NCBI RefSeq assembly: GCF_019297835.1
Contig: NZ_CP079203.1
Span: 62,001-126,000 of the forward strand
Reading direction: 5' to 3'
DNA from: Sphingomonas sanguinis
GTDB taxonomy: Bacteria > Pseudomonadota > Alphaproteobacteria > Sphingomonadales > Sphingomonadaceae
Length of the DNA: 64,000 nucleotides
The position numbers were made by a program, and so were the translations under genes. The first letter of the stretch is position 1; each line of letters starts with the position of its first letter. A model generated the notes under the pieces. The model made no database searches. It was not told the origin of the DNA and saw only the letters and a list, made by a program, of their open reading frames with translations. Shown here piece after piece: positions 1-64,000 of this stretch.

Positions 1-154
1 GCATGGCGATCTCGCGATCGTGCAATGCAATGTGCATTTCATCGGTCAGGACGACAGCCACATTTTTGTGAACAAGAGCTTCGTATTTAAGGAATGCGAG
101 GACGGCAAGGTGCGCATTATTCTTCACCAGTCGTCATTGCCTTATGAGCCATAG
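1..154 (+). CDS. NTF2/SnoaL-like protein, C-terminal part only
   Basis: An open frame enters from the left edge in frame 2 and stops at TAG 152-154, giving the last 50 residues of a protein whose start lies outside the window. The visible end (valine-rich strand, then GKVRIILHQSSLPYEP) resembles the last beta strands of NTF2-like/SnoaL-like folds, where a tail of the form LHHSSLP is common. Function cannot be assigned from this piece. The family call rests on recalled similarity. Confidence 0.5.
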   Translation, partial: HGDLAIVQCNVHFIGQDDSHIFVNKSFVFKECEDGKVRIILHQSSLPYEP

Positions 155-425
155 TCAATAATACTGGTTTGTGAGGTTGAGTTTTTTAGGTTAGGTAGAC
201 TACCTCAACGCAAATAATTACTGCGTAGCCCGTCGTCTTTGTTTGGTATTAATACTGCGAATTAGCGGAGTAACAAATGCTCCACTACACTGCATGGATC
301 AATCCTAAACGTTGGGTGCCACCCATAACTGATTATCAATTTTGGCATCGGGACGGCGTCTTTTTCCCAGATTTAGACGCTTTTTATACCTGGAGTGGCC
401 GAAGCCTGCAGACTTGCGCCAAAAC
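155..425. other. AT-richer intergenic region, no gene seen
   Basis: No convincing reading frame on either strand. The stretch is visibly richer in A/T than its neighbours. It holds a small palindrome, GGTAG-A-CTACC at 194-204, just before a run rich in A and T. That could be regulatory, but nothing ties it to a gene. Confidence 0.5.
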
Positions 426-485
426 CTGAACGAATGATAGGTTTCGGGAAGTAGGCAGGGTGGCCTGAACGGCCGCAGTTGGGTC
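426..485 (+). repeat. 60-bp dispersed intergenic repeat, copy 1
   Basis: Starts CTGAACGAATG, has TTCGGGAAG near base 18 and ends TTGGGTC, matching the ends and 60-bp length of the other copies. The middle differs and contains GGCC-tgaac-GGCC, a small hairpin. It overlaps the last two bases of the convergent TetR gene. Confidence 0.7.
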
Positions 486-1119
486 AGGCCGTACCTATCA
501 GTGGTGTGCCTTCAAGCGCGGCAAGCGTGCCGGTAACGCCTCGGTCGATGATGACCAAGAATACACGCTTCGCGGCCTGAACGTCGCCCGTACGGCTGAG
601 CTCGGCGTGCGCGCGAAGGAACGCCGTGCTCCACGCCGAGGCGATCAGCCCAGCGGCCAAATGTGCGAGGGCATTATCGTCCCCGTCATGATGCTCTTCC
701 TGGAAGAGGGCGGCCAGATCTTGAACGAAATGGTCGCGCATCTGGCGTCCGCGCGCCTTCAACGTCTCGCTGGCCAGGGCCGTCTCGACGAAGGCCTGCG
801 TATGTTCAAACAACGGAAAGGCCTCGGACGGCTGTTCGATCATCTGGTGGGCCAGTGCGCCCAGCGCTTCGATCGGCGAGGTTCCTGACGGGCGCGAACG
901 GATTGTGTCGAACGCCAGATTGCGCGCTTCCTCTTCTCGGTCGAAGAACATGTCCTCCTTGCGCGGAAAGTGATTGAACACCGTCATGCGTCCGACATCG
1001 GCAGCGTTCGCGATCTCGTCGATCGTCACCTGATCGAACCCACGATCCATGAAGAGGCGGGTCGCAACGTCGGATATGGCTTGGCGGGTCGCAAGGCGCT
1101 TCCGGGTCCGTCGATCCAT
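484..1119 (-). CDS. TetR-family transcriptional regulator
   Basis: A 211-residue TetR/AcrR repressor. The N-terminal helix-turn-helix spans about residues 8-55 (AISDVATRLFMDRGFDQVTI, then DEIANAADVGRMTVFNHFPRKED), followed by an all-helical ligand domain. The frame opens upstream at 1182, but the start at 1119 is preferred because AAGGA lies 7 bases ahead of it and the longer form would run through the promoter palindrome at 1152-1164. It is divergent from the FAD monooxygenase at 1198, which it probably represses until an inducer binds. The inducer is unknown. Confidence 0.88.
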   Translation of the reverse strand: MDRRTRKRLATRQAISDVATRLFMDRGFDQVTIDEIANAADVGRMTVFNHFPRKEDMFFDREEEARNLAFDTIRSRPSGTSPIEALGALAHQMIEQPSEAFPLFEHTQAFVETALASETLKARGRQMRDHFVQDLAALFQEEHHDGDDNALAHLAAGLIASAWSTAFLRAHAELSRTGDVQAAKRVFLVIIDRGVTGTLAALEGTPLIGTA

Positions 1120-1151
1120 CCGAGCATCCTTTGCTGTATTGCTCATTAAAT

Positions 1152-1164
1152 TGTACCCGGTATA
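1152..1164. promoter_or_regulatory. Candidate TetR operator
   Basis: TGTACC-C-GGTATA is an imperfect palindrome (T.TACC.GGTA.A) between the divergent TetR and FAD-monooxygenase genes, 34 bases before the ATG at 1198. Position and symmetry fit a repressor site covering both promoters. Binding is inferred. Confidence 0.5.
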
Positions 1165-1197
1165 TATTGATGTCATATCCATTTTGGAGATGCCCTC

Positions 1198-2358
1198 ATG
1201 GTTCCGTCAACCCGCGACGCGCTTAACTCTCGTTCTGACCACGGTGCCGTCCTCATCAGCGGTGCAAGCTTTGCCGGTTTAGCCACCGCCTATGGGTTGA
1301 GGCGGCTTGGCTATCGGGTCATCATCATTGAGGCGGCACCGGGGTTGCGACGTGGTGGCACACCCGTCGACATCGAAGGTGAGACGATCGATATCTTGAA
1401 GAGGATGGGCCTCATCGACCATGTCAGGGCCAAGGCGCTGCCGTCTCGCCGGTTTGCGTTCAAGAATGCGGATGATTCCACTCTGGGTTCGATGGGAGTT
1501 GGAGGCGATCAAGCCTCGGAGGTAAGGTACGAAATCCATCGCGATGACCTGCTGGACATCTTGTTCAATGCGGTGGCGGACGATGTCGAGCTGCTGTTCG
1601 GCCGGTCGATCACGGGGCTCGTCGAGCGCGCGGACGGGGTAGCGGTGACCCTAGACAACGGCGAGCGGCGTGACGTCGCCTTGGTCGTCGGGTGCGACGG
1701 CAACCGGTCGAATACGCGGCGGCTGGTATTCGGCGGTGGCGATCAGTTCACCCATTTCATGGGCGGGTATTTCTTTCTGAAAGTCGTGCCGGAGACCGGG
1801 TTGCTTCCCGCCGATACGACGGAGGTTTTCCGGACACCCGGGCGGATGGCGATGCTCAACGGCTACGATGATCGTACGGACATCGGCTTCGGTTTCCGGA
1901 CGGAGAACGAGATCGCCTATGATTATCGCGATCGGGCGCAGCAGCGGCGGTTGATCGAGGACCAGGTCGGCGATCTCGGCTGGAAGGTGCCGGCCATGCT
2001 CGCGGCCGTTGCTGGAGACGACGACTTCTATTTCGACAGGATCAGTCAGATCCGAATGCCGTGCTGGTCTCGCGGACGGGTCGTGCTGGTAGGGGATGCT
2101 GGGTATTGCGTCTCGCCGCTCGCCGGCCTCGGCGGCTCGATGGCCATCATCGGCGCCGGTCGCCTGGCGGCCGCATTGGAGCGCTATCGCGACGATCATG
2201 CATCTGCGTTCCGTCACTATGAGGACGGGTTGCGTCCGTTCGTCGAGCAGATACAGGAGCGGGCGGCCAGCGACGGCATGTCGACCATGTGTCCGGCGGA
2301 CGAGGATGAGCTTGCCGAGCGTAACCGAGAGATCGCCGCAGGCGATATGGGTTGGTAG
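1198..2358 (+). CDS. FAD-dependent monooxygenase (PHBH/TetX-like group)
   Basis: A 386-residue class A flavoprotein hydroxylase that would use NAD(P)H and O2 to hydroxylate a small, probably aromatic, substrate. The Rossmann dinucleotide motif is at residues 20-46 (SGASFAGLATAYGLRRLGY, ending in a beta strand with the ribose-binding Glu). The DG motif (VVGCDGNRSN) is near 165 and the GD motif (VLVGDAGYCVSPLAGLGGS) near 295. GGAG lies 8 bases before the ATG. The divergent TetR neighbour suggests induction by the substrate or a related xenobiotic. Tetracycline-modifying enzymes belong to this fold, but the substrate cannot be read from sequence. Confidence 0.88.
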   Translation: MVPSTRDALNSRSDHGAVLISGASFAGLATAYGLRRLGYRVIIIEAAPGLRRGGTPVDIEGETIDILKRMGLIDHVRAKALPSRRFAFKNADDSTLGSMGVGGDQASEVRYEIHRDDLLDILFNAVADDVELLFGRSITGLVERADGVAVTLDNGERRDVALVVGCDGNRSNTRRLVFGGGDQFTHFMGGYFFLKVVPETGLLPADTTEVFRTPGRMAMLNGYDDRTDIGFGFRTENEIAYDYRDRAQQRRLIEDQVGDLGWKVPAMLAAVAGDDDFYFDRISQIRMPCWSRGRVVLVGDAGYCVSPLAGLGGSMAIIGAGRLAAALERYRDDHASAFRHYEDGLRPFVEQIQERAASDGMSTMCPADEDELAERNREIAAGDMGW

Positions 2359-2453
2359 CCTTCTCGCCAGGCGGCGTTGTTGCGGCCTGATCAGTCGCGC
2401 GAGTGATTGGCTCGAACGTTCATCTCCCGCGCATGAGGCTACCCGTTGGCAAC

Positions 2454-2515
2454 ATGAACGGACGGCAGAACATGGGAAGCTAAAAAAACAAGCCTCGAAT
2501 GACCGCAAATGGGTC
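2454..2515 (+). repeat. 60-bp dispersed repeat, copy 2 (62 bp)
   Basis: Starts ATGAACGGACGGCAGAA, contains TGGGAAGC and GAATGACCG, and ends ATGGGTC. A short inverted piece of the repeat start (GAACGTTCATCTCCCG at about 2413-2428) lies just upstream. The unit is in the 312-bp gap after the monooxygenase (2359-2670), which holds no gene. Confidence 0.75.
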
Positions 2516-2517
2516 TC

Positions 2518-2533
2518 GGCCGCCCTAGCGGCC
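2518..2533. terminator. Short GC hairpin after repeat copy 2
   Basis: GGCCGC-ccta-GCGGCC is a perfect 6-bp stem directly after the repeat. No T tract follows, so a terminator role is only possible. It lies between convergent genes, where a bidirectional stop would fit. Confidence 0.35.
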
Positions 2534-2670
2534 TGCTAGTAAGCGATCGCGCGCCCAAACGACCGCTACCGTGATGGTGGGGTAGAGCTCAATGCCTGCG
2601 CTGCCGTCTCCCGCCACGCCTCTAAGTTTGGGCCGCAGCCTGCAAGAGGGTGCCGTTGGACAAAGCGATT

Positions 2671-5094
2671 TCAGTCATGGCGCAATGCCCATGCGGGAGT
2701 CGCACGGCTGGCGCGCAGCGCCTGGCCTAGTACGGTCAGCACGGCGATCGCGAGCGCCAGCAGGGTGGCACTGGCAAAGAAGAGCGGCGAAAGGGTGATC
2801 CGGTCATCGAACCCAGCCAGCCAAATTCGCATCGCGACATAGGCTAAGGGCCAGGCCAAGATATTGGCGAGGAGTACAGGCCGCAGGAACTGCCCCACCA
2901 GCAATTTGACGATATCGGCCGATGACGCGCCCAGCGTTTTGCGGATGCCAATTTCCTTCACCCGGCGCGCGGTGTTGAACGATGCCAGCCCCCATAGACC
3001 GACGCAAGCGATCAGCGCTGCTACCCCCGCGCCGACCCCGAATAGACGCGTGGCCTGCTCATCGGCTTTATAGAAGTCCACCAGCCGCTGATCTGCGGTG
3101 CCGACGACCAACGGCACCTGCGGTGACAGGCGGCGCCAGGTCGACCGGATGCGGGCCAGCATCGTGGCGGTGTCGCCCGTGTAGCGGATGGCAGCAACGG
3201 CGGACGTTGGTACATCCCGGGCATATTGATACAGGGTAGCGGTTTCGGCCGTGCGTGGCGAAGCGAAACGGAGCTGGTCGATCACGCCAATGATCGTGCG
3301 CGGAGCACCACGCCCAACGGTCTTGCCGACCGCTTCTTTGGGTGTGCGGAAGCCGAGCTGCTCAAGCGCCTTGCGATTGATGACGACGTTGCGGCCATTT
3401 TTCCACTTGGTCCAGTCGCTCGAATCGTCGCCACTATGCGCATCGTCGAAGACCCGCCCGGCAAGCAGCCGGGGTGCATAGGCGCGAAAGAAATCTGGCC
3501 CGACGGGGATGTTGTTGACCGTTACGCCCGGCCCGCTTGGTTGCTCGATCATGTCGAGGCTGGCATTGACCATGCCAGGGGCCGAACTGCTCGATCCGAC
3601 CGAAATTACACCGGGCAAGCGACGCAGCGCGTCGAGGATCGGTCGAGCCTGGGTGGGAAAGATCCGCTTGTCTGCCAGGGAGGGTATGACCAACAACCCC
3701 TCGCGTCGAAAACCTAGATCGGATCGTCGGACATGCGCCGTCTGCGCCACGAGCACGACCGTGCCGATCATGAAGGCGATCGCCAGACCGAACTGGATCA
3801 CGACCAGCATCTCGCGAAACCGCGCGCCGCTGCGCCCACCCCCTGGCGCCCGTGCCGAGGCCAGCACGGCAGCGGCCGGAAAGCGGGACAGGAGGACCGC
3901 CGGATAGAAACCCGCCGCCAATGCGATGACCAGGACGAGCGCCACCAGCAAGGGCAGGGCCAAGGCATAGGGAAAGTTCAGCGAAAGGCCGCCCGCCGCG
4001 TTCACGATGGGCAGGCTAACCTCCGCCAGGATCATGCCAAGCAAACTGGCTACCGCCGCCATTGCGGCCGCCTCGCCGAGAAACTGGCGGATCAGCCTCC
4101 CCCGATCCGCGCCCAGGACCTTGCGCATCGCCACTTCGCGGGCGCGCAGGCTCGACTGGGCAGTCGCGAGGTTCACATAATTGATGATCGCGATCAGCAA
4201 GGTGAGCACACCGACCAGCCCCAGCGTCACGATCGTCAGTCTACGTCCGCTGCTTTCCGCCCCGCCGGGCGGTTGCAAATGGAGGCGCGTGAGCGGCAGC
4301 AGCGAGAGCGCGACGATCTTGGCCGGATCGGGGCCCAGATCGTGCCCGGCGTGGCGTCGGACGAAAGCCGGCATTTTCGCAGCGAACGCGTGCGCCGCCG
4401 CCGCGTCGGGAAAACGCAGATAGGTCGCGCCATCCACCATGCCCCATCGGTACCAAGACCATTGCACCGGCGGCGGCGGCGTGCGGGGCATCGGGATCAA
4501 GATGTTCGCCTGAAGGTCGGTGGTTTTGGGCAGGTCTTCGAAGACTCCGGAGACGCGGTAGACCTCCGGCGCATCGACGGCGATCGTAATGCTCTGGCCG
4601 ATGGGGTCGGCATCGCCGAACAGCCGTTGCGCCTCTGTCCGGCTGAGCAGCGCACCCGACGGATCGGCGAGGGCTCGTCGCCCGTCTCCGCGAACCATGG
4701 GGATATCAAAGACGTCGAAAAAGGACGGATCAACCTGCGCCACGTCGGTCCCGATCGCGTCGTTTTCGCGGATGACGCTGCCTCCCTGCTTGCCGCCACG
4801 GATGCGCGTGCCAACCAGGCTGGGGAAATCCTGGCGCATCTCTTCTAGCAGCCCCGGCATCGTCACCGGATAGGCTCCATTAAAGGGGCTGCCGGGGATT
4901 TGGAGTTGGGTCTGTACGACATAGAGTTCGTCATGATGCGGCAGCCACCGCTCGAAGCTCGTCTCGAACCGGACATAAAGGCCCAGAACCAGGAACACGG
5001 CGATCCCCACTGCCAACCCGCCGATGTTCAGCGCGGTATAAAGCTTGTGGCGGGTCAGCGAGCGATAGAGCGAAGTGAGCGCGAAACGGTTCAT
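2671..5094 (-). CDS. FtsX/MacB-type ABC transporter permease
   Basis: An 807-residue inner-membrane permease with a duplicated MacB_PCD-FtsX layout. A membrane helix at about 20-40 precedes a large periplasmic domain, then three to four helices at about 280-420. A second periplasmic domain is followed by a final set at about 680-800. The conserved motifs RAREVAMRKVLGADRG and RRVKEIGIRKTLGASSADI sit where such permeases contact their ATPase. Members usually work with a LolD/MacB-type ATPase, often in envelope-stress or peptide-antibiotic resistance. No ATPase or adaptor gene is next to it. It is divergent from a two-component system that probably controls it. Confidence 0.88.
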   Translation of the reverse strand: MNRFALTSLYRSLTRHKLYTALNIGGLAVGIAVFLVLGLYVRFETSFERWLPHHDELYVVQTQLQIPGSPFNGAYPVTMPGLLEEMRQDFPSLVGTRIRGGKQGGSVIRENDAIGTDVAQVDPSFFDVFDIPMVRGDGRRALADPSGALLSRTEAQRLFGDADPIGQSITIAVDAPEVYRVSGVFEDLPKTTDLQANILIPMPRTPPPPVQWSWYRWGMVDGATYLRFPDAAAAHAFAAKMPAFVRRHAGHDLGPDPAKIVALSLLPLTRLHLQPPGGAESSGRRLTIVTLGLVGVLTLLIAIINYVNLATAQSSLRAREVAMRKVLGADRGRLIRQFLGEAAAMAAVASLLGMILAEVSLPIVNAAGGLSLNFPYALALPLLVALVLVIALAAGFYPAVLLSRFPAAAVLASARAPGGGRSGARFREMLVVIQFGLAIAFMIGTVVLVAQTAHVRRSDLGFRREGLLVIPSLADKRIFPTQARPILDALRRLPGVISVGSSSSAPGMVNASLDMIEQPSGPGVTVNNIPVGPDFFRAYAPRLLAGRVFDDAHSGDDSSDWTKWKNGRNVVINRKALEQLGFRTPKEAVGKTVGRGAPRTIIGVIDQLRFASPRTAETATLYQYARDVPTSAVAAIRYTGDTATMLARIRSTWRRLSPQVPLVVGTADQRLVDFYKADEQATRLFGVGAGVAALIACVGLWGLASFNTARRVKEIGIRKTLGASSADIVKLLVGQFLRPVLLANILAWPLAYVAMRIWLAGFDDRITLSPLFFASATLLALAIAVLTVLGQALRASRATPAWALRHD

Positions 5095-5320
5095 CGCATA
5101 TATCCGGACAGGAGTAGAATTAGCAGCAGGCGAGGTGCGGGGATTTCCCGCGTAGGCGGTGCAGCGCGGTCTGAGCTACCCGGGCCACCCGGCCAAGTCG
5201 GTTGCACCTGAAGTCAGATCTTTCGCCCGCCTTCCGGCTCAACCCGCATGGCGGCGTGCACCGTCGATCCGCCTGTCCATAGCGGCTTGGCGCTGGTGTT
5301 GCGTATGTGGGTGGTTCGGT

Positions 5321-5336
5321 CATCATGGACATGATG
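5321..5336. promoter_or_regulatory. Perfect palindrome in the permease/response-regulator promoter
   Basis: CATCATG-ga-CATGATG is a perfect 7+2+7 palindrome, 33 bases before the response-regulator start and about 230 bases before the divergent permease. A Fis-type HTH dimer such as that regulator could bind it. This is inferred from position and symmetry. Confidence 0.45.
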
Positions 5337-5368
5337 TCACTGCCCATGATCCAAAAAGCTAAGTCGCT

Positions 5369-6673
5369 ATGAATGAACAATTTTGCTCACCATCGCGAAC
5401 AGGCGATCCGTCGTCGGCGAACACTATGTCCGCGGCCGGACACTCCGACCACACGTCAATACCCGACGAAATCCTGATAATCGAGGACGATAAGGTCGTC
5501 GGTCGTACCACGGAGATCCTGTTTCGGCTGGCGGGATATCGGGTTGAGATCGCTACCGACCCCGACAGCGCCTATTCGATGCTCGCGCGTCGTCGCTATG
5601 ACGCGATCCTGCTCGATATGAATTTCACGGCGGGCCGCTCGGATGGTCAAGAGGGGCTGGCCTGTCTCGCCCGGATCGTCGCGGACGATCCCCGTGCGTG
5701 CGTCGTGGTCATCACCGCCCATAGCGGCATCCGCATCGCTGTGACGGCCATGCAGGCGGGCGCTCGCGACTTCATCATCAAACCGTGGCGCAAGGACGAT
5801 CTGCTCGGCAAGGTCGACTCCGCGATCAGGCGAAACGCGGGCAACAGCGCGGTCCAGCAGTCTGCGGCTATCGGTCCGTCGGCAGGCCGCGCTCTGCTTG
5901 GGGCATCGGCCGCGATCGAACGCGTCCGTGCGCTTGTCCGGAGGGTCGGACCGACGATCGCCTCCGTGTGTGTCACCGGAGCATCCGGCACCGGACGCTC
6001 GCTGGTCGCCGAGGCGCTTCACGCATCGTCCTCCACCGCCGAGACCAAGCCGACACGGGTCGACCTGAGCGATCCCGACCAATGGCCCGCTCTGGACCAG
6101 GCCATCGGCACGATCATACTGCGACACGCCGATCAGCTGGCTGCACACGCGCAGGCCCGGCTGCTCGACCGGCTGGTGCCGGGCCTACGTTGCATTACCA
6201 TCGTCGACCATGTCGCTCTACTGTCCCCGGCACTGCGTCGGCGGCTCTGTACCGTCGAGATCGCGGTGCCGCCGCTCTCGGAACGTCGAGAGGACGCGGT
6301 GCTGCTCGGTCGGCACTTCGCAAGCATCGCTGCCGAAACCTACGGCCATGCCGCGCCGCGACTAACGCCTGCGGCAGAGGCGTTTGTCGCTATCACCGAC
6401 TGGCCGGACGAGGTACGCGGGCTGGCGATGGCGATCGAACGTGCGGTCGTGCTGTCGGACGATGGCCTGATCGACGTCGCTGCGATCCGGCCGATCATGC
6501 CGCTCGCCGCTTCGGCGGCCGAGACCGTACCGGTATTCCGCGTGCAGGATGCCGAGAAGCTGATGATCGAGGCCGCATTGAAGGAGTATCGCCACAACGT
6601 ATCGCGGGCGGCGGCGGCATTAGGCCTAAGCCGTGGCACCCTTTATCGCCGGATGGCGCAATATGGTCTCTAG
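5369..6673 (+). CDS. NtrC-like response regulator with degenerate AAA+ domain
   Basis: 434 residues in three parts. The receiver domain (about 34-155) has acidic residues at 39-41, phospho-acceptor Asp83 and Lys138. An AAA+-like domain covers about 175-370 and a Fis-type HTH about 397-432. The central domain is badly altered. The P-loop reads GASGTGRS (204-211) with Arg replacing the ATP-binding Lys, the Walker B position reads TIILRHADQ instead of LFLDE, and the GAFTGA loop that contacts sigma-54 is absent. It probably regulates without sigma-54 ATPase activity. The start is uncertain: ATG at 5426 is an alternative and neither has a strong ribosome site. It overlaps the kinase gene by 11 bases. 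Confidence 0.85.
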   Translation: MNEQFCSPSRTGDPSSANTMSAAGHSDHTSIPDEILIIEDDKVVGRTTEILFRLAGYRVEIATDPDSAYSMLARRRYDAILLDMNFTAGRSDGQEGLACLARIVADDPRACVVVITAHSGIRIAVTAMQAGARDFIIKPWRKDDLLGKVDSAIRRNAGNSAVQQSAAIGPSAGRALLGASAAIERVRALVRRVGPTIASVCVTGASGTGRSLVAEALHASSSTAETKPTRVDLSDPDQWPALDQAIGTIILRHADQLAAHAQARLLDRLVPGLRCITIVDHVALLSPALRRRLCTVEIAVPPLSERREDAVLLGRHFASIAAETYGHAAPRLTPAAEAFVAITDWPDEVRGLAMAIERAVVLSDDGLIDVAAIRPIMPLAASAAETVPVFRVQDAEKLMIEAALKEYRHNVSRAAAALGLSRGTLYRRMAQYGL

Positions 6674-7832
6674 ACGAGAAGGTCATGCCTTGCTGGTTGG
6701 ATCGGGACTGGGGCTGTCCGGTATGGCGGCCGGGATGGCGGGGACGCATGGTCTATGGCTGGCATTGTCCGGCGCGCTCCTGCTGCTGGTATGGCTGCTC
6801 GCGGCCAATCTGCTTTTGGCGAAGCAGCACCTAGTCGTCCCGGCCGCGACGCCCGGCGCGCCCGACGAAGCGCAGATCGCGCATCACCTGCTGCTTGATG
6901 CTTCGCCAACGCCGCTGGTGCTGGTTGCCGGAAGGACGGTGCGGACGATGAACCGGGCGGCGCGCCGTCTCTTCGCGACCGACGATCGGATATTGCCGCC
7001 CCCGACGACGCTGTTCGACCGGGATGCCACGCATCTGCGCCACGCCGGCCGGAACTGGCGTGCCGACAGGGTGGAGGTCGGTAACCGGTCGGTGGTGGCA
7101 CTGATTGATATCGAAAGCGAAGAACGCACCGCAGAGGCGCGCGCAAGCGCCGAGATGATTCAGGTACTGGGCCACGAAATGCTGAACGGACTCGTCCCGA
7201 TCGTATCGCTGGCTGAGTGCGGGATCGCTGCGGCCGAGGCCCGTGACGAGGATCCGGCCCTGCTCGCGGAAATTCTGACGACGCTTGCGCGACGCGCCGA
7301 GGGGCTGCGGCGTTTCACCGAGGCCTATCGCGAACTAGCACGTCTGCCGCCGCCTTTGCGGCTGATCGTGTCAGTTGAAGATATGCTCAATGACCTTGCC
7401 CGGCTATTCGCAAGCCGCTGGCCAGGCGTTGGTCTTTCGATCGACATTGAACCTGGCCTGTGTGTCGAGATCGATCGTGACCAGATGAACCAGGCATGTT
7501 GGGCATTGTTGCAAAATGCCGTCGAGGCGATTGAGCACGGTGGCGTTTCTTGTGGTCAGGTCGATATTTGGGCTAGTATCGCCAATGACGTGCTCACGAT
7601 CGAGGTACGGGACAACGGACCGGGCATCCCGCCGGATCGCAGGCATGGCATTTTCCGCCCCTTCTACACCTCCAAGCCCAGCGGAAGCGGGATCGGGCTC
7701 AGCTTGGCACGCCAAGTCATGCAGGCGCATGGCGGCACGTTGACTTTGATTAGTCCTTCACCAGCAATATTCCGTGCATGGGTGCCCAAAGCTTGCACAC
7801 CGAGCGATAGTGTATTCACGGATCGGATCTGA
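6663..7832 (+). CDS. Sensor histidine kinase, NtrB/PAS type
   Basis: A 389-residue membrane kinase. Two hydrophobic helices lie at about 9-27 and 31-53 with almost no periplasmic part, followed by a PAS-like region at about 75-155. The phospho-acceptor is His171 in QVLGHEMLNGLVPI. The ATPase domain has the N box (ALLQNAVEAIEHG), G1 (DNGPGIPP), F box (FRPFYTSK) and G2 (GSGIGLSL). ATG 6663 overlaps the regulator gene's end, so the two are co-translated. The lack of an extracytoplasmic sensor domain suggests it senses within the membrane or responds to the neighbouring permease, as in Bce-like modules. That last point is inference. Confidence 0.87.
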   Translation: MVSRREGHALLVGSGLGLSGMAAGMAGTHGLWLALSGALLLLVWLLAANLLLAKQHLVVPAATPGAPDEAQIAHHLLLDASPTPLVLVAGRTVRTMNRAARRLFATDDRILPPPTTLFDRDATHLRHAGRNWRADRVEVGNRSVVALIDIESEERTAEARASAEMIQVLGHEMLNGLVPIVSLAECGIAAAEARDEDPALLAEILTTLARRAEGLRRFTEAYRELARLPPPLRLIVSVEDMLNDLARLFASRWPGVGLSIDIEPGLCVEIDRDQMNQACWALLQNAVEAIEHGGVSCGQVDIWASIANDVLTIEVRDNGPGIPPDRRHGIFRPFYTSKPSGSGIGLSLARQVMQAHGGTLTLISPSPAIFRAWVPKACTPSDSVFTDRI

Positions 7833-7993
7833 TGGATCGCAAGAAGCCTAACCACCGAGGCATTATATTTCGAAAGGGCCGCAGTCACCTGCATCGGCTA
7901 TGACCGCCAGCGATCTTCTTGGTGGATTGTGCGCCTCTTTCTCATCCGCAACGCCAATTGCTAAGAAATTCCAATAGTTGTTGGAAAAGAATT

Positions 7994-8056
7994 ATAAACG
8001 GATATCTGAAGTTGGGTTGGAAAAAGTGAATTTGAATGACTGCATGAGATTTGGTT
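7994..8056 (+). repeat. Degenerate copy of the 60-bp repeat beside integrase 1
   Basis: ATAAACGGATATCTGAAG aligns with the ATGAATGAATGTCTGAAG start of the copy at 58390. GTTGGGTTGG, GAATGACTGC and a TTTGGTT end follow in the expected order over 63 bp. It runs into the stop codon of the first recombinase gene (TTA at 8055-8057 on the plus strand). Confidence 0.5.
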
Positions 8057-8687
8057 AGACTTCCGTCCGTTCAGCCAGCTCCAAAGCGTCCTCCACGTCG
8101 ACGCCCAAATAGCGAATGGTGCTATCAATCTTTGCATGACCGAGGAGAATCTGAACGGCGCGGAGATTGCCGGTCGCCTTGTAGATAATTGAGGCCTTCG
8201 TTCGCCGAAGCGAGTGCGTCCCATAATCCTGCGGGGGTAGGCCGATGCCGATCACCCATTCCCGTACAAGACGGGCATATTGGCGTGTGCTCATGTGGGC
8301 CATGTAATCGTTGCGGCTCGGGAAGACGAAATCATTGAGCGTACCACCACGCCGTTCAAGCCATGCGCGTATTGTTTTACGGGCCGTATCCATAAGTTCA
8401 AACTGAACAGGACGCTTTGTCTTCTGTTGTACGATGATGGCGCGATCCCGCACACGCCCGCCAGAAACCAGATCGCCGATGCGGACTTTGACCACATCGC
8501 AGCCGCGTAATTTGCTATCGATAGCAAGGTCGAACAGCGCTCGATCACGTAATCGCCGGTGTTGATCAAGCCAAAAGCGAATGGCCCAAACTTGCTGCTG
8601 TTTAAGCGCCCGCTTGGCACCAACCAATCGGCCCTCATTCCAAGGGCGAAGTTCGTGGAAGGCGGGATCCATTGCCGAGTGACCCAT
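8055..8687 (-). CDS. Tyrosine recombinase/integrase, copy 1
   Basis: A 210-residue phage-integrase-family enzyme with the expected catalytic residues: Arg61 (KLRGCDVV), His158/Arg161 (THSLRR), His184 (LLGHAKID) and nucleophile Tyr193 (RYLGVD). Most of the N-terminal core-binding domain of larger integrases is missing. A longer frame opens at 8786, but the start at 8687 (MGHSAMDP) is preferred because it matches the start of copy 2 and both have GGAGA about 9-10 bases upstream. The protein differs from copy 2 (58453-59085) at about 15 of 210 positions. No phage or integron cassette genes are adjacent. Its stop codon abuts a degenerate 60-bp repeat. Confidence 0.9.
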   Translation of the reverse strand: MGHSAMDPAFHELRPWNEGRLVGAKRALKQQQVWAIRFWLDQHRRLRDRALFDLAIDSKLRGCDVVKVRIGDLVSGGRVRDRAIIVQQKTKRPVQFELMDTARKTIRAWLERRGGTLNDFVFPSRNDYMAHMSTRQYARLVREWVIGIGLPPQDYGTHSLRRTKASIIYKATGNLRAVQILLGHAKIDSTIRYLGVDVEDALELAERTEV

Positions 8688-9013
8688 CGCTTTTCTCCAT
8701 TGCGCCGAGTCGGTGCCAACATCATAATCGGCCGCCGTAAATGCGCGGTTTGGAAACGTGATGGATGCTCTGTCATCCAGACACATTAAGGATCGTCCGA
8801 TAATGTTGGCCGCAAAGGCGCTGGCCTATGTCACTTCCGAAAATTGGCATCGGAGGCGATTGTGGTTTTGTTGAAGCACCGAACTTGCGTATGGAAATGG
8901 TAGCCATCTGACGGTTGATGCCAAAGTCGCTCTTCGGATCGCCGAAAAGGTCCGATTGTGATCGCCCGCTAGGTGGAAGTTCGTTTTGCGTTTTAGCGAC
9001 AGGTGACAACCGG

Positions 9014-9484
9014 ATGGCTCTATCACCCGACTATTATGCCGTTCTCGGGGTGCCCTCGACGGCAAGTCGCGACACTATACACTCCGCGTGGAAGGCGCTG
9101 CTCCGTCAATATCATCCCGATGCCAATCATGGTGTGGACGTTTCCGCCCGCGCGAAGGAGATCAATGAGGCATATGCCGTTTTAGGCAAGAAGGAAGCGC
9201 GCGCCGCCTACGACCGCTTATATTTCACGCCGTCCGCTCATCAAACTAGTGCAGATCGCCCGGTTCATCCAAGGAAAGCCAGCAGGCGCCCTATGCGACC
9301 TAACTCTTCCATGCCGCCCAGCGGTAGCTTCTCGCAGCCGCTAGACACCAACGACTGGCTGATCGGCCTTTTTCTGTTAATCCTTACCGCCGCACCGTTA
9401 GCGACCATCCTTGTTCTGTATTACGAGGAGCCCGGTTCGGCATCTACGGCTCGACATGGCGTGGCAGTTCAACGCGTACCATAA
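9014..9484 (+). CDS. J-domain (DnaJ-like) membrane protein
   Basis: 156 residues. An N-terminal J domain (about 5-68) contains the HPD motif in YHPDAN, which stimulates DnaK ATPase. A proline/serine-rich linker (about 75-118) leads to one transmembrane helix (LIGLFLLILTAAPLATILVL, about 120-140) and a short tail. It lacks the Gly/Phe and zinc regions of DnaJ, so it is probably a membrane-tethered co-chaperone. ATG 9014 has AGGTGA 7 bases upstream; the frame extends to 8915 without such support. It stands alone between the recombinase and the catabolic cluster. Confidence 0.85.
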   Translation: MALSPDYYAVLGVPSTASRDTIHSAWKALLRQYHPDANHGVDVSARAKEINEAYAVLGKKEARAAYDRLYFTPSAHQTSADRPVHPRKASRRPMRPNSSMPPSGSFSQPLDTNDWLIGLFLLILTAAPLATILVLYYEEPGSASTARHGVAVQRVP

Positions 9485-9507
9485 CCAGCCAAAGCCGTCC
9501 GCACCTT

Positions 9508-9526
9508 ATCGGGCATGAAGCCCGAT
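9508..9526 (+). terminator. Hairpin after the J-domain gene
   Basis: ATCGGGC-atgaa-GCCCGAT, a perfect 7-bp stem 24 bases after the stop codon and followed by only two T residues. It is plausible as a weak intrinsic terminator. Confidence 0.4.
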
Positions 9527-9640
9527 TTGCACAACCTGCTTCCTACAGCGGCCACAACGCGGTGATGAACAAGCGGCCGAAGTTGGGCAGGGGAAAAGGG
9601 ATCGCGAATGTCTGATCCTGGGTCTGTTCACCGTTAAAGT

Positions 9641-10435
9641 TTAAGTCGCGAGGGCGATGGGCACACGGTAGACATCGTCCGCCTGCCCCCCCAGTGCGCG
9701 ACACAAGTCCAATCCTGCCTTCAATAGCGGGAGTGCTAGTTCGATCGCATGCTGCTTACTCAACCGTGCATCGGGGCCTGCCAAACTCAAGGCGCCGACC
9801 AAACGATCGCCGTGGCCGATGATCGGTACCGACATGGAGGCGACATGCGGCGTAGTTACGCCCACGGTGTAGAGCGGGATTGGCGGCAGGGCGGGGCGGT
9901 GTTCAGGCCATTGTTCGAAGAGCCTAAGCAATTGCGCGGAAGCCGAGGCGTCCATCGGCCGCTGCGTACCCGGTTGGACATCGAGGCGAAGACTGCTGGG
10001 CGAATTGACCCGGAACAGGCACAGCCTGACCTCGCCATGGCGGACATAGAAGGTCGCCGTCTCCCCCGTCGACGCCGCGAGCTTAGCAAGCACCGGCATG
10101 ATATGCCGTTCGAGGTCGTTACCTTCCTGATAAATGGTGTTGAGACGGACCACCTCGCTGCCAAGCTGATACTGGCCGTCCGGCATACGCACGAGCAGAC
10201 CGTAACGCTCGAGTGAGACGGCCAGGCGCATGATCGTGCTTTTCACGAGCCCAGTGCGCTCGGACAATTCAACAAGACCGAGTGCGCCGTCGCCCTGCCG
10301 GAACGCTGTCAGCAGCGTTAATCCGCGCTCGAGCGCCGCCACGCCTTCGGAAGCGGGCCTGTCCTTCATTACCGTCGCCATCATATCCTGCCGTATCTCA
10401 GGCGTCGTATAGCGCCGGAAGGACGCCCGCGTCAT
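9641..10435 (-). CDS. IclR-family transcriptional regulator
   Basis: 264 residues. The N-terminal winged helix-turn-helix (about 32-92; LGLVELSERTGLVKSTIMRL) is followed by an IclR effector domain (about 105-255). Its ATG shares one base with the stop of the RraA-like gene (GTGATGA junction), so it is the last gene of the TonB receptor-RraA-iclR operon. IclR proteins usually control catabolic operons in response to a pathway metabolite. A large palindrome at 14101-14130 in the divergent promoter of this cluster is its likely target (inference). Confidence 0.88.
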   Translation of the reverse strand: MTRASFRRYTTPEIRQDMMATVMKDRPASEGVAALERGLTLLTAFRQGDGALGLVELSERTGLVKSTIMRLAVSLERYGLLVRMPDGQYQLGSEVVRLNTIYQEGNDLERHIMPVLAKLAASTGETATFYVRHGEVRLCLFRVNSPSSLRLDVQPGTQRPMDASASAQLLRLFEQWPEHRPALPPIPLYTVGVTTPHVASMSVPIIGHGDRLVGALSLAGPDARLSKQHAIELALPLLKAGLDLCRALGGQADDVYRVPIALAT

Positions 10436-11109
10436 CACACGCGTTCGCAGCCGAGTCGCTTGAGTGTCTCATCCACCCAGGCGCGGGGATTCTCGCCGCG
10501 TCGGATCTTTTCCATCTGTGCTGTCTCCGCCGCATGCTTGGCCGATGCGGTCTTGAGGACCTGCTCGGCATCCGCGATGGGCACGCAGACCAGCCCGTCG
10601 TCATCGCCGAGCAGCAGGTCGCCGGGACGGATCACCATGCCTTCGATCGCGATGGGCACGTTCACCTCGCCCGGGCCGTCCTTGTAGGGGCCGCGATGGG
10701 TCACGCCCGCTGCGAAGACCGGAAAGGCATTGGCCCGGATCGTCGCGGCGTCGCGGATCGCGCCCCAGATCACGATCCCGGCGATACCACGGCTTTCGGC
10801 ATAGGCAGTCATCAGTTCGCCAATGAGCGCGTTGGTAAGGTCTCCGCCCGCATCGACGACCACGACGTCACCCGGCTCGGCAATGTCTAAAGCCTTGTGC
10901 AGCATCAGATTGTCGCCCGGCCGCGCCTTCACCGTGACGGCTGGTCCTGCCAGCACGCCACCGGCATGCATGGGGCGCAGCGAGGCGCCGCCCGCCGTCA
11001 TGCGGCTCATCGCGTCGCTGACATTGGCGACGGGAAGGGCGGCGAAACGTGACACCAGTTCGGCGTCGATACGCTGTTCGACTGGCAGGATGCGAAAACC
11101 TATCGCCAT
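10435..11109 (-). CDS. RraA-like aldolase family protein
   Basis: 224 residues of the RraA/HMG-aldolase fold. Characterised relatives include 4-hydroxy-4-methyl-2-oxoglutarate aldolase, oxaloacetate decarboxylase and the RNase E inhibitor RraA. Family motifs are visible: NVSDAMSRM near 30, the loop VVVDAGGDLTNALIGELMTAYA, and IVIWGAIRDAATI, which holds the Arg-Asp that binds substrate and divalent metal. Its place between a TonB receptor and an IclR gene, facing a 2-hydroxyacid dehydrogenase and an MFS carrier, favours a role cleaving a 4-hydroxy-2-oxoacid over RNase control. Confidence 0.85.
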   Translation of the reverse strand: MAIGFRILPVEQRIDAELVSRFAALPVANVSDAMSRMTAGGASLRPMHAGGVLAGPAVTVKARPGDNLMLHKALDIAEPGDVVVVDAGGDLTNALIGELMTAYAESRGIAGIVIWGAIRDAATIRANAFPVFAAGVTHRGPYKDGPGEVNVPIAIEGMVIRPGDLLLGDDDGLVCVPIADAEQVLKTASAKHAAETAQMEKIRRGENPRAWVDETLKRLGCERV

Positions 11110-11127
11110 GGGAAAACTCCGAAAAGC

Positions 11128-14034
11128 TCAGAAGGAGAAGCGGAAGCCGACGCGGAACAGTCGGCCGAAGGTGTCGTAGAGCGCGGTGTTGGTGGCGACC
11201 GGGATCGAGCCATCGCCGGGGGCGAACGGCGGTGCCTGGTTCAGCACGTTGGACACATTGAGGAACATCTCGGCGCCTTTGCCGAAGTCGTCGAAACGAT
11301 AGCCGATCTGGCTGTCCCAATAGGCCTGCGCCTTGATCGTCTGGATGTCGACGGCGGTGGGGCCCCGGGTGTTGTCGTAACGACCCCGGCCGATGAAGCG
11401 GACCTGATTGAAGAAGTTAAAGCCGCCCTTGTTGAAATCGGCCTGCGCGTTGAACCGCCAATGCGGGTTGGCGCTGATGCCGACTTCACCCGCGCGGTCG
11501 ATCGACGGCGAGCCCGGCGTCGTGGTCGCCAGCTTGCCGACATAGGATACCACGGTGCGCAACGACAGGGTGGCATCGGTCTCGAGCATCGAGGCGAGCG
11601 GCACACGGTAGCTGGCCTCGATGTCGACGCCATTGGTCTGCAACTCCGACAGGTTGATCGGATAGGCCAACAGTCCCGTCAGATTGCCTGCCGTATCGCG
11701 CTGGATCAGCGACTGTGCGATCGCGTTACCGGCGAACGCCTGGTCGAGCGTCTGCTGCCCGGTCAGCGTGCCGATCGCGTCCTTGATCTTGATATCGTAA
11801 TAATCGACCGAGAGGCTTAGGCCCGATACGAAGGTCGGCGTATAGACCGCGCCCAAGGTGAGCGTGTCCGCCTTTTCGGGCTGCAGCGTGGTGTTGCCGC
11901 TGTTGGTGACGAAGATGCCGGACAGGCGGACGTTGTTGCGGAACGGATCGGTCACGGTGACGGTGTTGGTACGCCCGCTGGTGAACAGTTCCGACAGATT
12001 TGGTGCGCGGATGTCGCGCGAGCGCGTGCCGCGCAGTCGCAGCGATTCGACGGGCGTCCAGCTCAGTCCGGCCTTCCAGGTCGTCACACCGCCGCTGGTC
12101 GAATAGTCAGTGTACCGCACCGCGCCATTGAACTCGAGATTGCGGAACAGGGTGACGTCGCGGAGGAGCGGAATGACGGTTTCCACATAGCCTTCCTTGA
12201 CGTCATACTGACCCGACCAAGGCTGTGGATTGGCGAACAGGAACGCACCCGCGCGCGAGAGCGCATCAACCGTCAGTTCGGCCTGTTCCTTGCGATATTC
12301 GAAGCCGGTCGCAAAGGAGATCGGTCCTGCCCAGCCTTCAAAGGCGGTGCCCGACAGGTTGATCGCGGCCACATCCTCCTTGAAGGTCGAATTGGTGCGG
12401 CTCGTTCCGCGTGTATAGGCCAGCGCGGCGGCCGAGGGCGAACCCACGCCGAACACGTTGAAAGGCGAGCAGCCGTTGTTAGGATCGGTCAGCGTCGATC
12501 GGCACACGATCTGCCCGGTCGCAGGATTGACCACGGCATCGACCGCGCGGGTGAAGTTGGCCGTGATCTCGTTGTTCAGCACGTCGGTGCGCTGCTTGGT
12601 GCGGCCATGCTGGTAATAGCCGTTGATCTTCAGGCCGCCGATCTCGCCCTTGAAGCCGGCGACGTAGCGGTCGGTATCGGTCTTGATGTCCACGTCGGTG
12701 AACCCGCCCTCGACAGAGTAGCGCAGCATGGACGCGCTCGTGACCGACGGATTGGCGGCGAAGAGCGCACGCACTTGGGCGGGCAGGAAGGCATTGTCGC
12801 GCCGGATTGTGATCGGGTTCGTGACTTGGTGGCGGTTGACCGACGTCGAATAGCGGGTGCTGGTCGTTCCATAGGACGCCTCCCCGAACACCGAGAAATT
12901 CTCCGTCAGGTCATATTCGGCGCGCCCGAAAAACGCCGCACGCTCCAGCGGGCGGTTGATTTCCTGGAAGAGCTCAGAGTTGACGCCGTCACCGCCGATC
13001 TGCTGCGTCGAGGTGAGGTAGGAGCCGAAGCTGTAGGGCGAGACGGTGCCCCCTGGACCGAATTGCAGGCCGCGGAACTGCGCGTTCTGCGCCGCGGTGC
13101 CGCCTGTGCCGCCGGTCAGCATCCCACCGTAAGTACCGATGACGCGCACGTCCTCGGCAGAGATTAGGGTAGGGCCACCGGCCGGGCCGTTGATCAGGTT
13201 CGACCCCCGGCGTGCCCAGGCGCGTGCGCCTTCGAGGATGCCGTCGTTCTTGTAATATTCCGCGCTGCCGACCAGGTGTAGGCGATCACTTAAGAGGCTG
13301 ACCCCGCCGGTCAGGACCGCACGCGTCTCGGCATTGTCACCTTCGGTTGAGATGCCCTTGTTGACCTCGCCCTTCAGGCCTTCGAACTTCGTATCGAGCA
13401 CGAAATTGACGACGCCCGCGACCGCGTCGGAGCCATAAGCGGCCGATGCACCGCCGGTGACGATGTCGACGCGCTGGATCAGGCCGGAGGGCAGCAGGTT
13501 GACGTCGACGGTGCCGAACTGGCTGGCCGCCACGAAACGACGTCCGTCGAGCAGCGTCAGCGTGCGAACCGCGCCAAGATTACGGAGGTTCAGAAAGGCT
13601 TGGCCGCCACCCTGGGTGCCGCTCGCCCGCTGCGGCCCACTGGTTGCGGTAAGGGCGGGAATGGTGCGCAGCGAGTCCGCGATGGTCGAGGGCGATGCCT
13701 TGACCAGCTGATCGGAACTCAGGACCGTGACCGGGGTGGGCGTGGTAAAGCCACTGCGACCGATCCGCGATCCGGTCACGATGATTTCCTTGTCAGCCTG
13801 CGGCGTTGCGGTGTTGTCCGGTGCGACTTCGGCGGTCTGCCCCTCCTGAGTCTGGACAGCCTCTGGCACCGTCTGCGGAGCCGCCTGAACGCCGGATGCA
13901 TCAGAGGCGGCCGGGTCGGCGCGCTCCGTGGCGACCGCCTGGGCGTGGGCGGGCGTCGCGATCAGCAGCGTCGAAGCCGCGCTCGCAAGTAGCAGGGCGC
14001 GAATGGGCACGGGCGGACAAGCATGGAAGCGCAT
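11128..14034 (-). CDS. TonB-dependent outer-membrane receptor
   Basis: 968 residues. A signal peptide ends near ATPAHAQA, and a low-complexity Ala/Pro/Gln stretch precedes the TonB-box-like EIIVTGSRI. The plug domain (about 85-215) contains LLDGRRFV and VDIVTGGASAAYGSDAVAG, followed by a long beta-barrel ending in Phe. The frame extends to 14130, but ATG 14034 has AGGAGAGG upstream. This TonB receptor subtype is abundant in sphingomonads and often imports sugars, aromatics or other carbon sources rather than siderophores. Genomic context points to the same small acid handled by the neighbouring dehydrogenase and MFS carrier. Confidence 0.92.
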   Translation of the reverse strand: MRFHACPPVPIRALLLASAASTLLIATPAHAQAVATERADPAASDASGVQAAPQTVPEAVQTQEGQTAEVAPDNTATPQADKEIIVTGSRIGRSGFTTPTPVTVLSSDQLVKASPSTIADSLRTIPALTATSGPQRASGTQGGGQAFLNLRNLGAVRTLTLLDGRRFVAASQFGTVDVNLLPSGLIQRVDIVTGGASAAYGSDAVAGVVNFVLDTKFEGLKGEVNKGISTEGDNAETRAVLTGGVSLLSDRLHLVGSAEYYKNDGILEGARAWARRGSNLINGPAGGPTLISAEDVRVIGTYGGMLTGGTGGTAAQNAQFRGLQFGPGGTVSPYSFGSYLTSTQQIGGDGVNSELFQEINRPLERAAFFGRAEYDLTENFSVFGEASYGTTSTRYSTSVNRHQVTNPITIRRDNAFLPAQVRALFAANPSVTSASMLRYSVEGGFTDVDIKTDTDRYVAGFKGEIGGLKINGYYQHGRTKQRTDVLNNEITANFTRAVDAVVNPATGQIVCRSTLTDPNNGCSPFNVFGVGSPSAAALAYTRGTSRTNSTFKEDVAAINLSGTAFEGWAGPISFATGFEYRKEQAELTVDALSRAGAFLFANPQPWSGQYDVKEGYVETVIPLLRDVTLFRNLEFNGAVRYTDYSTSGGVTTWKAGLSWTPVESLRLRGTRSRDIRAPNLSELFTSGRTNTVTVTDPFRNNVRLSGIFVTNSGNTTLQPEKADTLTLGAVYTPTFVSGLSLSVDYYDIKIKDAIGTLTGQQTLDQAFAGNAIAQSLIQRDTAGNLTGLLAYPINLSELQTNGVDIEASYRVPLASMLETDATLSLRTVVSYVGKLATTTPGSPSIDRAGEVGISANPHWRFNAQADFNKGGFNFFNQVRFIGRGRYDNTRGPTAVDIQTIKAQAYWDSQIGYRFDDFGKGAEMFLNVSNVLNQAPPFAPGDGSIPVATNTALYDTFGRLFRVGFRFSF

Positions 14035-14100
14035 GAAAACCTCTCCTGAAGGCGTCCGTTTTTCGGATCGTGACGTCATTCCTATACAAAATGATACTTG

Positions 14101-14130
14101 TTGCAACACCATTTCGAAATGACGTTGCAA
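14101..14130. promoter_or_regulatory. 30-bp near-perfect palindrome, likely IclR operator
   Basis: Arms TTGCAAC and GTTGCAA flank the inner perfect palindrome CATTTC-GAAATG. Only the two-base spacers (ac on both sides) break the symmetry. It lies between the divergent TonB-receptor and dehydrogenase genes, 66 bases from the receptor start and 64 bases before the dehydrogenase start. A nested palindrome of this size fits a dimer or tetramer of the IclR protein encoded in the cluster. Confidence 0.72.
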
Positions 14131-14194
14131 AAATATGCGACGCGTTTAATCTGGTTCGTAACGAGCAAAGAGACTCGTGGGACGAGGAGCCTTG

Positions 14195-15181
14195 ATGACG
14201 CAGAATCTTTCGATCCTTGTGGTTGGCGGGGCCGTGGCTCCGGCCGCGCAGGACCAGGCGCGGGAGCGCGGGATCACGATGTCCGTTTGCAAGCCCTATC
14301 CCGATGCGGATGAACTGGCCGGGGCCGCTAATGAAGCCGAGGCCCACGCGCTCATCCTGCGACTGGGGCGAATTCCCCGTGACGCCATCACGCGCATGCA
14401 AACCGTTCGGATCATCGCCAAACATGGTGTTGGGATCGACGGCATTGATGTGGACGCCGCATCTGAACGCGGGATTCCGGTTGTGGTGGCCGGGGGTGCC
14501 AATGCGCAGTCGGTCGCGGAGCAGGGGCTCGCGTTGCTCCTGGGTGTTGCACGCTCGACGGCATGGCTCGACCGCCGTATTCGTGACGGTCATTGGGACA
14601 AGTCGACCTATGCGGGCACCGAATTGGCGGGCAAGGCGGTTGGTCTCATTGGTCTGGGGGCAATCGGGCGTGCCTTTCTGACGTTGCTGCGTCCGTTCGG
14701 CGTGACCGCAAGTGTATATGACCCCTATCTGCCCGCCCATCTGGTGCCCGAAGGCGTGGAGCTGGTCGAGGATGTCGGCACGCTGTTCAGGTCGAGCGAT
14801 ATTCTCAGCCTGCATTGCCCCCTCACCGACGAAAACAGGGGGCTGATCGACGCGGCGGCGATCGCGCGGATGCGGCCGGGGGCAATCCTGCTGAATACGG
14901 CGCGTGGGGAATTGATCGACGAGCCCGCACTGGTCGCGGCGCTCCGCGAAGGGCGGCTCGGGGGAGCGGGCCTCGACACCTTCGCCAACGAACCGATCGC
15001 GGCGGATCACCCGCTCCTCACCCTCGACAATGTCGTGGTCAGCCCACATGTCGGCGCAAACACCCATGAGGCGCGTGCGCGCGTCGGGGTCCGCTGTATC
15101 GAGCAGATCGCCGATTATCTCGAGCGCGGCGCGCTTGACCCCCGCAATCACATCAACAAGGCGGTGCTGGCCACCGTCTGA
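14195..15181 (+). CDS. D-isomer-specific 2-hydroxyacid dehydrogenase
   Basis: 328 residues, cytosolic NAD(P)-dependent oxidoreductase of the phosphoglycerate-dehydrogenase superfamily. The nucleotide-binding motif is GLIGLGAIGRAF (about 150-161). The catalytic triad is visible as Arg in NTARGELID, Glu in FANEPIAADHPL and His in SPHVGANTHEAR. ATG 14195 has GAGGAG upstream; the frame is open from 14177. It heads a two-gene operon with the MFS carrier and is divergent from the receptor-RraA-iclR operon. The likely substrate is an imported 2-hydroxy or 2-oxo acid. Confidence 0.9.
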   Translation: MTQNLSILVVGGAVAPAAQDQARERGITMSVCKPYPDADELAGAANEAEAHALILRLGRIPRDAITRMQTVRIIAKHGVGIDGIDVDAASERGIPVVVAGGANAQSVAEQGLALLLGVARSTAWLDRRIRDGHWDKSTYAGTELAGKAVGLIGLGAIGRAFLTLLRPFGVTASVYDPYLPAHLVPEGVELVEDVGTLFRSSDILSLHCPLTDENRGLIDAAAIARMRPGAILLNTARGELIDEPALVAALREGRLGGAGLDTFANEPIAADHPLLTLDNVVVSPHVGANTHEARARVGVRCIEQIADYLERGALDPRNHINKAVLATV

Positions 15182-15240
15182 CCCTCCGGCTGACTGAAAC
15201 GGTGCCGACGCGAAGACGCGCGACTTTCCAGGAGAGTGAA

Positions 15241-16545
15241 ATGGACGCCGAGACGACGCTCGAAATGCGCACCATGCGCAAGGTGACCTGGCGCCTGCTG
15301 CCCTTCTTGATGCTCTGCTACCTTATGGCGTTCATCGACCGGGCGAATGTCGGCATGGCGTCGCTGCAGATGAATGCCGATCTGGGCCTGTCCGCCCGCA
15401 TCTTCGGGTTCGGGGCCAGCCTGTTCTTCGTCGCCTATTTTCTGATGGAGGTACCCAGCAACCTCATGCTTCAGAAAATCGGTGCCCGCTACTGGATCGC
15501 CCGCATCATGGTCACCTGGGGGATGGTGTCCACGGGCATGGCCTTTGTCTGGAACGCCGAGTCCTTCTACGTGATGCGCTTCCTGCTCGGCGCCGCGGAA
15601 GCGGGCTTCTTTCCGGGCGTGATCCTGTATCTCACCTATTGGATGCCGCCCCGGTATCGCGGACGGATGCTGGCGCTGTTCGCCATCGCCATACCGGTGT
15701 CGAGCTTTATCGGCTCACCCCTGTCGGGACTGCTGCTCGCGCTGGACGGACTCGGAGGGCTGCGAGGGTGGCAGTGGTTGTTCATCTGCGAAGGCATTCC
15801 GACCATTCTTCTTGGACTGGCCTGTCTTCGGGTGCTGACGGACCGACCCGCCGATGCCGCCTGGCTCGACGATGACGAGCGCGCCTGGCTTGCGCATGAG
15901 CTCGCCCCGGCGTCTGGATCGAAGCCGCTCGTCGATGGGTCTGCCTGGCGGTTGGTACGGACACCAGCATTCTGGGCAATGGTAATCGCGTGCTCGGGGG
16001 CGTCAGCGGCCGGCAGCGTCCTTGGCGTCTGGCAGCCGCAACTCTTGAAGTCGTTCGGGCTGACGGATCTTCAGACGGGGTTCGTCAATTCGGTCCCTTA
16101 TGGGATCGCGGCCGTCGCCATGGTTCTGTGGGGCCGTCATTCGGATGCGACGGGAGAACGGCGCTGGCATACCGCGCTGCCCCTGCTTCTCATCGCTGTT
16201 GGCGCCGTTGGAACCTTCGCGCTGACCGGGCTGATACCGACCGTACTGCTGCTGACCTTCGTGCTTGCCGGAGCCTATTGTTTCAAGGGCCCGTTCTGGA
16301 GCATGGCGTCAAGCTGGCTGTCGGCCAGTACTGCGGCAGCAGGCATCGCTGCGATCAATGCCACGTCTAACCTCATCGGAGGCGGACTTATGGTCAACGT
16401 CTATGGGCTAATCCACGACGCGACCGATAGTTACGTCCTGGCCCTTCTTCCTCTAGCCGTTCTTACCGTTGCGAGCGCCGCAGTCGTGGTTCATGTCGGC
16501 CAAGCAGCGAAAGGACGAGCTGCGGCAGGTGTATCCTCGACATAG
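15241..16545 (+). CDS. MFS transporter, anion:cation symporter family
   Basis: 434 residues with about 12 hydrophobic helices. The N-terminal RKVTWRLLPFLMLCYLMAFI and the following DRANVGMASLQMNADLGLS are characteristic of the ACS family (phthalate, tartrate, glucarate and 4-hydroxyphenylacetate carriers), and PPRYRGRMLALFA is the loop 4-5 motif. ATG 15241 follows AGGAGAGTGAA. It should import an organic anion by proton symport across the inner membrane, completing the route that starts at the TonB receptor. Confidence 0.9.
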   Translation: MDAETTLEMRTMRKVTWRLLPFLMLCYLMAFIDRANVGMASLQMNADLGLSARIFGFGASLFFVAYFLMEVPSNLMLQKIGARYWIARIMVTWGMVSTGMAFVWNAESFYVMRFLLGAAEAGFFPGVILYLTYWMPPRYRGRMLALFAIAIPVSSFIGSPLSGLLLALDGLGGLRGWQWLFICEGIPTILLGLACLRVLTDRPADAAWLDDDERAWLAHELAPASGSKPLVDGSAWRLVRTPAFWAMVIACSGASAAGSVLGVWQPQLLKSFGLTDLQTGFVNSVPYGIAAVAMVLWGRHSDATGERRWHTALPLLLIAVGAVGTFALTGLIPTVLLLTFVLAGAYCFKGPFWSMASSWLSASTAAAGIAAINATSNLIGGGLMVNVYGLIHDATDSYVLALLPLAVLTVASAAVVVHVGQAAKGRAAAGVSST

Positions 16546-16667
16546 GCCCAGGGAAATATTTGCGATCCACCTAAAATACTTTGTGAATGGATGTCCAAGG
16601 TTTAGTCGTTTCAGCTTTTGCTGCGAACCTTTTCCATCTCCAGCTGAAATGGTGTCAGGCGGGGGCG

Positions 16668-17114
16668 TCATTTTGCTTCATCTGACAGCCGATTGAGGAT
16701 CGGTATCGCGTTCTTCAGTTGTTTGCGCTCCTCAGGCGACAACAAGCTGTGAATCGCATCCGCAATATGGACGGCGCGAGTTGTTCGTGCGTGCGACAGT
16801 GCGAGTTGCCCGTCGGATGTGATCGACACGAGTCTGCTTCGGCGGTCGGCGGGATCAGCGAGCTGTCGCACCAATCCGTCCGCGTCGAGGCCTGCGACCA
16901 CGAGGCGCATCGTCTGGTGAGTGACGCCGCGTCGGTCAGCCAAAGCGGCAACGTTCATGGAGCCGAGGCTTTCGAGAAGATCGAGTGTCTCGGACTGTGC
17001 CGACTTCGGCGTGCCCGTTCGCTGTCGCACGGCACGGACGAACGCGCTTACGCTTTGCCGGAGATCCTCGGCCAGTTCAGCCACATCGTCCGGCGCTTCG
17101 CCGGCCTCACTCAT
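16668..17114 (-). CDS. MarR-family transcriptional regulator
   Basis: 148 residues. The winged HTH is clear: recognition helix region DRRGVTHQTMRLVVAGLDADG and wing ADPADRRSRLVSIT. The start at 17114 (MSEAGEAPDD) lies 6 bases from the stop of the SnoaL-like gene and overlaps it, indicating translational coupling. The frame is open further upstream to 17183, which would bury it deeper in that gene. It probably autoregulates the pair through the palindrome at 17551-17577. Confidence 0.87.
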   Translation of the reverse strand: MSEAGEAPDDVAELAEDLRQSVSAFVRAVRQRTGTPKSAQSETLDLLESLGSMNVAALADRRGVTHQTMRLVVAGLDADGLVRQLADPADRRSRLVSITSDGQLALSHARTTRAVHIADAIHSLLSPEERKQLKNAIPILNRLSDEAK

Positions 17115-17535
17115 CTGACGGTCCGCCCCGTTGCAGATCGGCGAGCACGGTAGAAAGGTTGTTGATGCCCCAGTGTTCAGCATAACGGCCGTCCTTGACC
17201 CGCACGATGTCGATGACGTCGATCCGAATGGGTTTCCCGGTGGGCGCTACGCCAAGGAGGGGGGCATCATGGGTTCCCGATATGGTTTTGCGAGTGGTGA
17301 CCTTGTCCCCTTCTGCGATCTGATCGTGGATGGTGACGGTGAGGCCCGCGATCGCAGGGCGCAGAACCCGATCGAAGGTGCTCCACATACTTTCGCCATC
17401 CGAAGGAGCGCCAGGTGGCGCCGATCGATTGATGAACGTTGGCGCCATCAACGCTTCGAACGCATCACGATCGCCCCGCTCGATGACGTCTCGATTGAAA
17501 CGGAGAACCACTGCTTTCGCACCATCGATAGACAT
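17107..17535 (-). CDS. SnoaL-like ester cyclase family protein
   Basis: 142 residues with an NTF2-like cone fold. SnoaL signatures include the opening FNRDVIERGDRDAFEALMAP and the C-terminal IDIVRVKDGRYAEHWGINN. Members are polyketide cyclases, or, in many stand-alone cases, enzymes of unknown substrate. AGGAGG lies 5 bases before ATG. It is the first gene of a two-gene operon with a MarR regulator, suggesting a response to a small phenolic or toxic compound. Confidence 0.82.
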   Translation of the reverse strand: MSIDGAKAVVLRFNRDVIERGDRDAFEALMAPTFINRSAPPGAPSDGESMWSTFDRVLRPAIAGLTVTIHDQIAEGDKVTTRKTISGTHDAPLLGVAPTGKPIRIDVIDIVRVKDGRYAEHWGINNLSTVLADLQRGGPSDE

Positions 17536-17550
17536 AGTGCCTCCTCTGAG

Positions 17551-17577
17551 GATATATACAGCATAACTGTATATATC
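17551..17577. promoter_or_regulatory. Perfect 11-bp inverted repeat, likely MarR operator
   Basis: GATATATACAG and CTGTATATATC are perfect reverse complements separated by 5 bases, 15 bases upstream of the SnoaL-like start. Size, spacing and AT-rich arms are typical of MarR boxes overlapping a promoter. Confidence 0.72.
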
Positions 17578-17711
17578 GCTGGTTTGTCGAACTCAAATCC
17601 GCGAACTGAGGCAGTCCTGTGCGCGACGGGTTCCGCCCTATTGAGGCAACGGAATCAGTGTCTAATCTTGGTTGCCACTGAGGGGCGGACGAATGGCTGG
17701 CTCTTGGGCCG

Positions 17712-18647
17712 TCACGCGGGAACGCCCCGTGTTCGTAGCCAGTCGGCGTACCAGCCAGGCCAGGCGGCGGTCGGGGTGCCCGGATGGCCCATGCCGAAGC
17801 CATGACCACCGCTCGGCAGCACATGGCGCTCGACCGGTACGGCAGCAGCACGGCAAGCGTCCGCCAACATCGCGGTGTTGGCGATGTTTGAGATCGGATC
17901 GTCTTCGGCCTGAACCAGAAACATCGGAGGGCAGTGATCACGGACGTGCGTCTGCACCGACCACTCCGCAGCGTCGGCGAGCGACGGATGTCGCCCGATC
18001 AGTTGGACGCGGGTCGATGTATGATCGAAGGGCGGCTCGAGCGTCACGACAGGGTAGATGAGGGCCGCCTCGTCTACGGAGGCCGGTTGCGCATCGAGTG
18101 CATCAAGGGGGCGATAGGATGCGAAAGCAGACCGTGTCGCGGCAAGCCCGAGCAGATGCCCACCCGCTGAAAAGCCGAGCACGCCTACAGGTCCTTTCGT
18201 TTCCGCTCTGATCATCCGGATGGCGCGCTGCGCGTCCTGGAGCGGAGCGAGCGGGCCATCGCGCCAGCCCTCGCCGGGCAGACGATAGGTCAAGACATAG
18301 GCGGTGATGCCATGGGCCGTGAGCCAGCGTGCGGCCGGCATCGCCTCGGTCGCCATCTCGATCCGCTTATAGCCACCTCCAGCGGCGATCAGTACGGCAG
18401 CACCGTTCGGCCGAGAGGGCCGAAAAACCTCCAGCGTCGGGCTGGCGACGTTCGAAACCGCGCCCTTTGCGTCGATGACGATCGGGCCGGAGGGGCCACC
18501 ACCGCCCGGTGCGTCGCCAGGCCAAATCGAACGGCGCTCCGAAGGACTGGCTGCCGCAGTGCCTCGCCACGCGCCAGCGATGACAAGACCACCGAGCAGC
18601 CCTCCAGCGGCTTTGATCAAGCTTCTACGGTCGGTATCGAATATCAT
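17712..18647 (-). CDS. Tat-exported alpha/beta hydrolase (esterase)
   Basis: 311 residues. The N-terminus DRRSLIKAAGGLLGGLVIAG is a twin-arginine signal, so the folded enzyme would go to the periplasm. The hydrolase core has the nucleophile elbow GFSAGGH, acid residues in QAEDDPISN and His in SGGHGFGMGH. AAGGGYKRIE supplies the oxyanion region. It resembles the BD-FAE/pectin-acetylesterase group. ATG 18647 is preferred over GTG 18653 because GAGAGG is better spaced. A fragment of this gene (about 92% identical to 18301-18441) lies at 46328-46473. Confidence 0.85.
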   Translation of the reverse strand: MIFDTDRRSLIKAAGGLLGGLVIAGAWRGTAAASPSERRSIWPGDAPGGGGPSGPIVIDAKGAVSNVASPTLEVFRPSRPNGAAVLIAAGGGYKRIEMATEAMPAARWLTAHGITAYVLTYRLPGEGWRDGPLAPLQDAQRAIRMIRAETKGPVGVLGFSAGGHLLGLAATRSAFASYRPLDALDAQPASVDEAALIYPVVTLEPPFDHTSTRVQLIGRHPSLADAAEWSVQTHVRDHCPPMFLVQAEDDPISNIANTAMLADACRAAAVPVERHVLPSGGHGFGMGHPGTPTAAWPGWYADWLRTRGVPA

Positions 18648-18777
18648 CGCCACCTCTCATGAGCGGGGGTCTTGATCGACCTTGGGGCACTAACCGCCGC
18701 TGAACGAGTCGTGCGCCAACTACCATGCCAGAGACCGGTCGGTCGGCTCGGCTGTGCATGCTCCCTGCAGTCGGGAG

Positions 18778-19019
18778 ATGAACGAATGGCAGAAATCGGG
18801 AAGCGTCAATTCCGCCCGGAATGACCGCTTCTGGGTCTTCACAGCGGTTGAGCGAGTGATCGCGACATGGACGATCTTGGTCGCTCACCGCGTCGATTGC
18901 GTTCTCGAAACGCACTGCTTGGGATGGGGAGCGGCTTTCCCGTTACTCCGCCTTCGCCCTATAGTTTCGGGAAAATGCATTCGAATAGATTTCGGGAAAG
19001 TGGGCCCCGCAGGCGGCCG
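18778..19019 (+). repeat. Long composite repeat element, copy A
   Basis: The first 60 bases (18778-18837) are a clear 60-bp repeat unit. Bases 18965-19019 are a second conserved block (TTTCGGGAAAATGCATTC, then AGATTTCGGGAAAG and GGGCCCC). The block starts 187 bases after the unit start, as in the copies at 52298 and 55886. Within the unit, 18800-18813 and 18818-18831 form an imperfect 14-bp hairpin (GAAGCGTCAATTCC / GGAATGACCGCTTC). The gap 18654-19114 holds no gene. Confidence 0.72.
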
Positions 19020-19114
19020 TCAGCCCGATCGGCGCTGCGGGATTCCCGTCACGGGTTCCCAGTCGAGAGTGACGATCGGCATGGCATCACCATAGGATGT
19101 GTCCAGTTGGCGCT

Positions 19115-19585
19115 TTATGCCGTCATAACGCTTTCCCGTCCCAAGGTCTTCGAAAAGCAGACTGCCTCAGGCCGTCCAACATATTTGCCAAAGTTGGGAA
19201 TGCGATGGTAGCCGTTCCTCTCGTAGAACTTAACGGCGCGGCTGTTTACCAATCGTGTTTCCAGCCACAACTCGCGATAGCCATCGGCTTCTGCTCTCCT
19301 TTCAAGATCGTTTAGAATAGCTGATCCCACCCCTTTACTTGCCGGAATGGCGAACATCCGCTTTAACTCCGCCACGCCCTTCTGAAGCGGTCGATATGCC
19401 CCGCACCCCAGAGCGTTACCCTGTGCGTCATACGCCAGTACAAACGAGGCCCCGGCTCCCTCTACATCGTAGGGGTCGAATGACGATCTCCCGCTATCTC
19501 CGGTTATACCAGCCAGCGTGACCGAAAGTTGATCGAGTAGCTGTAGCGCCATCGGATCAGAGGGGTGGACCGGCTCAACGCGCAT
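19115..19585 (-). CDS. GNAT-family N-acetyltransferase
   Basis: 156 residues. The acetyl-CoA-binding region contains LKRMFAIPASKGVGSAILNDLERRA, where the usual R/Q-x-x-G-x-G/A loop reads SKGVGS. LETRLVNSRAVKFYERNGYHRI is the typical C-terminal GNAT strand-helix. The frame is open to 19927, but ATG 19585 (MRVEPVHPSD) has AAGGAG 9 bases upstream and matches the family's normal length. The substrate is unknown. Confidence 0.85.
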   Translation of the reverse strand: MRVEPVHPSDPMALQLLDQLSVTLAGITGDSGRSSFDPYDVEGAGASFVLAYDAQGNALGCGAYRPLQKGVAELKRMFAIPASKGVGSAILNDLERRAEADGYRELWLETRLVNSRAVKFYERNGYHRIPNFGKYVGRPEAVCFSKTLGRESVMTA

Positions 19586-19684
19586 TCGCAAAAGCTCCTT
19601 TGCAACATCAGAATGCTGCGCCAGCCGACAGGCGGCGCCCACATATTCCATTGCCTCTGCATTTTCGAAAAACCATCCCAAACG

Positions 19685-19729
19685 AGACGGCGCAGGCCGT
19701 CTTGTTGGTCGTTCCCAAACGGGAACGAC
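19685..19729 (-). terminator. Two hairpins after the ArsR gene
   Basis: Two perfect stems lie just past the ArsR stop codon: GTCGTTCCC-aaac-GGGAACGAC (19708-19729, 9 bp) and AGACGGC-gcag-GCCGTCT (19685-19702, 7 bp). They separate ArsR from the GNAT gene on the same strand and probably stop its transcript. Confidence 0.5.
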
Positions 19730-19737
19730 ACAGCCGG

Positions 19738-20451
19738 TTATTGTTCGGTTAGTTTGATACCGAAGTTGACGTTGAGCGCCAGCGCTCCGGCCCTCGTGAT
19801 CGAGATAATCCGCGAGCGATCGTTGCGTCGCATCCAGCCCTGTTCGATGCACGCATTCAGGAGGGCTGCACCGACCGTCCCGGCGATGTGCGGGCGGCGT
19901 TCGCTCCAATCGAGGCAGGGGCGGCAAAACAGCCTGCGCGCCGTCGTGCGGTTCAGTGCCGTATCGATATCAACACCGATCGATCGGAAGAACATGATTC
20001 CTTCGGCGGATAGCTCGCCTCCATCAGCCAGATCGGTGATGTAGCCTCGCTCACCCATGCGATCAGCGACAGCTACGGCGATGCTGCCAGCTAGATGGTC
20101 GTAGCAGGAGCGGGCGCGTCGCATTGCGGCATCGCGAGGGCCTGTCCTTACTTTGCGGTTTGCAAGGTTCGCGGGTTCGGCCGCGACCGCCATGATGCTT
20201 TCGATCATGGTGGCGACGGTCACCGAGGCGAGCCGATGATACCGGTGGCGTCCCTGCCGTTCGACCGCCAGCAGCCCCGCCTCCGTCATCCGCCCCAAGT
20301 GACTGCTCGCCGTCTGGGGGGTGATCCCCGCAACGTCGGCCAGCTCGGTCGCCGTCAGCGCGCGCCCGTCCATCAGCGTCACCAGCATCGCGCTTCGGGC
20401 AGGATCGCCGATCAGGGCGGCGATTTCGGCAATTCCGGTCGTAGTCAGCAT
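19738..20451 (-). CDS. ArsR-type (YdfF-like) winged-helix regulator
   Basis: 237 residues. An N-terminal ArsR wHTH (about 10-85; ALTATELADVAGITPQTASSHLGRM) is joined to a C-terminal domain containing CRPCLDWSERRPHIAG, typical of the long YdfF-like branch. The two Cys could act in metal or redox sensing. The gene is divergent from the NIPSNAP/ABM pair, an arrangement recalled as common for this branch, which it presumably represses. Confidence 0.85.
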   Translation of the reverse strand: MLTTTGIAEIAALIGDPARSAMLVTLMDGRALTATELADVAGITPQTASSHLGRMTEAGLLAVERQGRHRYHRLASVTVATMIESIMAVAAEPANLANRKVRTGPRDAAMRRARSCYDHLAGSIAVAVADRMGERGYITDLADGGELSAEGIMFFRSIGVDIDTALNRTTARRLFCRPCLDWSERRPHIAGTVGAALLNACIEQGWMRRNDRSRIISITRAGALALNVNFGIKLTEQ

Positions 20452-20589
20452 TTATCTCTCACCCGAAGCGGGTTTCGTTGCACACGTCCTCGCATATGCG
20501 GCTTCCGTAATGGTTCGATGCCGATCGAAGCATCGCCCAAAGCCCGCGATCTATGAAGGCCCGGTCACGGCAACACCGGAAGGCCATTC

Positions 20590-20919
20590 ATGATTACGTG
20601 TTTTATCCGCTATGAAATCGACCCCTTTCGTGTCGATGCGTTCGAGGAATATGCCTGCAACTGGGGGCAAGCAATCCCGCGTTGCGGGGCCGATCTGATC
20701 GGCTATTTCGCCCCTCATGAGGGGTCGGCGACCACAGCCTATGGCCTCTACAACATCGAAAACCTCGCCGCCTACGAGGGTTACCGTGCGCGACTGCGCG
20801 ATGATCCCCTTGGCCGAAGCAACTACGAGTTCGCGAAGCGGGAACGCTTCATCCTGCACGAGGATCGGATGTTCCTCAGACTTGCCTCGACGCCCCATGC
20901 GCCGCTGGTAAAACCATGA
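20590..20919 (+). CDS. NIPSNAP family protein
   Basis: 109 residues with a ferredoxin-like alpha+beta fold of the dimeric alpha/beta-barrel superfamily. The pattern [20 protein letters not shown], then [11 protein letters not shown] and [20 protein letters not shown] is typical of bacterial NIPSNAP proteins, whose function is poorly defined. Its last four bases overlap the start of the ABM gene (ATGA), so the two are translationally coupled. Confidence 0.87.
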
Positions 20920-21263
20920 TCGCTGTCATCTTCGAGGTCGATTTGGCCGAGGGGCGAACGGACCAGTATCTTGCGCTCGCCGCTGCATTGCGCGGCGAGT
21001 TGGAAACGATCGACGGCTTCCTGTCAGTCGAGCGCTTTCAAAGTATGTCCACGCCAAACAGGATGGTGTCGCTCTCGTTCTTTCGGGACGAGCAGGCTGT
21101 TCAACAGTGGCGAAACACGTTCGCGCACCGTGCCACGCAGGCGCAAGGGCGAGCAGGCATCTTCACGAACTATCGGCTGCGGGTCGCCAGCGTCGTCCGC
21201 GATTACGGGATGCTCGATCGTATCGAGGCTCCAGCAGATAGCCTAGCTGTTCATTCGATGTAG
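20916..21263 (+). CDS. Antibiotic biosynthesis monooxygenase (ABM) family protein
   Basis: 115 residues with the ABM dimeric barrel: [20 protein letters not shown], then [15 protein letters not shown] and [20 protein letters not shown] proteins include cofactor-free quinone-forming monooxygenases, but many are uncharacterised. Coupled by ATGA overlap to the NIPSNAP gene and divergent from an ArsR regulator, it likely acts with NIPSNAP on one small substrate or stress signal. Confidence 0.85.
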
Positions 21264-21323
21264 GACAGTCGCCCCACACTGAAACACGTCTACCCTTCCC
21301 ATTTCCCCTGCCAGGGGAGGTTT

Positions 21324-21345
21324 CGGGAAGCCTAGCGGCTTCCCG
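21324..21345 (+). terminator. Strong hairpin after the NIPSNAP/ABM operon
   Basis: CGGGAAGCC-tagc-GGCTTCCCG, a perfect 9-bp stem 60 bases after the ABM stop. A smaller CCCCT-gcc-AGGGG hairpin (21306-21318) precedes it. There is no adjacent T run, so it may be an intrinsic terminator or another repeat-derived hairpin. Confidence 0.45.
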
Positions 21346-21485
21346 CTCAACCATGGTTTTTGGCAAAGGCGGTCCGCCGCGACATCGGCTAGCGCCATCT
21401 GCGTACCCGCAGGTGAACTGCCCGCTCTTAACATTTGAGGACATTCAAGCATCCAGCCTTGATGTGAGTGATCGGCTATCGCGAG

Positions 21486-21545
21486 ATGAACAAATGGCAG
21501 AAAGCGGGAAGCGGCTTGGCAGCCTTAAGCGGCCGTTTCTGGGTC
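21486..21545 (+). repeat. 60-bp dispersed repeat, copy 4
   Basis: ATGAACAAATGGCAGAAAGC, then GGGAAGCGG, and the end GGCCGTTTCTGGGTC, exactly 60 bases. The rest of the gap 21264-21731 has no convincing gene. A 12-codon frame at 21653-21691 was judged too weak. Confidence 0.75.
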
Positions 21546-21593
21546 ATCTAGCCGGTTGCGTTCGTAGGTTCACGATCGCCAACGCCATCGCTC

Positions 21594-21621
21594 GATCCAG
21601 CGCAGATACTGAAGCTGGATC
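21594..21621. promoter_or_regulatory. Inverted repeat upstream of the PQQ dehydrogenase
   Basis: GATCCAGC and GCTGGATC, perfect 8-base arms with a 12-base spacer, about 110 bases before the dehydrogenase start. It could be an operator or a 5' UTR hairpin. No cognate regulator is adjacent. Confidence 0.4.
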
Positions 21622-21731
21622 ATGGAGCCGGGAGCCGCACAATGAGCAAGGATGGCCACGTGCCGGGGCTCTCCCTCTGAGACTTCCGCCCGTTCTACGC
21701 GTTCAGCCAAGACGACGTGAAGGGGAAGAAG

Positions 21732-24098
21732 ATGGCGCGGGTCTATCGGGTGGTGCTGGCATGGGTGATCGCCCTGCTCGGCGGTTTCTTTGCGGTGGCG
21801 GGCGCCGTCCTCGCATCGATCGGCGGGTCGCCCTATTACCTCATCGTCGGCATCGCGATGGTGGCAAGCGGTGCGCTGCTTGGGCGGGGCAGCCCGCTGG
21901 GGCGCTGGCTATTCATCGCCATCTGGGTCGCGACGCTGGTCTGGGCGCTGTGGGAGGTCGGGCTCGACGGGCTACAGCTGGTGCCTCGCGTAGTCGCGCC
22001 GACGGTGCTGCTGATTCTTGTGCTGCTGACGGGCTGGCGAGCGCGGTCCTGGCGATCACGCGCGCATGCCGTGCCCGCGGTCGCAGCGGCGCTGGTCGTG
22101 GCAGGCCTAGCTGGGCTGGTGTTGCATGGTGACGGCGTGGAAGCGCAGAACGCACCAGCCGTACCCTCGATCGCGCCGGCGCCGATCGGCGAAGCCGACG
22201 GCGACTGGCGCGATTACGGCGGCACGTTGTCAGGGCGCCGCTACTCCGCGCTGGCCGATATCACGCCTCAGAATGTCGGGCGGCTGCAGCTAGCCTGGAC
22301 GCAGCGCACCGGCGACCTGCCGATGGCGGCTGAGACCCAGGAACATAAGCGAGAGTATCATTCCGAGGCGACGCCGATCCACATCGGCGACACGCTCTAT
22401 ACCTGCACGCCGCACTCCTTCGTCCAGGCGATCGACGCGACCACCGGCAAGACGAAGTGGAGCTGGCACGAGGACGCAGCCATCGCTGGCAACAACTATC
22501 TGGTCTGCCGCGGGGTCACCTATTTCGAAGCGCCGATGGGAACGCCGTGCCCGCGCCGCATCTTCGCGCCCACATTCAACGCAAGGTTGGTCGCGCTCGA
22601 TGCCGATACCGGACGGCCGTGCCCGAGCTTCGCCAATGGCGGTGCGATCGACCTGCGCACCAACATGGGGACCTCGAAGCCGTCGGATCAGATCGGTACG
22701 ACACCCCCCGTGGTGGTCAACAATCGCCTGATCATCGGCGAGCGGATCATCGACAACGTCAATCGCGATATCCCATCGGGCGTCGTGCGCGCCTATGATC
22801 CGGTGTCGGGCGCGCCGGTCTGGGCCTGGGACGTCGGCCGTTCGCAGGATGCGATCGCGCCGCTGCGGGCAGGACAGACCTATACCCGCGGCACGCCGAA
22901 TGTGTGGGGAGCAATCACCGCCGATGCCGCCAACGGCCTCGTCTATTTGGGGACGGGCAATGCCTCGCCCGATTACTGGATCGGCTATCGCCGGCCGTTC
23001 GATGACCGGTTCGGCTCGTCGATCGTCGCGCTTGACGTCGCGACCGGCAAGCTGCGCTGGACGCGGCAGCTCGTTCACCGCGACATGTGGGACATGGATC
23101 TGCCGATCGGGCCCTCACTGTTCGATTACCGCGCTCCGAACGGACAGGTCATCCCCGCGCTGATCCAGACCACCAAGATGGGGCAGGTGTTCTTCCTCAA
23201 CCGCCTGACCGGCGCGCCGCTCGCTGCGATCACCGAACGGCCGGTGCGCACTGACGGTGCCACCCCGGGCGTGCGGGTCTCACCGACCCAGCCCTTCTCG
23301 ACCGGCATGCCGAGCTTCACCCCGGCGGCACCGACCGAAACCGCGACCTGGGGCGCGACGCCGATCGACCAGCTGTTCTGCCGCATCGACATCCGCCGCG
23401 CGCAGGGCACCGGCATCTACCAGCCGATGGGGCTGAACCCGATCATCGGACATCCGGCATTCGACGGGGTGACCGACTGGGGCGGCGCTGCGGTCGATCC
23501 CGTCCGCGGGGTGATGACCGTCAACACCATGGAGATGCCGTTCAAGCTGTGGCTGATGCGCCGCGACGATCCGCGCGTGGCACCGATGATGAAGCAGAAG
23601 CAGGGCGGTGAGAACGCCATGCAGGCGCAGCTGCAAACCCAGTACAACACCCCCTACGTCGCGGTAGTAAAGGCATGGGTGGGAATCTTCGGGGCGCCCT
23701 GCGTAGCGCCGCCTTGGGGCCATCTGACCGCAGTCGATCTGAACACGCGCCGCATCTTGTGGAAGAAGGTGCTTGGCACCGCGCGCGATACCGGGTTGTT
23801 CGGATCCCACCTTGGCGTGCCGATCAAGACCGGCGTGCCGAACCTCGGCGGGTCGATCATCACCGCGGGTGGCCTAGCGTTCATCGGGGCGACGACGGAC
23901 CAGTATCTCCGTGCTTACGACCTCAACACAGGCGAGGTGGTTTGGAAAGCGCGGCTGCCAGCGGGCGCGCAGGCGACGCCGATGACCTATCGCGGGCGCG
24001 ACGGGCGGCAATATGTCGTGATCACCGCGGGCGGACACGGCGCTCTGGGTACCCGGTACGGCGATTACACGCTCGCCTACGCGCTACCGAGAAGCTGA
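21732..24098 (+). CDS. gcd: Membrane-bound PQQ-dependent glucose/quinate-type dehydrogenase
   Basis: 788 residues. Five N-terminal helices (about 1-140) form the ubiquinone-interacting anchor, followed by an eight-bladed PQQ propeller in the periplasm. Family residues are visible: YHSEATPIHIGDTLYTCTPH, DMWDMDLPIGPSLFDY with the catalytic Asp, and QTTKMGQVFFLNRLTG with the PQQ-contacting Lys. Length matches E. coli Gcd (796). It oxidises an aldose, or quinate/shikimate, and passes electrons to ubiquinone. Substrate choice between Gcd and QuiA cannot be made by eye. ATG 21732 follows AAGGGGAAGAAG. No PQQ biosynthesis genes are in the window. Confidence 0.85.
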   Translation: MARVYRVVLAWVIALLGGFFAVAGAVLASIGGSPYYLIVGIAMVASGALLGRGSPLGRWLFIAIWVATLVWALWEVGLDGLQLVPRVVAPTVLLILVLLTGWRARSWRSRAHAVPAVAAALVVAGLAGLVLHGDGVEAQNAPAVPSIAPAPIGEADGDWRDYGGTLSGRRYSALADITPQNVGRLQLAWTQRTGDLPMAAETQEHKREYHSEATPIHIGDTLYTCTPHSFVQAIDATTGKTKWSWHEDAAIAGNNYLVCRGVTYFEAPMGTPCPRRIFAPTFNARLVALDADTGRPCPSFANGGAIDLRTNMGTSKPSDQIGTTPPVVVNNRLIIGERIIDNVNRDIPSGVVRAYDPVSGAPVWAWDVGRSQDAIAPLRAGQTYTRGTPNVWGAITADAANGLVYLGTGNASPDYWIGYRRPFDDRFGSSIVALDVATGKLRWTRQLVHRDMWDMDLPIGPSLFDYRAPNGQVIPALIQTTKMGQVFFLNRLTGAPLAAITERPVRTDGATPGVRVSPTQPFSTGMPSFTPAAPTETATWGATPIDQLFCRIDIRRAQGTGIYQPMGLNPIIGHPAFDGVTDWGGAAVDPVRGVMTVNTMEMPFKLWLMRRDDPRVAPMMKQKQGGENAMQAQLQTQYNTPYVAVVKAWVGIFGAPCVAPPWGHLTAVDLNTRRILWKKVLGTARDTGLFGSHLGVPIKTGVPNLGGSIITAGGLAFIGATTDQYLRAYDLNTGEVVWKARLPAGAQATPMTYRGRDGRQYVVITAGGHGALGTRYGDYTLAYALPRS

Positions 24099-24140
24099 CA
24101 CGACCGCGATGTTCGCCACCATAGCTGATGTGGGTAGTCC

Positions 24141-25130
24141 ATGCGCCTGATCGCCATCGAAGAACATGTCCTGCCCCCGTTTGTCCGGGACGCCTGGGCT
24201 TCGGCTCCTCCGCCACATGATCCCGTATCCGCCATCGCCGATGGCGGGGTCACTGGCGAACGTCTGGCCGACTTTGGTGAAGGTCGTCTCGCCTTGATGG
24301 ATGAGCAGGGCGTCGACGTCCAAGTGCTTTCATTGACCACGCCCGGTCTCCACAATCTGGAGGCAGGACCGGCTGTCGAGACGGCGCAGCGCGTGAACGA
24401 CCGAATTGCCGATGCGTGCGCTCGCCATTCCACCCGCTTCCAGGGTTTTGCAGCCCTGCCGACGGCTGATTCCGATGCCGCTCCGCGCGAGCTCGAGCGC
24501 GCGGTGAATGACCTCGGCCTCAAGGGTGCTATGCTGTGTGGGCGCACCCGGGACCGTCACCTCGACCATCCGGCGCTGCGGCCCATGCTCGCCAAGGCCG
24601 CGGAACTCAGCGTGCCGCTTTTCATCCACCCCCAGACACCGGCACCGTCGGTGCGTGCGGCCCAGTATGCGGGGATCGGCGAGCGGGCCGATCTCGCGCT
24701 CGCCGCCTTTGGCCTTGGTTGGCATTATGAAGCGGGGCTGGAATGGATCCGCCTTGCGGCGGCCGGCGTCTTCGACGCACTGCCGGAGCTGCAGATCATC
24801 CTTGGCCATTGGGGCGAGGTGGTGCTGTTCTACCTTGAGCGCACATCCGCCGTCATGGAGCGCGCTCTCGATCTCGATCAGTCGCTGATCGAATATGCAC
24901 GCCGCAACCTCTATGTCACCGGCAGCGGTATGTGGAGTGCTACCTATCTTCAGCAGTGCCTAGATATTGTCGGTCCCGAGCGCCTGCTGTTCTCGACAGA
25001 CTTCCCATATCAATATCGCGAGGGTGGCGAGCCGCGACGTTTTCTGGAAACCGTGGCTATCGATGAGGCGACGCGCCGTAGCCTCGCATTCGCGAACTGG
25101 GAACGCCTGACAACAGCGGCAAAAAAGTAG
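24141..25130 (+). CDS. Amidohydrolase-family decarboxylase-like enzyme
   Basis: 329 residues of the ACMSD / 2,3-dihydroxybenzoate (gamma-resorcylate) decarboxylase branch of the amidohydrolase superfamily. Metal-ligand motifs are in order: IEEHVL (Glu7, His9) at the N-terminus, PLFIHPQ in the middle, ILGHWGE, and FSTDFPYQYREGG with the conserved Asp. Such enzymes act on hydroxylated aromatic acids without an organic cofactor. It starts 42 bases after the PQQ dehydrogenase and may be co-transcribed, which would fit quinate or hydroxybenzoate metabolism. That link is inferred. Confidence 0.83.
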   Translation: MRLIAIEEHVLPPFVRDAWASAPPPHDPVSAIADGGVTGERLADFGEGRLALMDEQGVDVQVLSLTTPGLHNLEAGPAVETAQRVNDRIADACARHSTRFQGFAALPTADSDAAPRELERAVNDLGLKGAMLCGRTRDRHLDHPALRPMLAKAAELSVPLFIHPQTPAPSVRAAQYAGIGERADLALAAFGLGWHYEAGLEWIRLAAAGVFDALPELQIILGHWGEVVLFYLERTSAVMERALDLDQSLIEYARRNLYVTGSGMWSATYLQQCLDIVGPERLLFSTDFPYQYREGGEPRRFLETVAIDEATRRSLAFANWERLTTAAKK

Positions 25131-25176
25131 ATCGTAACGGGATGCGCTGATCGAGCTGCGAGTTCGTCAAATTGGG

Positions 25177-25236
25177 ATGAACGAACGGCAGATTTAGGCA
25201 CGTCGTTCAGCGGCCGTGCATGACTGAAATTGGGTC
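25177..25236 (+). repeat. 60-bp dispersed repeat, copy 5
   Basis: ATGAACGAACGGCAGATTT at the left and CATGACTGAAATTGGGTC at the right, 60 bases. The central GGGAAG core is changed to AGGCACG. It lies 46 bases after the amidohydrolase stop. Confidence 0.65.
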
Positions 25237-25396
25237 TACCCGGCCGGCTGGAATGCGCGGCGTTTTGGTTTTGCGTCGACGGGCGTCAGCACAAAGGCGA
25301 ACGGCGTCGCGCACGATCGGACTCCGAACCGCATCCCCGTTCCGACCCACCCCGTTGTGTAGCGATGAGCGCTTCGGTATCCCGTCAGCGGTGACA

Positions 25397-25957
25397 ATGA
25401 ACCAACCTGACGCTCGGCAGGAGCTTGTCAAAGCCTTGGTCGCCACCGGGCGTGAGGATCGTGTCGCCTTCCGCCAACTTTATGCCCTCACGTCCGCGAA
25501 GCTTTTTGGCATCTGCCTTCGTATATGTCGCGAGCGACACGCGGCGGAGGACGTTCTGCAAGAGGTCTACGCTATCATCTGGCGGCGGGCCGGTGCCTAT
25601 GAGCCGGGGCAGACCAGTCCATTCGCCTGGCTGGCCACGATAGCCCGCAACCGCGCCATCGATTATCACCGCGCCCTGGGCCGGCGCCCGACCGCGCCGC
25701 TGGACAATGTCGCGGAGCCCGCCGCTTCGGAGCGCCTGGCGCTGGAAAGCATGCTGCTGGACGAGGAGGAGCGCAAACTTCACGGCTGCATGGATCGCCT
25801 CAGCGAAACGCAGCGCGACGCCATCCGGACGGCCTTTTTCGAAGGGATCACCTATGCCGGGCTCGCCGATGTCCGCGGGGTCCCGACGAGCACCATGAAG
25901 AGCCGGATCCGGCGCGGTCTCGAACGGCTCAAGGAGTGTCTCGACGATGACATCTGA
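25397..25957 (+). CDS. ECF sigma factor (SigK-like)
   Basis: 186 residues. Region 2 (about 25-95) contains FGICLRICRERHAAEDVLQE, and AWLATIARNRAIDYHR lies in region 2.4. Region 4 (about 125-180) contains LSETQRDAIRTAFFEGITYA and VPTSTMKSRIRRGLERLKECL. The frame is open from 25220, but ATG 25397 (MNQPDARQEL) gives the normal ECF length. It overlaps the anti-sigma gene by 11 bases, so the pair is co-translated. Confidence 0.9.
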   Translation: MNQPDARQELVKALVATGREDRVAFRQLYALTSAKLFGICLRICRERHAAEDVLQEVYAIIWRRAGAYEPGQTSPFAWLATIARNRAIDYHRALGRRPTAPLDNVAEPAASERLALESMLLDEEERKLHGCMDRLSETQRDAIRTAFFEGITYAGLADVRGVPTSTMKSRIRRGLERLKECLDDDI

Positions 25958-26618
25958 CGAGACCGATCTGACCGCCGCCGAACTGGCGCTTGGCGTCCTT
26001 GATGGTGACGAGCGGAGCGCTGCGATGCGCCGTATGCTGGACGATCCGGCCTTTGCGCGCGACGTCGCCCGGTGGAGACGGCATCTGGCGGCCCTGTATA
26101 TCGAGGTTGCGCCGGTCGCGCCAAGCGGCGATCTGGAACGCAAGATCCTGGCGGTCGGCGACAACGACAATCACCGTACCGCTCCTTGGCGAGCGATTGC
26201 CGGTATGGCCAGTCTGGCGGCCGCGATCCTGCTGACGGTCGTAGTAACCCGTCCCGACACGCCAGCCGTTGCACCGCGTCCTGTCAAGCCCACTCGCTTG
26301 CTCTTCGCCGTGCTCACGCCCGAGCGGGCCGCGCCGATCACGGCCTTCTTCGATCCTGCCACCCGCACGTTGAAGCTGCGTGACGCGCCGTCCGTGAAGA
26401 GCGGGCAGGATGCACAGCTATGGGCGATCGGGGGCGATGGGGTTCCTCACGCGGCAGGTCTGCTCCGTCATGGCGGCGAGGCTCCCCTGAAGATCGCTCC
26501 GCAGGTCGCGGTCATACCCGGGACCACATTGGCGATTTCCATCGAGCCGCTAGGCGGATCGCCCAAGTCGACACCGACGGGGCCGGTGGTGGCTGCGGGT
26601 AAGCTGGCCGAAATTTAA
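25947..26618 (+). CDS. RskA-type anti-sigma factor
   Basis: 223 residues. The cytoplasmic N-terminal anti-sigma domain (about 1-70; LTAAELALGVLDGDERSAAM) is followed by one membrane helix (AIAGMASLAAAILLTVVVT, about 80-98) and a periplasmic RskA domain (about 110-223; AVLTPERAAPITAFFDPATR, then LWAIGGDGVPHAAGLL). It should hold the upstream ECF sigma at the membrane until a signal triggers proteolysis. It overlaps the sigma gene. Confidence 0.88.
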   Translation: MTSDETDLTAAELALGVLDGDERSAAMRRMLDDPAFARDVARWRRHLAALYIEVAPVAPSGDLERKILAVGDNDNHRTAPWRAIAGMASLAAAILLTVVVTRPDTPAVAPRPVKPTRLLFAVLTPERAAPITAFFDPATRTLKLRDAPSVKSGQDAQLWAIGGDGVPHAAGLLRHGGEAPLKIAPQVAVIPGTTLAISIEPLGGSPKSTPTGPVVAAGKLAEI

Positions 26619-26700
26619 GGGGTCGCGCCGCGTCGCTGCGTCCAACGGGCTGTTGGCGACGTAATCCGAAAGCCGCGCTCCATGCGGCTGGAGAGATCTG

Positions 26701-27252
26701 ATGACCCTGATGATCCGTGGTGCGATGATGGCTGTCGCGCTCACCGTCGGCGCTGCTGCCGGTGCTGCCCCGCGCAACCCGATGGTGGGCGGGGCGGCGA
26801 TGTACCCCACGAAGACGATCGTGGAGAACGCCTCGCAGTCGAAGGACCATACCACCCTGGTCGCCGCGGTGAAGGCGGCCGGGCTTGTCGACACGCTTTC
26901 CGGCCCGGGCCCGTTCACCGTGTTCGCGCCGACCAATGCGGCGTTCGCAAAACTGCCCGCTGGCACCGTCGACACCCTGGTACAGCCCGAGAACAAGGAT
27001 AAGTTGACGTCGATCCTCACCTATCATGTCATACCCGGCCGGATTACCGCCAGGGATATTGCCGCCAAGGCAAAGGCGAATGGCGGGACGGCGACCTACA
27101 CCACCGTTCAGGGCGAGCCGATCATGTTCAAGAAGGCGATGGGCGGCTGGGCCATCATGGACGGCAAGGGCGATACCGGCCGTATCACCACCGCCGATGT
27201 CATGCAGTCGAATGGCGTCGTGCATGTTATCGATACGGTGATGATGCCATAA
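26701..27252 (+). CDS. Fasciclin (FAS1) domain secreted protein
   Basis: 183 residues. A signal peptide (MTLMIRGAMMAVALTVGAAA, cleaved near GAAP) precedes one FAS1 domain. The H1 motif is FTVFAPTNAAFAKLPAGTVD, the H2-like motif is NGVVHVIDTVMM, and TSILTYHVIPGRITARD lies between. In the sigma/anti-sigma/fasciclin arrangement it is probably the regulon's output, a periplasmic or surface adhesion-like protein. It starts 82 bases after the anti-sigma stop. Confidence 0.9.
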   Translation: MTLMIRGAMMAVALTVGAAAGAAPRNPMVGGAAMYPTKTIVENASQSKDHTTLVAAVKAAGLVDTLSGPGPFTVFAPTNAAFAKLPAGTVDTLVQPENKDKLTSILTYHVIPGRITARDIAAKAKANGGTATYTTVQGEPIMFKKAMGGWAIMDGKGDTGRITTADVMQSNGVVHVIDTVMMP

Positions 27253-27463
27253 ACGACGGCGGATCATGACATGGGATGGGGCGGCAGGTGGTCGCTCCAT
27301 CCATGCGACGCAGGGGTAATCTGTCGCGCCAATTCGGAGGTGAGAGTAAGCCCTCATCGCTTATGCGCTTGAACGACGGCGCGGGTTAATATGCTGGTCA
27401 ACCTTGCGTGCATGGCCCAACATTTTCACCGCAGGCCATTGGCACCCCGGTAGGAGACGATAA

Positions 27464-27862
27464 GTGCTGTTTCACACGATGATTGGTTCGAACGACATTG
27501 AACGGTCGAAGCGCTTTTACGACGCCGTACTGGGAACGCTCGGCATTGGGGAGCCGATGCGGAACGTGGCCGATAGCGGCCACACGCGCCTGATCTATCG
27601 GGGCGAGAGCGGAACCGCCTTCATCGTCACGCAGCCGATCAATGATGAACAGGCGACCGCTTCGAACGGTGGCACGGTCGCCTTCCAGTGCGACTCGCCC
27701 GAGCAGGTCAAGAAATTCCACGACGTCGCCGTGGCAGCCGGGGGTATGTCTATCGAAGCGCCGCCCGGACCTCGTCATACGGCATCCATGGGAACGATCG
27801 AACTGGCCTATGTTCGCGATCCGGACGGCAACAAGCTTTGCGGCATTCATTTTCCGGGGTGA
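27464..27862 (+). CDS. VOC-family (glyoxalase/dioxygenase fold) protein
   Basis: 132 residues with paired beta-alpha-beta-beta-beta motifs. It opens FHTMIGSNDIERSKRFYDAVL, has SGTAFIVTQPIND in the middle, and ends ELAYVRDPDGNKLCGIHFPG. The start is GTG 27464, with AGGAG 8 bases upstream. The conserved His and Glu positions could bind a divalent metal. The substrate is unknown; relatives include fosfomycin/bleomycin resistance and aromatic-ring-cleavage enzymes. The gene stands alone. Confidence 0.82.
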   Translation: MLFHTMIGSNDIERSKRFYDAVLGTLGIGEPMRNVADSGHTRLIYRGESGTAFIVTQPINDEQATASNGGTVAFQCDSPEQVKKFHDVAVAAGGMSIEAPPGPRHTASMGTIELAYVRDPDGNKLCGIHFPG

Positions 27863-27955
27863 TCCGATAGGCATTGGGCTTGCCACGCATGGCGACGGCA
27901 AGCCCATGTCCCAGCAGATTTTCCCTTCCCCTAGGCAAGGAAATCACCATGACAC

Positions 27956-28423
27956 ATGGAAACATGCCCGATGTTTTCTAAGCGATATTCCAATTTGCAG
28001 CGCGTGGGATTCGCTCGGCTGGTCGAAGACCATGTTCATATCGAGTCGAGCATCTCGACTTTGTTGGACGATTTGAAGGAGGAGACCGCATCCCCCCACG
28101 ATATCTCTGTCCAGCTCGATGCCCTGGCCATCGTCATCCGCAAGCACCTGCGTGAAGAGTCCGATGTCATCCAGCACACTCGCCTGGAGATATTACCCGA
28201 TACATGGCGAGAGACCTGGGTTGAGGGTGAGGCCGCTCTTCTGCAGCTGAAGGTCGATTGGAGTGGTTTCGTGGATCATTGGACCGAAAGTCGTATCGCC
28301 AACGATATGTCGGGGTTTTCCGACGCTGCGAATTCGATCTTGGCCCGATTGAGCGATCGCGTCAAAATAGAAACAGACTGCTTTTACAAAACTGCCCTGT
28401 CGACAGGCAGTATCGACTACTGA
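27956..28423 (+). CDS. Hemerythrin-like (HHE) four-helix protein, tentative
   Basis: 155 residues, predicted mostly helical. LVEDHVHIESSISTLLDDL gives a His-x-His-x-x-x pattern in helix 1, VIRKHLREESDVIQHTRL gives His and Glu positions of an HHE di-iron site, and DRVKIETDCFYKTAL supplies a late acidic helix. The spacing is not canonical throughout, so iron binding is uncertain. Alternative start ATG 27971. It is the last gene before the IS2-group element. Confidence 0.55.
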   Translation: METCPMFSKRYSNLQRVGFARLVEDHVHIESSISTLLDDLKEETASPHDISVQLDALAIVIRKHLREESDVIQHTRLEILPDTWRETWVEGEAALLQLKVDWSGFVDHWTESRIANDMSGFSDAANSILARLSDRVKIETDCFYKTALSTGSIDY

Positions 28424-28523
28424 TTCCAAGGTCTTTGGATCCGGCGTCGATTTGCCGATCGGCGACTGAGGTGGCCCCTCAAATGACCTGACAGGGCCTC
28501 GCTCTTGGATAAGAGTGAGGCAT

Positions 28524-28925
28524 ATGACTGACGGTACGACCAGGCGTTACAATGACGGCGAGGTCCTCTCCGGTGTCCAGCGCCGGAGGCGGTGGACACC
28601 GGAGGAGAAGGTCCGGATCGTCGAGGAGACGTATCTTCCGGGAATGAGCGTGTCGCTCGTCGCCCGCCAGCACGGCATCAGCGGCAGCCAGGTCTTCACC
28701 TGGCGGCGCCTGATGAACCAGGGGGCGCTGACCGCCGCGGCAGCCGGCGAGGAGGTGGTGCCAGCGTCCGAGTACCGGGCGCTGGAGGCGCAGGTGCGCG
28801 AACTGCAGCGGCTGCTCGGCAAGAAGGCCATGGAGAACGAGCAGCTGCGTGAGGCCGTGTCCCGGGCCGCAGGCCCAAAAAAACTGCTCTTGCGCTCGAC
28901 CTCGCTGCCCGGGGACATTCTGTGA
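28524..28925 (+). CDS. IS2-type transposase OrfA
   Basis: 133 residues. The N-terminal HTH (RRRRWTPEEKVRIVEETYLP, then MSVSLVARQHGISGSQVFTW) and the leucine-zipper region ELQRLLGKKAMENEQLREAV match IS2 OrfA. It binds the element's ends and, by programmed frameshifting with OrfB, makes the full transposase. It overlaps OrfB by four bases (GTGA). Confidence 0.9.
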   Translation: MTDGTTRRYNDGEVLSGVQRRRRWTPEEKVRIVEETYLPGMSVSLVARQHGISGSQVFTWRRLMNQGALTAAAAGEEVVPASEYRALEAQVRELQRLLGKKAMENEQLREAVSRAAGPKKLLLRSTSLPGDIL

Positions 28926-29761
28926 CCGCGGTAGCCGATGCGCTCAGCGTCGCCCGCCCGCATCTGTCTGCGATGCGCAACCGACCACCGCCACGACCGC
29001 GCGGACGGCCACCATTGCCGGATGCCGACCTAGTCGCCGACATCCGGGCGCTTGTCGCCGATCTGCCCACCTACGGTTATCGCCGCGTCCATGCCCTGCT
29101 GCGCCGCCAAGCCGAGCAGACCGGTCGCGCTGCTCCCAATCCCAAGCGCGTCTACCGCGTCATGAAGGTGCATGGACTGCTGCTCCAAAGAGGCGGCGGA
29201 CGGCACGAGGAGCGCCGTCACGACGGCCGTGTCGCCGTCGACCAGCGCAACACTCGCTGGTGCTCCGACGGGCTGGAGATCGCCTGTGACAACGGCGAGA
29301 AGGTGCGCGTCGCGTTCGCGCTCGACTGCTGCGACCGCGAGGCAATGGGGCATGTGGCAACCACGAGCGGCATCACCGCCGAGGATGTGCAGGACCTGAT
29401 GGTCGCCACCGTCGAGCACCGCTACGGTCGGGTGAACCGCGTACCCCAGCCAATCGAGTGGCTGACGGATAACGGCAGCTGCTATACCGCCCGCGACACC
29501 CGCACCTTTGCTCGCGACATCGGGCTGGTGCCGCGCACCACCCCGGTCAGCAGCCCGCAGTCCAACGGCATGGCCGAGGCGTTCGTCCGCACCCTCAAGC
29601 GCGATTACGTCCGCGTGAACCCCAAGCCCGACGCAGACCGTCATCGCGCAGCTGCCAGCTTGGCTCGACCACTATAATGAGGTGCATCCACACCGCGCCC
29701 TCGGCTACAGGTCACCCCGCGAGTTCATCGCGACAACACGCGAGGCCCTGTCAGCCATTTA
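28922..29761 (+). pseudogene. IS2-type transposase OrfB, frameshifted
   Basis: The frame from GTG 28922 carries an rve/DDE integrase core (ELPTYGYRR-like start, VDQRNTRWCSDGLEI, LTDNGSCYTA, SPQSNGMAEAFVRTLKRDY). It loses frame near 29632-29638 (NPKPDA then out of frame) and stops at 29677. Resuming one base over gives the expected tail AWLDHYNEVHPHRALGYRSP to TAG 29759-29761, so a single base is missing. The C-terminal DDE Glu lies before the break, but the domain end is lost. Sequencing error is an alternative. Confidence 0.82.
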
Positions 29762-29821
29762 GGGGGCAACAACAACGACGATTAACGAGGGGCCGCTTCC
29801 AAGGGACTCCTGCATTCGTAC

Positions 29822-29840
29822 GAATGACCGGATGTGCGTC
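29822..29840 (+). repeat. Right-half fragment of the 60-bp repeat
   Basis: GAATGACCGGATGTGCGTC matches the right half of the copy at 58390 (GAATGACCGGATGTGGGTC) with one difference. No left half is present. It lies about 50 bases past the right end of the IS2-group element, in the otherwise empty stretch 29771-30035. Confidence 0.55.
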
Positions 29841-30035
29841 TTGGCCACCCCAGCGGCCTAATAGTGGGCATCCGCACGGACAATACCGCACTTGGACCGG
29901 TAGAGGTGATCCCCGGCACCTAGCGGTCGTTCGATATAGCGCTGCCCGCGCCGCGAAGTTACCGCACGCTCCCTCACTCCGCATCCATCAACGCGACGAA
30001 TTCAAGCGGAGCGAGAGAACCCTGGTGCTAAGCGA

Positions 30036-31163
30036 TCAGCAGTGTTGTGTAGACCTTGATGGTTTCATTTCCCTGAGGACACGCCCGGCCTCATGCGGTT
30101 CGGACCGCAGATATTGTGGTGGTGCATCCACCGATGCGCCGAGAGCCGCAGCCGCATGCCAAGGCCAGCGCGGGTCCCACAGCACCCCGCGCGCAATCGC
30201 GATCGCGTCCGCATCGCCATCCTGAAGGGTGGCCTCGGCCTGATGCGGGTCGGTGATGAGGCCGACCGCTATGACCGGCATCGACACGGCCTGTTTCACC
30301 ACCTTCGCGAGCGGCACCTGATACGACGGACCGACCGGGATTTTCTGGCGAGGGTCGAGCCCCCCGCTGGACACGTGGATCGCGGCACAGCCGCGGGCTT
30401 CGAGTTCTGCGGCAAAGATTGCAGTCTCGTCCACCGTCCAGCCACCTTCGACCCAGTCCGTGCCCGAGACGCGAACCGTCACCGGCTTGTCGGCCGGGAA
30501 GGCCGCGCGCACGACGTCGAACACTTCGAGCGGGAAGCGCATCCGGTTGGCCAGATCGCCGCCATATTCATCCTCGCGCGTATTGGAGAGGGGCGAGAGG
30601 AATTCGTGCAGGAGATAGCCGTGCGCGGCGTGGATCTGGATCGCGTCCAGACCGATCCGGGCGGCGCGCCGTGCCGCATCGGCAAAGGCATCGCGGATAC
30701 GCGCAAGGCCATCGCGATCGAGCGCGAGCGGTGGATGCTCGTCGGGTTCGAACGGCTGCGCGCTGGGGCCAAGCGTCTGCCAGCCATGTTCGGCATCGGG
30801 TGCGATCTGTGCTCCGCCGTGCCAGGGCTTGGCCGTGCTCGCCTTGCGTCCGGCATGGGCCAGCTGGATCATCAGCGGCATGTCGGACCAGCGGCGCACG
30901 CCATCGACGACGCGCTGCATCGCCGCTTCGGTGGCATCGTCCCACAATCCGACATCGCCATAGGTGATCCGCCCCTCGGGCGTGACCGCCGTCGCCTCGA
31001 TCGTCAGAGCGCCCGCGCCCGACATGGCCAGCTGTCCGAGATGGATCAGGTGCCAGTCGGTCATCGCACCGTCTTCGGCCGAATATTGGCACATGGGCGC
31101 GATCACGATGCGGTTGGCGAGCGACAGCCCGCCCACGTCCAGGGGTTCGAAAAGCTTGGCCAT
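30036..31163 (-). CDS. Old Yellow Enzyme-family NADH:flavin oxidoreductase
   Basis: 375 residues, FMN TIM barrel of the YqjM/thermophilic-like OYE group. Motifs include ANRIVIAPMCQYSAEDG with the Cys typical of YqjM-type enzymes, MIQLAHAGRKAS, IQIHAAHGYLLHEFLSPLSN with the substrate-binding His pair, NTREDEYGGDLANRMRF and AIAIARGVLWDPRWPW. It reduces activated C=C bonds of electrophiles such as enones and maleimides. The start at 31163 is favoured because AGGAG of the upstream gene is 9 bases away; it shares one base with the GloA stop codon. Last gene of the Hsp31-gloA-OYE operon, comparable with nemA-gloA in enterobacteria. Confidence 0.92.
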   Translation of the reverse strand: MAKLFEPLDVGGLSLANRIVIAPMCQYSAEDGAMTDWHLIHLGQLAMSGAGALTIEATAVTPEGRITYGDVGLWDDATEAAMQRVVDGVRRWSDMPLMIQLAHAGRKASTAKPWHGGAQIAPDAEHGWQTLGPSAQPFEPDEHPPLALDRDGLARIRDAFADAARRAARIGLDAIQIHAAHGYLLHEFLSPLSNTREDEYGGDLANRMRFPLEVFDVVRAAFPADKPVTVRVSGTDWVEGGWTVDETAIFAAELEARGCAAIHVSSGGLDPRQKIPVGPSYQVPLAKVVKQAVSMPVIAVGLITDPHQAEATLQDGDADAIAIARGVLWDPRWPWHAAAALGASVDAPPQYLRSEPHEAGRVLREMKPSRSTQHC

Positions 31164-31618
31164 TACCATTCTCCTACATTGGGCATCGACGCCCATGGTT
31201 CGGCAGGGGCCTTGCGTTCGCCCTGCTGGAGTAGTTCGATCGAGATGCCGTCGGGCGAGCGGACGAACGCCATATATCCGTCACGCGGCGGGCGATTGAT
31301 CGTCACGCCGCCGGCCTGCAGCCTTGCGCAGGTCTCGTAAATGTCCTCGACGCGGTAGGCGAGGTGGCCGAAGTTGCGGCCACCGGTGTAGGTCTCGGCC
31401 GGGCTGCCATCCTCGGGCGGCCAGTTATAGGTCAATTCCACCTCGGCCTGGCCGGGCTTGCCCTCGCCGCGATGATCCTCGTCGGCGGCCAGGAAGATTA
31501 GGGTGAATCGCCCCTGCTCGTTTTCGATCCGCCTGGTCTCCCTGAGGCCCAGCAGTTCGAAGAAACGAAGCGTAGCCTGCGGATCGGCAACCCGCAGCAT
31601 AGTGTGGAGATAGCGCAT
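31163..31618 (-). CDS. gloA: Lactoylglutathione lyase (glyoxalase I)
   Basis: 151 residues. The metal ligands of glyoxalase I are in place: His5 (YLHTMLRV), Glu in VELTYNWPPE, His in FGHLAYRVEDI and Glu in GISIELLQQG. VTINRPPRDGYMAFVRSPDG is the usual late motif. It isomerises the glutathione-methylglyoxal hemithioacetal to S-lactoylglutathione in the cytosol. It sits between the Hsp31-like gene (2-base gap) and the OYE gene (overlap), so the three are one operon. Confidence 0.92.
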   Translation of the reverse strand: MRYLHTMLRVADPQATLRFFELLGLRETRRIENEQGRFTLIFLAADEDHRGEGKPGQAEVELTYNWPPEDGSPAETYTGGRNFGHLAYRVEDIYETCARLQAGGVTINRPPRDGYMAFVRSPDGISIELLQQGERKAPAEPWASMPNVGEW

Positions 31619-31620
31619 GA

Positions 31621-32316
31621 TCAGTCGGCCTTTGCCTTAAGGGCTTCCATGACCAGCTCCGCCGTCCGTGTCGCCGAAGCGGGGTTCTGTCCGGTCACCA
31701 GGCTGCCGTCGCGCAGGGCGAAGGGCTGGAAATCGGGTCCGCCCTCATGGCGCGCGCCCAGTTCCTTCATGCGGGTTTCGAGTAGGAACGGCACGGCCTG
31801 ATCGAGGCCCACGGCGCGTTCCTCGCTGTCGGTGAAGGCGGCAACCCGGCGTCCCGCCACGAACGGCGTGCCATCGGGCTTCTTCGCGGAAACAAGCCCC
31901 GCGGGACCGTGGCAGACGGCAGCCACGATCTTGCCTTCGCGGTCGAACTGCTCGACCAGTCTCGCAAGCTCCTCGCTGCCGGGATAGTCGAACATTGTGC
32001 CATGCCCGCCGGGCAGGAAGACCGCATCGTAATCCGACGAGTCGATGCTGGTGAAAGCGGGCGTATCGGCCACTTCGGCCTTCAGCGCTTCGTCCTTCAG
32101 ATAGCGCTCGACCGACGCATCATTCTCGCCATCGGCGTTGACGCTGCGCTGGTCGACCGGGATCGCGCCGCCCTTGATCGAGGCCAGGGTCACATAAGCT
32201 CCCCCATCGCGGAAGGCGTAGTAAGGCGTGGTCAGTTCTTCGAGCCAGACGCCCGTCGGCTCGGTGCCAGGCGTCATGCGGTCGGCTGACGTGGCGATCA
32301 TGAGAATGCGTATCAT
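31621..32316 (-). CDS. DJ-1/PfpI family protein, Hsp31/glyoxalase III-like
   Basis: 231 residues with a class I glutamine-amidotransferase-like fold. The nucleophile elbow is IVAAVCHGPAGLVSAK. The early WLEELTTPYYAFRDGGAYV supplies the acidic residue of the Hsp31 type, and LPGGHGTMFDYPGSEELARL is the usual cap region. Members are glutathione-independent methylglyoxalases or chaperones. The frame is open to 32391, but ATG 32316 has AAGGAG 8 bases upstream. First gene of a methylglyoxal/electrophile detoxification operon divergent from a LysR gene. Confidence 0.88.
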   Translation of the reverse strand: MIRILMIATSADRMTPGTEPTGVWLEELTTPYYAFRDGGAYVTLASIKGGAIPVDQRSVNADGENDASVERYLKDEALKAEVADTPAFTSIDSSDYDAVFLPGGHGTMFDYPGSEELARLVEQFDREGKIVAAVCHGPAGLVSAKKPDGTPFVAGRRVAAFTDSEERAVGLDQAVPFLLETRMKELGARHEGGPDFQPFALRDGSLVTGQNPASATRTAELVMEALKAKAD

Positions 32317-32491
32317 AGGCTTGGCTCCTTTGCATGCCGGATCACGGAGGTGGGCGAGGGACGATGCTATCGCGGCGATGGCTCGCACCAACGCATATCA
32401 AGATGCAGGCTCGGCTATCCGTCTGTCCTGTCGATGCTCCATCAGATAGGCGGCATCGCTCATCATGAAACCCAACGGGAATGGTCATCAT

Positions 32492-32509
32492 CCATAAATC
32501 AATTTATGG
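32492..32509. promoter_or_regulatory. Perfect palindrome before the LysR gene
   Basis: CCATAAAT-ca-ATTTATGG, perfect 8-base arms, ending 7 bases before ATG 32517 and lying in the divergent promoter shared with the detoxification operon. It covers the ribosome-site position, which fits autorepression by the LysR protein. The T-N11-A rule is met within it. Confidence 0.62.
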
Positions 32510-32516
32510 AACCACG

Positions 32517-33395
32517 ATGTCTCTTCCACAGATGCGCACCTTCATCGAAGTCTATCGCCGTCGGTCACTGAGCGACGCGGCGCGTGCGCTCGGCATCACG
32601 CAGCCGGCCGCGTCCCAGCATATCGCCTCGCTGGAGGCGCAACTCGGACATCCGCTGTTCGATCGCCATTCGCGTGGCGTCCGCCCTACGGCGATCGCGG
32701 ACGATTTCGCCGCCTCGATTGGCGGTAGCCTCGATAAGGCCGAAGCCGCATTGGCATCGGCCCGCGCGCGGTCGGTTCGCATTTCGGGGACGGTGCATAT
32801 CGCCGCGCCATCCGACCTTCTCGGCGAGATGATCACGCCAAGGCTCGGGCCGCTGCTCGACGCCGGGCTTGATTTGCGCCTGCATATCGGTGGGCGCGAT
32901 GCGCTTTATGCCATGCTGCTCGATGACAAGGTGCACCTCGGCATCACGGCATCTCGGCCGGAGGACGCACGGCTGGCCTATCAGGAGATCGGCTCGGAAG
33001 ACCTGCGAGCCGTGGCCGCACCCGCCATAGCCGAGGACATGGGACGCATGCCGCTCAGTGAGGCGCTTAATACGGTGCCTTGCCTTGCTTATGACCTCGA
33101 CCGGCCCTTGGTGCGCAACTGGCTGGAGGCGAACCAGATCGAGGTAGCGCGGCTTCCGGCCCTGACCGCACCGGATCTGCGCGTCCTGCGCTCTGGCCTA
33201 TGCGCCGGCCTGGGTTGGACGGTGCTGCCCGGCTATCTCACCAGCGCCGAGCGTACGGCTTGCACGCTGGTCGAAATTGCAGCACCTGTCCGCGTGCCGA
33301 CCAACGCGTTCTATCTCGTCTGGGCCAAATCCTCCCTGCGCCACCCCCGGGTCGCATTGGCCCGCGATGCGCTGATCGGAGCATTGCGTCCATGA
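32517..33395 (+). CDS. LysR-family transcriptional regulator
   Basis: 292 residues. The N-terminal HTH (about 3-62) has RSLSDAARALGITQPAASQH and IASLEAQLGHPLFDRHSRGV, followed by a periplasmic-binding-like effector domain. ATG 32517 is preferred over 32481 because the longer form would translate the palindrome. It is divergent from the Hsp31-gloA-OYE operon and probably activates it in response to an electrophile, replacing the TetR-type NemR used in enterobacteria. A 7-bp hairpin (TCGACCG / CGGTCGA at 33405-33427) after the stop may end its transcript. Confidence 0.88.
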   Translation: MSLPQMRTFIEVYRRRSLSDAARALGITQPAASQHIASLEAQLGHPLFDRHSRGVRPTAIADDFAASIGGSLDKAEAALASARARSVRISGTVHIAAPSDLLGEMITPRLGPLLDAGLDLRLHIGGRDALYAMLLDDKVHLGITASRPEDARLAYQEIGSEDLRAVAAPAIAEDMGRMPLSEALNTVPCLAYDLDRPLVRNWLEANQIEVARLPALTAPDLRVLRSGLCAGLGWTVLPGYLTSAERTACTLVEIAAPVRVPTNAFYLVWAKSSLRHPRVALARDALIGALRP

Positions 33396-33501
33396 GCGGT
33401 AAGGTCGACCGATCCCGGAGCGGTCGATACGTGGAGATGAACGATTGACTAGTCCTGGTGGACGAGATGCTGTTCGCCCGTGGCACGGGCACGGGTCTGG
33501 T

Positions 33502-36668
<3,167 letters not shown>

Positions 36669-36672
<4 letters not shown>

Positions 36673-37925
36673 CGGGCCAGCGCCGCCCCGCCGTTGAGCG
36701 CCCGCAGCTGGAGCAGCGCTTCCAGCGCCTCGCGCCGTGTGTCGAGCACGGCATTGACCGCCTCGACATAGGATTGCTGGATCTGGGTATAGGTGGTCAG
36801 CGGGATCGCGCCGAGCCGATAGTTGCGGTCGGCATCGGCGGCGGCCTGCGCAAAACGCTGCGGCGAGTTTGCGTCCCATTTGGCCAGGGCCTCGCGCTTG
36901 GCCTCATATTGCGCGGCCTGATCGAACACGTCGCGCAGGATGCGGCGCTCGGCATTGATCAGCGTCGCATTGGCCTGCGCCTGCTTGCCCTGTTCGACCG
37001 CGACATCGCCTGCCTGCCGGTTCCACAGCGGAATGGTGGTGGACAGGCGCATGCCGTAATTGGTCTCGCGAATGTCGGAGCGGGCGCGGTCGTAATAGGG
37101 GCCGACGCTGACCGTGGGGATGCGCGCCTTGCGCGCCAGATCGACGCGAAGCCCCTGCTGGGCGAATTGCGCGCGCAGCGCCTTCAGCTCAAAATTATTC
37201 TCGCTTGCCCGGTCGGCCAGCAGCTGGCCCGAGGGCAGGGCGGGCAGCGACATGTCGGGCCGCACGATGCGGATGCGCGCGGCAAAGGGGGCACCGCGCA
37301 GCTGGTTGAGCTCGTAGAGGATCGAATTGGCCTCGGCATCCGCCGTCGCCGCCGTCCGTTCGGCGCTGATCGCGCTGGCCTGGAGCGAGGCGGCCTCAAG
37401 CTGTGGCGAGGGGCCCGCCGGATCGCGGGCGACGATCACGCGAGACAGCGTGCGCATCCGCACCGAAACCTCGCGCGCAGCGGCCGCCTTCTCGTCGGCG
37501 GCGAACAGGCCATAACCCAGCGACCGGGCCCGCGCGGCCAGCGTCGCGTCGAACTGCTGCAACCCGATCCGCGCCAGCCCGACCTGCCCATCGGCGATCG
37601 CACGGCGCAGCGCGATGCGCCCGCCGAACTCGATCGGCTGGACGACCGACACGGCATAGGTCATTCCCTCGCCCGTGACCGCGCCGCTGGTCGGGTCTTG
37701 CGCGTGGCGCTGGCCGAACTCGACCACCGCTTCCGGGTCGGCCCAGCGACCCGCGGCCTCGCGCTCGACGCCCGCCGTCTCGATCTGGCGCTGGTAGAAT
37801 TGGCGCTCGGGATTGCTTGCGACAACGTTCTGGACCAGCGCGTCGAGCGTCATCGCCTGTTGCTGCGCCGATGCGGGCGCGGCGATCACCGTCGCCGCCA
37901 GTCCTGCCAAAGTCGTGATCCGCAT
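36669..37925 (-). CDS. TolC-family outer-membrane efflux protein (CzcC-like)
   Basis: 418 residues. A signal peptide ends at APASAQQQA, followed by two OEP repeats of long coiled coils and beta strands (GMTYAVSVVQPIEFGGRIAL, and YGMRLSTTIPLWNRQAGDVA in the second half). It forms the outer-membrane duct of the tripartite pump. It is the first gene of the efflux operon, coupled directly to the RND gene. In most czc/cnr operons the adaptor lies between these two genes. Confidence 0.9.
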
Positions 37926-38109
37926 GTCGTCCCCTGCGCGGTAATCGATACCGTGCCGCTAGACGGCTTCTTGGGCCCACGTCGACTAAATACCGATTTA
38001 GGAAAAAGCATGATAATGCAATGATGGGGATCGTTCGGTTGGTAATGACTATCAATACTAAACTGTAATTTCATTGACGGGCTGACCCGTCTGTTGCGAT
38101 CACGACGAC

Positions 38110-38787
38110 ATGGCGCGGATATTGTTGATCGAGGATGATGCGGGCACGGCAAACGAGATCATGCTCGAACTGGGGGCCGCCGGGCATGACGTCTGCCATG
38201 CGTCCAGTCTGGCTGCTGCATCCATGCGTGTTGAAGGCGCGGATTTCGACCTGTTGATCCTCGACCGGCAGCTCCCCGATGGTGAGGGGCTTGCGTTGCT
38301 GTCCGATCTGCGTGCGCGGGGGCAGCGCACACCCGCCTTGGTGCTCAGCGCGCTCGGCAGCCTGGACGACCGCGTAAGAGGTCTGCGTGCCGGGGGCGAC
38401 GACTATCTGCCCAAGCCGTTCGCGCTGGTCGAACTGATCGCGCGGGTCGAGGCGCTGCTGCGCCGCCCCAACGACACGCGCGAGACGCGGCTGATCGCGG
38501 GGCCGCTCGACCTCGACCTGCTGGCGGGTAAGGCGACGCGCTCCGGGCGTCCGCTCGAGCTGTTGCCGCGCGAGCTGAAGTTGCTCGATTATATGGTCCG
38601 GCGGCCGGGACGGATCATCACTCGCTCGATGCTGCTTCAGGATGTCTGGGGCTATAGTTTCGAGCCCAACACCAATGTCGTCGACGTCCATATGGGCCGC
38701 CTGCGCCGCAAGGTGGATGGCGAGGGCGAGGCGCAGCTGATCCGCAACGTGCGGGGGCAGGGTTATGTCTTCGATCTTCCCCACTGA
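38110..38787 (+). CDS. OmpR-family response regulator (metal efflux)
   Basis: 225 residues. The receiver has acidic residues 9-10, Asp52 (LILDRQLPDG) and Lys in YLPKPFALVELIARVEALLR. The winged-helix DNA-binding domain (about 130-222) contains ELLPRELKLLDYMVRRPGR and VVDVHMGRLRRKVDGEGE. It resembles CzcR/CusR/CopR regulators. It is divergent from the czcC-czcA-like operon and overlaps the kinase gene by 23 bases. Confidence 0.9.
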   Translation: MARILLIEDDAGTANEIMLELGAAGHDVCHASSLAAASMRVEGADFDLLILDRQLPDGEGLALLSDLRARGQRTPALVLSALGSLDDRVRGLRAGGDDYLPKPFALVELIARVEALLRRPNDTRETRLIAGPLDLDLLAGKATRSGRPLELLPRELKLLDYMVRRPGRIITRSMLLQDVWGYSFEPNTNVVDVHMGRLRRKVDGEGEAQLIRNVRGQGYVFDLPH

Positions 38788-40126
38788 TCCGCGCGCGCGG
38801 GCGACCTGGCGATGGGGCAGCGCGCTGGCGGCGATGCTGGTCCTGCAATCGCTGGCGCTGGCGGCGGTCTTCTGGGTGCTGGCGGGCGACACCCATCGGC
38901 GCGAGATCGAGCATCGCTTGAGCGACGACTGCACCTTCTTCCGCCTGACCCCGGCGGGGGAGCGGCCAGAGGAACTGCGCGAGAAGCTGGACCGCGACAT
39001 TCACCGCGACCTGTTCCTGGCCCTGTTCGATGCCAATGGACGGCGGATCGCGGGCAATGTCGCCCATCTGCCGCCGGGTGCGCGCAGCGGCGGGTCGTTC
39101 GTCGCCACCGTCGTGCCCACCGAATTGCCGGGCAAGCACAGCGACGAGGCGCGGGTGCAGCTCTGCCCGATGCCGGACGGTACGCGCCTGCTGGTCGGCG
39201 TCGATCTGGACGACTCCGTCGCATCGATGCGGCTGGTCGGCCAGTCGTTGCTGATCGGACTGGTGCCGGGCATCCTGATCGCGCTGGTCTTCGGGCTGAT
39301 CGCCGGGCGGCGCGCGGCGCGGCAGGTCGATGCGGTCCGCCGCCTGACCGAGCGGATCTTGGGCGGCGACCTGTCCGGGCGGCTGCCGGTGCCGGGCGAT
39401 CCCGACAGTTTCGGGCTGCTGTGCGCCGACATCAACCTGATGCTCGACCGGCTCCAGCTGCTGGTCGGCGACATGCGCGGGATCGGCGACGATATCGCGC
39501 ACCAGCTGCGCACGCCGCTGACGCGGCTGCGCGCACGGGTCGAGCGGGGGATGCGCGACGATAGCGACCGCGACGCCTTTGCCGCAACCGCCGAGGCGAC
39601 GCTGGCCGATGTCGACAAGCTGCTGGGCATCATCGCGGCGCTGCTGCGCATTCGCGAGCTGGAGGACCATGCCCGCCGCAGCCGTTTCGCGCCTGTTGAT
39701 CTGGCCCGGCTGGTCGAGGATGCGTGCGACCTGCACCACCCAACTGCCGAGGATCGCGGCATTACCCTGTCCTGTGCCACCGAAACGGCGCCGCCGGTCG
39801 ATGGCGATGCGAGTCTATTGATCGAGGCGGTGTCGAACCTGATCGACAATGCGATGAAGTTTGGGCGGGCCGGCGGCGCGGTGCGCGTCACCCTGGGGAT
39901 GCAGGGGCGCGACATCGTGCTGAGTGTCGCCGATGACGGTATCGGTGTCCCCCCGGCGGAGCGGGCGCTGGTGCTGCAACGCTTCTATCGCGGGCGGGTC
40001 GATCAGCCGGGGGTGGGGCTGGGCCTGCCGCTGGTCAAGACGATCGCCGATCTCCACGGCTTCGCTCTGGTCTTTGCGGCCCAGGGCAGTGCCGTTTCGA
40101 TCATCTGCCCCGGCGTGGCAAATTAA
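38765..40126 (+). CDS. Sensor histidine kinase (CzcS/CusS-like)
   Basis: 453 residues. Helices at about 17-40 and 158-180 enclose a periplasmic sensor domain of about 115 residues with two His and two Cys as possible metal ligands, followed by HAMP (about 181-233). His246 is in GDDIAHQLRTPLTRLR. The ATPase domain has NLIDNAMKFG, DDGIGVPP and PGVGLGLPLV. It starts inside the end of the regulator gene, so the two are coupled. By position it senses periplasmic metal and drives the divergent efflux operon. Confidence 0.9.
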   Translation: MSSIFPTDPRARATWRWGSALAAMLVLQSLALAAVFWVLAGDTHRREIEHRLSDDCTFFRLTPAGERPEELREKLDRDIHRDLFLALFDANGRRIAGNVAHLPPGARSGGSFVATVVPTELPGKHSDEARVQLCPMPDGTRLLVGVDLDDSVASMRLVGQSLLIGLVPGILIALVFGLIAGRRAARQVDAVRRLTERILGGDLSGRLPVPGDPDSFGLLCADINLMLDRLQLLVGDMRGIGDDIAHQLRTPLTRLRARVERGMRDDSDRDAFAATAEATLADVDKLLGIIAALLRIRELEDHARRSRFAPVDLARLVEDACDLHHPTAEDRGITLSCATETAPPVDGDASLLIEAVSNLIDNAMKFGRAGGAVRVTLGMQGRDIVLSVADDGIGVPPAERALVLQRFYRGRVDQPGVGLGLPLVKTIADLHGFALVFAAQGSAVSIICPGVAN

Positions 40127-40238
40127 ACATAAATTTATAGAACCCTATGCCGATGGTTGCGTTCACCGTCCGCCGACTCACGGCCTGAGCCGAACGCCAT
40201 GTCTCCCGGCTGAGCCCCTTATCGAAGGAATAGGAACG

Positions 40239-40901
40239 ATGCGTTACGCTTCGCTCGCGCTGGTCGCGTGCCTCTTTGCCGCGCCCGCTTTCGCCCAGAC
40301 CGGCGACACCCGGACGGGCAATGGATTCCCGTAGAACAGCCTGTCCAGCCAGCCGCATGGCGGCCCACAGAGCGAGGCGCAGCGTGCCTCGATCATGGCG
40401 CTTCAGCAGACGCCGATCGAACTCCAGCAGCTTCAGCTTCAGACCAAGCAGGCGCATTGGAACGTGTCGGGCACGCTGTTCTACCCGCTGCACGAGCTGT
40501 TGCAGGATCATCATGACGGTGTCGCCAAATATGCCGACGAAGTGGCCGAGCGGCTGCTCGCCATCGGCGCATCGGCGGACGGCCGCGCCAATACCATCGT
40601 GCGCACCAGCCGCGTGCCGGAAATGCCGGGCGGCTTCATCGACGATGCGCAGGTGATCGGCTGGTTCGCGACCAACTGCCGCGTGGTCAGCGACGGGATC
40701 GGCCAGGGCATCAAGGCCAGCGAGGATCGCGACCCCACCACCTCGAACTTATTGCAGGAGGTCCAGCACGCGATCGACAAATATCAGTGGCAGATGCGCG
40801 CCATGATGCAGCCGACTCCGACCGACGCCAATAACGGCACGGACCTGAACGGCGGCCGCCCGGTGCCGCCTATGGCACGGACGGCCCTCGGCGCGCGATA
40901 G
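40239..40901 (+). pseudogene. Exported Dps-like ferritin interrupted by an in-frame TAG
   Basis: ATG 40239 (AAGGAATAGGAACG upstream) begins a clear signal peptide, MRYASLALVACLFAAPAFAQ, then TGDTRTGNGFP and TAG at 40332-40334. The same frame then continues without a break (NSLSSQPHGGPQSEAQRASI) into a Dps/ferritin-like domain to TAA/TAG near 40901: LQTKQAHWNVSGTLFYPLHE, DHHDGVAKYADEVAERLLAI, and a late helix KYQWQMRAMM. ATG 40395 could still give a 168-residue cytoplasmic protein retaining the HWNV...H...DH.DG ferroxidase pattern. So this is either a nonsense mutation removing export, or a pseudogene, or a sequence error. Confidence 0.8.
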
Positions 40902-40985
40902 GCATCGACGCCCGTCGCGCTCGACCCGGTGCCGGGGACTCAAGGCCTTACGGCAGTTGGGAGCACATCGGATGATCCTATCGAA

Positions 40986-41015
40986 CCGGCGCCAGCAGCG
41001 GCCTGCTGGCGCCGG
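40986..41015 (+). terminator. Strong hairpin terminator after the Dps gene
   Basis: CCGGCGCCAGCAG and CTGCTGGCGCCGG are perfect 13-base arms around a CGGC loop, followed by GTTTG. It is the strongest stem in the region and lies 85 bases after the Dps stop. Confidence 0.7.
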
Positions 41016-41028
41016 GTTTGTAGAAGGC

Positions 41029-41143
41029 TTAGAATGTAAGCCCTGCCGCCTTTTCGATGGTATCTACCGCAGCATGAAATTGCTTTCGGCTGTGGCAGGC
41101 AGGATGTTGCCAATGGGCTCGAACAGGCGACGATGGTTGCGGG
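41029..41143 (-). pseudogene. Remnant of an IS3-family OrfB C-terminus
   Basis: On the minus strand a short frame reads NHRRLFEPIGNILPATAESN and then, after a one-base shift, FHAAVDTIEKAAGLTF and TAA at 41029-41031. This pattern (RRL.EPIGN.PPAEAE) is the recalled tail of IS3-family OrfB transposases. No upstream transposase core or inverted repeats are present, so only a fragment survives. The rest of 41144-41320 holds no gene. Confidence 0.5.
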
Positions 41144-41320
41144 CATCGTAATGGCGCGGTCATCAATGGTTCCTAGGGGCACCGTACGTCCTTGCCCTGA
41201 TCGTCGAATAGGCTTCGGGATTTTGGCTCCCAGTTTCGTAGACATCACGACCATGCCGCCAGCACATCCGTTTTTCGCCACACTCTTCCGCGCGATCCTG
41301 ACAACGAAGCATCGCGGCTG

Positions 41321-42010
41321 ATGAAGATTCTGCTGGCGGAGGATGATGCGACCACGGCGGAGAATATCGGCGCCGGACTCGGCGCGGCGGGGCACCATGT
41401 CCGGATCGCGTCGACCGGCCGTGATGCGCTGGCACTGCTGGAGGCAGAGCCGTTCGATCTGGCGGTGCTGGACCGGCTGATGCCGGGCGGTGACGGGATG
41501 AGCGTGTTGGCCGCTATCCGGCGACGGGACCGGCATCTGCCGGTACTGATGCTGACCGCGCTCGGTGCAATCGCGGACCGGGTCGAGGGGCTGGAGGCCG
41601 GGGCGGACGATTATCTGGTCAAGCCCTTCGCACTGCCGGAGCTGACCGCGCGGATCAACGCGCTGAGGCGGAGATGGGCGGCGAAGAAGGACGAGGACGG
41701 TCCCGAGGTTTCGTTGCGCTGGGGCGGGTTGACGCTCGATCTGCTCGACCGCCAGGTTCGCTGGCAGGGGGCGGCGATTCCTGTGCAGCCGCGCGAGTTC
41801 CGTTTGCTGGAGGAACTGCTGCGCGCGCAAGGGAAGCTGGTGACCCGCACCATGCTGCTGGAAAGCGTATGGAAACTTCATTTTGACCCCCGCACCAATA
41901 TCGTCGAGACGCATCTCAGCCGGTTGCGCACGCGCCTGGCGGATGCGGGATGCGGCGAGGCAATCGAAACGGTGCGCGGCGCCGGCTATCGAATGCGCGA
42001 TGGCGTCTGA
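41321..42010 (+). CDS. OmpR-family response regulator, second system
   Basis: 229 residues. The receiver has Asp51 (LAVLDRLMPGGDGMSVL) and Lys in YLVKPFALPEL. The winged-helix effector domain (about 128-228) contains IPVQPREFRLLEELLRAQGK and NIVETHLSRLRTRLADAG. It is clearly related to the regulator at 38110. Overlaps the following kinase gene by 11 bases. It lies upstream of the siderophore receptor and PepSY genes, which it may control. Confidence 0.9.
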   Translation: MKILLAEDDATTAENIGAGLGAAGHHVRIASTGRDALALLEAEPFDLAVLDRLMPGGDGMSVLAAIRRRDRHLPVLMLTALGAIADRVEGLEAGADDYLVKPFALPELTARINALRRRWAAKKDEDGPEVSLRWGGLTLDLLDRQVRWQGAAIPVQPREFRLLEELLRAQGKLVTRTMLLESVWKLHFDPRTNIVETHLSRLRTRLADAGCGEAIETVRGAGYRMRDGV

Positions 42011-43370
42011 CCGGTTGTTGTTACGATGGCGGCATTCCGCGACGCTGCGGATCGCGCTGGTCCATTCCGCTGCGATCCTGCTCGCCACCGCGTTGCTCGG
42101 CGGGCTGGTAGTCCATGCCTTTCACGTCACGGTCCAGCGACAGCTCGACCAGCGGATCACCGACGACGCGCGCAGTCTGGTCCATCATTATCGCAAAGGC
42201 GGCCGCAGGGGGTTGATGCAGGCGATGGCGCAGCGGGCGGACATGATGCCCGACCTGCTGCGCGGCGTGTTCGCAAGCGATGGCCGTCGGATCGCGGGCG
42301 CGGCAGTGCTTGCGGTCCAGCCGCCGGGCTGGGGAGAGATCGTGCTTCATCCCCGCCATGTCGCCGCCATACCGGCACGGGTCTTTTCCGCGCGGTTGGG
42401 CGACGGGTCGACCGTCGTCATCGCCTCCGCCAGCGATGTGGTCGGGGCGGCTGCCGCGCCGATCACCCGGCTGTTCGTGTTCCAGGGGCTGGCCATCGCC
42501 ATGCTGGGCATCGTCAGCGCACTGCTGCTCAGCGCCTATCTGCGCCGACGCTTGGAGGCGATGGCCGACACCGCGCGCGCGATCATGGTAGGGCGGCTGG
42601 AACAGCGGATGCCGATCACGGGGGATGACGAGTTCGACCGGCTGGGCACCGTCCTCAACACGATGCTCGACCGGATCGGCGCATTGATCGGGAATTTACG
42701 CCAGGTATCGAGCGACATCGCGCACGACCTTCGCACCCCGCTGACCCGGCTGCGCGCCGAGGCCGAGCGGGCGATGGGGGCGTGGGATGGGGCGGAGGGA
42801 GGCCGCGCACGGCTGGAGTCGGTCGTCGCGCAGGCGGACGAGGTTCTGGAGATATTCGCTGCGCTGCTGCGCATCTCGGAGATCGAGGCGGGGGCTGGGC
42901 GGCGCGGCTTCGGTCCGATCGACCTGTCGGCGCTGGTCGAGGAGATCTGCGAAAGCTACGAACCGGCGTTGCGCGATGGCGGGCGGCGGTTGCATTGGGT
43001 GGTGGCGCGGGGCGTCGCCATCGTCGGTGATCGGCAGTTGCTGGCACAGGGACTCGTCAATCTGATCGAGAATGCCGCAACCCACACCCCTCTCGGAACC
43101 GACGTCGCCGTGACGCTGGACCGCGTGGCGGATCGGATCATGCTGTCGGTGCAGGACGATGGGCCCGGCATCGCCCCTGCCGACCGGGCGCGTGTGCTCC
43201 AGCGCTTTACCCGGCTCGACGCCAGCCGGGCGACGCCGGGGCATGGGCTGGGGCTCAGCCTGGTCGCGGCGGTTGCGGGAATCCATGGTATGTCCCTGAC
43301 GCTCGAGGACGCCGGGCCGGGGCTGCGCGTCGTCCTTCAACCCAGGGGCGAGGGCGTGCCGCACGCCTGA
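42000..43370 (+). CDS. Sensor histidine kinase, second system
   Basis: 456 residues. Helices at about 17-40 and 157-180 flank a periplasmic domain, then HAMP (about 180-232). His242 is in SSDIAHDLRTPLTRLR. The ATPase domain shows NLIENAATHTP, DDGPGIAP and GHGLGLSLVAAVAGIHGM. ATG 42000 overlaps the regulator's end; the frame is open further upstream but that would lie inside the regulator. It is closely similar in layout to the kinase at 38765. The signal is unknown; iron or a related metal is suggested by the neighbours. Confidence 0.9.
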   Translation: MASDRLLLRWRHSATLRIALVHSAAILLATALLGGLVVHAFHVTVQRQLDQRITDDARSLVHHYRKGGRRGLMQAMAQRADMMPDLLRGVFASDGRRIAGAAVLAVQPPGWGEIVLHPRHVAAIPARVFSARLGDGSTVVIASASDVVGAAAAPITRLFVFQGLAIAMLGIVSALLLSAYLRRRLEAMADTARAIMVGRLEQRMPITGDDEFDRLGTVLNTMLDRIGALIGNLRQVSSDIAHDLRTPLTRLRAEAERAMGAWDGAEGGRARLESVVAQADEVLEIFAALLRISEIEAGAGRRGFGPIDLSALVEEICESYEPALRDGGRRLHWVVARGVAIVGDRQLLAQGLVNLIENAATHTPLGTDVAVTLDRVADRIMLSVQDDGPGIAPADRARVLQRFTRLDASRATPGHGLGLSLVAAVAGIHGMSLTLEDAGPGLRVVLQPRGEGVPHA

Positions 43371-43476
43371 CGTAAGCGACGGTTCCTATACAATTTCCCA
43401 ACCTCTCCGCACTGCAACACAACTGACATGACGTAGGCTTAGCGGCCCCGACAACACAGCTTGAGGGGCAATCATC

Positions 43477-45635
43477 ATGACGAACGGCCAGAGCGGCCGG
43501 CGAATCCGCCGGTATCGCAACGCTATTCTTTTGACCTCGATCCTGACGGTCGCGGCACCATCTGCGGCCTGGGCGGGGCCGGGCGATGCGGACCCGCAGA
43601 CCGGCTTTGCGAAGGACGGCGACATCACCGTCACCGGCCGCCGGGATAAGGAGGGCGCGCCGACCGAGACGCAGGTCGGGGCATTCCGCAACCAGTCGCT
43701 GCTCGACACGCCGCTGACCGTGACGGTGATCGACCGCAACCTGCTCCACGCGCAGGACGCGCGCGGGCTGGACGATGCGCTGCGCAACGTCGCGGCATCA
43801 CCCAGCAGGGCAACAGCCCGCTGACCGCGAACAGCTATGCCGCGCGAGGGGTCGTCGCCAATCCTCGTACCAATTTCCGCCTGAACGGCACGCTGCCGAT
43901 CATCAACTATCTGCCGATCCCGATCGAGAACAAGGAACGGGTCGAGGCGCTGAAGGGCGTGTCCGCGCTCTATTACGGCTTCACGAGCCCATCGGTCATC
44001 GTCAACATGGTGACCAAGCGGGCAGGGCGCGATCCCGTTACCGACTTCCGCCTGGATACCGATGTCGAGGGGACGTACGGCATCGGCGCCGATGTCGGGC
44101 GGCTGTTCGGCAGCAACGGGCAGTTCGGCATGCGGCTGAACGGCTATGCCGCACATCTGGAGACGCCGTTCGACGGCGTGGATGGCTATCGCTGGCTGAC
44201 CAGCGGCGCCTTCGACGTGCGGCCGACCGACCGGCTGTCGCTGCAGTTCGACATCGAACATTATGAGCGCAAGATGGCCGAGCCGGGCGCCGTCATGCTG
44301 CCCAATCCGGTGGGCGCGGTGAAGGGCATCGGCGGCACCGTCACCTTGCCACCCTATCCGAATCCGCATCTGCGTTTCGCCCCGACCGATGCGGCCTATT
44401 TCGGGCGGGTGACGAACGGGCTGGCGCGGCTGAACTACAAGATCGACGAAAATTGGTCGGTCCATGTCGATGGCGGCATCGCGCGCCTGCATCGCAGCCG
44501 CTGGATCGTCGACATCAATCCGACCGACTATACGACCGGCGCGGCGACCCTGATCGGCTATGTCAGCCCGAGCGAGGATTTCGGCAACAACAGCATGCGC
44601 GCCGAGATCAACGGCGTCATCACGACCGGCATCCTGCGTCAGGAGATCCTGGCGGGATATGCCGCCAACCATCTGTGGGAAGGGGCGGCCGCGACCAGCA
44701 GCTTTACGGGGTCGAGCAACTATTACGCGCCGCCCGCCGTCCCGACCTCGGCCCTGACGTTCAAGCCGAAGTCGGCGGCTTTCAAGCAGTATACCGACGA
44801 CAAGGGCTTCTACCTGATGGACACCGCGCATGTCGGCGATGCGCTGACCGTAATCGGCGGGGCGCGTCAGTCGAGCTTCCGGGTCGAGAAGGTTGGCACG
44901 ACGCCGTTCCAGCTCGACATGGTGTCGCCGATGGCCGCCGTGATCGTCCATCCGGTCGCCCAGGCCAGCCTGTACGCCTCCTATGTCGAAGGTCTGGAGA
45001 GCGCAGGCACCGCACCGCTGACCGCCGCCAATGCGGGTGCGATCCTGCCGCCGCTGGTCAGCCGCCAGAAGGAGGTCGGGGTCAAGGCGGACGCGGGCGG
45101 GGCGACCGCCAGCCTGGCCTATTTCGACATCGACCGGCCCTCCACCTATATCGACGCGAACAACATCTTCGTCAGCGACGGCCGCGCCCGGTTCCGGGGT
45201 GTCGAGGCGTCGTTCCAGGGGCGGATACTGCCCGAACTGACCGGTGCGGCCTCCTGGCAGTTTCTCGACGCGGTGCAGGTGAAGACCAGCGTTGCGGCCC
45301 AGAACGGACGCCATGTCATCAACGCGCCGCGCTACGCCGGATCGGCCTTCCTGGCCTATCGCCCGCATTGGCTGGAGGGGGCCGAACTGAACGGCGGGGT
45401 CTATTATACCGGGCGTCGCTCCGACGATTTGCAGGACCGGGTCTTCCTGCCCGGCTATGCGACGGTCAGCCTGGGTGCCGCGTATCGCGTGACCCGCGCC
45501 GACGCCGATGCAATCACCGTCCGGGTGACGGCCGACAATCTGCTCGACAAGACCTATTGGGCGACGGGTGGCGAGACGCATCTGTACGCCGGCACGCCGC
45601 GCACCTTTCGCCTGACGCTCGGTGCGGGCTTCTGA
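43477..45635 (+). pseudogene. TonB-dependent siderophore receptor, frameshifted
   Basis: ATG 43477 starts a signal peptide (ending SAAWAGPGDA), then DITVTGRRD (TonB box region) and a plug start ending LLDTPLTVTVIDRNLL, DALRNVAAS. Frame is then lost and stops at 43824. One base over, the sequence continues GITQQGNSPLTANSYAARGV, VEALKGVSALYYGFTSP and a complete barrel to the terminal Phe at 45635. A single G missing in a GGG run near 43793-43795 explains it (NVAG expected). Restored length is about 719 residues, the FhuA/FecA-like size. It may be inactive, phase-variable, or a sequence error. The intact 3' part argues for a recent event. Confidence 0.85.
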
Positions 45636-45640
45636 TACCG

Positions 45641-45668
45641 GGCCGGGACGGTGCGGACCGTCCCGGCC
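45641..45668 (+). terminator. Intrinsic terminator after the siderophore receptor
   Basis: GGCCGGGACGGT and ACCGTCCCGGCC, perfect 12-base arms around GCGG, followed by ATTTTT (45669-45674). It starts five bases after the receptor stop and ends 18 bases before the next ATG, so it should separate or attenuate the PepSY-type gene. Confidence 0.8.
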
Positions 45669-45686
45669 ATTTTTCCAAGGAACCTC

Positions 45687-46133
45687 ATGGCCTTTCCATC
45701 CTCTTCCCCCCGGTCGCGCGGCCAGTGGGCGCGTGCCTTGCGTCGCTGTCACCGGCTGATCGGCCTGTTTTTTACTCCCGCGATCCTGTTCTTTGCGGTG
45801 ACGGGCGCGCTCCAGACGCTGGAGCTGCACGAAGTCAGGCATGGGCCGGTTCCGGCCTGGCTGGCCGCTGCGGCGAGCCTGCATAAACACCAGCGGCTGT
45901 CGAAGCCCAAGCCACCCGCCGCGGTTGCGGCTTCGGCATCAGTCGGACCGGCATCCCCGGCACTGCGAGATCACACCGCGTTGCGCCTGTTCGTCGTCCT
46001 GATGGCGATCGCCCTGGCGGTGTCGGCGCTCTCGGGATGCGCGATCGCGCTTCACCTGCGCACAACGCGGCGCGAGGCGGTCATCGTGCTGGTCGCCGGC
46101 GTGGTCGCGCCGATAATCCTCTATGCCCTCTGA
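45687..46133 (+). CDS. PepSY-associated-type small membrane protein
   Basis: 148 residues. The first helix (RCHRLIGLFFTPAILFFAVT, about 20-42, followed by GALQTLELHE) matches the N-terminal helix of PepSY_TM proteins. A Pro/Ala-rich linker leads to two C-terminal helices (about 98-147; LRLFVVLMAIALAVSALSGC). Such small proteins often accompany siderophore receptors and may take part in ferric-siderophore reduction. ATG 45687 has AAGGA 6 bases upstream. Confidence 0.7.
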   Translation: MAFPSSSPRSRGQWARALRRCHRLIGLFFTPAILFFAVTGALQTLELHEVRHGPVPAWLAAAASLHKHQRLSKPKPPAAVAASASVGPASPALRDHTALRLFVVLMAIALAVSALSGCAIALHLRTTRREAVIVLVAGVVAPIILYAL

Positions 46134-46166
46134 ACGCTGTCCCACCCGTCGATCGTACCGCCTAGC

Positions 46167-46330
46167 ATGTTTCGGTCCCCGGCCGCGGCGCTGGTCACGT
46201 GTGTCGTTGCGCCGGCCTCCGCCGAGCCGGAGGAAATCCGGGTCTATATGGACGAGATGAACGCGTCGTCGACATCCGCCTCGACACCCATGTCAACTAC
46301 CTCGCGACGGAGCGCTGGACGTTCGACTAG
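46167..46330 (+). pseudogene. N-terminal remnant of an outer-membrane protein gene
   Basis: ATG 46167 gives MFRSPAAALVTCVVAPASAE (a signal peptide) then PEEIRVYMDEMN. A frame change at about 46260 continues RVVDIRLDTHVNYLATERWT, FD and TAG 46328-46330. The pattern EEI.VYMDEMN...D.HVNY resembles the first residues of a family of beta-barrel outer-membrane proteins as I recall it. The rest of the gene is absent, and the sequence passes directly into a hydrolase fragment. Gene scrap with a frameshift. Confidence 0.5.
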
Positions 46331-46473
46331 GCGGTGATGCCATGGGCAATGAGCCAGCGTGCGGCCGGCATCGCCTCGATCGCCATCTCGATCCGCTTAT
46401 AGCCGCGTCGAGCGGCGATCAGCACGGCAGCACCGTTTGGTCGAGAGGGCCGGAAGACCTCCAGCGTCGGGCA
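46328..46473 (-). pseudogene. Fragment of the Tat-exported hydrolase gene
   Basis: These bases match the internal part of the hydrolase at 18298-18442. By eye about 130 of 141 aligned bases are identical, including CTCGATCCGCTTATAGCC and CACGGCAGCACCGTT. In the parent it covers the region just before the nucleophile elbow and encodes no complete domain. Homology starts at the TAG that ends the neighbouring remnant and stops abruptly after CTCCAGCGTCGGGC. The rest of the 46134-46834 gap holds only a 60-bp repeat. Confidence 0.88.
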
Positions 46474-46634
46474 GGGGCGGCGATGTGCGCGTGCCGGTTA
46501 TGGAGCGTTTTTCAAGCCGTTTTGCAGCTTTGTCTGCCGAAACATGTCAACAGAGAGACGGCCGCGCCGCGTTTCCATGAGTTCGCACCTTTCAACCGCC
46601 GAATTTGCATGCCCGAAACTGGGCATTTGCCGAC

Positions 46635-46693
46635 ATGAACGAATGGCGGAAGTTGGACACGCAGATAGTCGCGCGAATGACCGTTTCTGGGTC
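46635..46693 (+). repeat. 60-bp dispersed repeat, copy 6 (59 bp)
   Basis: ATGAACGAATGGCGGAAGTT at the left and GCGCGAATGACCG, TTTCTGGGTC at the right. The GGGAAG core reads TGGACAC. It lies 141 bases beyond the 3' end of the convergent S9 peptidase gene. Confidence 0.75.
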
Positions 46694-46834
46694 AGCGCGC
46701 CTGGCACTTAGGGGTGGGCTTCGACCGATGGAGGTCGTTCCCACGCGAAGGAGTGACGTCGGCTCGTGTCAAAACCAGCCATTCGTAATTCAGATCGTTA
46801 ACGGGCAAAGGCTTCGCGCAGTGGATAGATGGAC

Positions 46835-48874
46835 TCAAGGAAACCCCTTGTCGGCACGTCTGAGATTAGCAGTCATCCACTTGCGCACGGGCTGGATAGG
46901 CGGCTCTGCACCATGCAATCCAAGGTGGCGGGCCAAGGCATCCTCGGTCAGGAACAGCATGGCCCGGCGGGGCAGAATTTCGTCGGGTGCGTGAGGCTGG
47001 CCCTTGGCGACGATCATGTCGATGGGCTTGCCCCATAGCCGGCCCCGGGCGGCGTAATCGAGCACGTCGCGCAACGCTATGCGGTCGTCCCGCTCGGCGG
47101 CAATGATCGTCAGCGGCGCGGACAGTCGCGCGATCCGCTTGACTGGCGCCTCGTGCGACAGCTGACCCATGATCGTCGGATTGGCGGGATCCAGGTCAAG
47201 CGCCCGCAGGCGGGACGCGAAATCGATGCCCTGATAGTCGCCGCCCACACCTCGGGCGACCATGCGTGCGATCGTTCGTCCGAAATCGGCCGGAGGCACC
47301 GCCGCTACGCCGACGCGATAAAGGCGCGAACCGTCCGACAGCGCCTGCAACACCGCGTAACCGCCATAGGAGGCGCCGACGATCGCAACCCGCTTGGGAT
47401 CGCCGATCCGGTTGGCCAACAGCCAGCGGGTGCCATCCTCGATGTCGCGCTGGACGCGACCATCGCCGAAGTCGCTATGGGCCGCGAACAGATAGCGACG
47501 CCCAAAGCCGGTAGATCCGCGATATTGCGGGCGGAAGACGATATAGCCCCGGTTAGCCAGCAACTGGGTCTGCGCGCTATAATCGGTGGTGTCGCTGGAC
47601 CAGGGCCCGCCATGGACGAAAACCACCAGCGGCGCCTGGGCCACGTCGCGGCCAGGCGGCAGGGTCAGCAGGGCGTGGATCGTCATGCCGTCGCTGGCAC
47701 GGAAAGCGACCGGTATCACCCGCGCGAGATTGCCTGGCGCGATGCGTGGGCTCATGCCGGGATCGTCGATCAGCGATCGCAAACGGCCGGTCGCGCTGTC
47801 GAACAGATGCCAGCGGCCGCCTTGCAGCCGCGCGTCACGTTCCTCGATCAGCCATAGACGCCCGCTCGACGGCTGGACCCGATGTTCGCTGCCGGGAAGG
47901 ACGCGGCGCAATTGTTGCAAGGCTGCGCTTGCCTCTGGCGTCAGTCCGGCGAGTGAAGTGACAGGGCCGCGATAGGCGGCGATGATCGGACGCCCGTTTT
48001 TCGGGTCGAGAGCCACCATATCGAGGTCCGCGATATGCGCTGGGTCCTCATGAAGCCGCTTGATCCGGCCATCGCCTCGTATCTCCATGACGGCTTGCAG
48101 ATCGCCCACGAGATCGCCGCGTAGGAAGAGCTTGAGCCCCGTCAGGTCGGTGCCGAGTAGGTCGCAGCGGCGCAATTGCTCGCAGCGGGCGATGACATGG
48201 TAACGCCCGCCGTCCGAACGTGCCGTGAGGAGATGCCGGTCGCCATCGACCAGCTTGGCAAAGGCGACATGGCCATCGGGATGAACCGCGACATCGACGA
48301 TGCGGCGGCGGGCAAAGGCCACCAGTGTTCGGCGACCGCCCGGCCTGACGCGCCACAGACGCGTACCGATCGGTTCCCGCACACCGAAGCGATGCCGGGT
48401 CTCCAGCAGCAACATCGCCGCGGGTTGCCACGGGTCTGGACCGATAACCCGCCAGTCCTGCGGTCGATCGAACGACGCCAATATCCCCGCCCCGGATGCA
48501 CCGTCGGTGGGGATAGCACGCAGCGATTTCGGCGTGACGAGGAACAGCCACCGTCCGTCATGCGACCAGTATAGCCGCTCGGCATCGACCCGCCGCAGCC
48601 ATCGCCGGGGTGCGATGCGATCGGTCGCGGTCAGCCACAGACCCGTGTCACTTCCCTGACGGCGCAGCCAGGCGACATGCCGCCCGTTCGGCGAGAGTTC
48701 GACCGAGGTTACGGCAGGCTCGGCCAGGAACCGATCGCGCGTGATGGGAGGCGGCACGGGGCGACCGCGCTCCATGGCGACATACGTGTCGAGCGACATG
48801 CTGGCGCAAGGCGTGAAGGCGCAGGTGATCAGCGCGGCTGCGACCCCGCGCAGCCACCAATAGGGGTTCGTCAT
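46835..48874 (-). CDS. S9 prolyl-oligopeptidase-family peptidase
   Basis: 679 residues. A hydrophobic N-terminus (WWLRGVAAALITCAFTPCAS, possibly a lipoprotein-like or normal signal) precedes an irregular beta-propeller (about 60-400) and a catalytic alpha/beta-hydrolase domain (about 415-650). The triad is visible: Ser in IVGASYGGYAVLQAL, Asp in AAERDDRIAL and His in KGQPHAPDE; the oxyanion region is VVFVHGGPWSSDTTDY. It resembles acylaminoacyl-/dipeptidyl-peptidases of the periplasm. Last gene of the GntR-ABC operon, 13 bases after the permease, suggesting it processes or degrades a peptide handled by the transporter. Confidence 0.9.
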   Translation of the reverse strand: MTNPYWWLRGVAAALITCAFTPCASMSLDTYVAMERGRPVPPPITRDRFLAEPAVTSVELSPNGRHVAWLRRQGSDTGLWLTATDRIAPRRWLRRVDAERLYWSHDGRWLFLVTPKSLRAIPTDGASGAGILASFDRPQDWRVIGPDPWQPAAMLLLETRHRFGVREPIGTRLWRVRPGGRRTLVAFARRRIVDVAVHPDGHVAFAKLVDGDRHLLTARSDGGRYHVIARCEQLRRCDLLGTDLTGLKLFLRGDLVGDLQAVMEIRGDGRIKRLHEDPAHIADLDMVALDPKNGRPIIAAYRGPVTSLAGLTPEASAALQQLRRVLPGSEHRVQPSSGRLWLIEERDARLQGGRWHLFDSATGRLRSLIDDPGMSPRIAPGNLARVIPVAFRASDGMTIHALLTLPPGRDVAQAPLVVFVHGGPWSSDTTDYSAQTQLLANRGYIVFRPQYRGSTGFGRRYLFAAHSDFGDGRVQRDIEDGTRWLLANRIGDPKRVAIVGASYGGYAVLQALSDGSRLYRVGVAAVPPADFGRTIARMVARGVGGDYQGIDFASRLRALDLDPANPTIMGQLSHEAPVKRIARLSAPLTIIAAERDDRIALRDVLDYAARGRLWGKPIDMIVAKGQPHAPDEILPRRAMLFLTEDALARHLGLHGAEPPIQPVRKWMTANLRRADKGFP

Positions 48875-48887
48875 GGACAGGCTCTCC

Positions 48888-50669
48888 CTAGCGGCGCGGG
48901 GCCGGACGGATCAGGACCAGTGCGACCAGCATCGGCAGGCCGATCAGGAGCGTCGCGATCGACCAGAGGGCGACCCGGCTGCGCGCCATCTGCCATGACC
49001 GCATGCGCCACCAGGCCGCAGCGGCGGATGCCAGCGCCAGGCCCAATGCCAGTATCCAGATGATGCGAGGTGGCGGATCGTTTCGCCGAACGGTGAGAGG
49101 ATGGCGATCGCCGGATGCCGCCACGATCGCATCCCGCACGGTCGCCAGCGCGGGCGATAGCCACCAGCTCGCAAAGCGCGACAGCGCGGGATAATCCGGT
49201 GTCAGCCGTCGCTCCGCGATCTGCGTCACGCGGTGTTGGTCATCGATGCGCAAGACCGCCTGCCACGTCGCATCGGGCGAGTTGATGTCACGACCAAAGG
49301 TGAACACCGCCAGATAGCCGTCGAGCAGTTCGATCACGTCGATCCGCATCAGGCTGCCGACCGGGCCGGGCATCGGCAGCACGGTCTGCACCGGATAGAG
49401 CCGGTCGCCATCCTCCAGCATCCGCGCGTCATAGAGGCGGAGATCGCGATTGGTCAGCAGCGCCACCGCATCGCCGATCGTCACCGGCGGCGACGCGATC
49501 ACATGGGTAGGTGGCAGGGTCAGCAACGGATCGATCCGACCGCTTGCCTCGTCGAACGCAGCCATGCCCGACGCCATCAGCAACCGGCCATCGTCGATGA
49601 CGAGCGGCGGCTGACCGAGCGGCTTATTGTCGTCCCCGAGACCTAACACGCCACCCCGACGCTTCGTCGCCGTTGCCCGGCCGTGAAAGCGCATATCGTC
49701 ATGGCGGAAGGTCCATTCGACATGCCGATCTGGGTCGGTGAAACGAATCGCGCCCATGTTGGTCAGGGCTCCACGCTGCGGCCAGTCCGTCGCCAGCGGA
49801 TCGATCCGATAGACCTCGGACAGTGCCGCCTGCTCGTGCCACAATCGCGCCTCGGGCGCCTTGCTGGGCATGACCGCGGCGGCGATCAGCGCCTGTCCGT
49901 CCGCCCGGCTGGCCTCGACGATACCACCGCGCGGCGCCTCGCCGTTCAGTGGGTCGGTGCCGGTCGCGATCCAGATGGTCTGAAACGCCAGGTCGCCGAC
50001 GATCGTGCCGACCGCCCAGGCGCCTGTCGCCACGGCCAGGGCCGTTGCCGCCAAGGCGACGCCGGTTCGAGGTGGGCCGTCCAGATCGGGCTTGAAGACC
50101 GTCGCGACCATCGCGGCCAGCCCCAGCATGACCGCCGCCTGGACAGCGAGCGCCTGCCACCCGGCCGCTCCGCTGACGGCGGGCAGGAAGACCGGGACCA
50201 TCGCCAGCCAGCCATAACGGCGCGGCGCCAGCGTCAGATATAGCCCCGCCAGATAACCGATCATGCCGATCAGCCAGGCGGCAGCGGGCAGCAACCAATG
50301 GCGGCTGTCGGGAGCCGATCCGCTCCCCGCCTGATGCGCGCTCAGCATGAGCAAAACGGGAAGGATGGTGACAACCATCAGCGCGGCTCCGCCCGCCAGA
50401 CCCAGTGCCGACAGGATGCGGACTGGCGCGATCGGACGATGGATCAGTGTGATCCACTGGCTGGTCCGTCGATAGCTCGACGCCTGATACAGCCCCAGCG
50501 CCAACCCGATGAGCGCGCAGACCGCCGCCGCCAGGCGATAGGTCGAGAGCGGCTGCAGCAGGGCGTCGGCCAGTCGGTCGACGAACAACAGGGTGCCGGT
50601 CAGCAGCAGGGCTGCGGCGAGTGCAAGCCAGCGACAGCGGCGGATTTCCGCGATCCACAAAGCGAACAT
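48888..50669 (-). CDS. ABC-2-like permease with large extracytoplasmic domain
   Basis: 593 residues. An N-terminal block of about six to eight helices (1-235, interrupted by short polar loops such as SYRRTSQWITLIHRPIAPVR) is followed by about 300 polar residues with propeller-like strands (LLTNRDLRLYDARMLEDGDR, ELLDGYLAVFTFGRD). Two C-terminal helices (about 530-585) close the protein. The first part resembles ABC-2/YtrC-type permeases; the large domain is not one I recognise. It lies between the ATPase gene (16-base gap) and the peptidase gene. Confidence 0.75.
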   Translation of the reverse strand: MFALWIAEIRRCRWLALAAALLLTGTLLFVDRLADALLQPLSTYRLAAAVCALIGLALGLYQASSYRRTSQWITLIHRPIAPVRILSALGLAGGAALMVVTILPVLLMLSAHQAGSGSAPDSRHWLLPAAAWLIGMIGYLAGLYLTLAPRRYGWLAMVPVFLPAVSGAAGWQALAVQAAVMLGLAAMVATVFKPDLDGPPRTGVALAATALAVATGAWAVGTIVGDLAFQTIWIATGTDPLNGEAPRGGIVEASRADGQALIAAAVMPSKAPEARLWHEQAALSEVYRIDPLATDWPQRGALTNMGAIRFTDPDRHVEWTFRHDDMRFHGRATATKRRGGVLGLGDDNKPLGQPPLVIDDGRLLMASGMAAFDEASGRIDPLLTLPPTHVIASPPVTIGDAVALLTNRDLRLYDARMLEDGDRLYPVQTVLPMPGPVGSLMRIDVIELLDGYLAVFTFGRDINSPDATWQAVLRIDDQHRVTQIAERRLTPDYPALSRFASWWLSPALATVRDAIVAASGDRHPLTVRRNDPPPRIIWILALGLALASAAAAWWRMRSWQMARSRVALWSIATLLIGLPMLVALVLIRPAPRR

Positions 50670-50685
50670 CGGTGGTCCTTTCGCT

Positions 50686-51597
50686 TCAGCCCTGCGGGCC
50701 GGCGTGATGGCGGGTCAGAAAGGCATCGACGGCGTGATCCAGGGGCACGTCCTGCCGCTGGACGCGGCGTGCGCCATGCGCGTGCAGGAAGCCCGCAAAG
50801 GCCTCGCCCTGGTCGATCACGGTGTAGTGATGCAGCGTGTCGATCCGGCGATGGCGCAGCAGGCCGGGTACTTCCGCCAGTCCCGGTCCCTCCGATGGCA
50901 TGTCGGCGATCCAGTGATCGATCCGGGCGCAGAATTCGTCCGGTGCCGATTGGCTTCGCAACCGTCCGCGTTCCATGATGATGAGGCTGTCGGCCAGCCG
51001 CTCTACCTCCTCGATCTGGTGCGAGCAATAGATGATGGTGCGCCCGTCCGATGCGACGCCGTCGATCAGCGCGTCGAGCAGGCGGCGCTTGGCAACCACG
51101 TCCAAACCCAATGTCGGTTCGTCGAGGATCAGCAACTCGGGGTTTTGTCCTAGGGCCAGCGCCAGGTTCAGCCCGGCCCGCTCGCCGCGCGACAGCTGTG
51201 CAATCCGCTGTCCGGGCAGCAGGTCGAAGCTCGCCAGCACGGCATCGAACGGGTGTTCGTCCCACCGCGCGGCATAATGGGCGCGCTGCATCGCGATCAC
51301 CGCCGCCACCGTCATCCAGGGCGGCAGGCTATGCTCTTCGTTGACGAAACCGATCCGACCACGATCTGCGGCGGTCAGGTTCGCGCAATCCCGACCGAGT
51401 GCGAAGGCGTCGCCGGAGGTAGGCGCCGTAACACCCAACAAGATGCGAAAGAGTGTCGACTTGCCCGCTCCGTTCGCACCGACAATGGCGTGGACACCGC
51501 CGACCGGCAGGATCAGGTCGAGCGTGTCGAGCGCCAGCTTCTGCCCATGGCGATAGGTCAAAGCGCGGGTTTCGATGGCGTAGGGACGCGAGGGCAC
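50686..51597 (-). CDS. ABC transporter ATP-binding protein (YtrB/BcrA-like)
   Basis: 303 residues. Walker A GANGAGKST (about 39-47), Q-loop region IGFVNEEHSLP (an unusual sequence), signature LSRGERAGLNLALAL in place of LSGGQ, Walker B LLILDEPTLGLD and H-loop YCSHQ. A C-terminal extension of about 80 residues follows the nucleotide-binding domain, as in YtrB-like export ATPases. It powers the permease encoded next. Starts three bases after the GntR stop, so it is in the same operon. Confidence 0.9.
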   Translation of the reverse strand: MPSRPYAIETRALTYRHGQKLALDTLDLILPVGGVHAIVGANGAGKSTLFRILLGVTAPTSGDAFALGRDCANLTAADRGRIGFVNEEHSLPPWMTVAAVIAMQRAHYAARWDEHPFDAVLASFDLLPGQRIAQLSRGERAGLNLALALGQNPELLILDEPTLGLDVVAKRRLLDALIDGVASDGRTIIYCSHQIEEVERLADSLIIMERGRLRSQSAPDEFCARIDHWIADMPSEGPGLAEVPGLLRHRRIDTLHHYTVIDQGEAFAGFLHAHGARRVQRQDVPLDHAVDAFLTRHHAGPQG

Positions 51598-51600
51598 CGC

Positions 51601-52011
51601 TTAGGCCCGCTTGCGTGCGTCGAGGGCGGTCAGTGCATCGTCGAGACGCCGGATCGCCTCTCTGGGCGGATATTGCAGACCGACGATCTCGCTGACGAAC
51701 ACCTCCAGCGCGTCGTCGAACCGGCGCTGCCGCTCGGTCGGATCGAGCCGCTGACGCTGGGGCGCGACGAACAGCCCCTGTCCTGGCTGGGACAACAGCC
51801 AGCCCTCGGTCGTGAGCTGGCCATAGGCCTTGGCCACGGTGTTAGGATTAATGCCTAACTGCTCGGCGAGGCCGCGTACGCTGGGCAGTCGCGCGGCGGT
51901 GGCCAGTTCTCCGGTGGTGATCTGCATCCGCACCGCATCGACGATCTGCCGCACGAGCGGGCGACCGTCGCCGGGAGCGATGGACACAGCCAAAGGGGTG
52001 ATGCGGCTCAT
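51601..52011 (-). CDS. GntR-family regulator, YtrA subfamily
   Basis: 136 residues. The N-terminal winged HTH has DGRPLVRQIVDAVRMQITTG, LPSVRGLAEQLGINPNTVAK and AYGQLTTEGWLLSQPGQGLF, followed by the very short helical C-terminus that defines the YtrA branch. Such regulators repress their own ABC operon and are commonly relieved by cell-wall or peptide stress. First gene of the operon, with a palindrome 13 bases upstream. Confidence 0.92.
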   Translation of the reverse strand: MSRITPLAVSIAPGDGRPLVRQIVDAVRMQITTGELATAARLPSVRGLAEQLGINPNTVAKAYGQLTTEGWLLSQPGQGLFVAPQRQRLDPTERQRRFDDALEVFVSEIVGLQYPPREAIRRLDDALTALDARKRA

Positions 52012-52023
52012 ATTCGAATCTCC

Positions 52024-52042
52024 GTACTACTACAAATAGTAC
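52024..52042. promoter_or_regulatory. Candidate YtrA-type operator
   Basis: GTACTA-ctacaaa-TAGTAC, perfect 6-base arms with a 7-base spacer, 13-31 bases upstream of the GntR start. Position and form match known autoregulatory YtrA sites of the general type GTnnTA-spacer-TAnnAC. Confidence 0.65.
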
Positions 52043-52297
52043 AGATGGTCCGTCGGTTGTCAATTCATCGGAGGCCACCGGGAATATGTGGCGAGGCCGA
52101 AATCGGACGCCTGCGCATGAGTGACGTGACGAGAGAGTCGTCTGTGACCGGCAGAGGTTTCATCGTCCAACGATGCCGGTCGGGAAAACAGTAAATGTCG
52201 GCTTTTTACAGGACTTGCCGTCCGGCACCAAAGCGATCGGCCGTTTTATCATGGCCCTCACTATTTCCGCCATCGATGGTTGAGGTGGCCGACAAAC

Positions 52298-52532
52298 ATG
52301 AATGGATGTCTGAGGTTGGGGAGTGCGAAATGTCAGCTCAACGTCCACTTGTGGGTCTCCTCAGCCGTGAAGCGGCCGACGGCCGCATGACCCAACTCGG
52401 CCATTCCCGGCGCCCGTCGCTTTCCCAATATCCGCCTCTTTGGGAGGCTCGCGGCTTGCGATCTTTCCGTCTCCACTGCGCCGTTTGGGAAAAGGCATTC
52501 GGAAACAGATTTTCAGAAGCGGGGCCCTGGAG
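52298..52532 (+). repeat. Long composite repeat element, copy B
   Basis: A 60-bp unit (52298-52357, ATGAATGGATGTCTGAGG to TGTGGGTC) is followed by an inverted partial unit at about 52389-52427 (GACCCAACTCGGCCATTC, then GTCGCTTTCCCAAT). The second block at 52484-52532 reads TTTGGGAAAAGGCATTCGG, AAACAGATTTTCAG, GGGGCCC. The block begins 186 bases after the unit. The gap 52043-52596 shows no gene apart from this element. Confidence 0.72.
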
Positions 52533-52596
52533 GTCTAGGGGTACGATCGGCGCGTACCCTTTCCCACGTCACGCTCTCAATACGGAGTGTCAGAAG

Positions 52597-54048
52597 CTAA
52601 GGCTTAGCATCTGTCTCCCTCGCGAACGGCCAGTCGAACGATCCCATGACGAGCCGCCCTGTTACCTTTGGTTCGCGATTATTCACCCGTAGGACCAAGT
52701 CGGTTGAAAGCACGAAGTAGGTGTCCGGCGCCGACGCAAAGAGCGGTTCGCTGACGCCCTCTTTGAGCGAGATAGCCAAGCCCGGTCCATCCGCGGTGAT
52801 CGAGAAGGTGCCGAGATCGGAAACAGCGTAGGTCCCGATCAGGCGAGCGCGAATATCGGTCGGGATCGGTATGCTCGCGCGCTCGATACTGTGGTAGCTA
52901 GGCCAACCATAGGTTGCGGCCACGCTGCGGGTGATCTCGGATGCAAGCTCGGCACCTTGGGCGCCGTTCGTCATGACGGCCACCCCGTCGCCCGAGCCGG
53001 TATAAGCTACCAGGAAGTTCTCATATCCCTCGTTGCTGCCGCCATGCGCAAAGGCGCGATCGGTGGGTGTCGGGTGGACCTCTAGACCGAGGCCCCATTC
53101 CCCTTTGCCAGGTGTCAGCATTCCGGCCGCTAGCGTCGGTTCAAGAATGCTGCCTTTCTCACCGCGCGCACTGTCGCGCACGGCGATTGCGTAGCGAAGT
53201 AAATCGCTTGGCGTGGTCCACAGACCAGCGGCGGCCAACTCGGGGTAGGTATGGGGTCCGCCGGGCACGAGCTTGCCTGCCCCGTCATGTGGCCATGCGG
53301 CGGTCGCCAAGGATGCGGCATCGAGTGGTTGAGCAAAGCTGCTGAGCGTCATGCCGGCGGGCTGAAGCACCTCATTCCGAAGAACCTCGGCAAACGGCCT
53401 GCCTGTCACATCACCGATCAGCTTCTGAATAACCGTGTAGCCACCGCCGGAATAACGCCAGATCGTCCCCGGTTTGGTATCCACGACGACCGGCTTGGTG
53501 TTTGCCGGCGCGCGTCCGGCAAGCACGTCGTTCACGCTCGGCACCGCGACCCCAGCAGCGTAGCCGGGGAAACCATGCACCGTCGTTCCCGCCGTGTGAG
53601 ACAGCAACTCGCGCAGCGTGACGTGCGCGCCGGGTGGCGTCGGCAGCTTCCATCCCTTGAGCTGCGCGTTGACATCGCCGTCCAGCGTCAAACGGTGCTG
53701 CTGAACGAGGCGCAACGCTGCCAGCGCCGTGACCGGCTTGCTGATCGAGCCGGCCTGAAACAGCGTATCGGGCGTCACGGACGCACCGCCCGCGCGCGTG
53801 AATCCGTATCCCTTCGACCACTCGATCGTGCCGCCATGCAAAACGGCGACGCTAACTCCGGGCACATTCAGTCGGCGCATCTCCGCTGCGATCGTGCGGC
53901 GCGGGCTTGGCACTCCCGCCAAGACGACAGCCGACGTCAGCCCCTGCTCGACCGTCACGATCTTCGACGGCGTGGGAGCGGCCTTCTGAGCCGCTACGGG
54001 GATGGGCAACAGAGTCATGATGTACGCCGCCCGGAATGATTTACTCAC
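52597..54048 (-). CDS. Serine hydrolase, class C beta-lactamase/EstB family
   Basis: 483 residues. A signal peptide (IMTLLPIPVAAQKA) precedes a penicillin-binding-protein-like hydrolase domain (about 50-385). The SxxK motif is FQAGSISKPVTALAAL, the YxN position reads WRYSGGGYTVIQ (YSG), and FAHGGSNEGYEN replaces the KTG box. A C-terminal lipocalin-like domain (about 400-483; IGTYAVSDLGTFSITADGPG) follows. It is probably a periplasmic esterase or D-aminopeptidase-like enzyme rather than an antibiotic-resistance beta-lactamase. It is followed upstream by the IS1182 element, with no operon partner. Confidence 0.88.
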   Translation of the reverse strand: MSKSFRAAYIMTLLPIPVAAQKAAPTPSKIVTVEQGLTSAVVLAGVPSPRRTIAAEMRRLNVPGVSVAVLHGGTIEWSKGYGFTRAGGASVTPDTLFQAGSISKPVTALAALRLVQQHRLTLDGDVNAQLKGWKLPTPPGAHVTLRELLSHTAGTTVHGFPGYAAGVAVPSVNDVLAGRAPANTKPVVVDTKPGTIWRYSGGGYTVIQKLIGDVTGRPFAEVLRNEVLQPAGMTLSSFAQPLDAASLATAAWPHDGAGKLVPGGPHTYPELAAAGLWTTPSDLLRYAIAVRDSARGEKGSILEPTLAAGMLTPGKGEWGLGLEVHPTPTDRAFAHGGSNEGYENFLVAYTGSGDGVAVMTNGAQGAELASEITRSVAATYGWPSYHSIERASIPIPTDIRARLIGTYAVSDLGTFSITADGPGLAISLKEGVSEPLFASAPDTYFVLSTDLVLRVNNREPKVTGRLVMGSFDWPFARETDAKP

Positions 54049-54169
54049 GCCCTAAATCTCCGCGTATTATTTACATAACACACTGCGCCTGATCCTCCGG
54101 TGAGGCAAGCGGCTTTTCCGCTTCCGCTCATCCCGCGCCGCAATCCACAGATTTCCGTTTCACCATCCA

Positions 54170-55679
54170 GAGCGTGTGAAAAGTTGCGTCTGCGATTCCG
54201 CCGGGCCGCGGGTCGGCGTATGCTTTGGGCATGGCGTATATCGAGGGTCACGCGCGCGACCAGGCGCTGCTGCTGCCGGCATCGGTTGAGGATTACGTAT
54301 CGGCAGACAACCCAGTGCGCTTCATCGATGCCTTCGTCGACGATCTTGATCTCGGCGAGGCCGGTTTCCATCGTTCGCAGCCGAAGGCCACCGGACGGCC
54401 GGGCTATCACCCGGGCGACATGCTGAAGCTGTACCTGTACGGCTATCTCAACCGAACGCGGTCGAGCCGGCGCCTGGAAGCCGAGGCGACACGCAATCTC
54501 GAGCTGATCTGGCTGCTGCGCGGGCTGCGGCCCGACTTCAAGACCATCGCCGACTTCCGCCGTGACAACCGCTCCGCGTTCAAGGCGGTGTTCCGCGCGT
54601 TCGTGGTGCTATGTCGCAAGCTCGACCTGTTCGGGCGCGAGCTGCTGGCGGTGGATGGCACGCGGCTGAAGGCGGTGAACAGCCGGACGCGCAACTTCAC
54701 GAAGGCCAAGCTAGACAAGTATATCAGGTCCGCTGACGAGCGGCTCGAGAAGTATCTCGCACAGCTCGATGATGCCGACCGCGGCGAGGAGGCAGGCACA
54801 ACCAGACGGAGCGATGCACTGGCGGCGAAGATCGTGAAGGTGCGCGAACAGCGTCAGGTCAACCAGGCGCTGCTGGAACAGCTGAAGGCCAGCGGCGAGA
54901 GCCAGATTTCGCTCACCGACCCGGACGCTCGCGCGATGGCGGCGCATCCCAAGGTCGGCGTCGGCTACAACGCGCAGGTCGCGGTCGATGCAAAGCACAA
55001 GCTGATCGTCGAACAGCATGTCACCAACGCGGGCAGCGATCTGGGTTTCCTGGCTGAGACAGCCGGCGCGGCGAAGGACCTTCTCGACGTCGACCGGATC
55101 GATGTGGTCGCCGACATGGGGTATTACATGGGCGAGGACATCGCCGCGTGCGAGCGAGCCGGCATCACGCCCTATGTCGCCCGCCCCCAGCGCGGCACGG
55201 CCGTTGGCGACGGGCGCTTTCCCAAGGAGCGGTTCCGCTATGATGAAGCCGCGGATTGCTACCACTGCCCCGGCGACCAGCGCCTTGATACACGGTACCG
55301 ATGGCTTCAGGGCGGTCACATCATCGTGCAGTATTCAAACCCGCGCGCTTGTGACGGATGCGAACTCAAGGCGCAGTGCGCCCGTGGAAACTTCCGTCGC
55401 ATCACGCGGTGGGAAGGCGAGGCGGTGCTCGATCGCATGGCGATACGCCTCGCCGCCCGGCCCGACATTCTCGACATCCGGCGCGAGACGGTCGAGCACC
55501 CTTTCGGTTCGATCAAGCAATGGATGAACCAGGGCACTTTCCTGATGCGCGGTCTCGACAAGGTGCGGGCCGAATTCAGTCTGACGGCGTTTGCCTATAA
55601 CCTGAGACGGGCGATAAACCTAGTCGGCGTACAGGGATTGATCCGGGCCTTGCAAACCTGATCCGACGTTCAAACGCTC
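54170..55679 (+). mobile_element. IS1182-family insertion sequence
   Basis: About 1.5 kb around one transposase gene. The proposed ends GAGCGTGTGAA (54170-54180) and TTCAAACGCTC (55669-55679) are short imperfect inverted repeats. They were found by eye and may extend further, and no target duplication was seen. The element appears complete. It lies between the serine hydrolase and long-repeat copy C. Confidence 0.7.
54231..55661 (+). CDS. IS1182-family transposase
   Basis: 476 residues. The N-terminal DUF772-type domain has NPVRFIDAFVDDLDLGEAGF, PGYHPGDMLKLYLYGYLN and RPDFKTIADFRRDN. A DDE core follows (LLAVDGTRLKAVNS, VADMGYYMGEDIAACE), with a Cys-rich DDE_Tnp_1_6 region (CDGCELKAQCARGNFRRI) and RRETVEHPFGSIKQWMNQGT near the C-terminus with the final Glu. 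All motifs are intact. ATG 54231 is preferred to 54225. Confidence 0.93.
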   Translation: MAYIEGHARDQALLLPASVEDYVSADNPVRFIDAFVDDLDLGEAGFHRSQPKATGRPGYHPGDMLKLYLYGYLNRTRSSRRLEAEATRNLELIWLLRGLRPDFKTIADFRRDNRSAFKAVFRAFVVLCRKLDLFGRELLAVDGTRLKAVNSRTRNFTKAKLDKYIRSADERLEKYLAQLDDADRGEEAGTTRRSDALAAKIVKVREQRQVNQALLEQLKASGESQISLTDPDARAMAAHPKVGVGYNAQVAVDAKHKLIVEQHVTNAGSDLGFLAETAGAAKDLLDVDRIDVVADMGYYMGEDIAACERAGITPYVARPQRGTAVGDGRFPKERFRYDEAADCYHCPGDQRLDTRYRWLQGGHIIVQYSNPRACDGCELKAQCARGNFRRITRWEGEAVLDRMAIRLAARPDILDIRRETVEHPFGSIKQWMNQGTFLMRGLDKVRAEFSLTAFAYNLRRAINLVGVQGLIRALQT

Positions 55680-55885
55680 CCCGGCCGTCGCCCGCAGCCG
55701 ATGGCCGCCCTTCCGGCGACACTGTGCCACCCATAAAAATCAGCCAACATCCTGACGTTCATTCAGCGGATCCCAAGCGTGGCATCAGCCAACAGCGAGT
55801 TTCCGCACAGTCTGCATCGTTCTCGGGAAGAGGGGGTGTGGCTGCCAAAGGCTCATGCCTGCCTGGGCTGGCTGTAGCTGTTGAG

Positions 55886-56118
55886 ATGAACGAATGGCTG
55901 AATGTGGGAAGGCGAAAGTAAGCCGCGGGTGACCGGAACTGGGTCGTCATGACTGAAGGGCAGGGCGGCCGCTAACGCCCAAACTTGGCCGCTCAGGCGG
56001 GCCATCGCTCTTCCCGAAAGCGGCCATTTGTTTAACCCCACCATTCCTGTTTCCCCATGCTCGAAAGCCAATTTCGGGAAATAGCAATCGGGAACAGATT
56101 TTGGGAAAGCTGATGCTC
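55886..56118 (+). repeat. Long composite repeat element, copy C
   Basis: A 60-bp unit (55886-55945, ATGAACGAATGGCTGAA to AACTGGGTC), then an inverted partial unit near 55978-56016 (CCCAAACTTGGCCGCTC, TCGCTCTTCCCGA). The second block at 56072-56118 reads TTTCGGGAAATAGCAATCGG, GAACAGATTTTGGGAAAG. Internal spacings (121 and 186 bases) equal those of copy B. The rest of 55680-56194 holds no gene. Confidence 0.72.
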
Positions 56119-56194
56119 CGGTCGCCTCTCGGCGCTATCAGCAGAGCCACCTCCCCGCTGTGGGTTCGTTTGTGGGAATGCCTATGTTTGCGCG

Positions 56195-56776
56195 TCAGAT
56201 GGGTTTGACCGCCTCGTAGTAGTTGTTCCCGCCTTCGTCGGATCGGCAGTCGTCTAACCGCAGCCCAACGCTAGTAAGGTGCGCAGCATAGGCATCCGCC
56301 CCCAGCGACATAGACGCACGGCCCGTTAGCGTATCCTTCCAACGGCAGACCTCGCGCGGGGCGCTGAACAGGAATTGTCCGCCGGGTTCCAGCACGTTGG
56401 CAACGCTATTAAGAAGTTTCCGCTGGTCACCCTTGCCAAGCAGAAAGATAAGCCCGATCGAGACCACGCCAACAAAGGTTCTGTCGAAAAAGGAGCTGTT
56501 CTGAGCCGCTTCGCACACAGCAGGCATGTCGGGAAGGTTTTGCCGGTATGCCGAAATCAACGAAGGCGATGCATCGACGCCCCATACTGAAAAACCGTCG
56601 TTCACCAGCCATTGGGCGATTGGCACGCCGGAGCCGCACCCAATGTCCAAGATTGCAGCCGACCGGGGCAGGCGATCTTTCGCCCACGATCGAACCAACG
56701 CCGTGCCGACCTGCGAGCGAATGGCCACAAACTGGTCTGAGACTGCCTCCCAGCCAGTGGATTGGTCCGTCGTCAT
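56195..56776 (-). CDS. Class I SAM-dependent methyltransferase
   Basis: 193 residues. Motif I is AAILDIGCGSGVPIAQWL (about 41-58), the acidic end of strand 2 is FSVWGVDASPSLI, and motif post-I/II is GVVSIGLIFLLGKGDQRKLL followed by LEPGGQFLFSAPREV. It resembles the small Methyltransf_11/25 group acting on small molecules. The substrate is unknown and the gene stands alone. Confidence 0.88.
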   Translation of the reverse strand: MTTDQSTGWEAVSDQFVAIRSQVGTALVRSWAKDRLPRSAAILDIGCGSGVPIAQWLVNDGFSVWGVDASPSLISAYRQNLPDMPAVCEAAQNSSFFDRTFVGVVSIGLIFLLGKGDQRKLLNSVANVLEPGGQFLFSAPREVCRWKDTLTGRASMSLGADAYAAHLTSVGLRLDDCRSDEGGNNYYEAVKPI

Positions 56777-56942
56777 CCTTCACCTCGCGATGGTCGCTCT
56801 TCTAGCAGGTTAGGCAACAGCGTGCACGTTTCCCATTTAACCATCCCTTGCAGGACAAACGGCGCGACCGGTCCTCAGTGTTGGCCCTCATCGATAGAAG
56901 CCATAGGTTGGCTCGATGGCTAAACCATAGGAAGGGGCGTCA

Positions 56943-58283
56943 GTGATCCGCAGAATTTTGGCACCATTGTTGGCCGGAACCACTCTGGGGTTACTGTGCA
57001 GCCCTGCGCTCGCCGCCAACAGGCCTGGCGATGGATTTGAAGTGGCGAGCTACAGGCTCGCGCTTACCCCTGACATCCAGAACAGGACCGTCGCAGGGCG
57101 TGAGGCGATCACGCTGCGCGCAACGGTGGATGGCGTCCGGCGCCTGAACTTCACCGCCAATGCTCTTGCCATCGACAGCGCAACCCTCGATGGCGTGGCG
57201 CTCGCCCACACCGTGGAAGGCGATGTGCTGGGCTTCGACCTGCCCCGGCCGCTTCGGCGCGGACTCACCGTGAAGCTCGAATTGTCCTATCATGGCCGCC
57301 CCGCACGTGGGTTCGCGGGCTCGGCGACAACGCTCTACACCAGCTATTTCGCATGCGACTGGATGGTCTGTTCCCAGAACAAGTTCGGCGAGAAGGCGGC
57401 CTTCTCGCTTGATCTGCGTGTCCCGCGCGGGATGACCAGCCTGTCTGTTGGCCGCATGATGGCGCGGCGACCGGGACCGGACGGCAGTGAGATCCATTGC
57501 TGGAAAGCTCCCCGGCCCTACTCGGCCTATCTTTACGGCTTCGCGGTGGGTCGGTTCACGCGGGTCAGCGAACGGGCCGGATCGAAAAGGCTCACCTATT
57601 TGAGCGACACTGCCGACGGGGGCGAGCTGAAACGACGCTTGGCAGGGACAAGGGAGATGGTCGCCTTTCTGTCCACCAAGGCCGGCATGCCGCTTCCTGT
57701 CGCCGACTACAGCCAGCTTCTGGTCGAAGGCGATGAGGCGCAGGAGGCGGCGACATACTCCGTCCTCGGCACCGATGCGTTGCCGGCGAAGCCAGATGAT
57801 CCGTCGGAGGATTGGGCCATCGTGCACGAACTCACCCATCAATGGTGGGGCAATCTCGTAACGTGCGAGACGCTCAAGGATTTCTGGCTGAACGAAGGTA
57901 TCACGACCTTCATGACGGCTGTGTGGAAGGAGCACCGCTACGGCCGCGTCGCCTACAATGCCGAACTCGATGTCGCCAGGAGCCGGCTTGAAAAGGCGCA
58001 GGCGATGGGCTTCGACAAGCCGCTGGCCTGGGATGGCAGCTACCCGACATTGGGCGTCCGGCGCGCGATCCAGTACAGCAAGGGCGCGCTGTTCATGGCG
58101 CAGCTGCGAGTTACGCTCGGCGATGCCGCGTTCTGGTCTGGCCTGCGTCGCTACACCCGTGACCGTGCGGGCGGGACGGTTACGAGTATTGATCTGGAGC
58201 GAGCGATGGAGGCGTCGAGCGGCCGGGACTTGCGCCCGCTGTTTGCCGAATGGGTGTTCGGTGATGGCCCTTCCGCTCGGTAA
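56943..58283 (+). CDS. M1-family metallopeptidase, short form
   Basis: 446 residues, about half of a standard M1 aminopeptidase, and lacking the long C-terminal helical domain. A signal peptide ends at SPALAAN, followed by an N-terminal beta saddle (about 30-210). The catalytic domain has HELTHQWW (zinc His295/His299, Glu296) and NEGITTF (Glu318). The GAMEN position reads EAQEAATYS, so the exopeptidase Glu motif is missing or altered. The start is GTG 56943 with GGAAGGGG nearby. Likely a periplasmic peptidase of changed specificity. Confidence 0.85.
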   Translation: MIRRILAPLLAGTTLGLLCSPALAANRPGDGFEVASYRLALTPDIQNRTVAGREAITLRATVDGVRRLNFTANALAIDSATLDGVALAHTVEGDVLGFDLPRPLRRGLTVKLELSYHGRPARGFAGSATTLYTSYFACDWMVCSQNKFGEKAAFSLDLRVPRGMTSLSVGRMMARRPGPDGSEIHCWKAPRPYSAYLYGFAVGRFTRVSERAGSKRLTYLSDTADGGELKRRLAGTREMVAFLSTKAGMPLPVADYSQLLVEGDEAQEAATYSVLGTDALPAKPDDPSEDWAIVHELTHQWWGNLVTCETLKDFWLNEGITTFMTAVWKEHRYGRVAYNAELDVARSRLEKAQAMGFDKPLAWDGSYPTLGVRRAIQYSKGALFMAQLRVTLGDAAFWSGLRRYTRDRAGGTVTSIDLERAMEASSGRDLRPLFAEWVFGDGPSAR

Positions 58284-58389
58284 CGGGAATAGCCTGTCCC
58301 GTGATGTTTCCCGTATCTCGATCATTTTCGGGACTGCTAACGGCCGCTCGTCTCGCGATGATGCTGGCTGCACGACCCCCGCTCAGAAC

Positions 58390-58449
58390 ATGAATGAATG
58401 TCTGAAGTCGGGAAATCACGAAGATGGCGCGAATGACCGGATGTGGGTC
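58390..58449 (+). repeat. 60-bp dispersed repeat beside integrase 2
   Basis: ATGAATGAATGTCTGAAGTC, GGGAAATCACG, then GCGAATGACCGGATGTGGGT and C, 60 bases. It ends three bases before the stop codon (TCA, 58453-58455 on the plus strand) of the second recombinase. The two internal modules GAATGTCTGAAGTCGGG and GAATGACCGGATGTGGG are especially clear here. Confidence 0.8.
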
Positions 58450-58452
58450 GGC

Positions 58453-59085
58453 TCAGACCTCAGTGCGTTCGGCCAGTTCCAAAGCGTCTTCAACGTCAAC
58501 GCCCAAGTAGCGCACCGTGCTGTCGATCTTGGCATGGCCGAGGAGAATCTGAACGGCGCGAAGATTGCCGGTCGCCTTGTAGATGATCGATGCTTTCGTG
58601 CGCCGAAGCGAGTGTGTGCCATAATCTTGAGCTGGAAGGCCGATGCCGACCATCCATTCGTGTACGAGGCGGGCATATTGCCGGGTGCTCATATGGGCCA
58701 TATAGTCGTTTCGGCTCGGAAAGACGAAGTCGTTCAGTGTCCCGCCACGACGCTCCAGCCATGCCCGCATCGTCTTGCGTGCCGTGCCCATCAGTTCGAA
58801 CTGGACTGGCCGTCTGGTCTTCTGCTGAACCACGATGGCTCGGTCACGGACGCGCCCGCCAGAAACTACATCTCCGATCCGCACCCTGACCACGTCGCAG
58901 CCGCGCAGCTTGCTGTCGATGGCGAAGTCGAACAACGCGCGGTCGCGCAGTCGTTTATGCTGGTCGAGCCAGAAGCGAATAGCCCATACCTGTTGCTGTT
59001 TCAGAGCGCGCTTCGCACCGATCAGCCGGCCCTCATTCCAAGGCCGAAGTTCGTGAAAGGCAGGGTCCATCGACGAATGACCCAT
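58453..59085 (-). CDS. Tyrosine recombinase/integrase, copy 2
   Basis: 210 residues, the same length as the copy at 8055-8687 and differing at about 15 positions. Catalytic residues Arg61, His158, Arg161, His184 and Tyr193 are all kept. GGAG lies 7 bases before ATG. It stands between an M1 peptidase and a P450 gene with no phage genes. Two intact copies 50 kb apart suggest that the gene is mobile, or part of a mobile unit, and under selection to stay functional. Confidence 0.9.
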   Translation of the reverse strand: MGHSSMDPAFHELRPWNEGRLIGAKRALKQQQVWAIRFWLDQHKRLRDRALFDFAIDSKLRGCDVVRVRIGDVVSGGRVRDRAIVVQQKTRRPVQFELMGTARKTMRAWLERRGGTLNDFVFPSRNDYMAHMSTRQYARLVHEWMVGIGLPAQDYGTHSLRRTKASIIYKATGNLRAVQILLGHAKIDSTVRYLGVDVEDALELAERTEV

Positions 59086-59177
59086 TGATCATCTCCATCG
59101 GGCCAAATTGCCAAAGGAGCTTACGCAGGCGGGGTAAACCGATCGTTCGGAAACGTGGTTGATTGGCCGGTGGTCAT

Positions 59178-59240
59178 GCTGAACGAGCGGTCGGTTTCAG
59201 GCACCGCCTAGGAATTCTATGAACGACCGGGATTGGGGTA
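59178..59240 (+). repeat. Degenerate 60-bp repeat upstream of integrase 2
   Basis: CTGAACGAGCGG at the left, TTTCAGG in the middle, and GAACGACCGGGATTGGGGT at the right align with the repeat over about 62 bases, with many changes. With the copy at 58390 it brackets the recombinase gene in direct orientation. Confidence 0.45.
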
Positions 59241-59298
59241 GGCCGTTTAAGTGCCCGGCGAGGCATGCACCTGTCGGAGAAGGGCGCTCGACGTGACA

Positions 59299-62200
59299 TC
59301 ATGCATATATGTCGGCGACATAGCGTACGCCCTCCCGCTCGATCCGCTCCGCCCAGGCCAGCGCTTCGGCGTGACTGGCATTGGTTTCCGCCTCGTAGAT
59401 ACGAATGAAGACTTCGCGCACGGCCGGTGCCATGTGCTCGCCATCGCCGCAGAGGAGGATTCGTGCCCCCGCGCGGAACAGGGCGGCGATCTCCTCGCGA
59501 TCTCGCCAGATGGCATCCTGGACGTGAACGATGCCACCCTGACCCGTCGCGGAAAAGGCCATCCGCAGGTTAACGACTTCCGTATCCTGCCAACCCTCTA
59601 GTTCCTCGCGATACAGAAAATCGCCATCGGGATTGCGCACGCCGAAGAAGAGCAGGGCCGGACCGAGCGGCTCGCCACCGGCCTTTCGCAGGGCTCGTTC
59701 CTGAAGAAAACCGCGAAACGGTGCGATGCCGCTGCCGGCGCAGACCATGATCACTGGCGTCACCAGATCGGCAGGCAGATGAAATCCCGCCTGACTGGGT
59801 CGCACTGCCACGCCGAGCGTCGTGCCTTCCTTCAGCCGGGCGAGGAAGGTCGAGGCGACGCCTTGGTGCAACCGATCGGCGCCCAGTGCCGGCGCCTCCA
59901 GCACCGATACCGTGAGCGCACACCGATTTGGATCAACAAGCGGTGACGAGGCGATCGAATATTGGCGGGCGCGCATCGGAGGAAGGGCAGCGATGAACGT
60001 GCCAAGCGCCATGTCGGCCGATGCGAAGCGCTCCAGCAGGTCGAGCAGCGTCACCCGCCGTGCCAATATCTCCGCGGCATAGACCTCCTCCTGTGCCAGC
60101 CGCTCGGCCTCCTTGCGCTCCGGCGGGCAGGCTATGGTCGCGGCGAGCGCAGAAATCTGCCCCCGCGTCGCGGGCTGCTGCAACTCCAGATAGTCGCCGA
60201 ACAGCATCTCGGCCATGACGGGCCGGTCAACGGGCAGGGCAGAGGGCACACCAGGCGCGCCGTGGACGATCACCTCCGTGTCCGGCTCCAGGCCAAAGCG
60301 GGCAAGGGCGCGGCGCACCGTTTCGGGCGGATTGCTAGGCAACACCGCCAGATAGTCACCGGCGCGATAGGTCATGCCGTTGGGCAGGGCGATCTCGATA
60401 TGCCGTTTCGAGCGCGCACCGGGGCGGTGCATGTCGACCAGCTCGCGATTGAGGAGGACGGTGCCGCGTTGCATCTCGTCGAGCTTGAGCACGCGTTCGC
60501 GGGTCCCGCGCCGCACCTCCACATCGATCCGGGGCTGCGCCTGGACAGCCGGTTTGCGTCCCTCCGATGCCGCGAGCGACGGCCAGAGACCAGCATACCA
60601 ATTCTCGAAAGCGCCGAACAGGTCGCCGGCGGCATCGCCTTCGCCGCGCGAATGGAAGGCTTGCGCGCCGGCCTTGGCCAGTGCGGCCTCGACGCGCCTG
60701 GGGATCGCCTGCCAGGTGCGGGCCCATTGCCGATTGCCGCACCCGAACACCGCGTAACGTCGTCCGTCCAGCGCATGGTCGGGCAGGCCCTCGACCCATG
60801 TGACGAAGCGCGTCGCATTGTCGGGCGGGCGCCCTTCATAGGAGGCGGTGGCGACGATCAGGGGCACGCCCTCGGGCAGTCCGGAGGCGTAATCGTCGAG
60901 CGGCGCGACGGTCACGGCATAGCCCTGCGCGGCGGCATCGGCGCCGATCCGCTGGGCGAAGGCTTCGCTGGTGCCGGTGTTGCTGCCGTAAAGGACGAGA
61001 AGGGGCCCATTGTCGCCCGAGCTCGGTTCTGTCGGCACGGTCAGCGGACGTGTCAGGGCGTCTTGCGCCGTGCTGCGCGGCGGTGCCGTCGCTCCGTCCC
61101 GGCGACGCGCATGGATATGGAGGTTGGCGGGCTTCAGGGTCAGCGTCTCGCTCACCACGAGCTTATAGTCGCGGTCGGCCAGGCTGATGTCGAAGCGCTG
61201 GAGCGTCAGCGCCATGACCAAGATCGCCTCCTGCATGGCAAAGCCGCGCCCGATGCAAGCACGCTGGCCATTCCCGAACGGCTTCCAGGCATGGGGCGGC
61301 AGCTTGGCGGCGGCCTCGGGCGCGAACCGCTCGGGGCGGAACGCTTCCGGCTCGTCCCAGACGGTCGGGTCGCGGTGAAGGACAGGCGTCAGGATGAGCA
61401 GCGTGTCATCCGGGCTGACAGCATAGCGGCCGCCGATCTTCGTCGCCTCGCGTGGATGGACGCCGAAGGCCGGCGCGGTGGGCCAGAGCCGCAGCGTCTC
61501 CTGCAGGACCTGCTCGACATAGGTCAGCCGTCCGATATCGTCGATTGTCGGCACATGGCCGCCGAGCACGTCGTCGACATGCGCCTGCGCCTTGGCGAGC
61601 GCTTCCGGATGGGTGAGCAGCAGCCAGGTGGCGAAGCTGAGCAATCCGCTGGTCGTCTCATGCCCGGCCACCAGGAAGGTGATCATCTGATAGCCGATAT
61701 TTTCGCGGCTCAGCATCTCGCCCGTCTCGGGATCGCGCGCCGTCAGCATCCGGTCCAGCAGGTCGCCACGTTCGCCCAGGTGCGGGTCGCCATGGCGCTC
61801 CGCGATCAACCGGTTGGACACGTCGCGCAGGATCCTGATATCGGCGTCGAACCGGCGATTGCGCAGCAGCATCAGCTTGCCCGCGCCCGGCGGCAGCCGT
61901 GACCGTCGCCCCGATTCCTCAAGTGCGCCCACCATCGCCGCAACGAAGGGGTGCATCGCGTCCTGATAGAAGCTGTTGAAACGATAATCGAAAGCGCACA
62001 ACGCGATCGTGTCGAGTGTCAGCCGGGTCATATTGTCGGCCACGTCGATGGTGGCGCCCTCGCCGAACCGCTCCCACCGCACCATCATCTGTTCCGCGAT
62101 ATCGTACATGCGGTCGAACATCGATCGCAGCCCGAGCGGACCGAAAGCGGGCATCAGCAGGCGGTGTGCCTTGCCCCAGTTCGGCTCCTCGTCATGCGCA

Positions 62201-62460
62201 GTGAACAGGCCGTCTCCGCCGACATAGCGTGCCTCCTGCAAGGGGCGGTGCAGCGCCTTCTTGAAGCGTGTCTCGTCGCACAACTCCTCGGTCAGGGCCT
62301 GGCTGCCGACGATCACCAGACCGCGTCCGAACATCTCGATGCGGAACAGCGGGCCATGCTCACGCGCCAGCCGCATCAGGCTCTGCACCGGCGCCTTGGG
62401 ATCGAGCACGGCGATGTTGCCGATCAGGGGATAGCCTTTGGGTTGCGGAATGGTGGCCAT
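59299..62460 (-). CDS. Self-sufficient cytochrome P450 / P450 reductase fusion (CYP102-like)
   Basis: 1053 residues, the size of P450 BM3. The heme domain (about 1-455) has the I-helix AGHETTS (265-271), ETLR (321-324) and heme loop FGNGQRACIGRG with Cys402. Phe86 sits at the BM3 Phe87 position in GLFTAHDEEPNWGKAH. The FMN domain begins near 485 (VLYGSNTGTSEAFA). The FAD/NADPH part follows (RQYSIASSP, VCAGSGIAPFRGFLQERA, LLCGDGEHMAPAV). It takes electrons from NADPH and hydroxylates fatty acids, probably subterminally. It is divergent from a TetR gene with a strong palindrome between them, echoing the Bm3R1-CYP102A1 arrangement of Bacillus. Confidence 0.95.
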   Translation of the reverse strand: MATIPQPKGYPLIGNIAVLDPKAPVQSLMRLAREHGPLFRIEMFGRGLVIVGSQALTEELCDETRFKKALHRPLQEARYVGGDGLFTAHDEEPNWGKAHRLLMPAFGPLGLRSMFDRMYDIAEQMMVRWERFGEGATIDVADNMTRLTLDTIALCAFDYRFNSFYQDAMHPFVAAMVGALEESGRRSRLPPGAGKLMLLRNRRFDADIRILRDVSNRLIAERHGDPHLGERGDLLDRMLTARDPETGEMLSRENIGYQMITFLVAGHETTSGLLSFATWLLLTHPEALAKAQAHVDDVLGGHVPTIDDIGRLTYVEQVLQETLRLWPTAPAFGVHPREATKIGGRYAVSPDDTLLILTPVLHRDPTVWDEPEAFRPERFAPEAAAKLPPHAWKPFGNGQRACIGRGFAMQEAILVMALTLQRFDISLADRDYKLVVSETLTLKPANLHIHARRRDGATAPPRSTAQDALTRPLTVPTEPSSGDNGPLLVLYGSNTGTSEAFAQRIGADAAAQGYAVTVAPLDDYASGLPEGVPLIVATASYEGRPPDNATRFVTWVEGLPDHALDGRRYAVFGCGNRQWARTWQAIPRRVEAALAKAGAQAFHSRGEGDAAGDLFGAFENWYAGLWPSLAASEGRKPAVQAQPRIDVEVRRGTRERVLKLDEMQRGTVLLNRELVDMHRPGARSKRHIEIALPNGMTYRAGDYLAVLPSNPPETVRRALARFGLEPDTEVIVHGAPGVPSALPVDRPVMAEMLFGDYLELQQPATRGQISALAATIACPPERKEAERLAQEEVYAAEILARRVTLLDLLERFASADMALGTFIAALPPMRARQYSIASSPLVDPNRCALTVSVLEAPALGADRLHQGVASTFLARLKEGTTLGVAVRPSQAGFHLPADLVTPVIMVCAGSGIAPFRGFLQERALRKAGGEPLGPALLFFGVRNPDGDFLYREELEGWQDTEVVNLRMAFSATGQGGIVHVQDAIWRDREEIAALFRAGARILLCGDGEHMAPAVREVFIRIYEAETNASHAEALAWAERIEREGVRYVADIYA

Positions 62461-62576
62461 CGTTCAGTGCCTCCAGATGATGATGGCGGCATCGGTGATC
62501 GACCCAGCGTTCGGACGATCGTGTCGACGACCCATCGGTTTGCTCCTCATCCGCTATGTAGGAGCCCCCGCAAGAT

Positions 62577-62598
62577 TTGGAAACCCATCGGTTTCCAA
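62577..62598. promoter_or_regulatory. TetR operator in the CYP102/TetR promoter
   Basis: TTGGAAACC-catc-GGTTTCCAA, perfect 9-base arms, 38 bases before the TetR ATG and 117 bases before the P450 start. ACCCATCGGTTT, covering its centre and one arm, is repeated at 62530-62541, giving a possible second half-site nearer the P450. Confidence 0.75.
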
Positions 62599-62635
62599 GG
62601 TGCTCTTTTTGTCGAAATAGGCGTATCGGACGAGA

Positions 62636-63247
62636 ATGAATGAAGCGCCTCTGACCGACCGTCTGCCGCCCCGCCTCTTGGAAAGCGCACGCGCGGAATT
62701 TGGCCGTCACGGTTTTGCCAAGGCCAATGTCGGGCGGATTGCGGCGGCCGCGATGATGTCGAAAAAGACGATCTATCGCCATGTGGCCTCGAAGGAGGCG
62801 TTGCTGTTCGCAGTGATCCGCTCTGTCGTTGGCGAACTGGCCGCGACGGCCGGACCGCCCAACCCCGATGCGCCGCCCCGGGAATGGCTGACTGGCTATC
62901 TGACGGCGTTCTGCCATCTCGCCTTCTCCGACGAAGGCATAACCTCCTACCGCCTCGTCATGAGCGAGGGCGCGCAGTTCCCCGATGTTGCTCGTATCTA
63001 TATCGAGACAATCAAGACCTATGGGATCAGGCCGCTCGCCAATCAACTTGCCGCCTATGCGTCGGCAGGACGGATGACCATTGACGACCCGGACGGCACC
63101 GCGATGATGCTGGTTTCGATGGTCGTGGCCGATATCTTGCGCGACGCCGCGCTTGGCTTGTCAGATCCACCGAATGATACCGGATTGCAGCGTGTTATTG
63201 AGCGTGCCGTCATACTTTTTCTTGGCGGTGTTCTCTTAGAGGCTTGA
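62636..63247 (+). CDS. TetR-family regulator of the CYP102-like gene
   Basis: 203 residues. The N-terminal HTH (about 12-58) has RLLESARAEFGRHGFAKANV and RIAAAAMMSKKTIYRHVASK, followed by a TetR_C-type helical domain (VSMVVADILRDAALGLSDPP). Divergent from the P450 gene, it is the probable repressor acting at 62577-62598 and released by a fatty acid or related hydrophobic inducer, as for Bm3R1/FatR. The regulatory link is inferred from layout. Confidence 0.88.
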   Translation: MNEAPLTDRLPPRLLESARAEFGRHGFAKANVGRIAAAAMMSKKTIYRHVASKEALLFAVIRSVVGELAATAGPPNPDAPPREWLTGYLTAFCHLAFSDEGITSYRLVMSEGAQFPDVARIYIETIKTYGIRPLANQLAAYASAGRMTIDDPDGTAMMLVSMVVADILRDAALGLSDPPNDTGLQRVIERAVILFLGGVLLEA

Positions 63248-63448
63248 TGACCTACACCACGCCCTGTTCAGGATCATATACAGCGTTCTCGAAAGGATCT
63301 GACTGGTTGCCCTTCTTGCTGGCTCTGGGAAATGGTCGGTGGAAGATCAGTCCGAACTTGTGCTACTCAAGCATGATAGCAGACGCAATACAGCCTCTGT
63401 GAACGTCAACCGACCCATATACTCCGTCCACTAACGCCTACGATGCAC

Positions 63449-63508
63449 GTGAACGAGCGTCTGGAATTGGGAAGCGGATAAGGCCTCCTGAATGTCCGGT
63501 AGTGGGCC
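63449..63508 (+). repeat. 60-bp dispersed repeat, copy 10
   Basis: GTGAACGAGCGTCTGGAATT, GGGAAGCGG, then TGAATGTCCGGTAGTGGGCC. The terminal GGGTC is changed to GGGCC, but length and order are kept (60 bases). Confidence 0.7.
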
Positions 63509-63837
63509 ATCGCCGTGGAAGGGCGGGGTGGCCGCGCTAGCTGAAAACAGACGCCCAGGGATTTGGCGTGAGCGGACGTTTAACGCCGTGCCCTCAGCCT
63601 CTTGCCTAACAAAAAAAGGGGCGGCGCAAGCCGACCCGAAGGCATTAGGAGAGGATGCCTGAAAGGCGTTATCATGCTGCAACTGCGAACAGCATTGTGC
63701 AAGCGCAAAGTGCGCCGAGGCGGAGGTTTTTTATTCCGATGCCGCAGCCTCCGCTTTCCCCAAAGGCGAATGGCTAGCTCGACCTATCTTCGGCGCTCTG
63801 TGGCTGCGCCAAGCGTTCGCTGCCATGAAATATTTAC

Positions 63838-63897
63838 ATGAACGAATGTCGGAAGTCGGGAAGCGGGTAGGGGGCGCTTGACGACCGCGATTGGGTC
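63838..63897 (+). repeat. 60-bp dispersed repeat, copy 11
   Basis: ATGAACGAATGTCGGAAGTC, GGGAAGCGGG, then GACGACCGCGATTGGGTC, exactly 60 bases. If this is the start of a long element, its second block would begin near base 64025, outside the window. Confidence 0.75.
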
Positions 63898-64000
63898 CGT
63901 GGAGACGCGATAGCTCCCGCCCAGGTTAAGATCACGCGCTGCTCACGAAAATTCTTCAGCGTTAGCCGCTGACCGGGGTTTGAAGGTCACAGCCTGGCAG

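Follow-up and report, generated by a model that had tools for sequence, protein, structure and literature searches.

Repeated 60-bp elements in Sphingomonas suggest a hitherto undescribed mode of shuffling entire sets of metabolic genes

Genes and repeats in the window

The window, by which we mean the whole 64,000-nucleotide stretch of Sphingomonas sanguinis DNA that was analysed (contig NZ_CP079203.1, positions 62,001 to 126,000), carries two tyrosine recombinase genes and twelve strong copies of a repeat of about 60 bp, together with weaker copies. Its features are listed by coordinates, strand and evidence (R1 being a covariance model of the repeat that contains no base pairs), and they are named according to the interpretation developed below.

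426..485, plus: cassette-end site, ends TGGGTC (PWM, R1)
2454..2515, plus: cassette-end site, 62 bp (PWM, R1)
7994..8053, plus: degenerate site that borders recombinase gene 8055-8786 at its 3′ end and no longer has TGGGTC (PWM, 23.3 bits)
8055..8786, minus: small tyrosine recombinase (PF00589), 243-aa ORF; conserved 210-aa part at 8058-8687
9565..9624, plus: cassette-end site, newly found (PWM, R1)
18778..18837, plus: cassette-end site that bounds a duplicated block of two cassettes on the left (alignment of copies)
18838..21545: cassette with HTH regulator, NIPSNAP and ABM genes and its own site; second copy at C1:4.24 Mb with a 1.3-kb insertion
21486..21545, plus: cassette-end site (PWM, R1)
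21546..25236: cassette with PQQ dehydrogenase and amidohydrolase genes and its own site; second copy at C1:4.25 Mb, homology ending directly after TGGGTC
25177..25236, plus: cassette-end site (PWM, alignment)
46635..46693, plus: cassette-end site, 59 bp (PWM, R1)
52298..52357, plus: cassette-end site (PWM, R1)
55886..55945, plus: cassette-end site (PWM, R1)
55946..58449: cassette with methyltransferase and M1 peptidase genes and its own site
58390..58449, plus: cassette-end site, 3 bp from the recombinase stop codon
58450..59239: recombinase cassette of about 790 bp, with antisense recombinase and its own site at the right end; following sequence common to relative L161
58453..59085, minus: 210-aa tyrosine recombinase
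59180..59239, plus: divergent attI-like site of the recombinase cassette, here ending TGGGGT (15.4 bits, R1)
63449..63508, plus: cassette-end site, ends TGGGCC (PWM, R1)
63838..63897, plus: cassette-end site (PWM, R1)

A preliminary description of this DNA had listed eleven intergenic copies on one strand, and had read their near-constant length as the mark of a structural or protein-binding element rather than of a decayed transposon. All eleven copies were recovered where it had placed them, nine of them 60 bp long and the copies at 2454 and 46635 measuring 62 and 59 bp, and one further strong copy was found at 9565-9624 (plus strand). In a scan of the window the 12 strong copies have PWM scores of 45-72; the eleven listed copies formed the training set, so that their own scores are inflated, and the copy at 9565, which lay outside it, scored 45.2. 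The next-best scores are 24.4 (56035, minus), 23.3 (7994, plus) and 23.1 (59179, plus), and 10 shuffled versions of the window (first-order Markov) reached 13.7 at most. The genome as a whole holds at least 55 copies (R1, E<=1e-3), a lower bound because 150 of 2431 first-look candidates were scored.

The positional claims were borne out as well. The 12 strong copies all lie on the plus strand, and two weak R1 matches, at 55978-56032 (24.2 bits) and 52389-52436 (18.3 bits), lie on the minus strand. In seven array regions 155 sites were placed against a crude gene calling, which counts a site as inside a gene when it is at least 40 bp from both gene ends; 151 of them fall outside. Length is nearly constant among the 12 window copies. 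In a larger R1 set 141 of 284 unique matches of at least 57 bp are 60 bp long; these lengths come from local matches to the model, in which the first base is often missing, so that they tell little of 59-bp copies. Each site carries the same motif twice, GA[AG][TC]GnCnG-n4-TGGG, in direct orientation and 35 bp apart, and its right end is a near-invariant TGGGTC. The median spacing between sites is 2.85 kb.

The copies read as cassette ends rather than transposon remnants, and binding by a protein is probable; the structural half of the earlier suggestion found no support, as single copies fold no better than shuffled sequences. Mean folding-energy z values for 120 sampled sites are -0.34 (top strand) and -0.28 (bottom strand), and RNAalifold gave four weak pairs with no compensatory change for 12 window copies and no pairs for 150 sites. 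Both strands were folded, and neither palindromes nor terminal inverted repeats were found, which set aside a REP, BIME or MITE family. Rfam at the gathering threshold and a tRNA scan returned nothing. The small ORFs beginning MNEW had been called spurious, and probably are: coding function was rejected on the in-frame stop in copy 25177 and the frame shifts in the 59- and 62-bp copies.

As an observation, the preliminary description is right and understated. Absent from it were three points: mobile cassettes appear to be delimited by the copies, the two tyrosine recombinase genes of the window each lie directly against one, and TGGGTC is where the junctions are found.

Cassette borders and the adjoining recombinase

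Comparison of related sequences brought out the borders of the units, their direction, their association with a recombinase and differences by whole cassettes. The second copy of 18838-25236, aligned base by base, follows on the TGGGTC that closes another left site, and it stops at the TGGGTC of the same right site. Five further homologous blocks have one or both borders at TGGGTC: 56829-58449, which is 99.6% identical to C1:3.63 Mb and has its right end at TGGGTC and its left end (56829) away from any site; two cassettes of genome G008, with both borders; and two blocks shared by G008 and G017, with one each. The sites at swapped left borders differ throughout and have only their last ~6-12 bp in common. 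Among 97 HSPs (>=400 bp, >=75%) from 1.20 Mb of array regions with 212 sites, nine ends lie within -12 to +5 of a site's right end in both copies, whereas rotating the sites at random gave none in any of 300 runs. HSP ends also occur at the left ends of sites (7, as against 9 at right ends, in both copies; ±5 bp, 106 HSPs of at least 250 bp). We read these as blocks running through a conserved left site, and base-level alignments bore this out in the cases examined. The left-end stops weaken the HSP test as such, and most HSP ends fall elsewhere.

Out of 18 candidate locus pairs three were examined, and these are consistent with gain or loss of whole cassettes that have borders of this kind (L138/L120, 664 bp; L126/L150, 3689 bp; L161 and its own genome, 11.9 kb). 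Cassettes in the window hold several genes in both directions, and in 109 of 151 cases the gene that comes next to a site is antisense. On these alignments, the cassette units are well supported.

The recombinase genes at 58453-59085 and 8055-8786 both adjoin repeats. The product of the former matches PF00589 (E 7e-20) and consists of the catalytic domain only. R61, K89, H158, R161, H184 and Y193, to which we assign catalytic roles from general knowledge of the family, are invariant in seven aligned sequences, and an AF2 model (pLDDT 72.6; five models, 51-73) matches Xer, Cre and lambda Int in Foldseek; the R-K-H-R-H-Y set and the fold place the protein among the tyrosine recombinases.

In 38 of 50 full-span loci the 3′ end of the recombinase gene abuts a site called by R1, the last base of which lies 3-14 positions past the stop codon (4 positions in 22 loci). 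In 45 of 50 loci TGGGTC is present among the 28 bases that follow the last codon, against a background of 0.7%, and it is missing beside the gene in the other five. Across 58 recombinase loci, 124 of 128 sites have the same direction relative to the gene. The recombinase cassette has a site of its own about 150 bp upstream of the start codon, detected in 14 of 50 loci by R1 and, with its end located, in 31 of 49 by motif. For 97 pairs among 20 loci that are at least 75% identical over the last 60 bp of this site, identity is 1.0 at its last base and then 0.30, 0.26 and 0.27 (without three pairs that share the following sequence); the end was anchored on [TC]GGG, so that the conservation before it is partly by construction and the drop after it is not.

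Among plasmid relatives of the recombinase (181 records), sites were sought in nine of the 20 listed matches. Seven of seven relatives that are 67-74% identical, from Methylobacterium, Sphingobium, Croceicoccus, Mesorhizobium and Novosphingobium, have no R1 site at the recombinase 3′ end; among the nine, R1 sites near the gene occur only in two Sphingomonas records, on both sides in L167 and upstream only in L168. Relative L170 has a 13-bit match before the gene.

Interpretation and competing explanations

We consider the repeats to be recombination sites of an integron-analogous gene-cassette system of Sphingomonadaceae that has its own enzyme and site, and give this reading a probability of roughly 0.7. 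A cassette would comprise its cargo and, at the right end, one site; the cargo is often more than one gene, may run either way and brings its own regulators. Cassettes would be joined head to tail in arrays in which almost every site has the same direction. Recombination would take place in or at the edge of the terminal TGGGTC, such that an incoming cassette enters just after the TGGGTC of a resident site with its own site behind it; circular intermediates and the chemistry of the crossover are what we infer from this arrangement. The two direct-repeat motifs of each site are probably two recombinase-binding sites, presumably on double-stranded DNA. The enzyme is likely to be the 210-aa catalytic-domain recombinase, which would itself travel as a cassette of about 790 bp composed of the antisense gene and the divergent attI-like site upstream of its start.

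The role of this enzyme is inferred because several site-rich genomes lack it: no match at E<=1e-20 was found in G008 (38 sites), G017 (26) or G021 (20). The seven plasmid relatives with no site at the recombinase 3′ end and the five loci with no TGGGTC beside the gene also count against the proposed system. The same cassette movement could instead be carried out by host XerC/XerD or another tyrosine recombinase, with the 210-aa protein as a frequent passenger or helper, an alternative that we judge unlikely though worth keeping in view. G008 and G021 possess four and five PF00589 genes (E<=1e-8), none of them in G008 arrays or the main arrays of G021; elsewhere in G021 a 420-aa PF00589 gene lies 2 kb from a weak single site. 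Another enzyme may act on these arrays, or they may have lost theirs. Against a passenger role stand the fixed short distance between gene and site in those 38 loci and the recombinase's own site subtype, which exceed what a passenger would lead one to expect. Integron arrays without an integrase (CALINs) are likewise common (PMC9668308).

The direction of the sites bears on two further explanations. It is nearly uniform in relatives (163 of 166 matches). The comparison with the replichore that the preliminary description had proposed drew on four genomes assembled in one or two contigs: there 111 of 119 sites follow the replichore, as do 18 of 22 clusters. The origin was presumed to lie at 2.67 Mb, where parS-like motifs cluster; on that ground the position of dnaA (3.88 Mb) was set aside as origin. 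Such a bias and the fixed right end would be expected of one-ended rolling-circle transposition of the IS91/ISCR/Helitron type, in which the repeat closes a replicative element that drags variable flanks into the single-stranded lagging template, and the genome of the window does carry IS91-family copies inside arrays or close to them. This explanation is improbable, as left borders are mostly just after the preceding site rather than variable (56829 being the exception), whole units differ between the same neighbours, and non-systematic inspection revealed no transposase regularly beside sites.

Still less probable is that the sites bind a protein that organises or segregates the chromosome (of KOPS, matS or NAP type) and that blocks happen to be exchanged between them. 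Replichore direction and two directly repeated half-sites would suit such a role, but cassette borders at TGGGTC would not, nor would the distribution. The repeat is widespread in sphingomonads, as had been surmised: of 25 genomes of the genus, 20 contain matches, and 15 of these at least six. It is absent from the other five and is strongly clustered in arrays or islands. In Sphingomonadaceae at large its spread is patchy (24 of 199 genomes, 16 of 96 genera), which favours the cassette reading. Viral contigs gave no matches to one exact site pattern, and BLAST found two plasmid records matching the site sequence. Finally, RecA recombination between dispersed repeats, which are direct repeats within arrays, can scarcely account for the exchanged blocks, as the ~6-12 bp shared at swapped left borders are too few for homologous recombination and the borders are constant to the base.

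Comparison with known systems

The closest solved relatives of the recombinase are Xer proteins (XerD 1a0p, E 2e-8 by sequence; XerA 5hxy, E 3e-6 by Foldseek). Unlike XerC, XerD, XerA and XerH it has no core-binding domain, and it falls below the cut-off of every matched NCBIfam model (58 bits against 335 for XerC). DNA invertases of the FimB/FimE type, which are about 200 aa long and have no N-terminal domain, resemble it in both respects, but the match is weak (NF007371, 18 and 24 bits against 222) and no inverted sites were seen here. The p-dif modules of Acinetobacter plasmids, which depend on XerC/XerD, are gene modules bounded by short Xer-type sites, with genes in any direction; these sites are about 28 bp long, have inverted arms of about 11 bp around a 6-bp spacer and alternate in direction. 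Our cassettes share with them the discrete modules, short putative tyrosine-recombinase sites and genes either way, and are set apart from p-dif as generally described by sites that are 60 bp long, directly repeated and of one direction.

Modular gene capture has its textbook example in integrons. Like sedentary chromosomal integrons and CALINs, the present system has cassettes that each carry a single site at the 3′ end and stand head to tail in arrays of one direction, a crossover that would lie at the right end of the site, and site clusters without a recombinase. In integrons the integrase gene runs antisense to the array and has a site ahead of its start; the recombinase gene here has a like layout in those loci in which its upstream site was detected. 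An integron cassette is mostly a single gene that lacks a promoter and has the same reading direction as the site; ours have multiple genes in both directions, with a first gene that is usually antisense, and the recombinase is itself a cassette. Nor is the recombinase an IntI: both window genes score 19.2 bits with TIGR02249 against a cut-off of 265, and no gene exceeded that cut-off in five of five genomes or in 14 control genomes, so that the search had no positive control. The attC sites of integrons vary in sequence and conserve structure (PMC9024848), whereas the 60-bp sites are conserved in sequence and show no single-strand fold with paired R and L boxes.

The same study describes integrons as very occasional in Alphaproteobacteria, with six complete ones in Sphingobium and Agrobacterium (PMC9024848). 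Searches of an open-access library listed no description of such a cassette system in sphingomonads. With somewhat less assurance than for the sites themselves, we favour the view that this is a second, independently evolved cassette-capture system, with sites that are polar, do not fold and consist of direct repeats, a minimal recombinase of the catalytic domain only, which is one of the cassettes and so able to spread alone, and a replichore-constrained direction convergent with that of chromosomal integrons, and that it stores and shuffles whole metabolic operons across Sphingomonadaceae. If so, the same logic with a different enzyme and site would establish more than one evolutionary origin of cassette capture, would help to explain the gain and reordering of catabolic operons in sphingomonads, and would give annotation pipelines a 60-bp mark by which to delimit cassettes. 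In sedentary integrons the preferred place of the attC bottom strand is on the leading-strand template (PMC11023631), and the sites here point from origin to terminus as in those integrons. This shared direction at a site that does not fold makes it testable whether the strand bias of integrons stems from attC folding.

The 60-bp sites and their distribution

The preliminary description reported eleven copies of a 60-bp intergenic repeat in the window, and on rechecking their positions and lengths were borne out. It had overlooked a twelfth, at position 9565, which as a held-out copy scored 45 bits against a maximum of 13.7 bits over 10 shuffled windows; the 12 copies far exceed chance. A covariance model without base pairs (R1), built from these copies, yielded at least 55 matches with E≤1e-3 across the 4.37-Mb genome holding the window (G000). 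The matches are grouped at 30-153 kb, 355-380 kb, 1.995-2.011 Mb, 2.512-2.521 Mb, 2.985-2.991 Mb, 3.597-3.667 Mb and 4.235-4.268 Mb, with lone matches at 2.42 Mb and 3.26 Mb. At the same threshold, 20 of 25 genomes of the genus, this one included, carry a match (at least six in 15 of them, a single weak one in three); in 16 genomes of the order outside this family there is none. Under stricter filters and E≤1e-6, 24 of 199 genomes and 16 of 96 genera of the family are positive. Large arrays occur in the relatives G009 (62 matches), G008 (38), G017 (26) and G021 (20).

The consensus of 141 unique 60-bp matches is ATGAACGAATGGCnGAAnTTGGGAAGCGG..(variable)..TGAATGACCGnTTnTGGGTC. Its last six bases, TGGGTC, are 99-100% conserved, a value partly raised because the count was limited to matches that extend to both ends. 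In our reading, the motif GA[AG][TC]GnCnG-n4-TGGG occurs twice per site in direct orientation (positions 7-23 and 42-58, 35 bp apart), and the two copies are much alike, down to which bases vary. A consensus fold of 150 sites contained no pairs, and folding z-scores of 120 sites averaged -0.34 on the top strand and -0.28 on the bottom strand. Taken by themselves, the 12 window copies gave four weak consensus pairs, with no compensatory change.

Cassettes and their borders

Read as the right ends of gene cassettes, the sites in the window separate varied cargo.

Cassette cargo in the window
TetR and FAD monooxygenase
Permease and two-component genes
IclR, TonB receptor, dehydrogenase and MFS
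PQQ dehydrogenase and amidohydrolase
Peptidase, ABC transporter and GntR
Beta-lactamase/esterase-family protein and an IS
P450-reductase fusion and TetR

At 151 sites with called neighbours, flanking genes converge on 60 and diverge from 17; at 109, the cassette begins with an antisense gene. From these counts, cassettes seem to bring their own regulation, and site-facing promoters seem rare. A 21-kb stretch of the window (25237-46634; G+C 0.64-0.67), with AcrB, histidine kinase and TonB receptor genes, has no sites and is probably backbone, or a large unit that has lost its inner sites. The 1.66-kb DDE-transposase IS at 54162-55830 has copies at C1:2.52 Mb and 3.65 Mb that are 99.7-99.9% identical.

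Borders were read from repeated cassettes. The segment 18838-25236 has a second copy at C1:4.24-4.25 Mb, 99.6% identical over 5.7 kb and interrupted by a 1.3-kb insertion that looks like an IS. To their left the two copies have different sites, unlike up to TGGGTC and identical from there on; to their right they share the same site, identical through TGGGTC and followed by unrelated sequence. The segment 56829-58449 recurs at C1:3.63 Mb, its right end at TGGGTC and its left end away from any site. In G008, a 1.05-kb cassette occurs twice within one array with exact borders and different neighbours on both sides, another cassette is repeated in a second array, and two cassette borders are held in common with G017. 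Among 97 HSPs (≥400 bp, ≥75% identity) in 1.20 Mb with 212 sites, nine ends fell, in both copies, between -12 and +5 bp relative to the right end of a site, as against none in each of 300 random rotations; most ends lie away from sites, in IS copies and paralogous genes. A left-end control (±5 bp, 106 HSPs) was less clear: in both copies, seven ends fell at left ends of sites and nine at right ends. Blocks that continue through the conserved site at their left border would produce this, but it means that the crossover cannot be placed from HSP ends alone; it is placed by the base-level alignments.

Approximately 80 bp before the site in window 58308-58449 are common to L049, L043, L038 and L042 (74-83%) with differing followers, a subfamily of cassette ends. 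A 148-bp direct repeat (18298-18445 and 46328-46475, 92% identical) lies shortly before two sites.

A recombinase gene at the site

Small tyrosine recombinase genes in the window
58453-59085, minus strand, ends 3 bp from the site at 58390-58449
8055-8786, minus strand, adjoins a degenerate site

The 210-aa protein (PF00589) keeps the six catalytic residues in alignment. An AlphaFold2 model of moderate confidence has a catalytic domain preceded by 24 unordered N-terminal residues; the nearest solved structures are Xer enzymes, and the protein falls under the cut-offs of the XerC, XerD and IntI models. Scanning species genomes turned up 58 loci, labelled mostly Sphingomonas, with one Sphingobium and a few others. 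Abutment was counted in the 50 loci with a full-protein match, some frame-broken, and sufficient room, leaving out eight partial matches. The last base of an R1 site lies 3-14 positions past the stop codon in 38 of these (4 positions in 22), and TGGGTC occurs within 28 bases after the last codon in 45, compared with 0.7% of background 28-mers. At L163, TGGGTC overlaps the stop; this recombinase is 48% identical and also has a site at that end, but with stops in its stretch.

A divergent site lies approximately 150 bp upstream of the recombinase start (window 59180-59239). Between recombinase loci, the sequence upstream of the start is alike to the site end and then differs (mean downstream identity 0.28; 97 pairs among 20 loci, three of the pairs also alike beyond; site end located in 31 of 49 loci). 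On these alignments, the site at the gene's 3' end and the gene's own upstream site delimit a cassette of ~790 bp, in which the gene runs antisense to both.

Loci also differ beside the gene by whole units, consistent with gain or loss. At L138 the recombinase comes immediately after a cassette; at L120 a 97% relative of that cassette is followed by an extra 664-bp unit and then by a recombinase (77% identical DNA). The same kind of difference separates L126 from L150 (3.7 kb) and L161 from the window's genome (11.9 kb; recombinase genes 79% identical). In these three pairs, read at base level from 18 candidates, the extra units border at TGGGTC, with one exception: in the window's genome, the degenerate site 7994-8053 forms the second border. 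Because the recombinases in two pairs are not close copies, the pairs show a whole-unit difference rather than a dated insertion.

Several other recombinase genes were encountered. L171, L173 and L174, on Croceicoccus, Novosphingobium and Sphingobium plasmids, encode relatives (70-72% identical) whose stop is followed by a terminator-like hairpin and then, by eye, site-like stretches in the opposite direction, which may form a sister site family; when the L171 stretch was compared with plasmids by BLAST, L171 itself was the only hit. Plasmids of Sphingomonas insulae (L167) and S. aliaeris (L168) carry recombinase genes close to sites and may offer a route between strains. Four further genes in G000, with identical scores (C1:143.6, 3604.8, 3660.3 and 4218.4 kb), lie in or near arrays and match the IntI model on both sides with the middle unmatched; the one read (L036) is part of an IS91-family element with a Y2 transposase. 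Neither a 211-aa PF00589 gene ~1 kb from a site (G010:C1:200880-201329) nor a 294-aa frame that lies 13 kb from a lone site and matches the IntI model over the model's N-terminal half (G008:C2:1625843-1626301) abuts a site.

What the comparisons establish is the units, their borders and their polarity. By its position, the 210-aa recombinase is the best candidate enzyme, but three site-rich genomes (G008, G017 and G021) have no match to it at E≤1e-20.

Site direction and comparison with integrons

In relatives' array regions, 163 of 166 matches run in their region's direction, the three contrary ones scoring at most 17.3 bits. In G000, three of 69 rows are contrary (24.2, 18.3 and 18.1 bits), some places being counted twice where regions overlap. 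The preliminary description had raised replichore as a possible determinant of orientation, and 111 of 119 sites do run from origin to terminus in four genomes assembled into one or two contigs (G000, 53/55; G008, 35/38; G021, 19/20; G010, 4/6), with the origin set at a parS-like cluster and the terminus opposite. Since sites in one array are not independent, the fair count is by cluster (gaps >50 kb), of which 18 of 22 agree (one-sided binomial P ~0.002, by our own arithmetic). The three contrary sites of G008 lie at 0.98 of the arm, adjoining the estimated terminus. The sole strong site against its replichore in G000, C1:2420723 (L041:10723-10782), could reflect an IS-mediated inversion. About 200 bp away is a 1322-bp repeat that looks like an IS and occurs three times in the regions read.

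Searches of an open-access library gave no description of this cassette system, and one may exist elsewhere. In integrons, the integrase gene is antisense to the sites at intI-attI, the same arrangement as in the ~790-bp recombinase unit. Integron arrays also often lack intI (PMC9668308), as the three site-rich genomes lack the recombinase. Sedentary chromosomal integrons have the same replichore direction as the 60-bp sites, which PMC11023631 explains by folding of the attC bottom strand; as the 60-bp sites show no fold, either selection acts on their direction in another way or folding does not explain it completely in integrons. On the two defining parts that were tested (IntI and a folding attC), the cassette system is not an integron; in its working it is integron-like.
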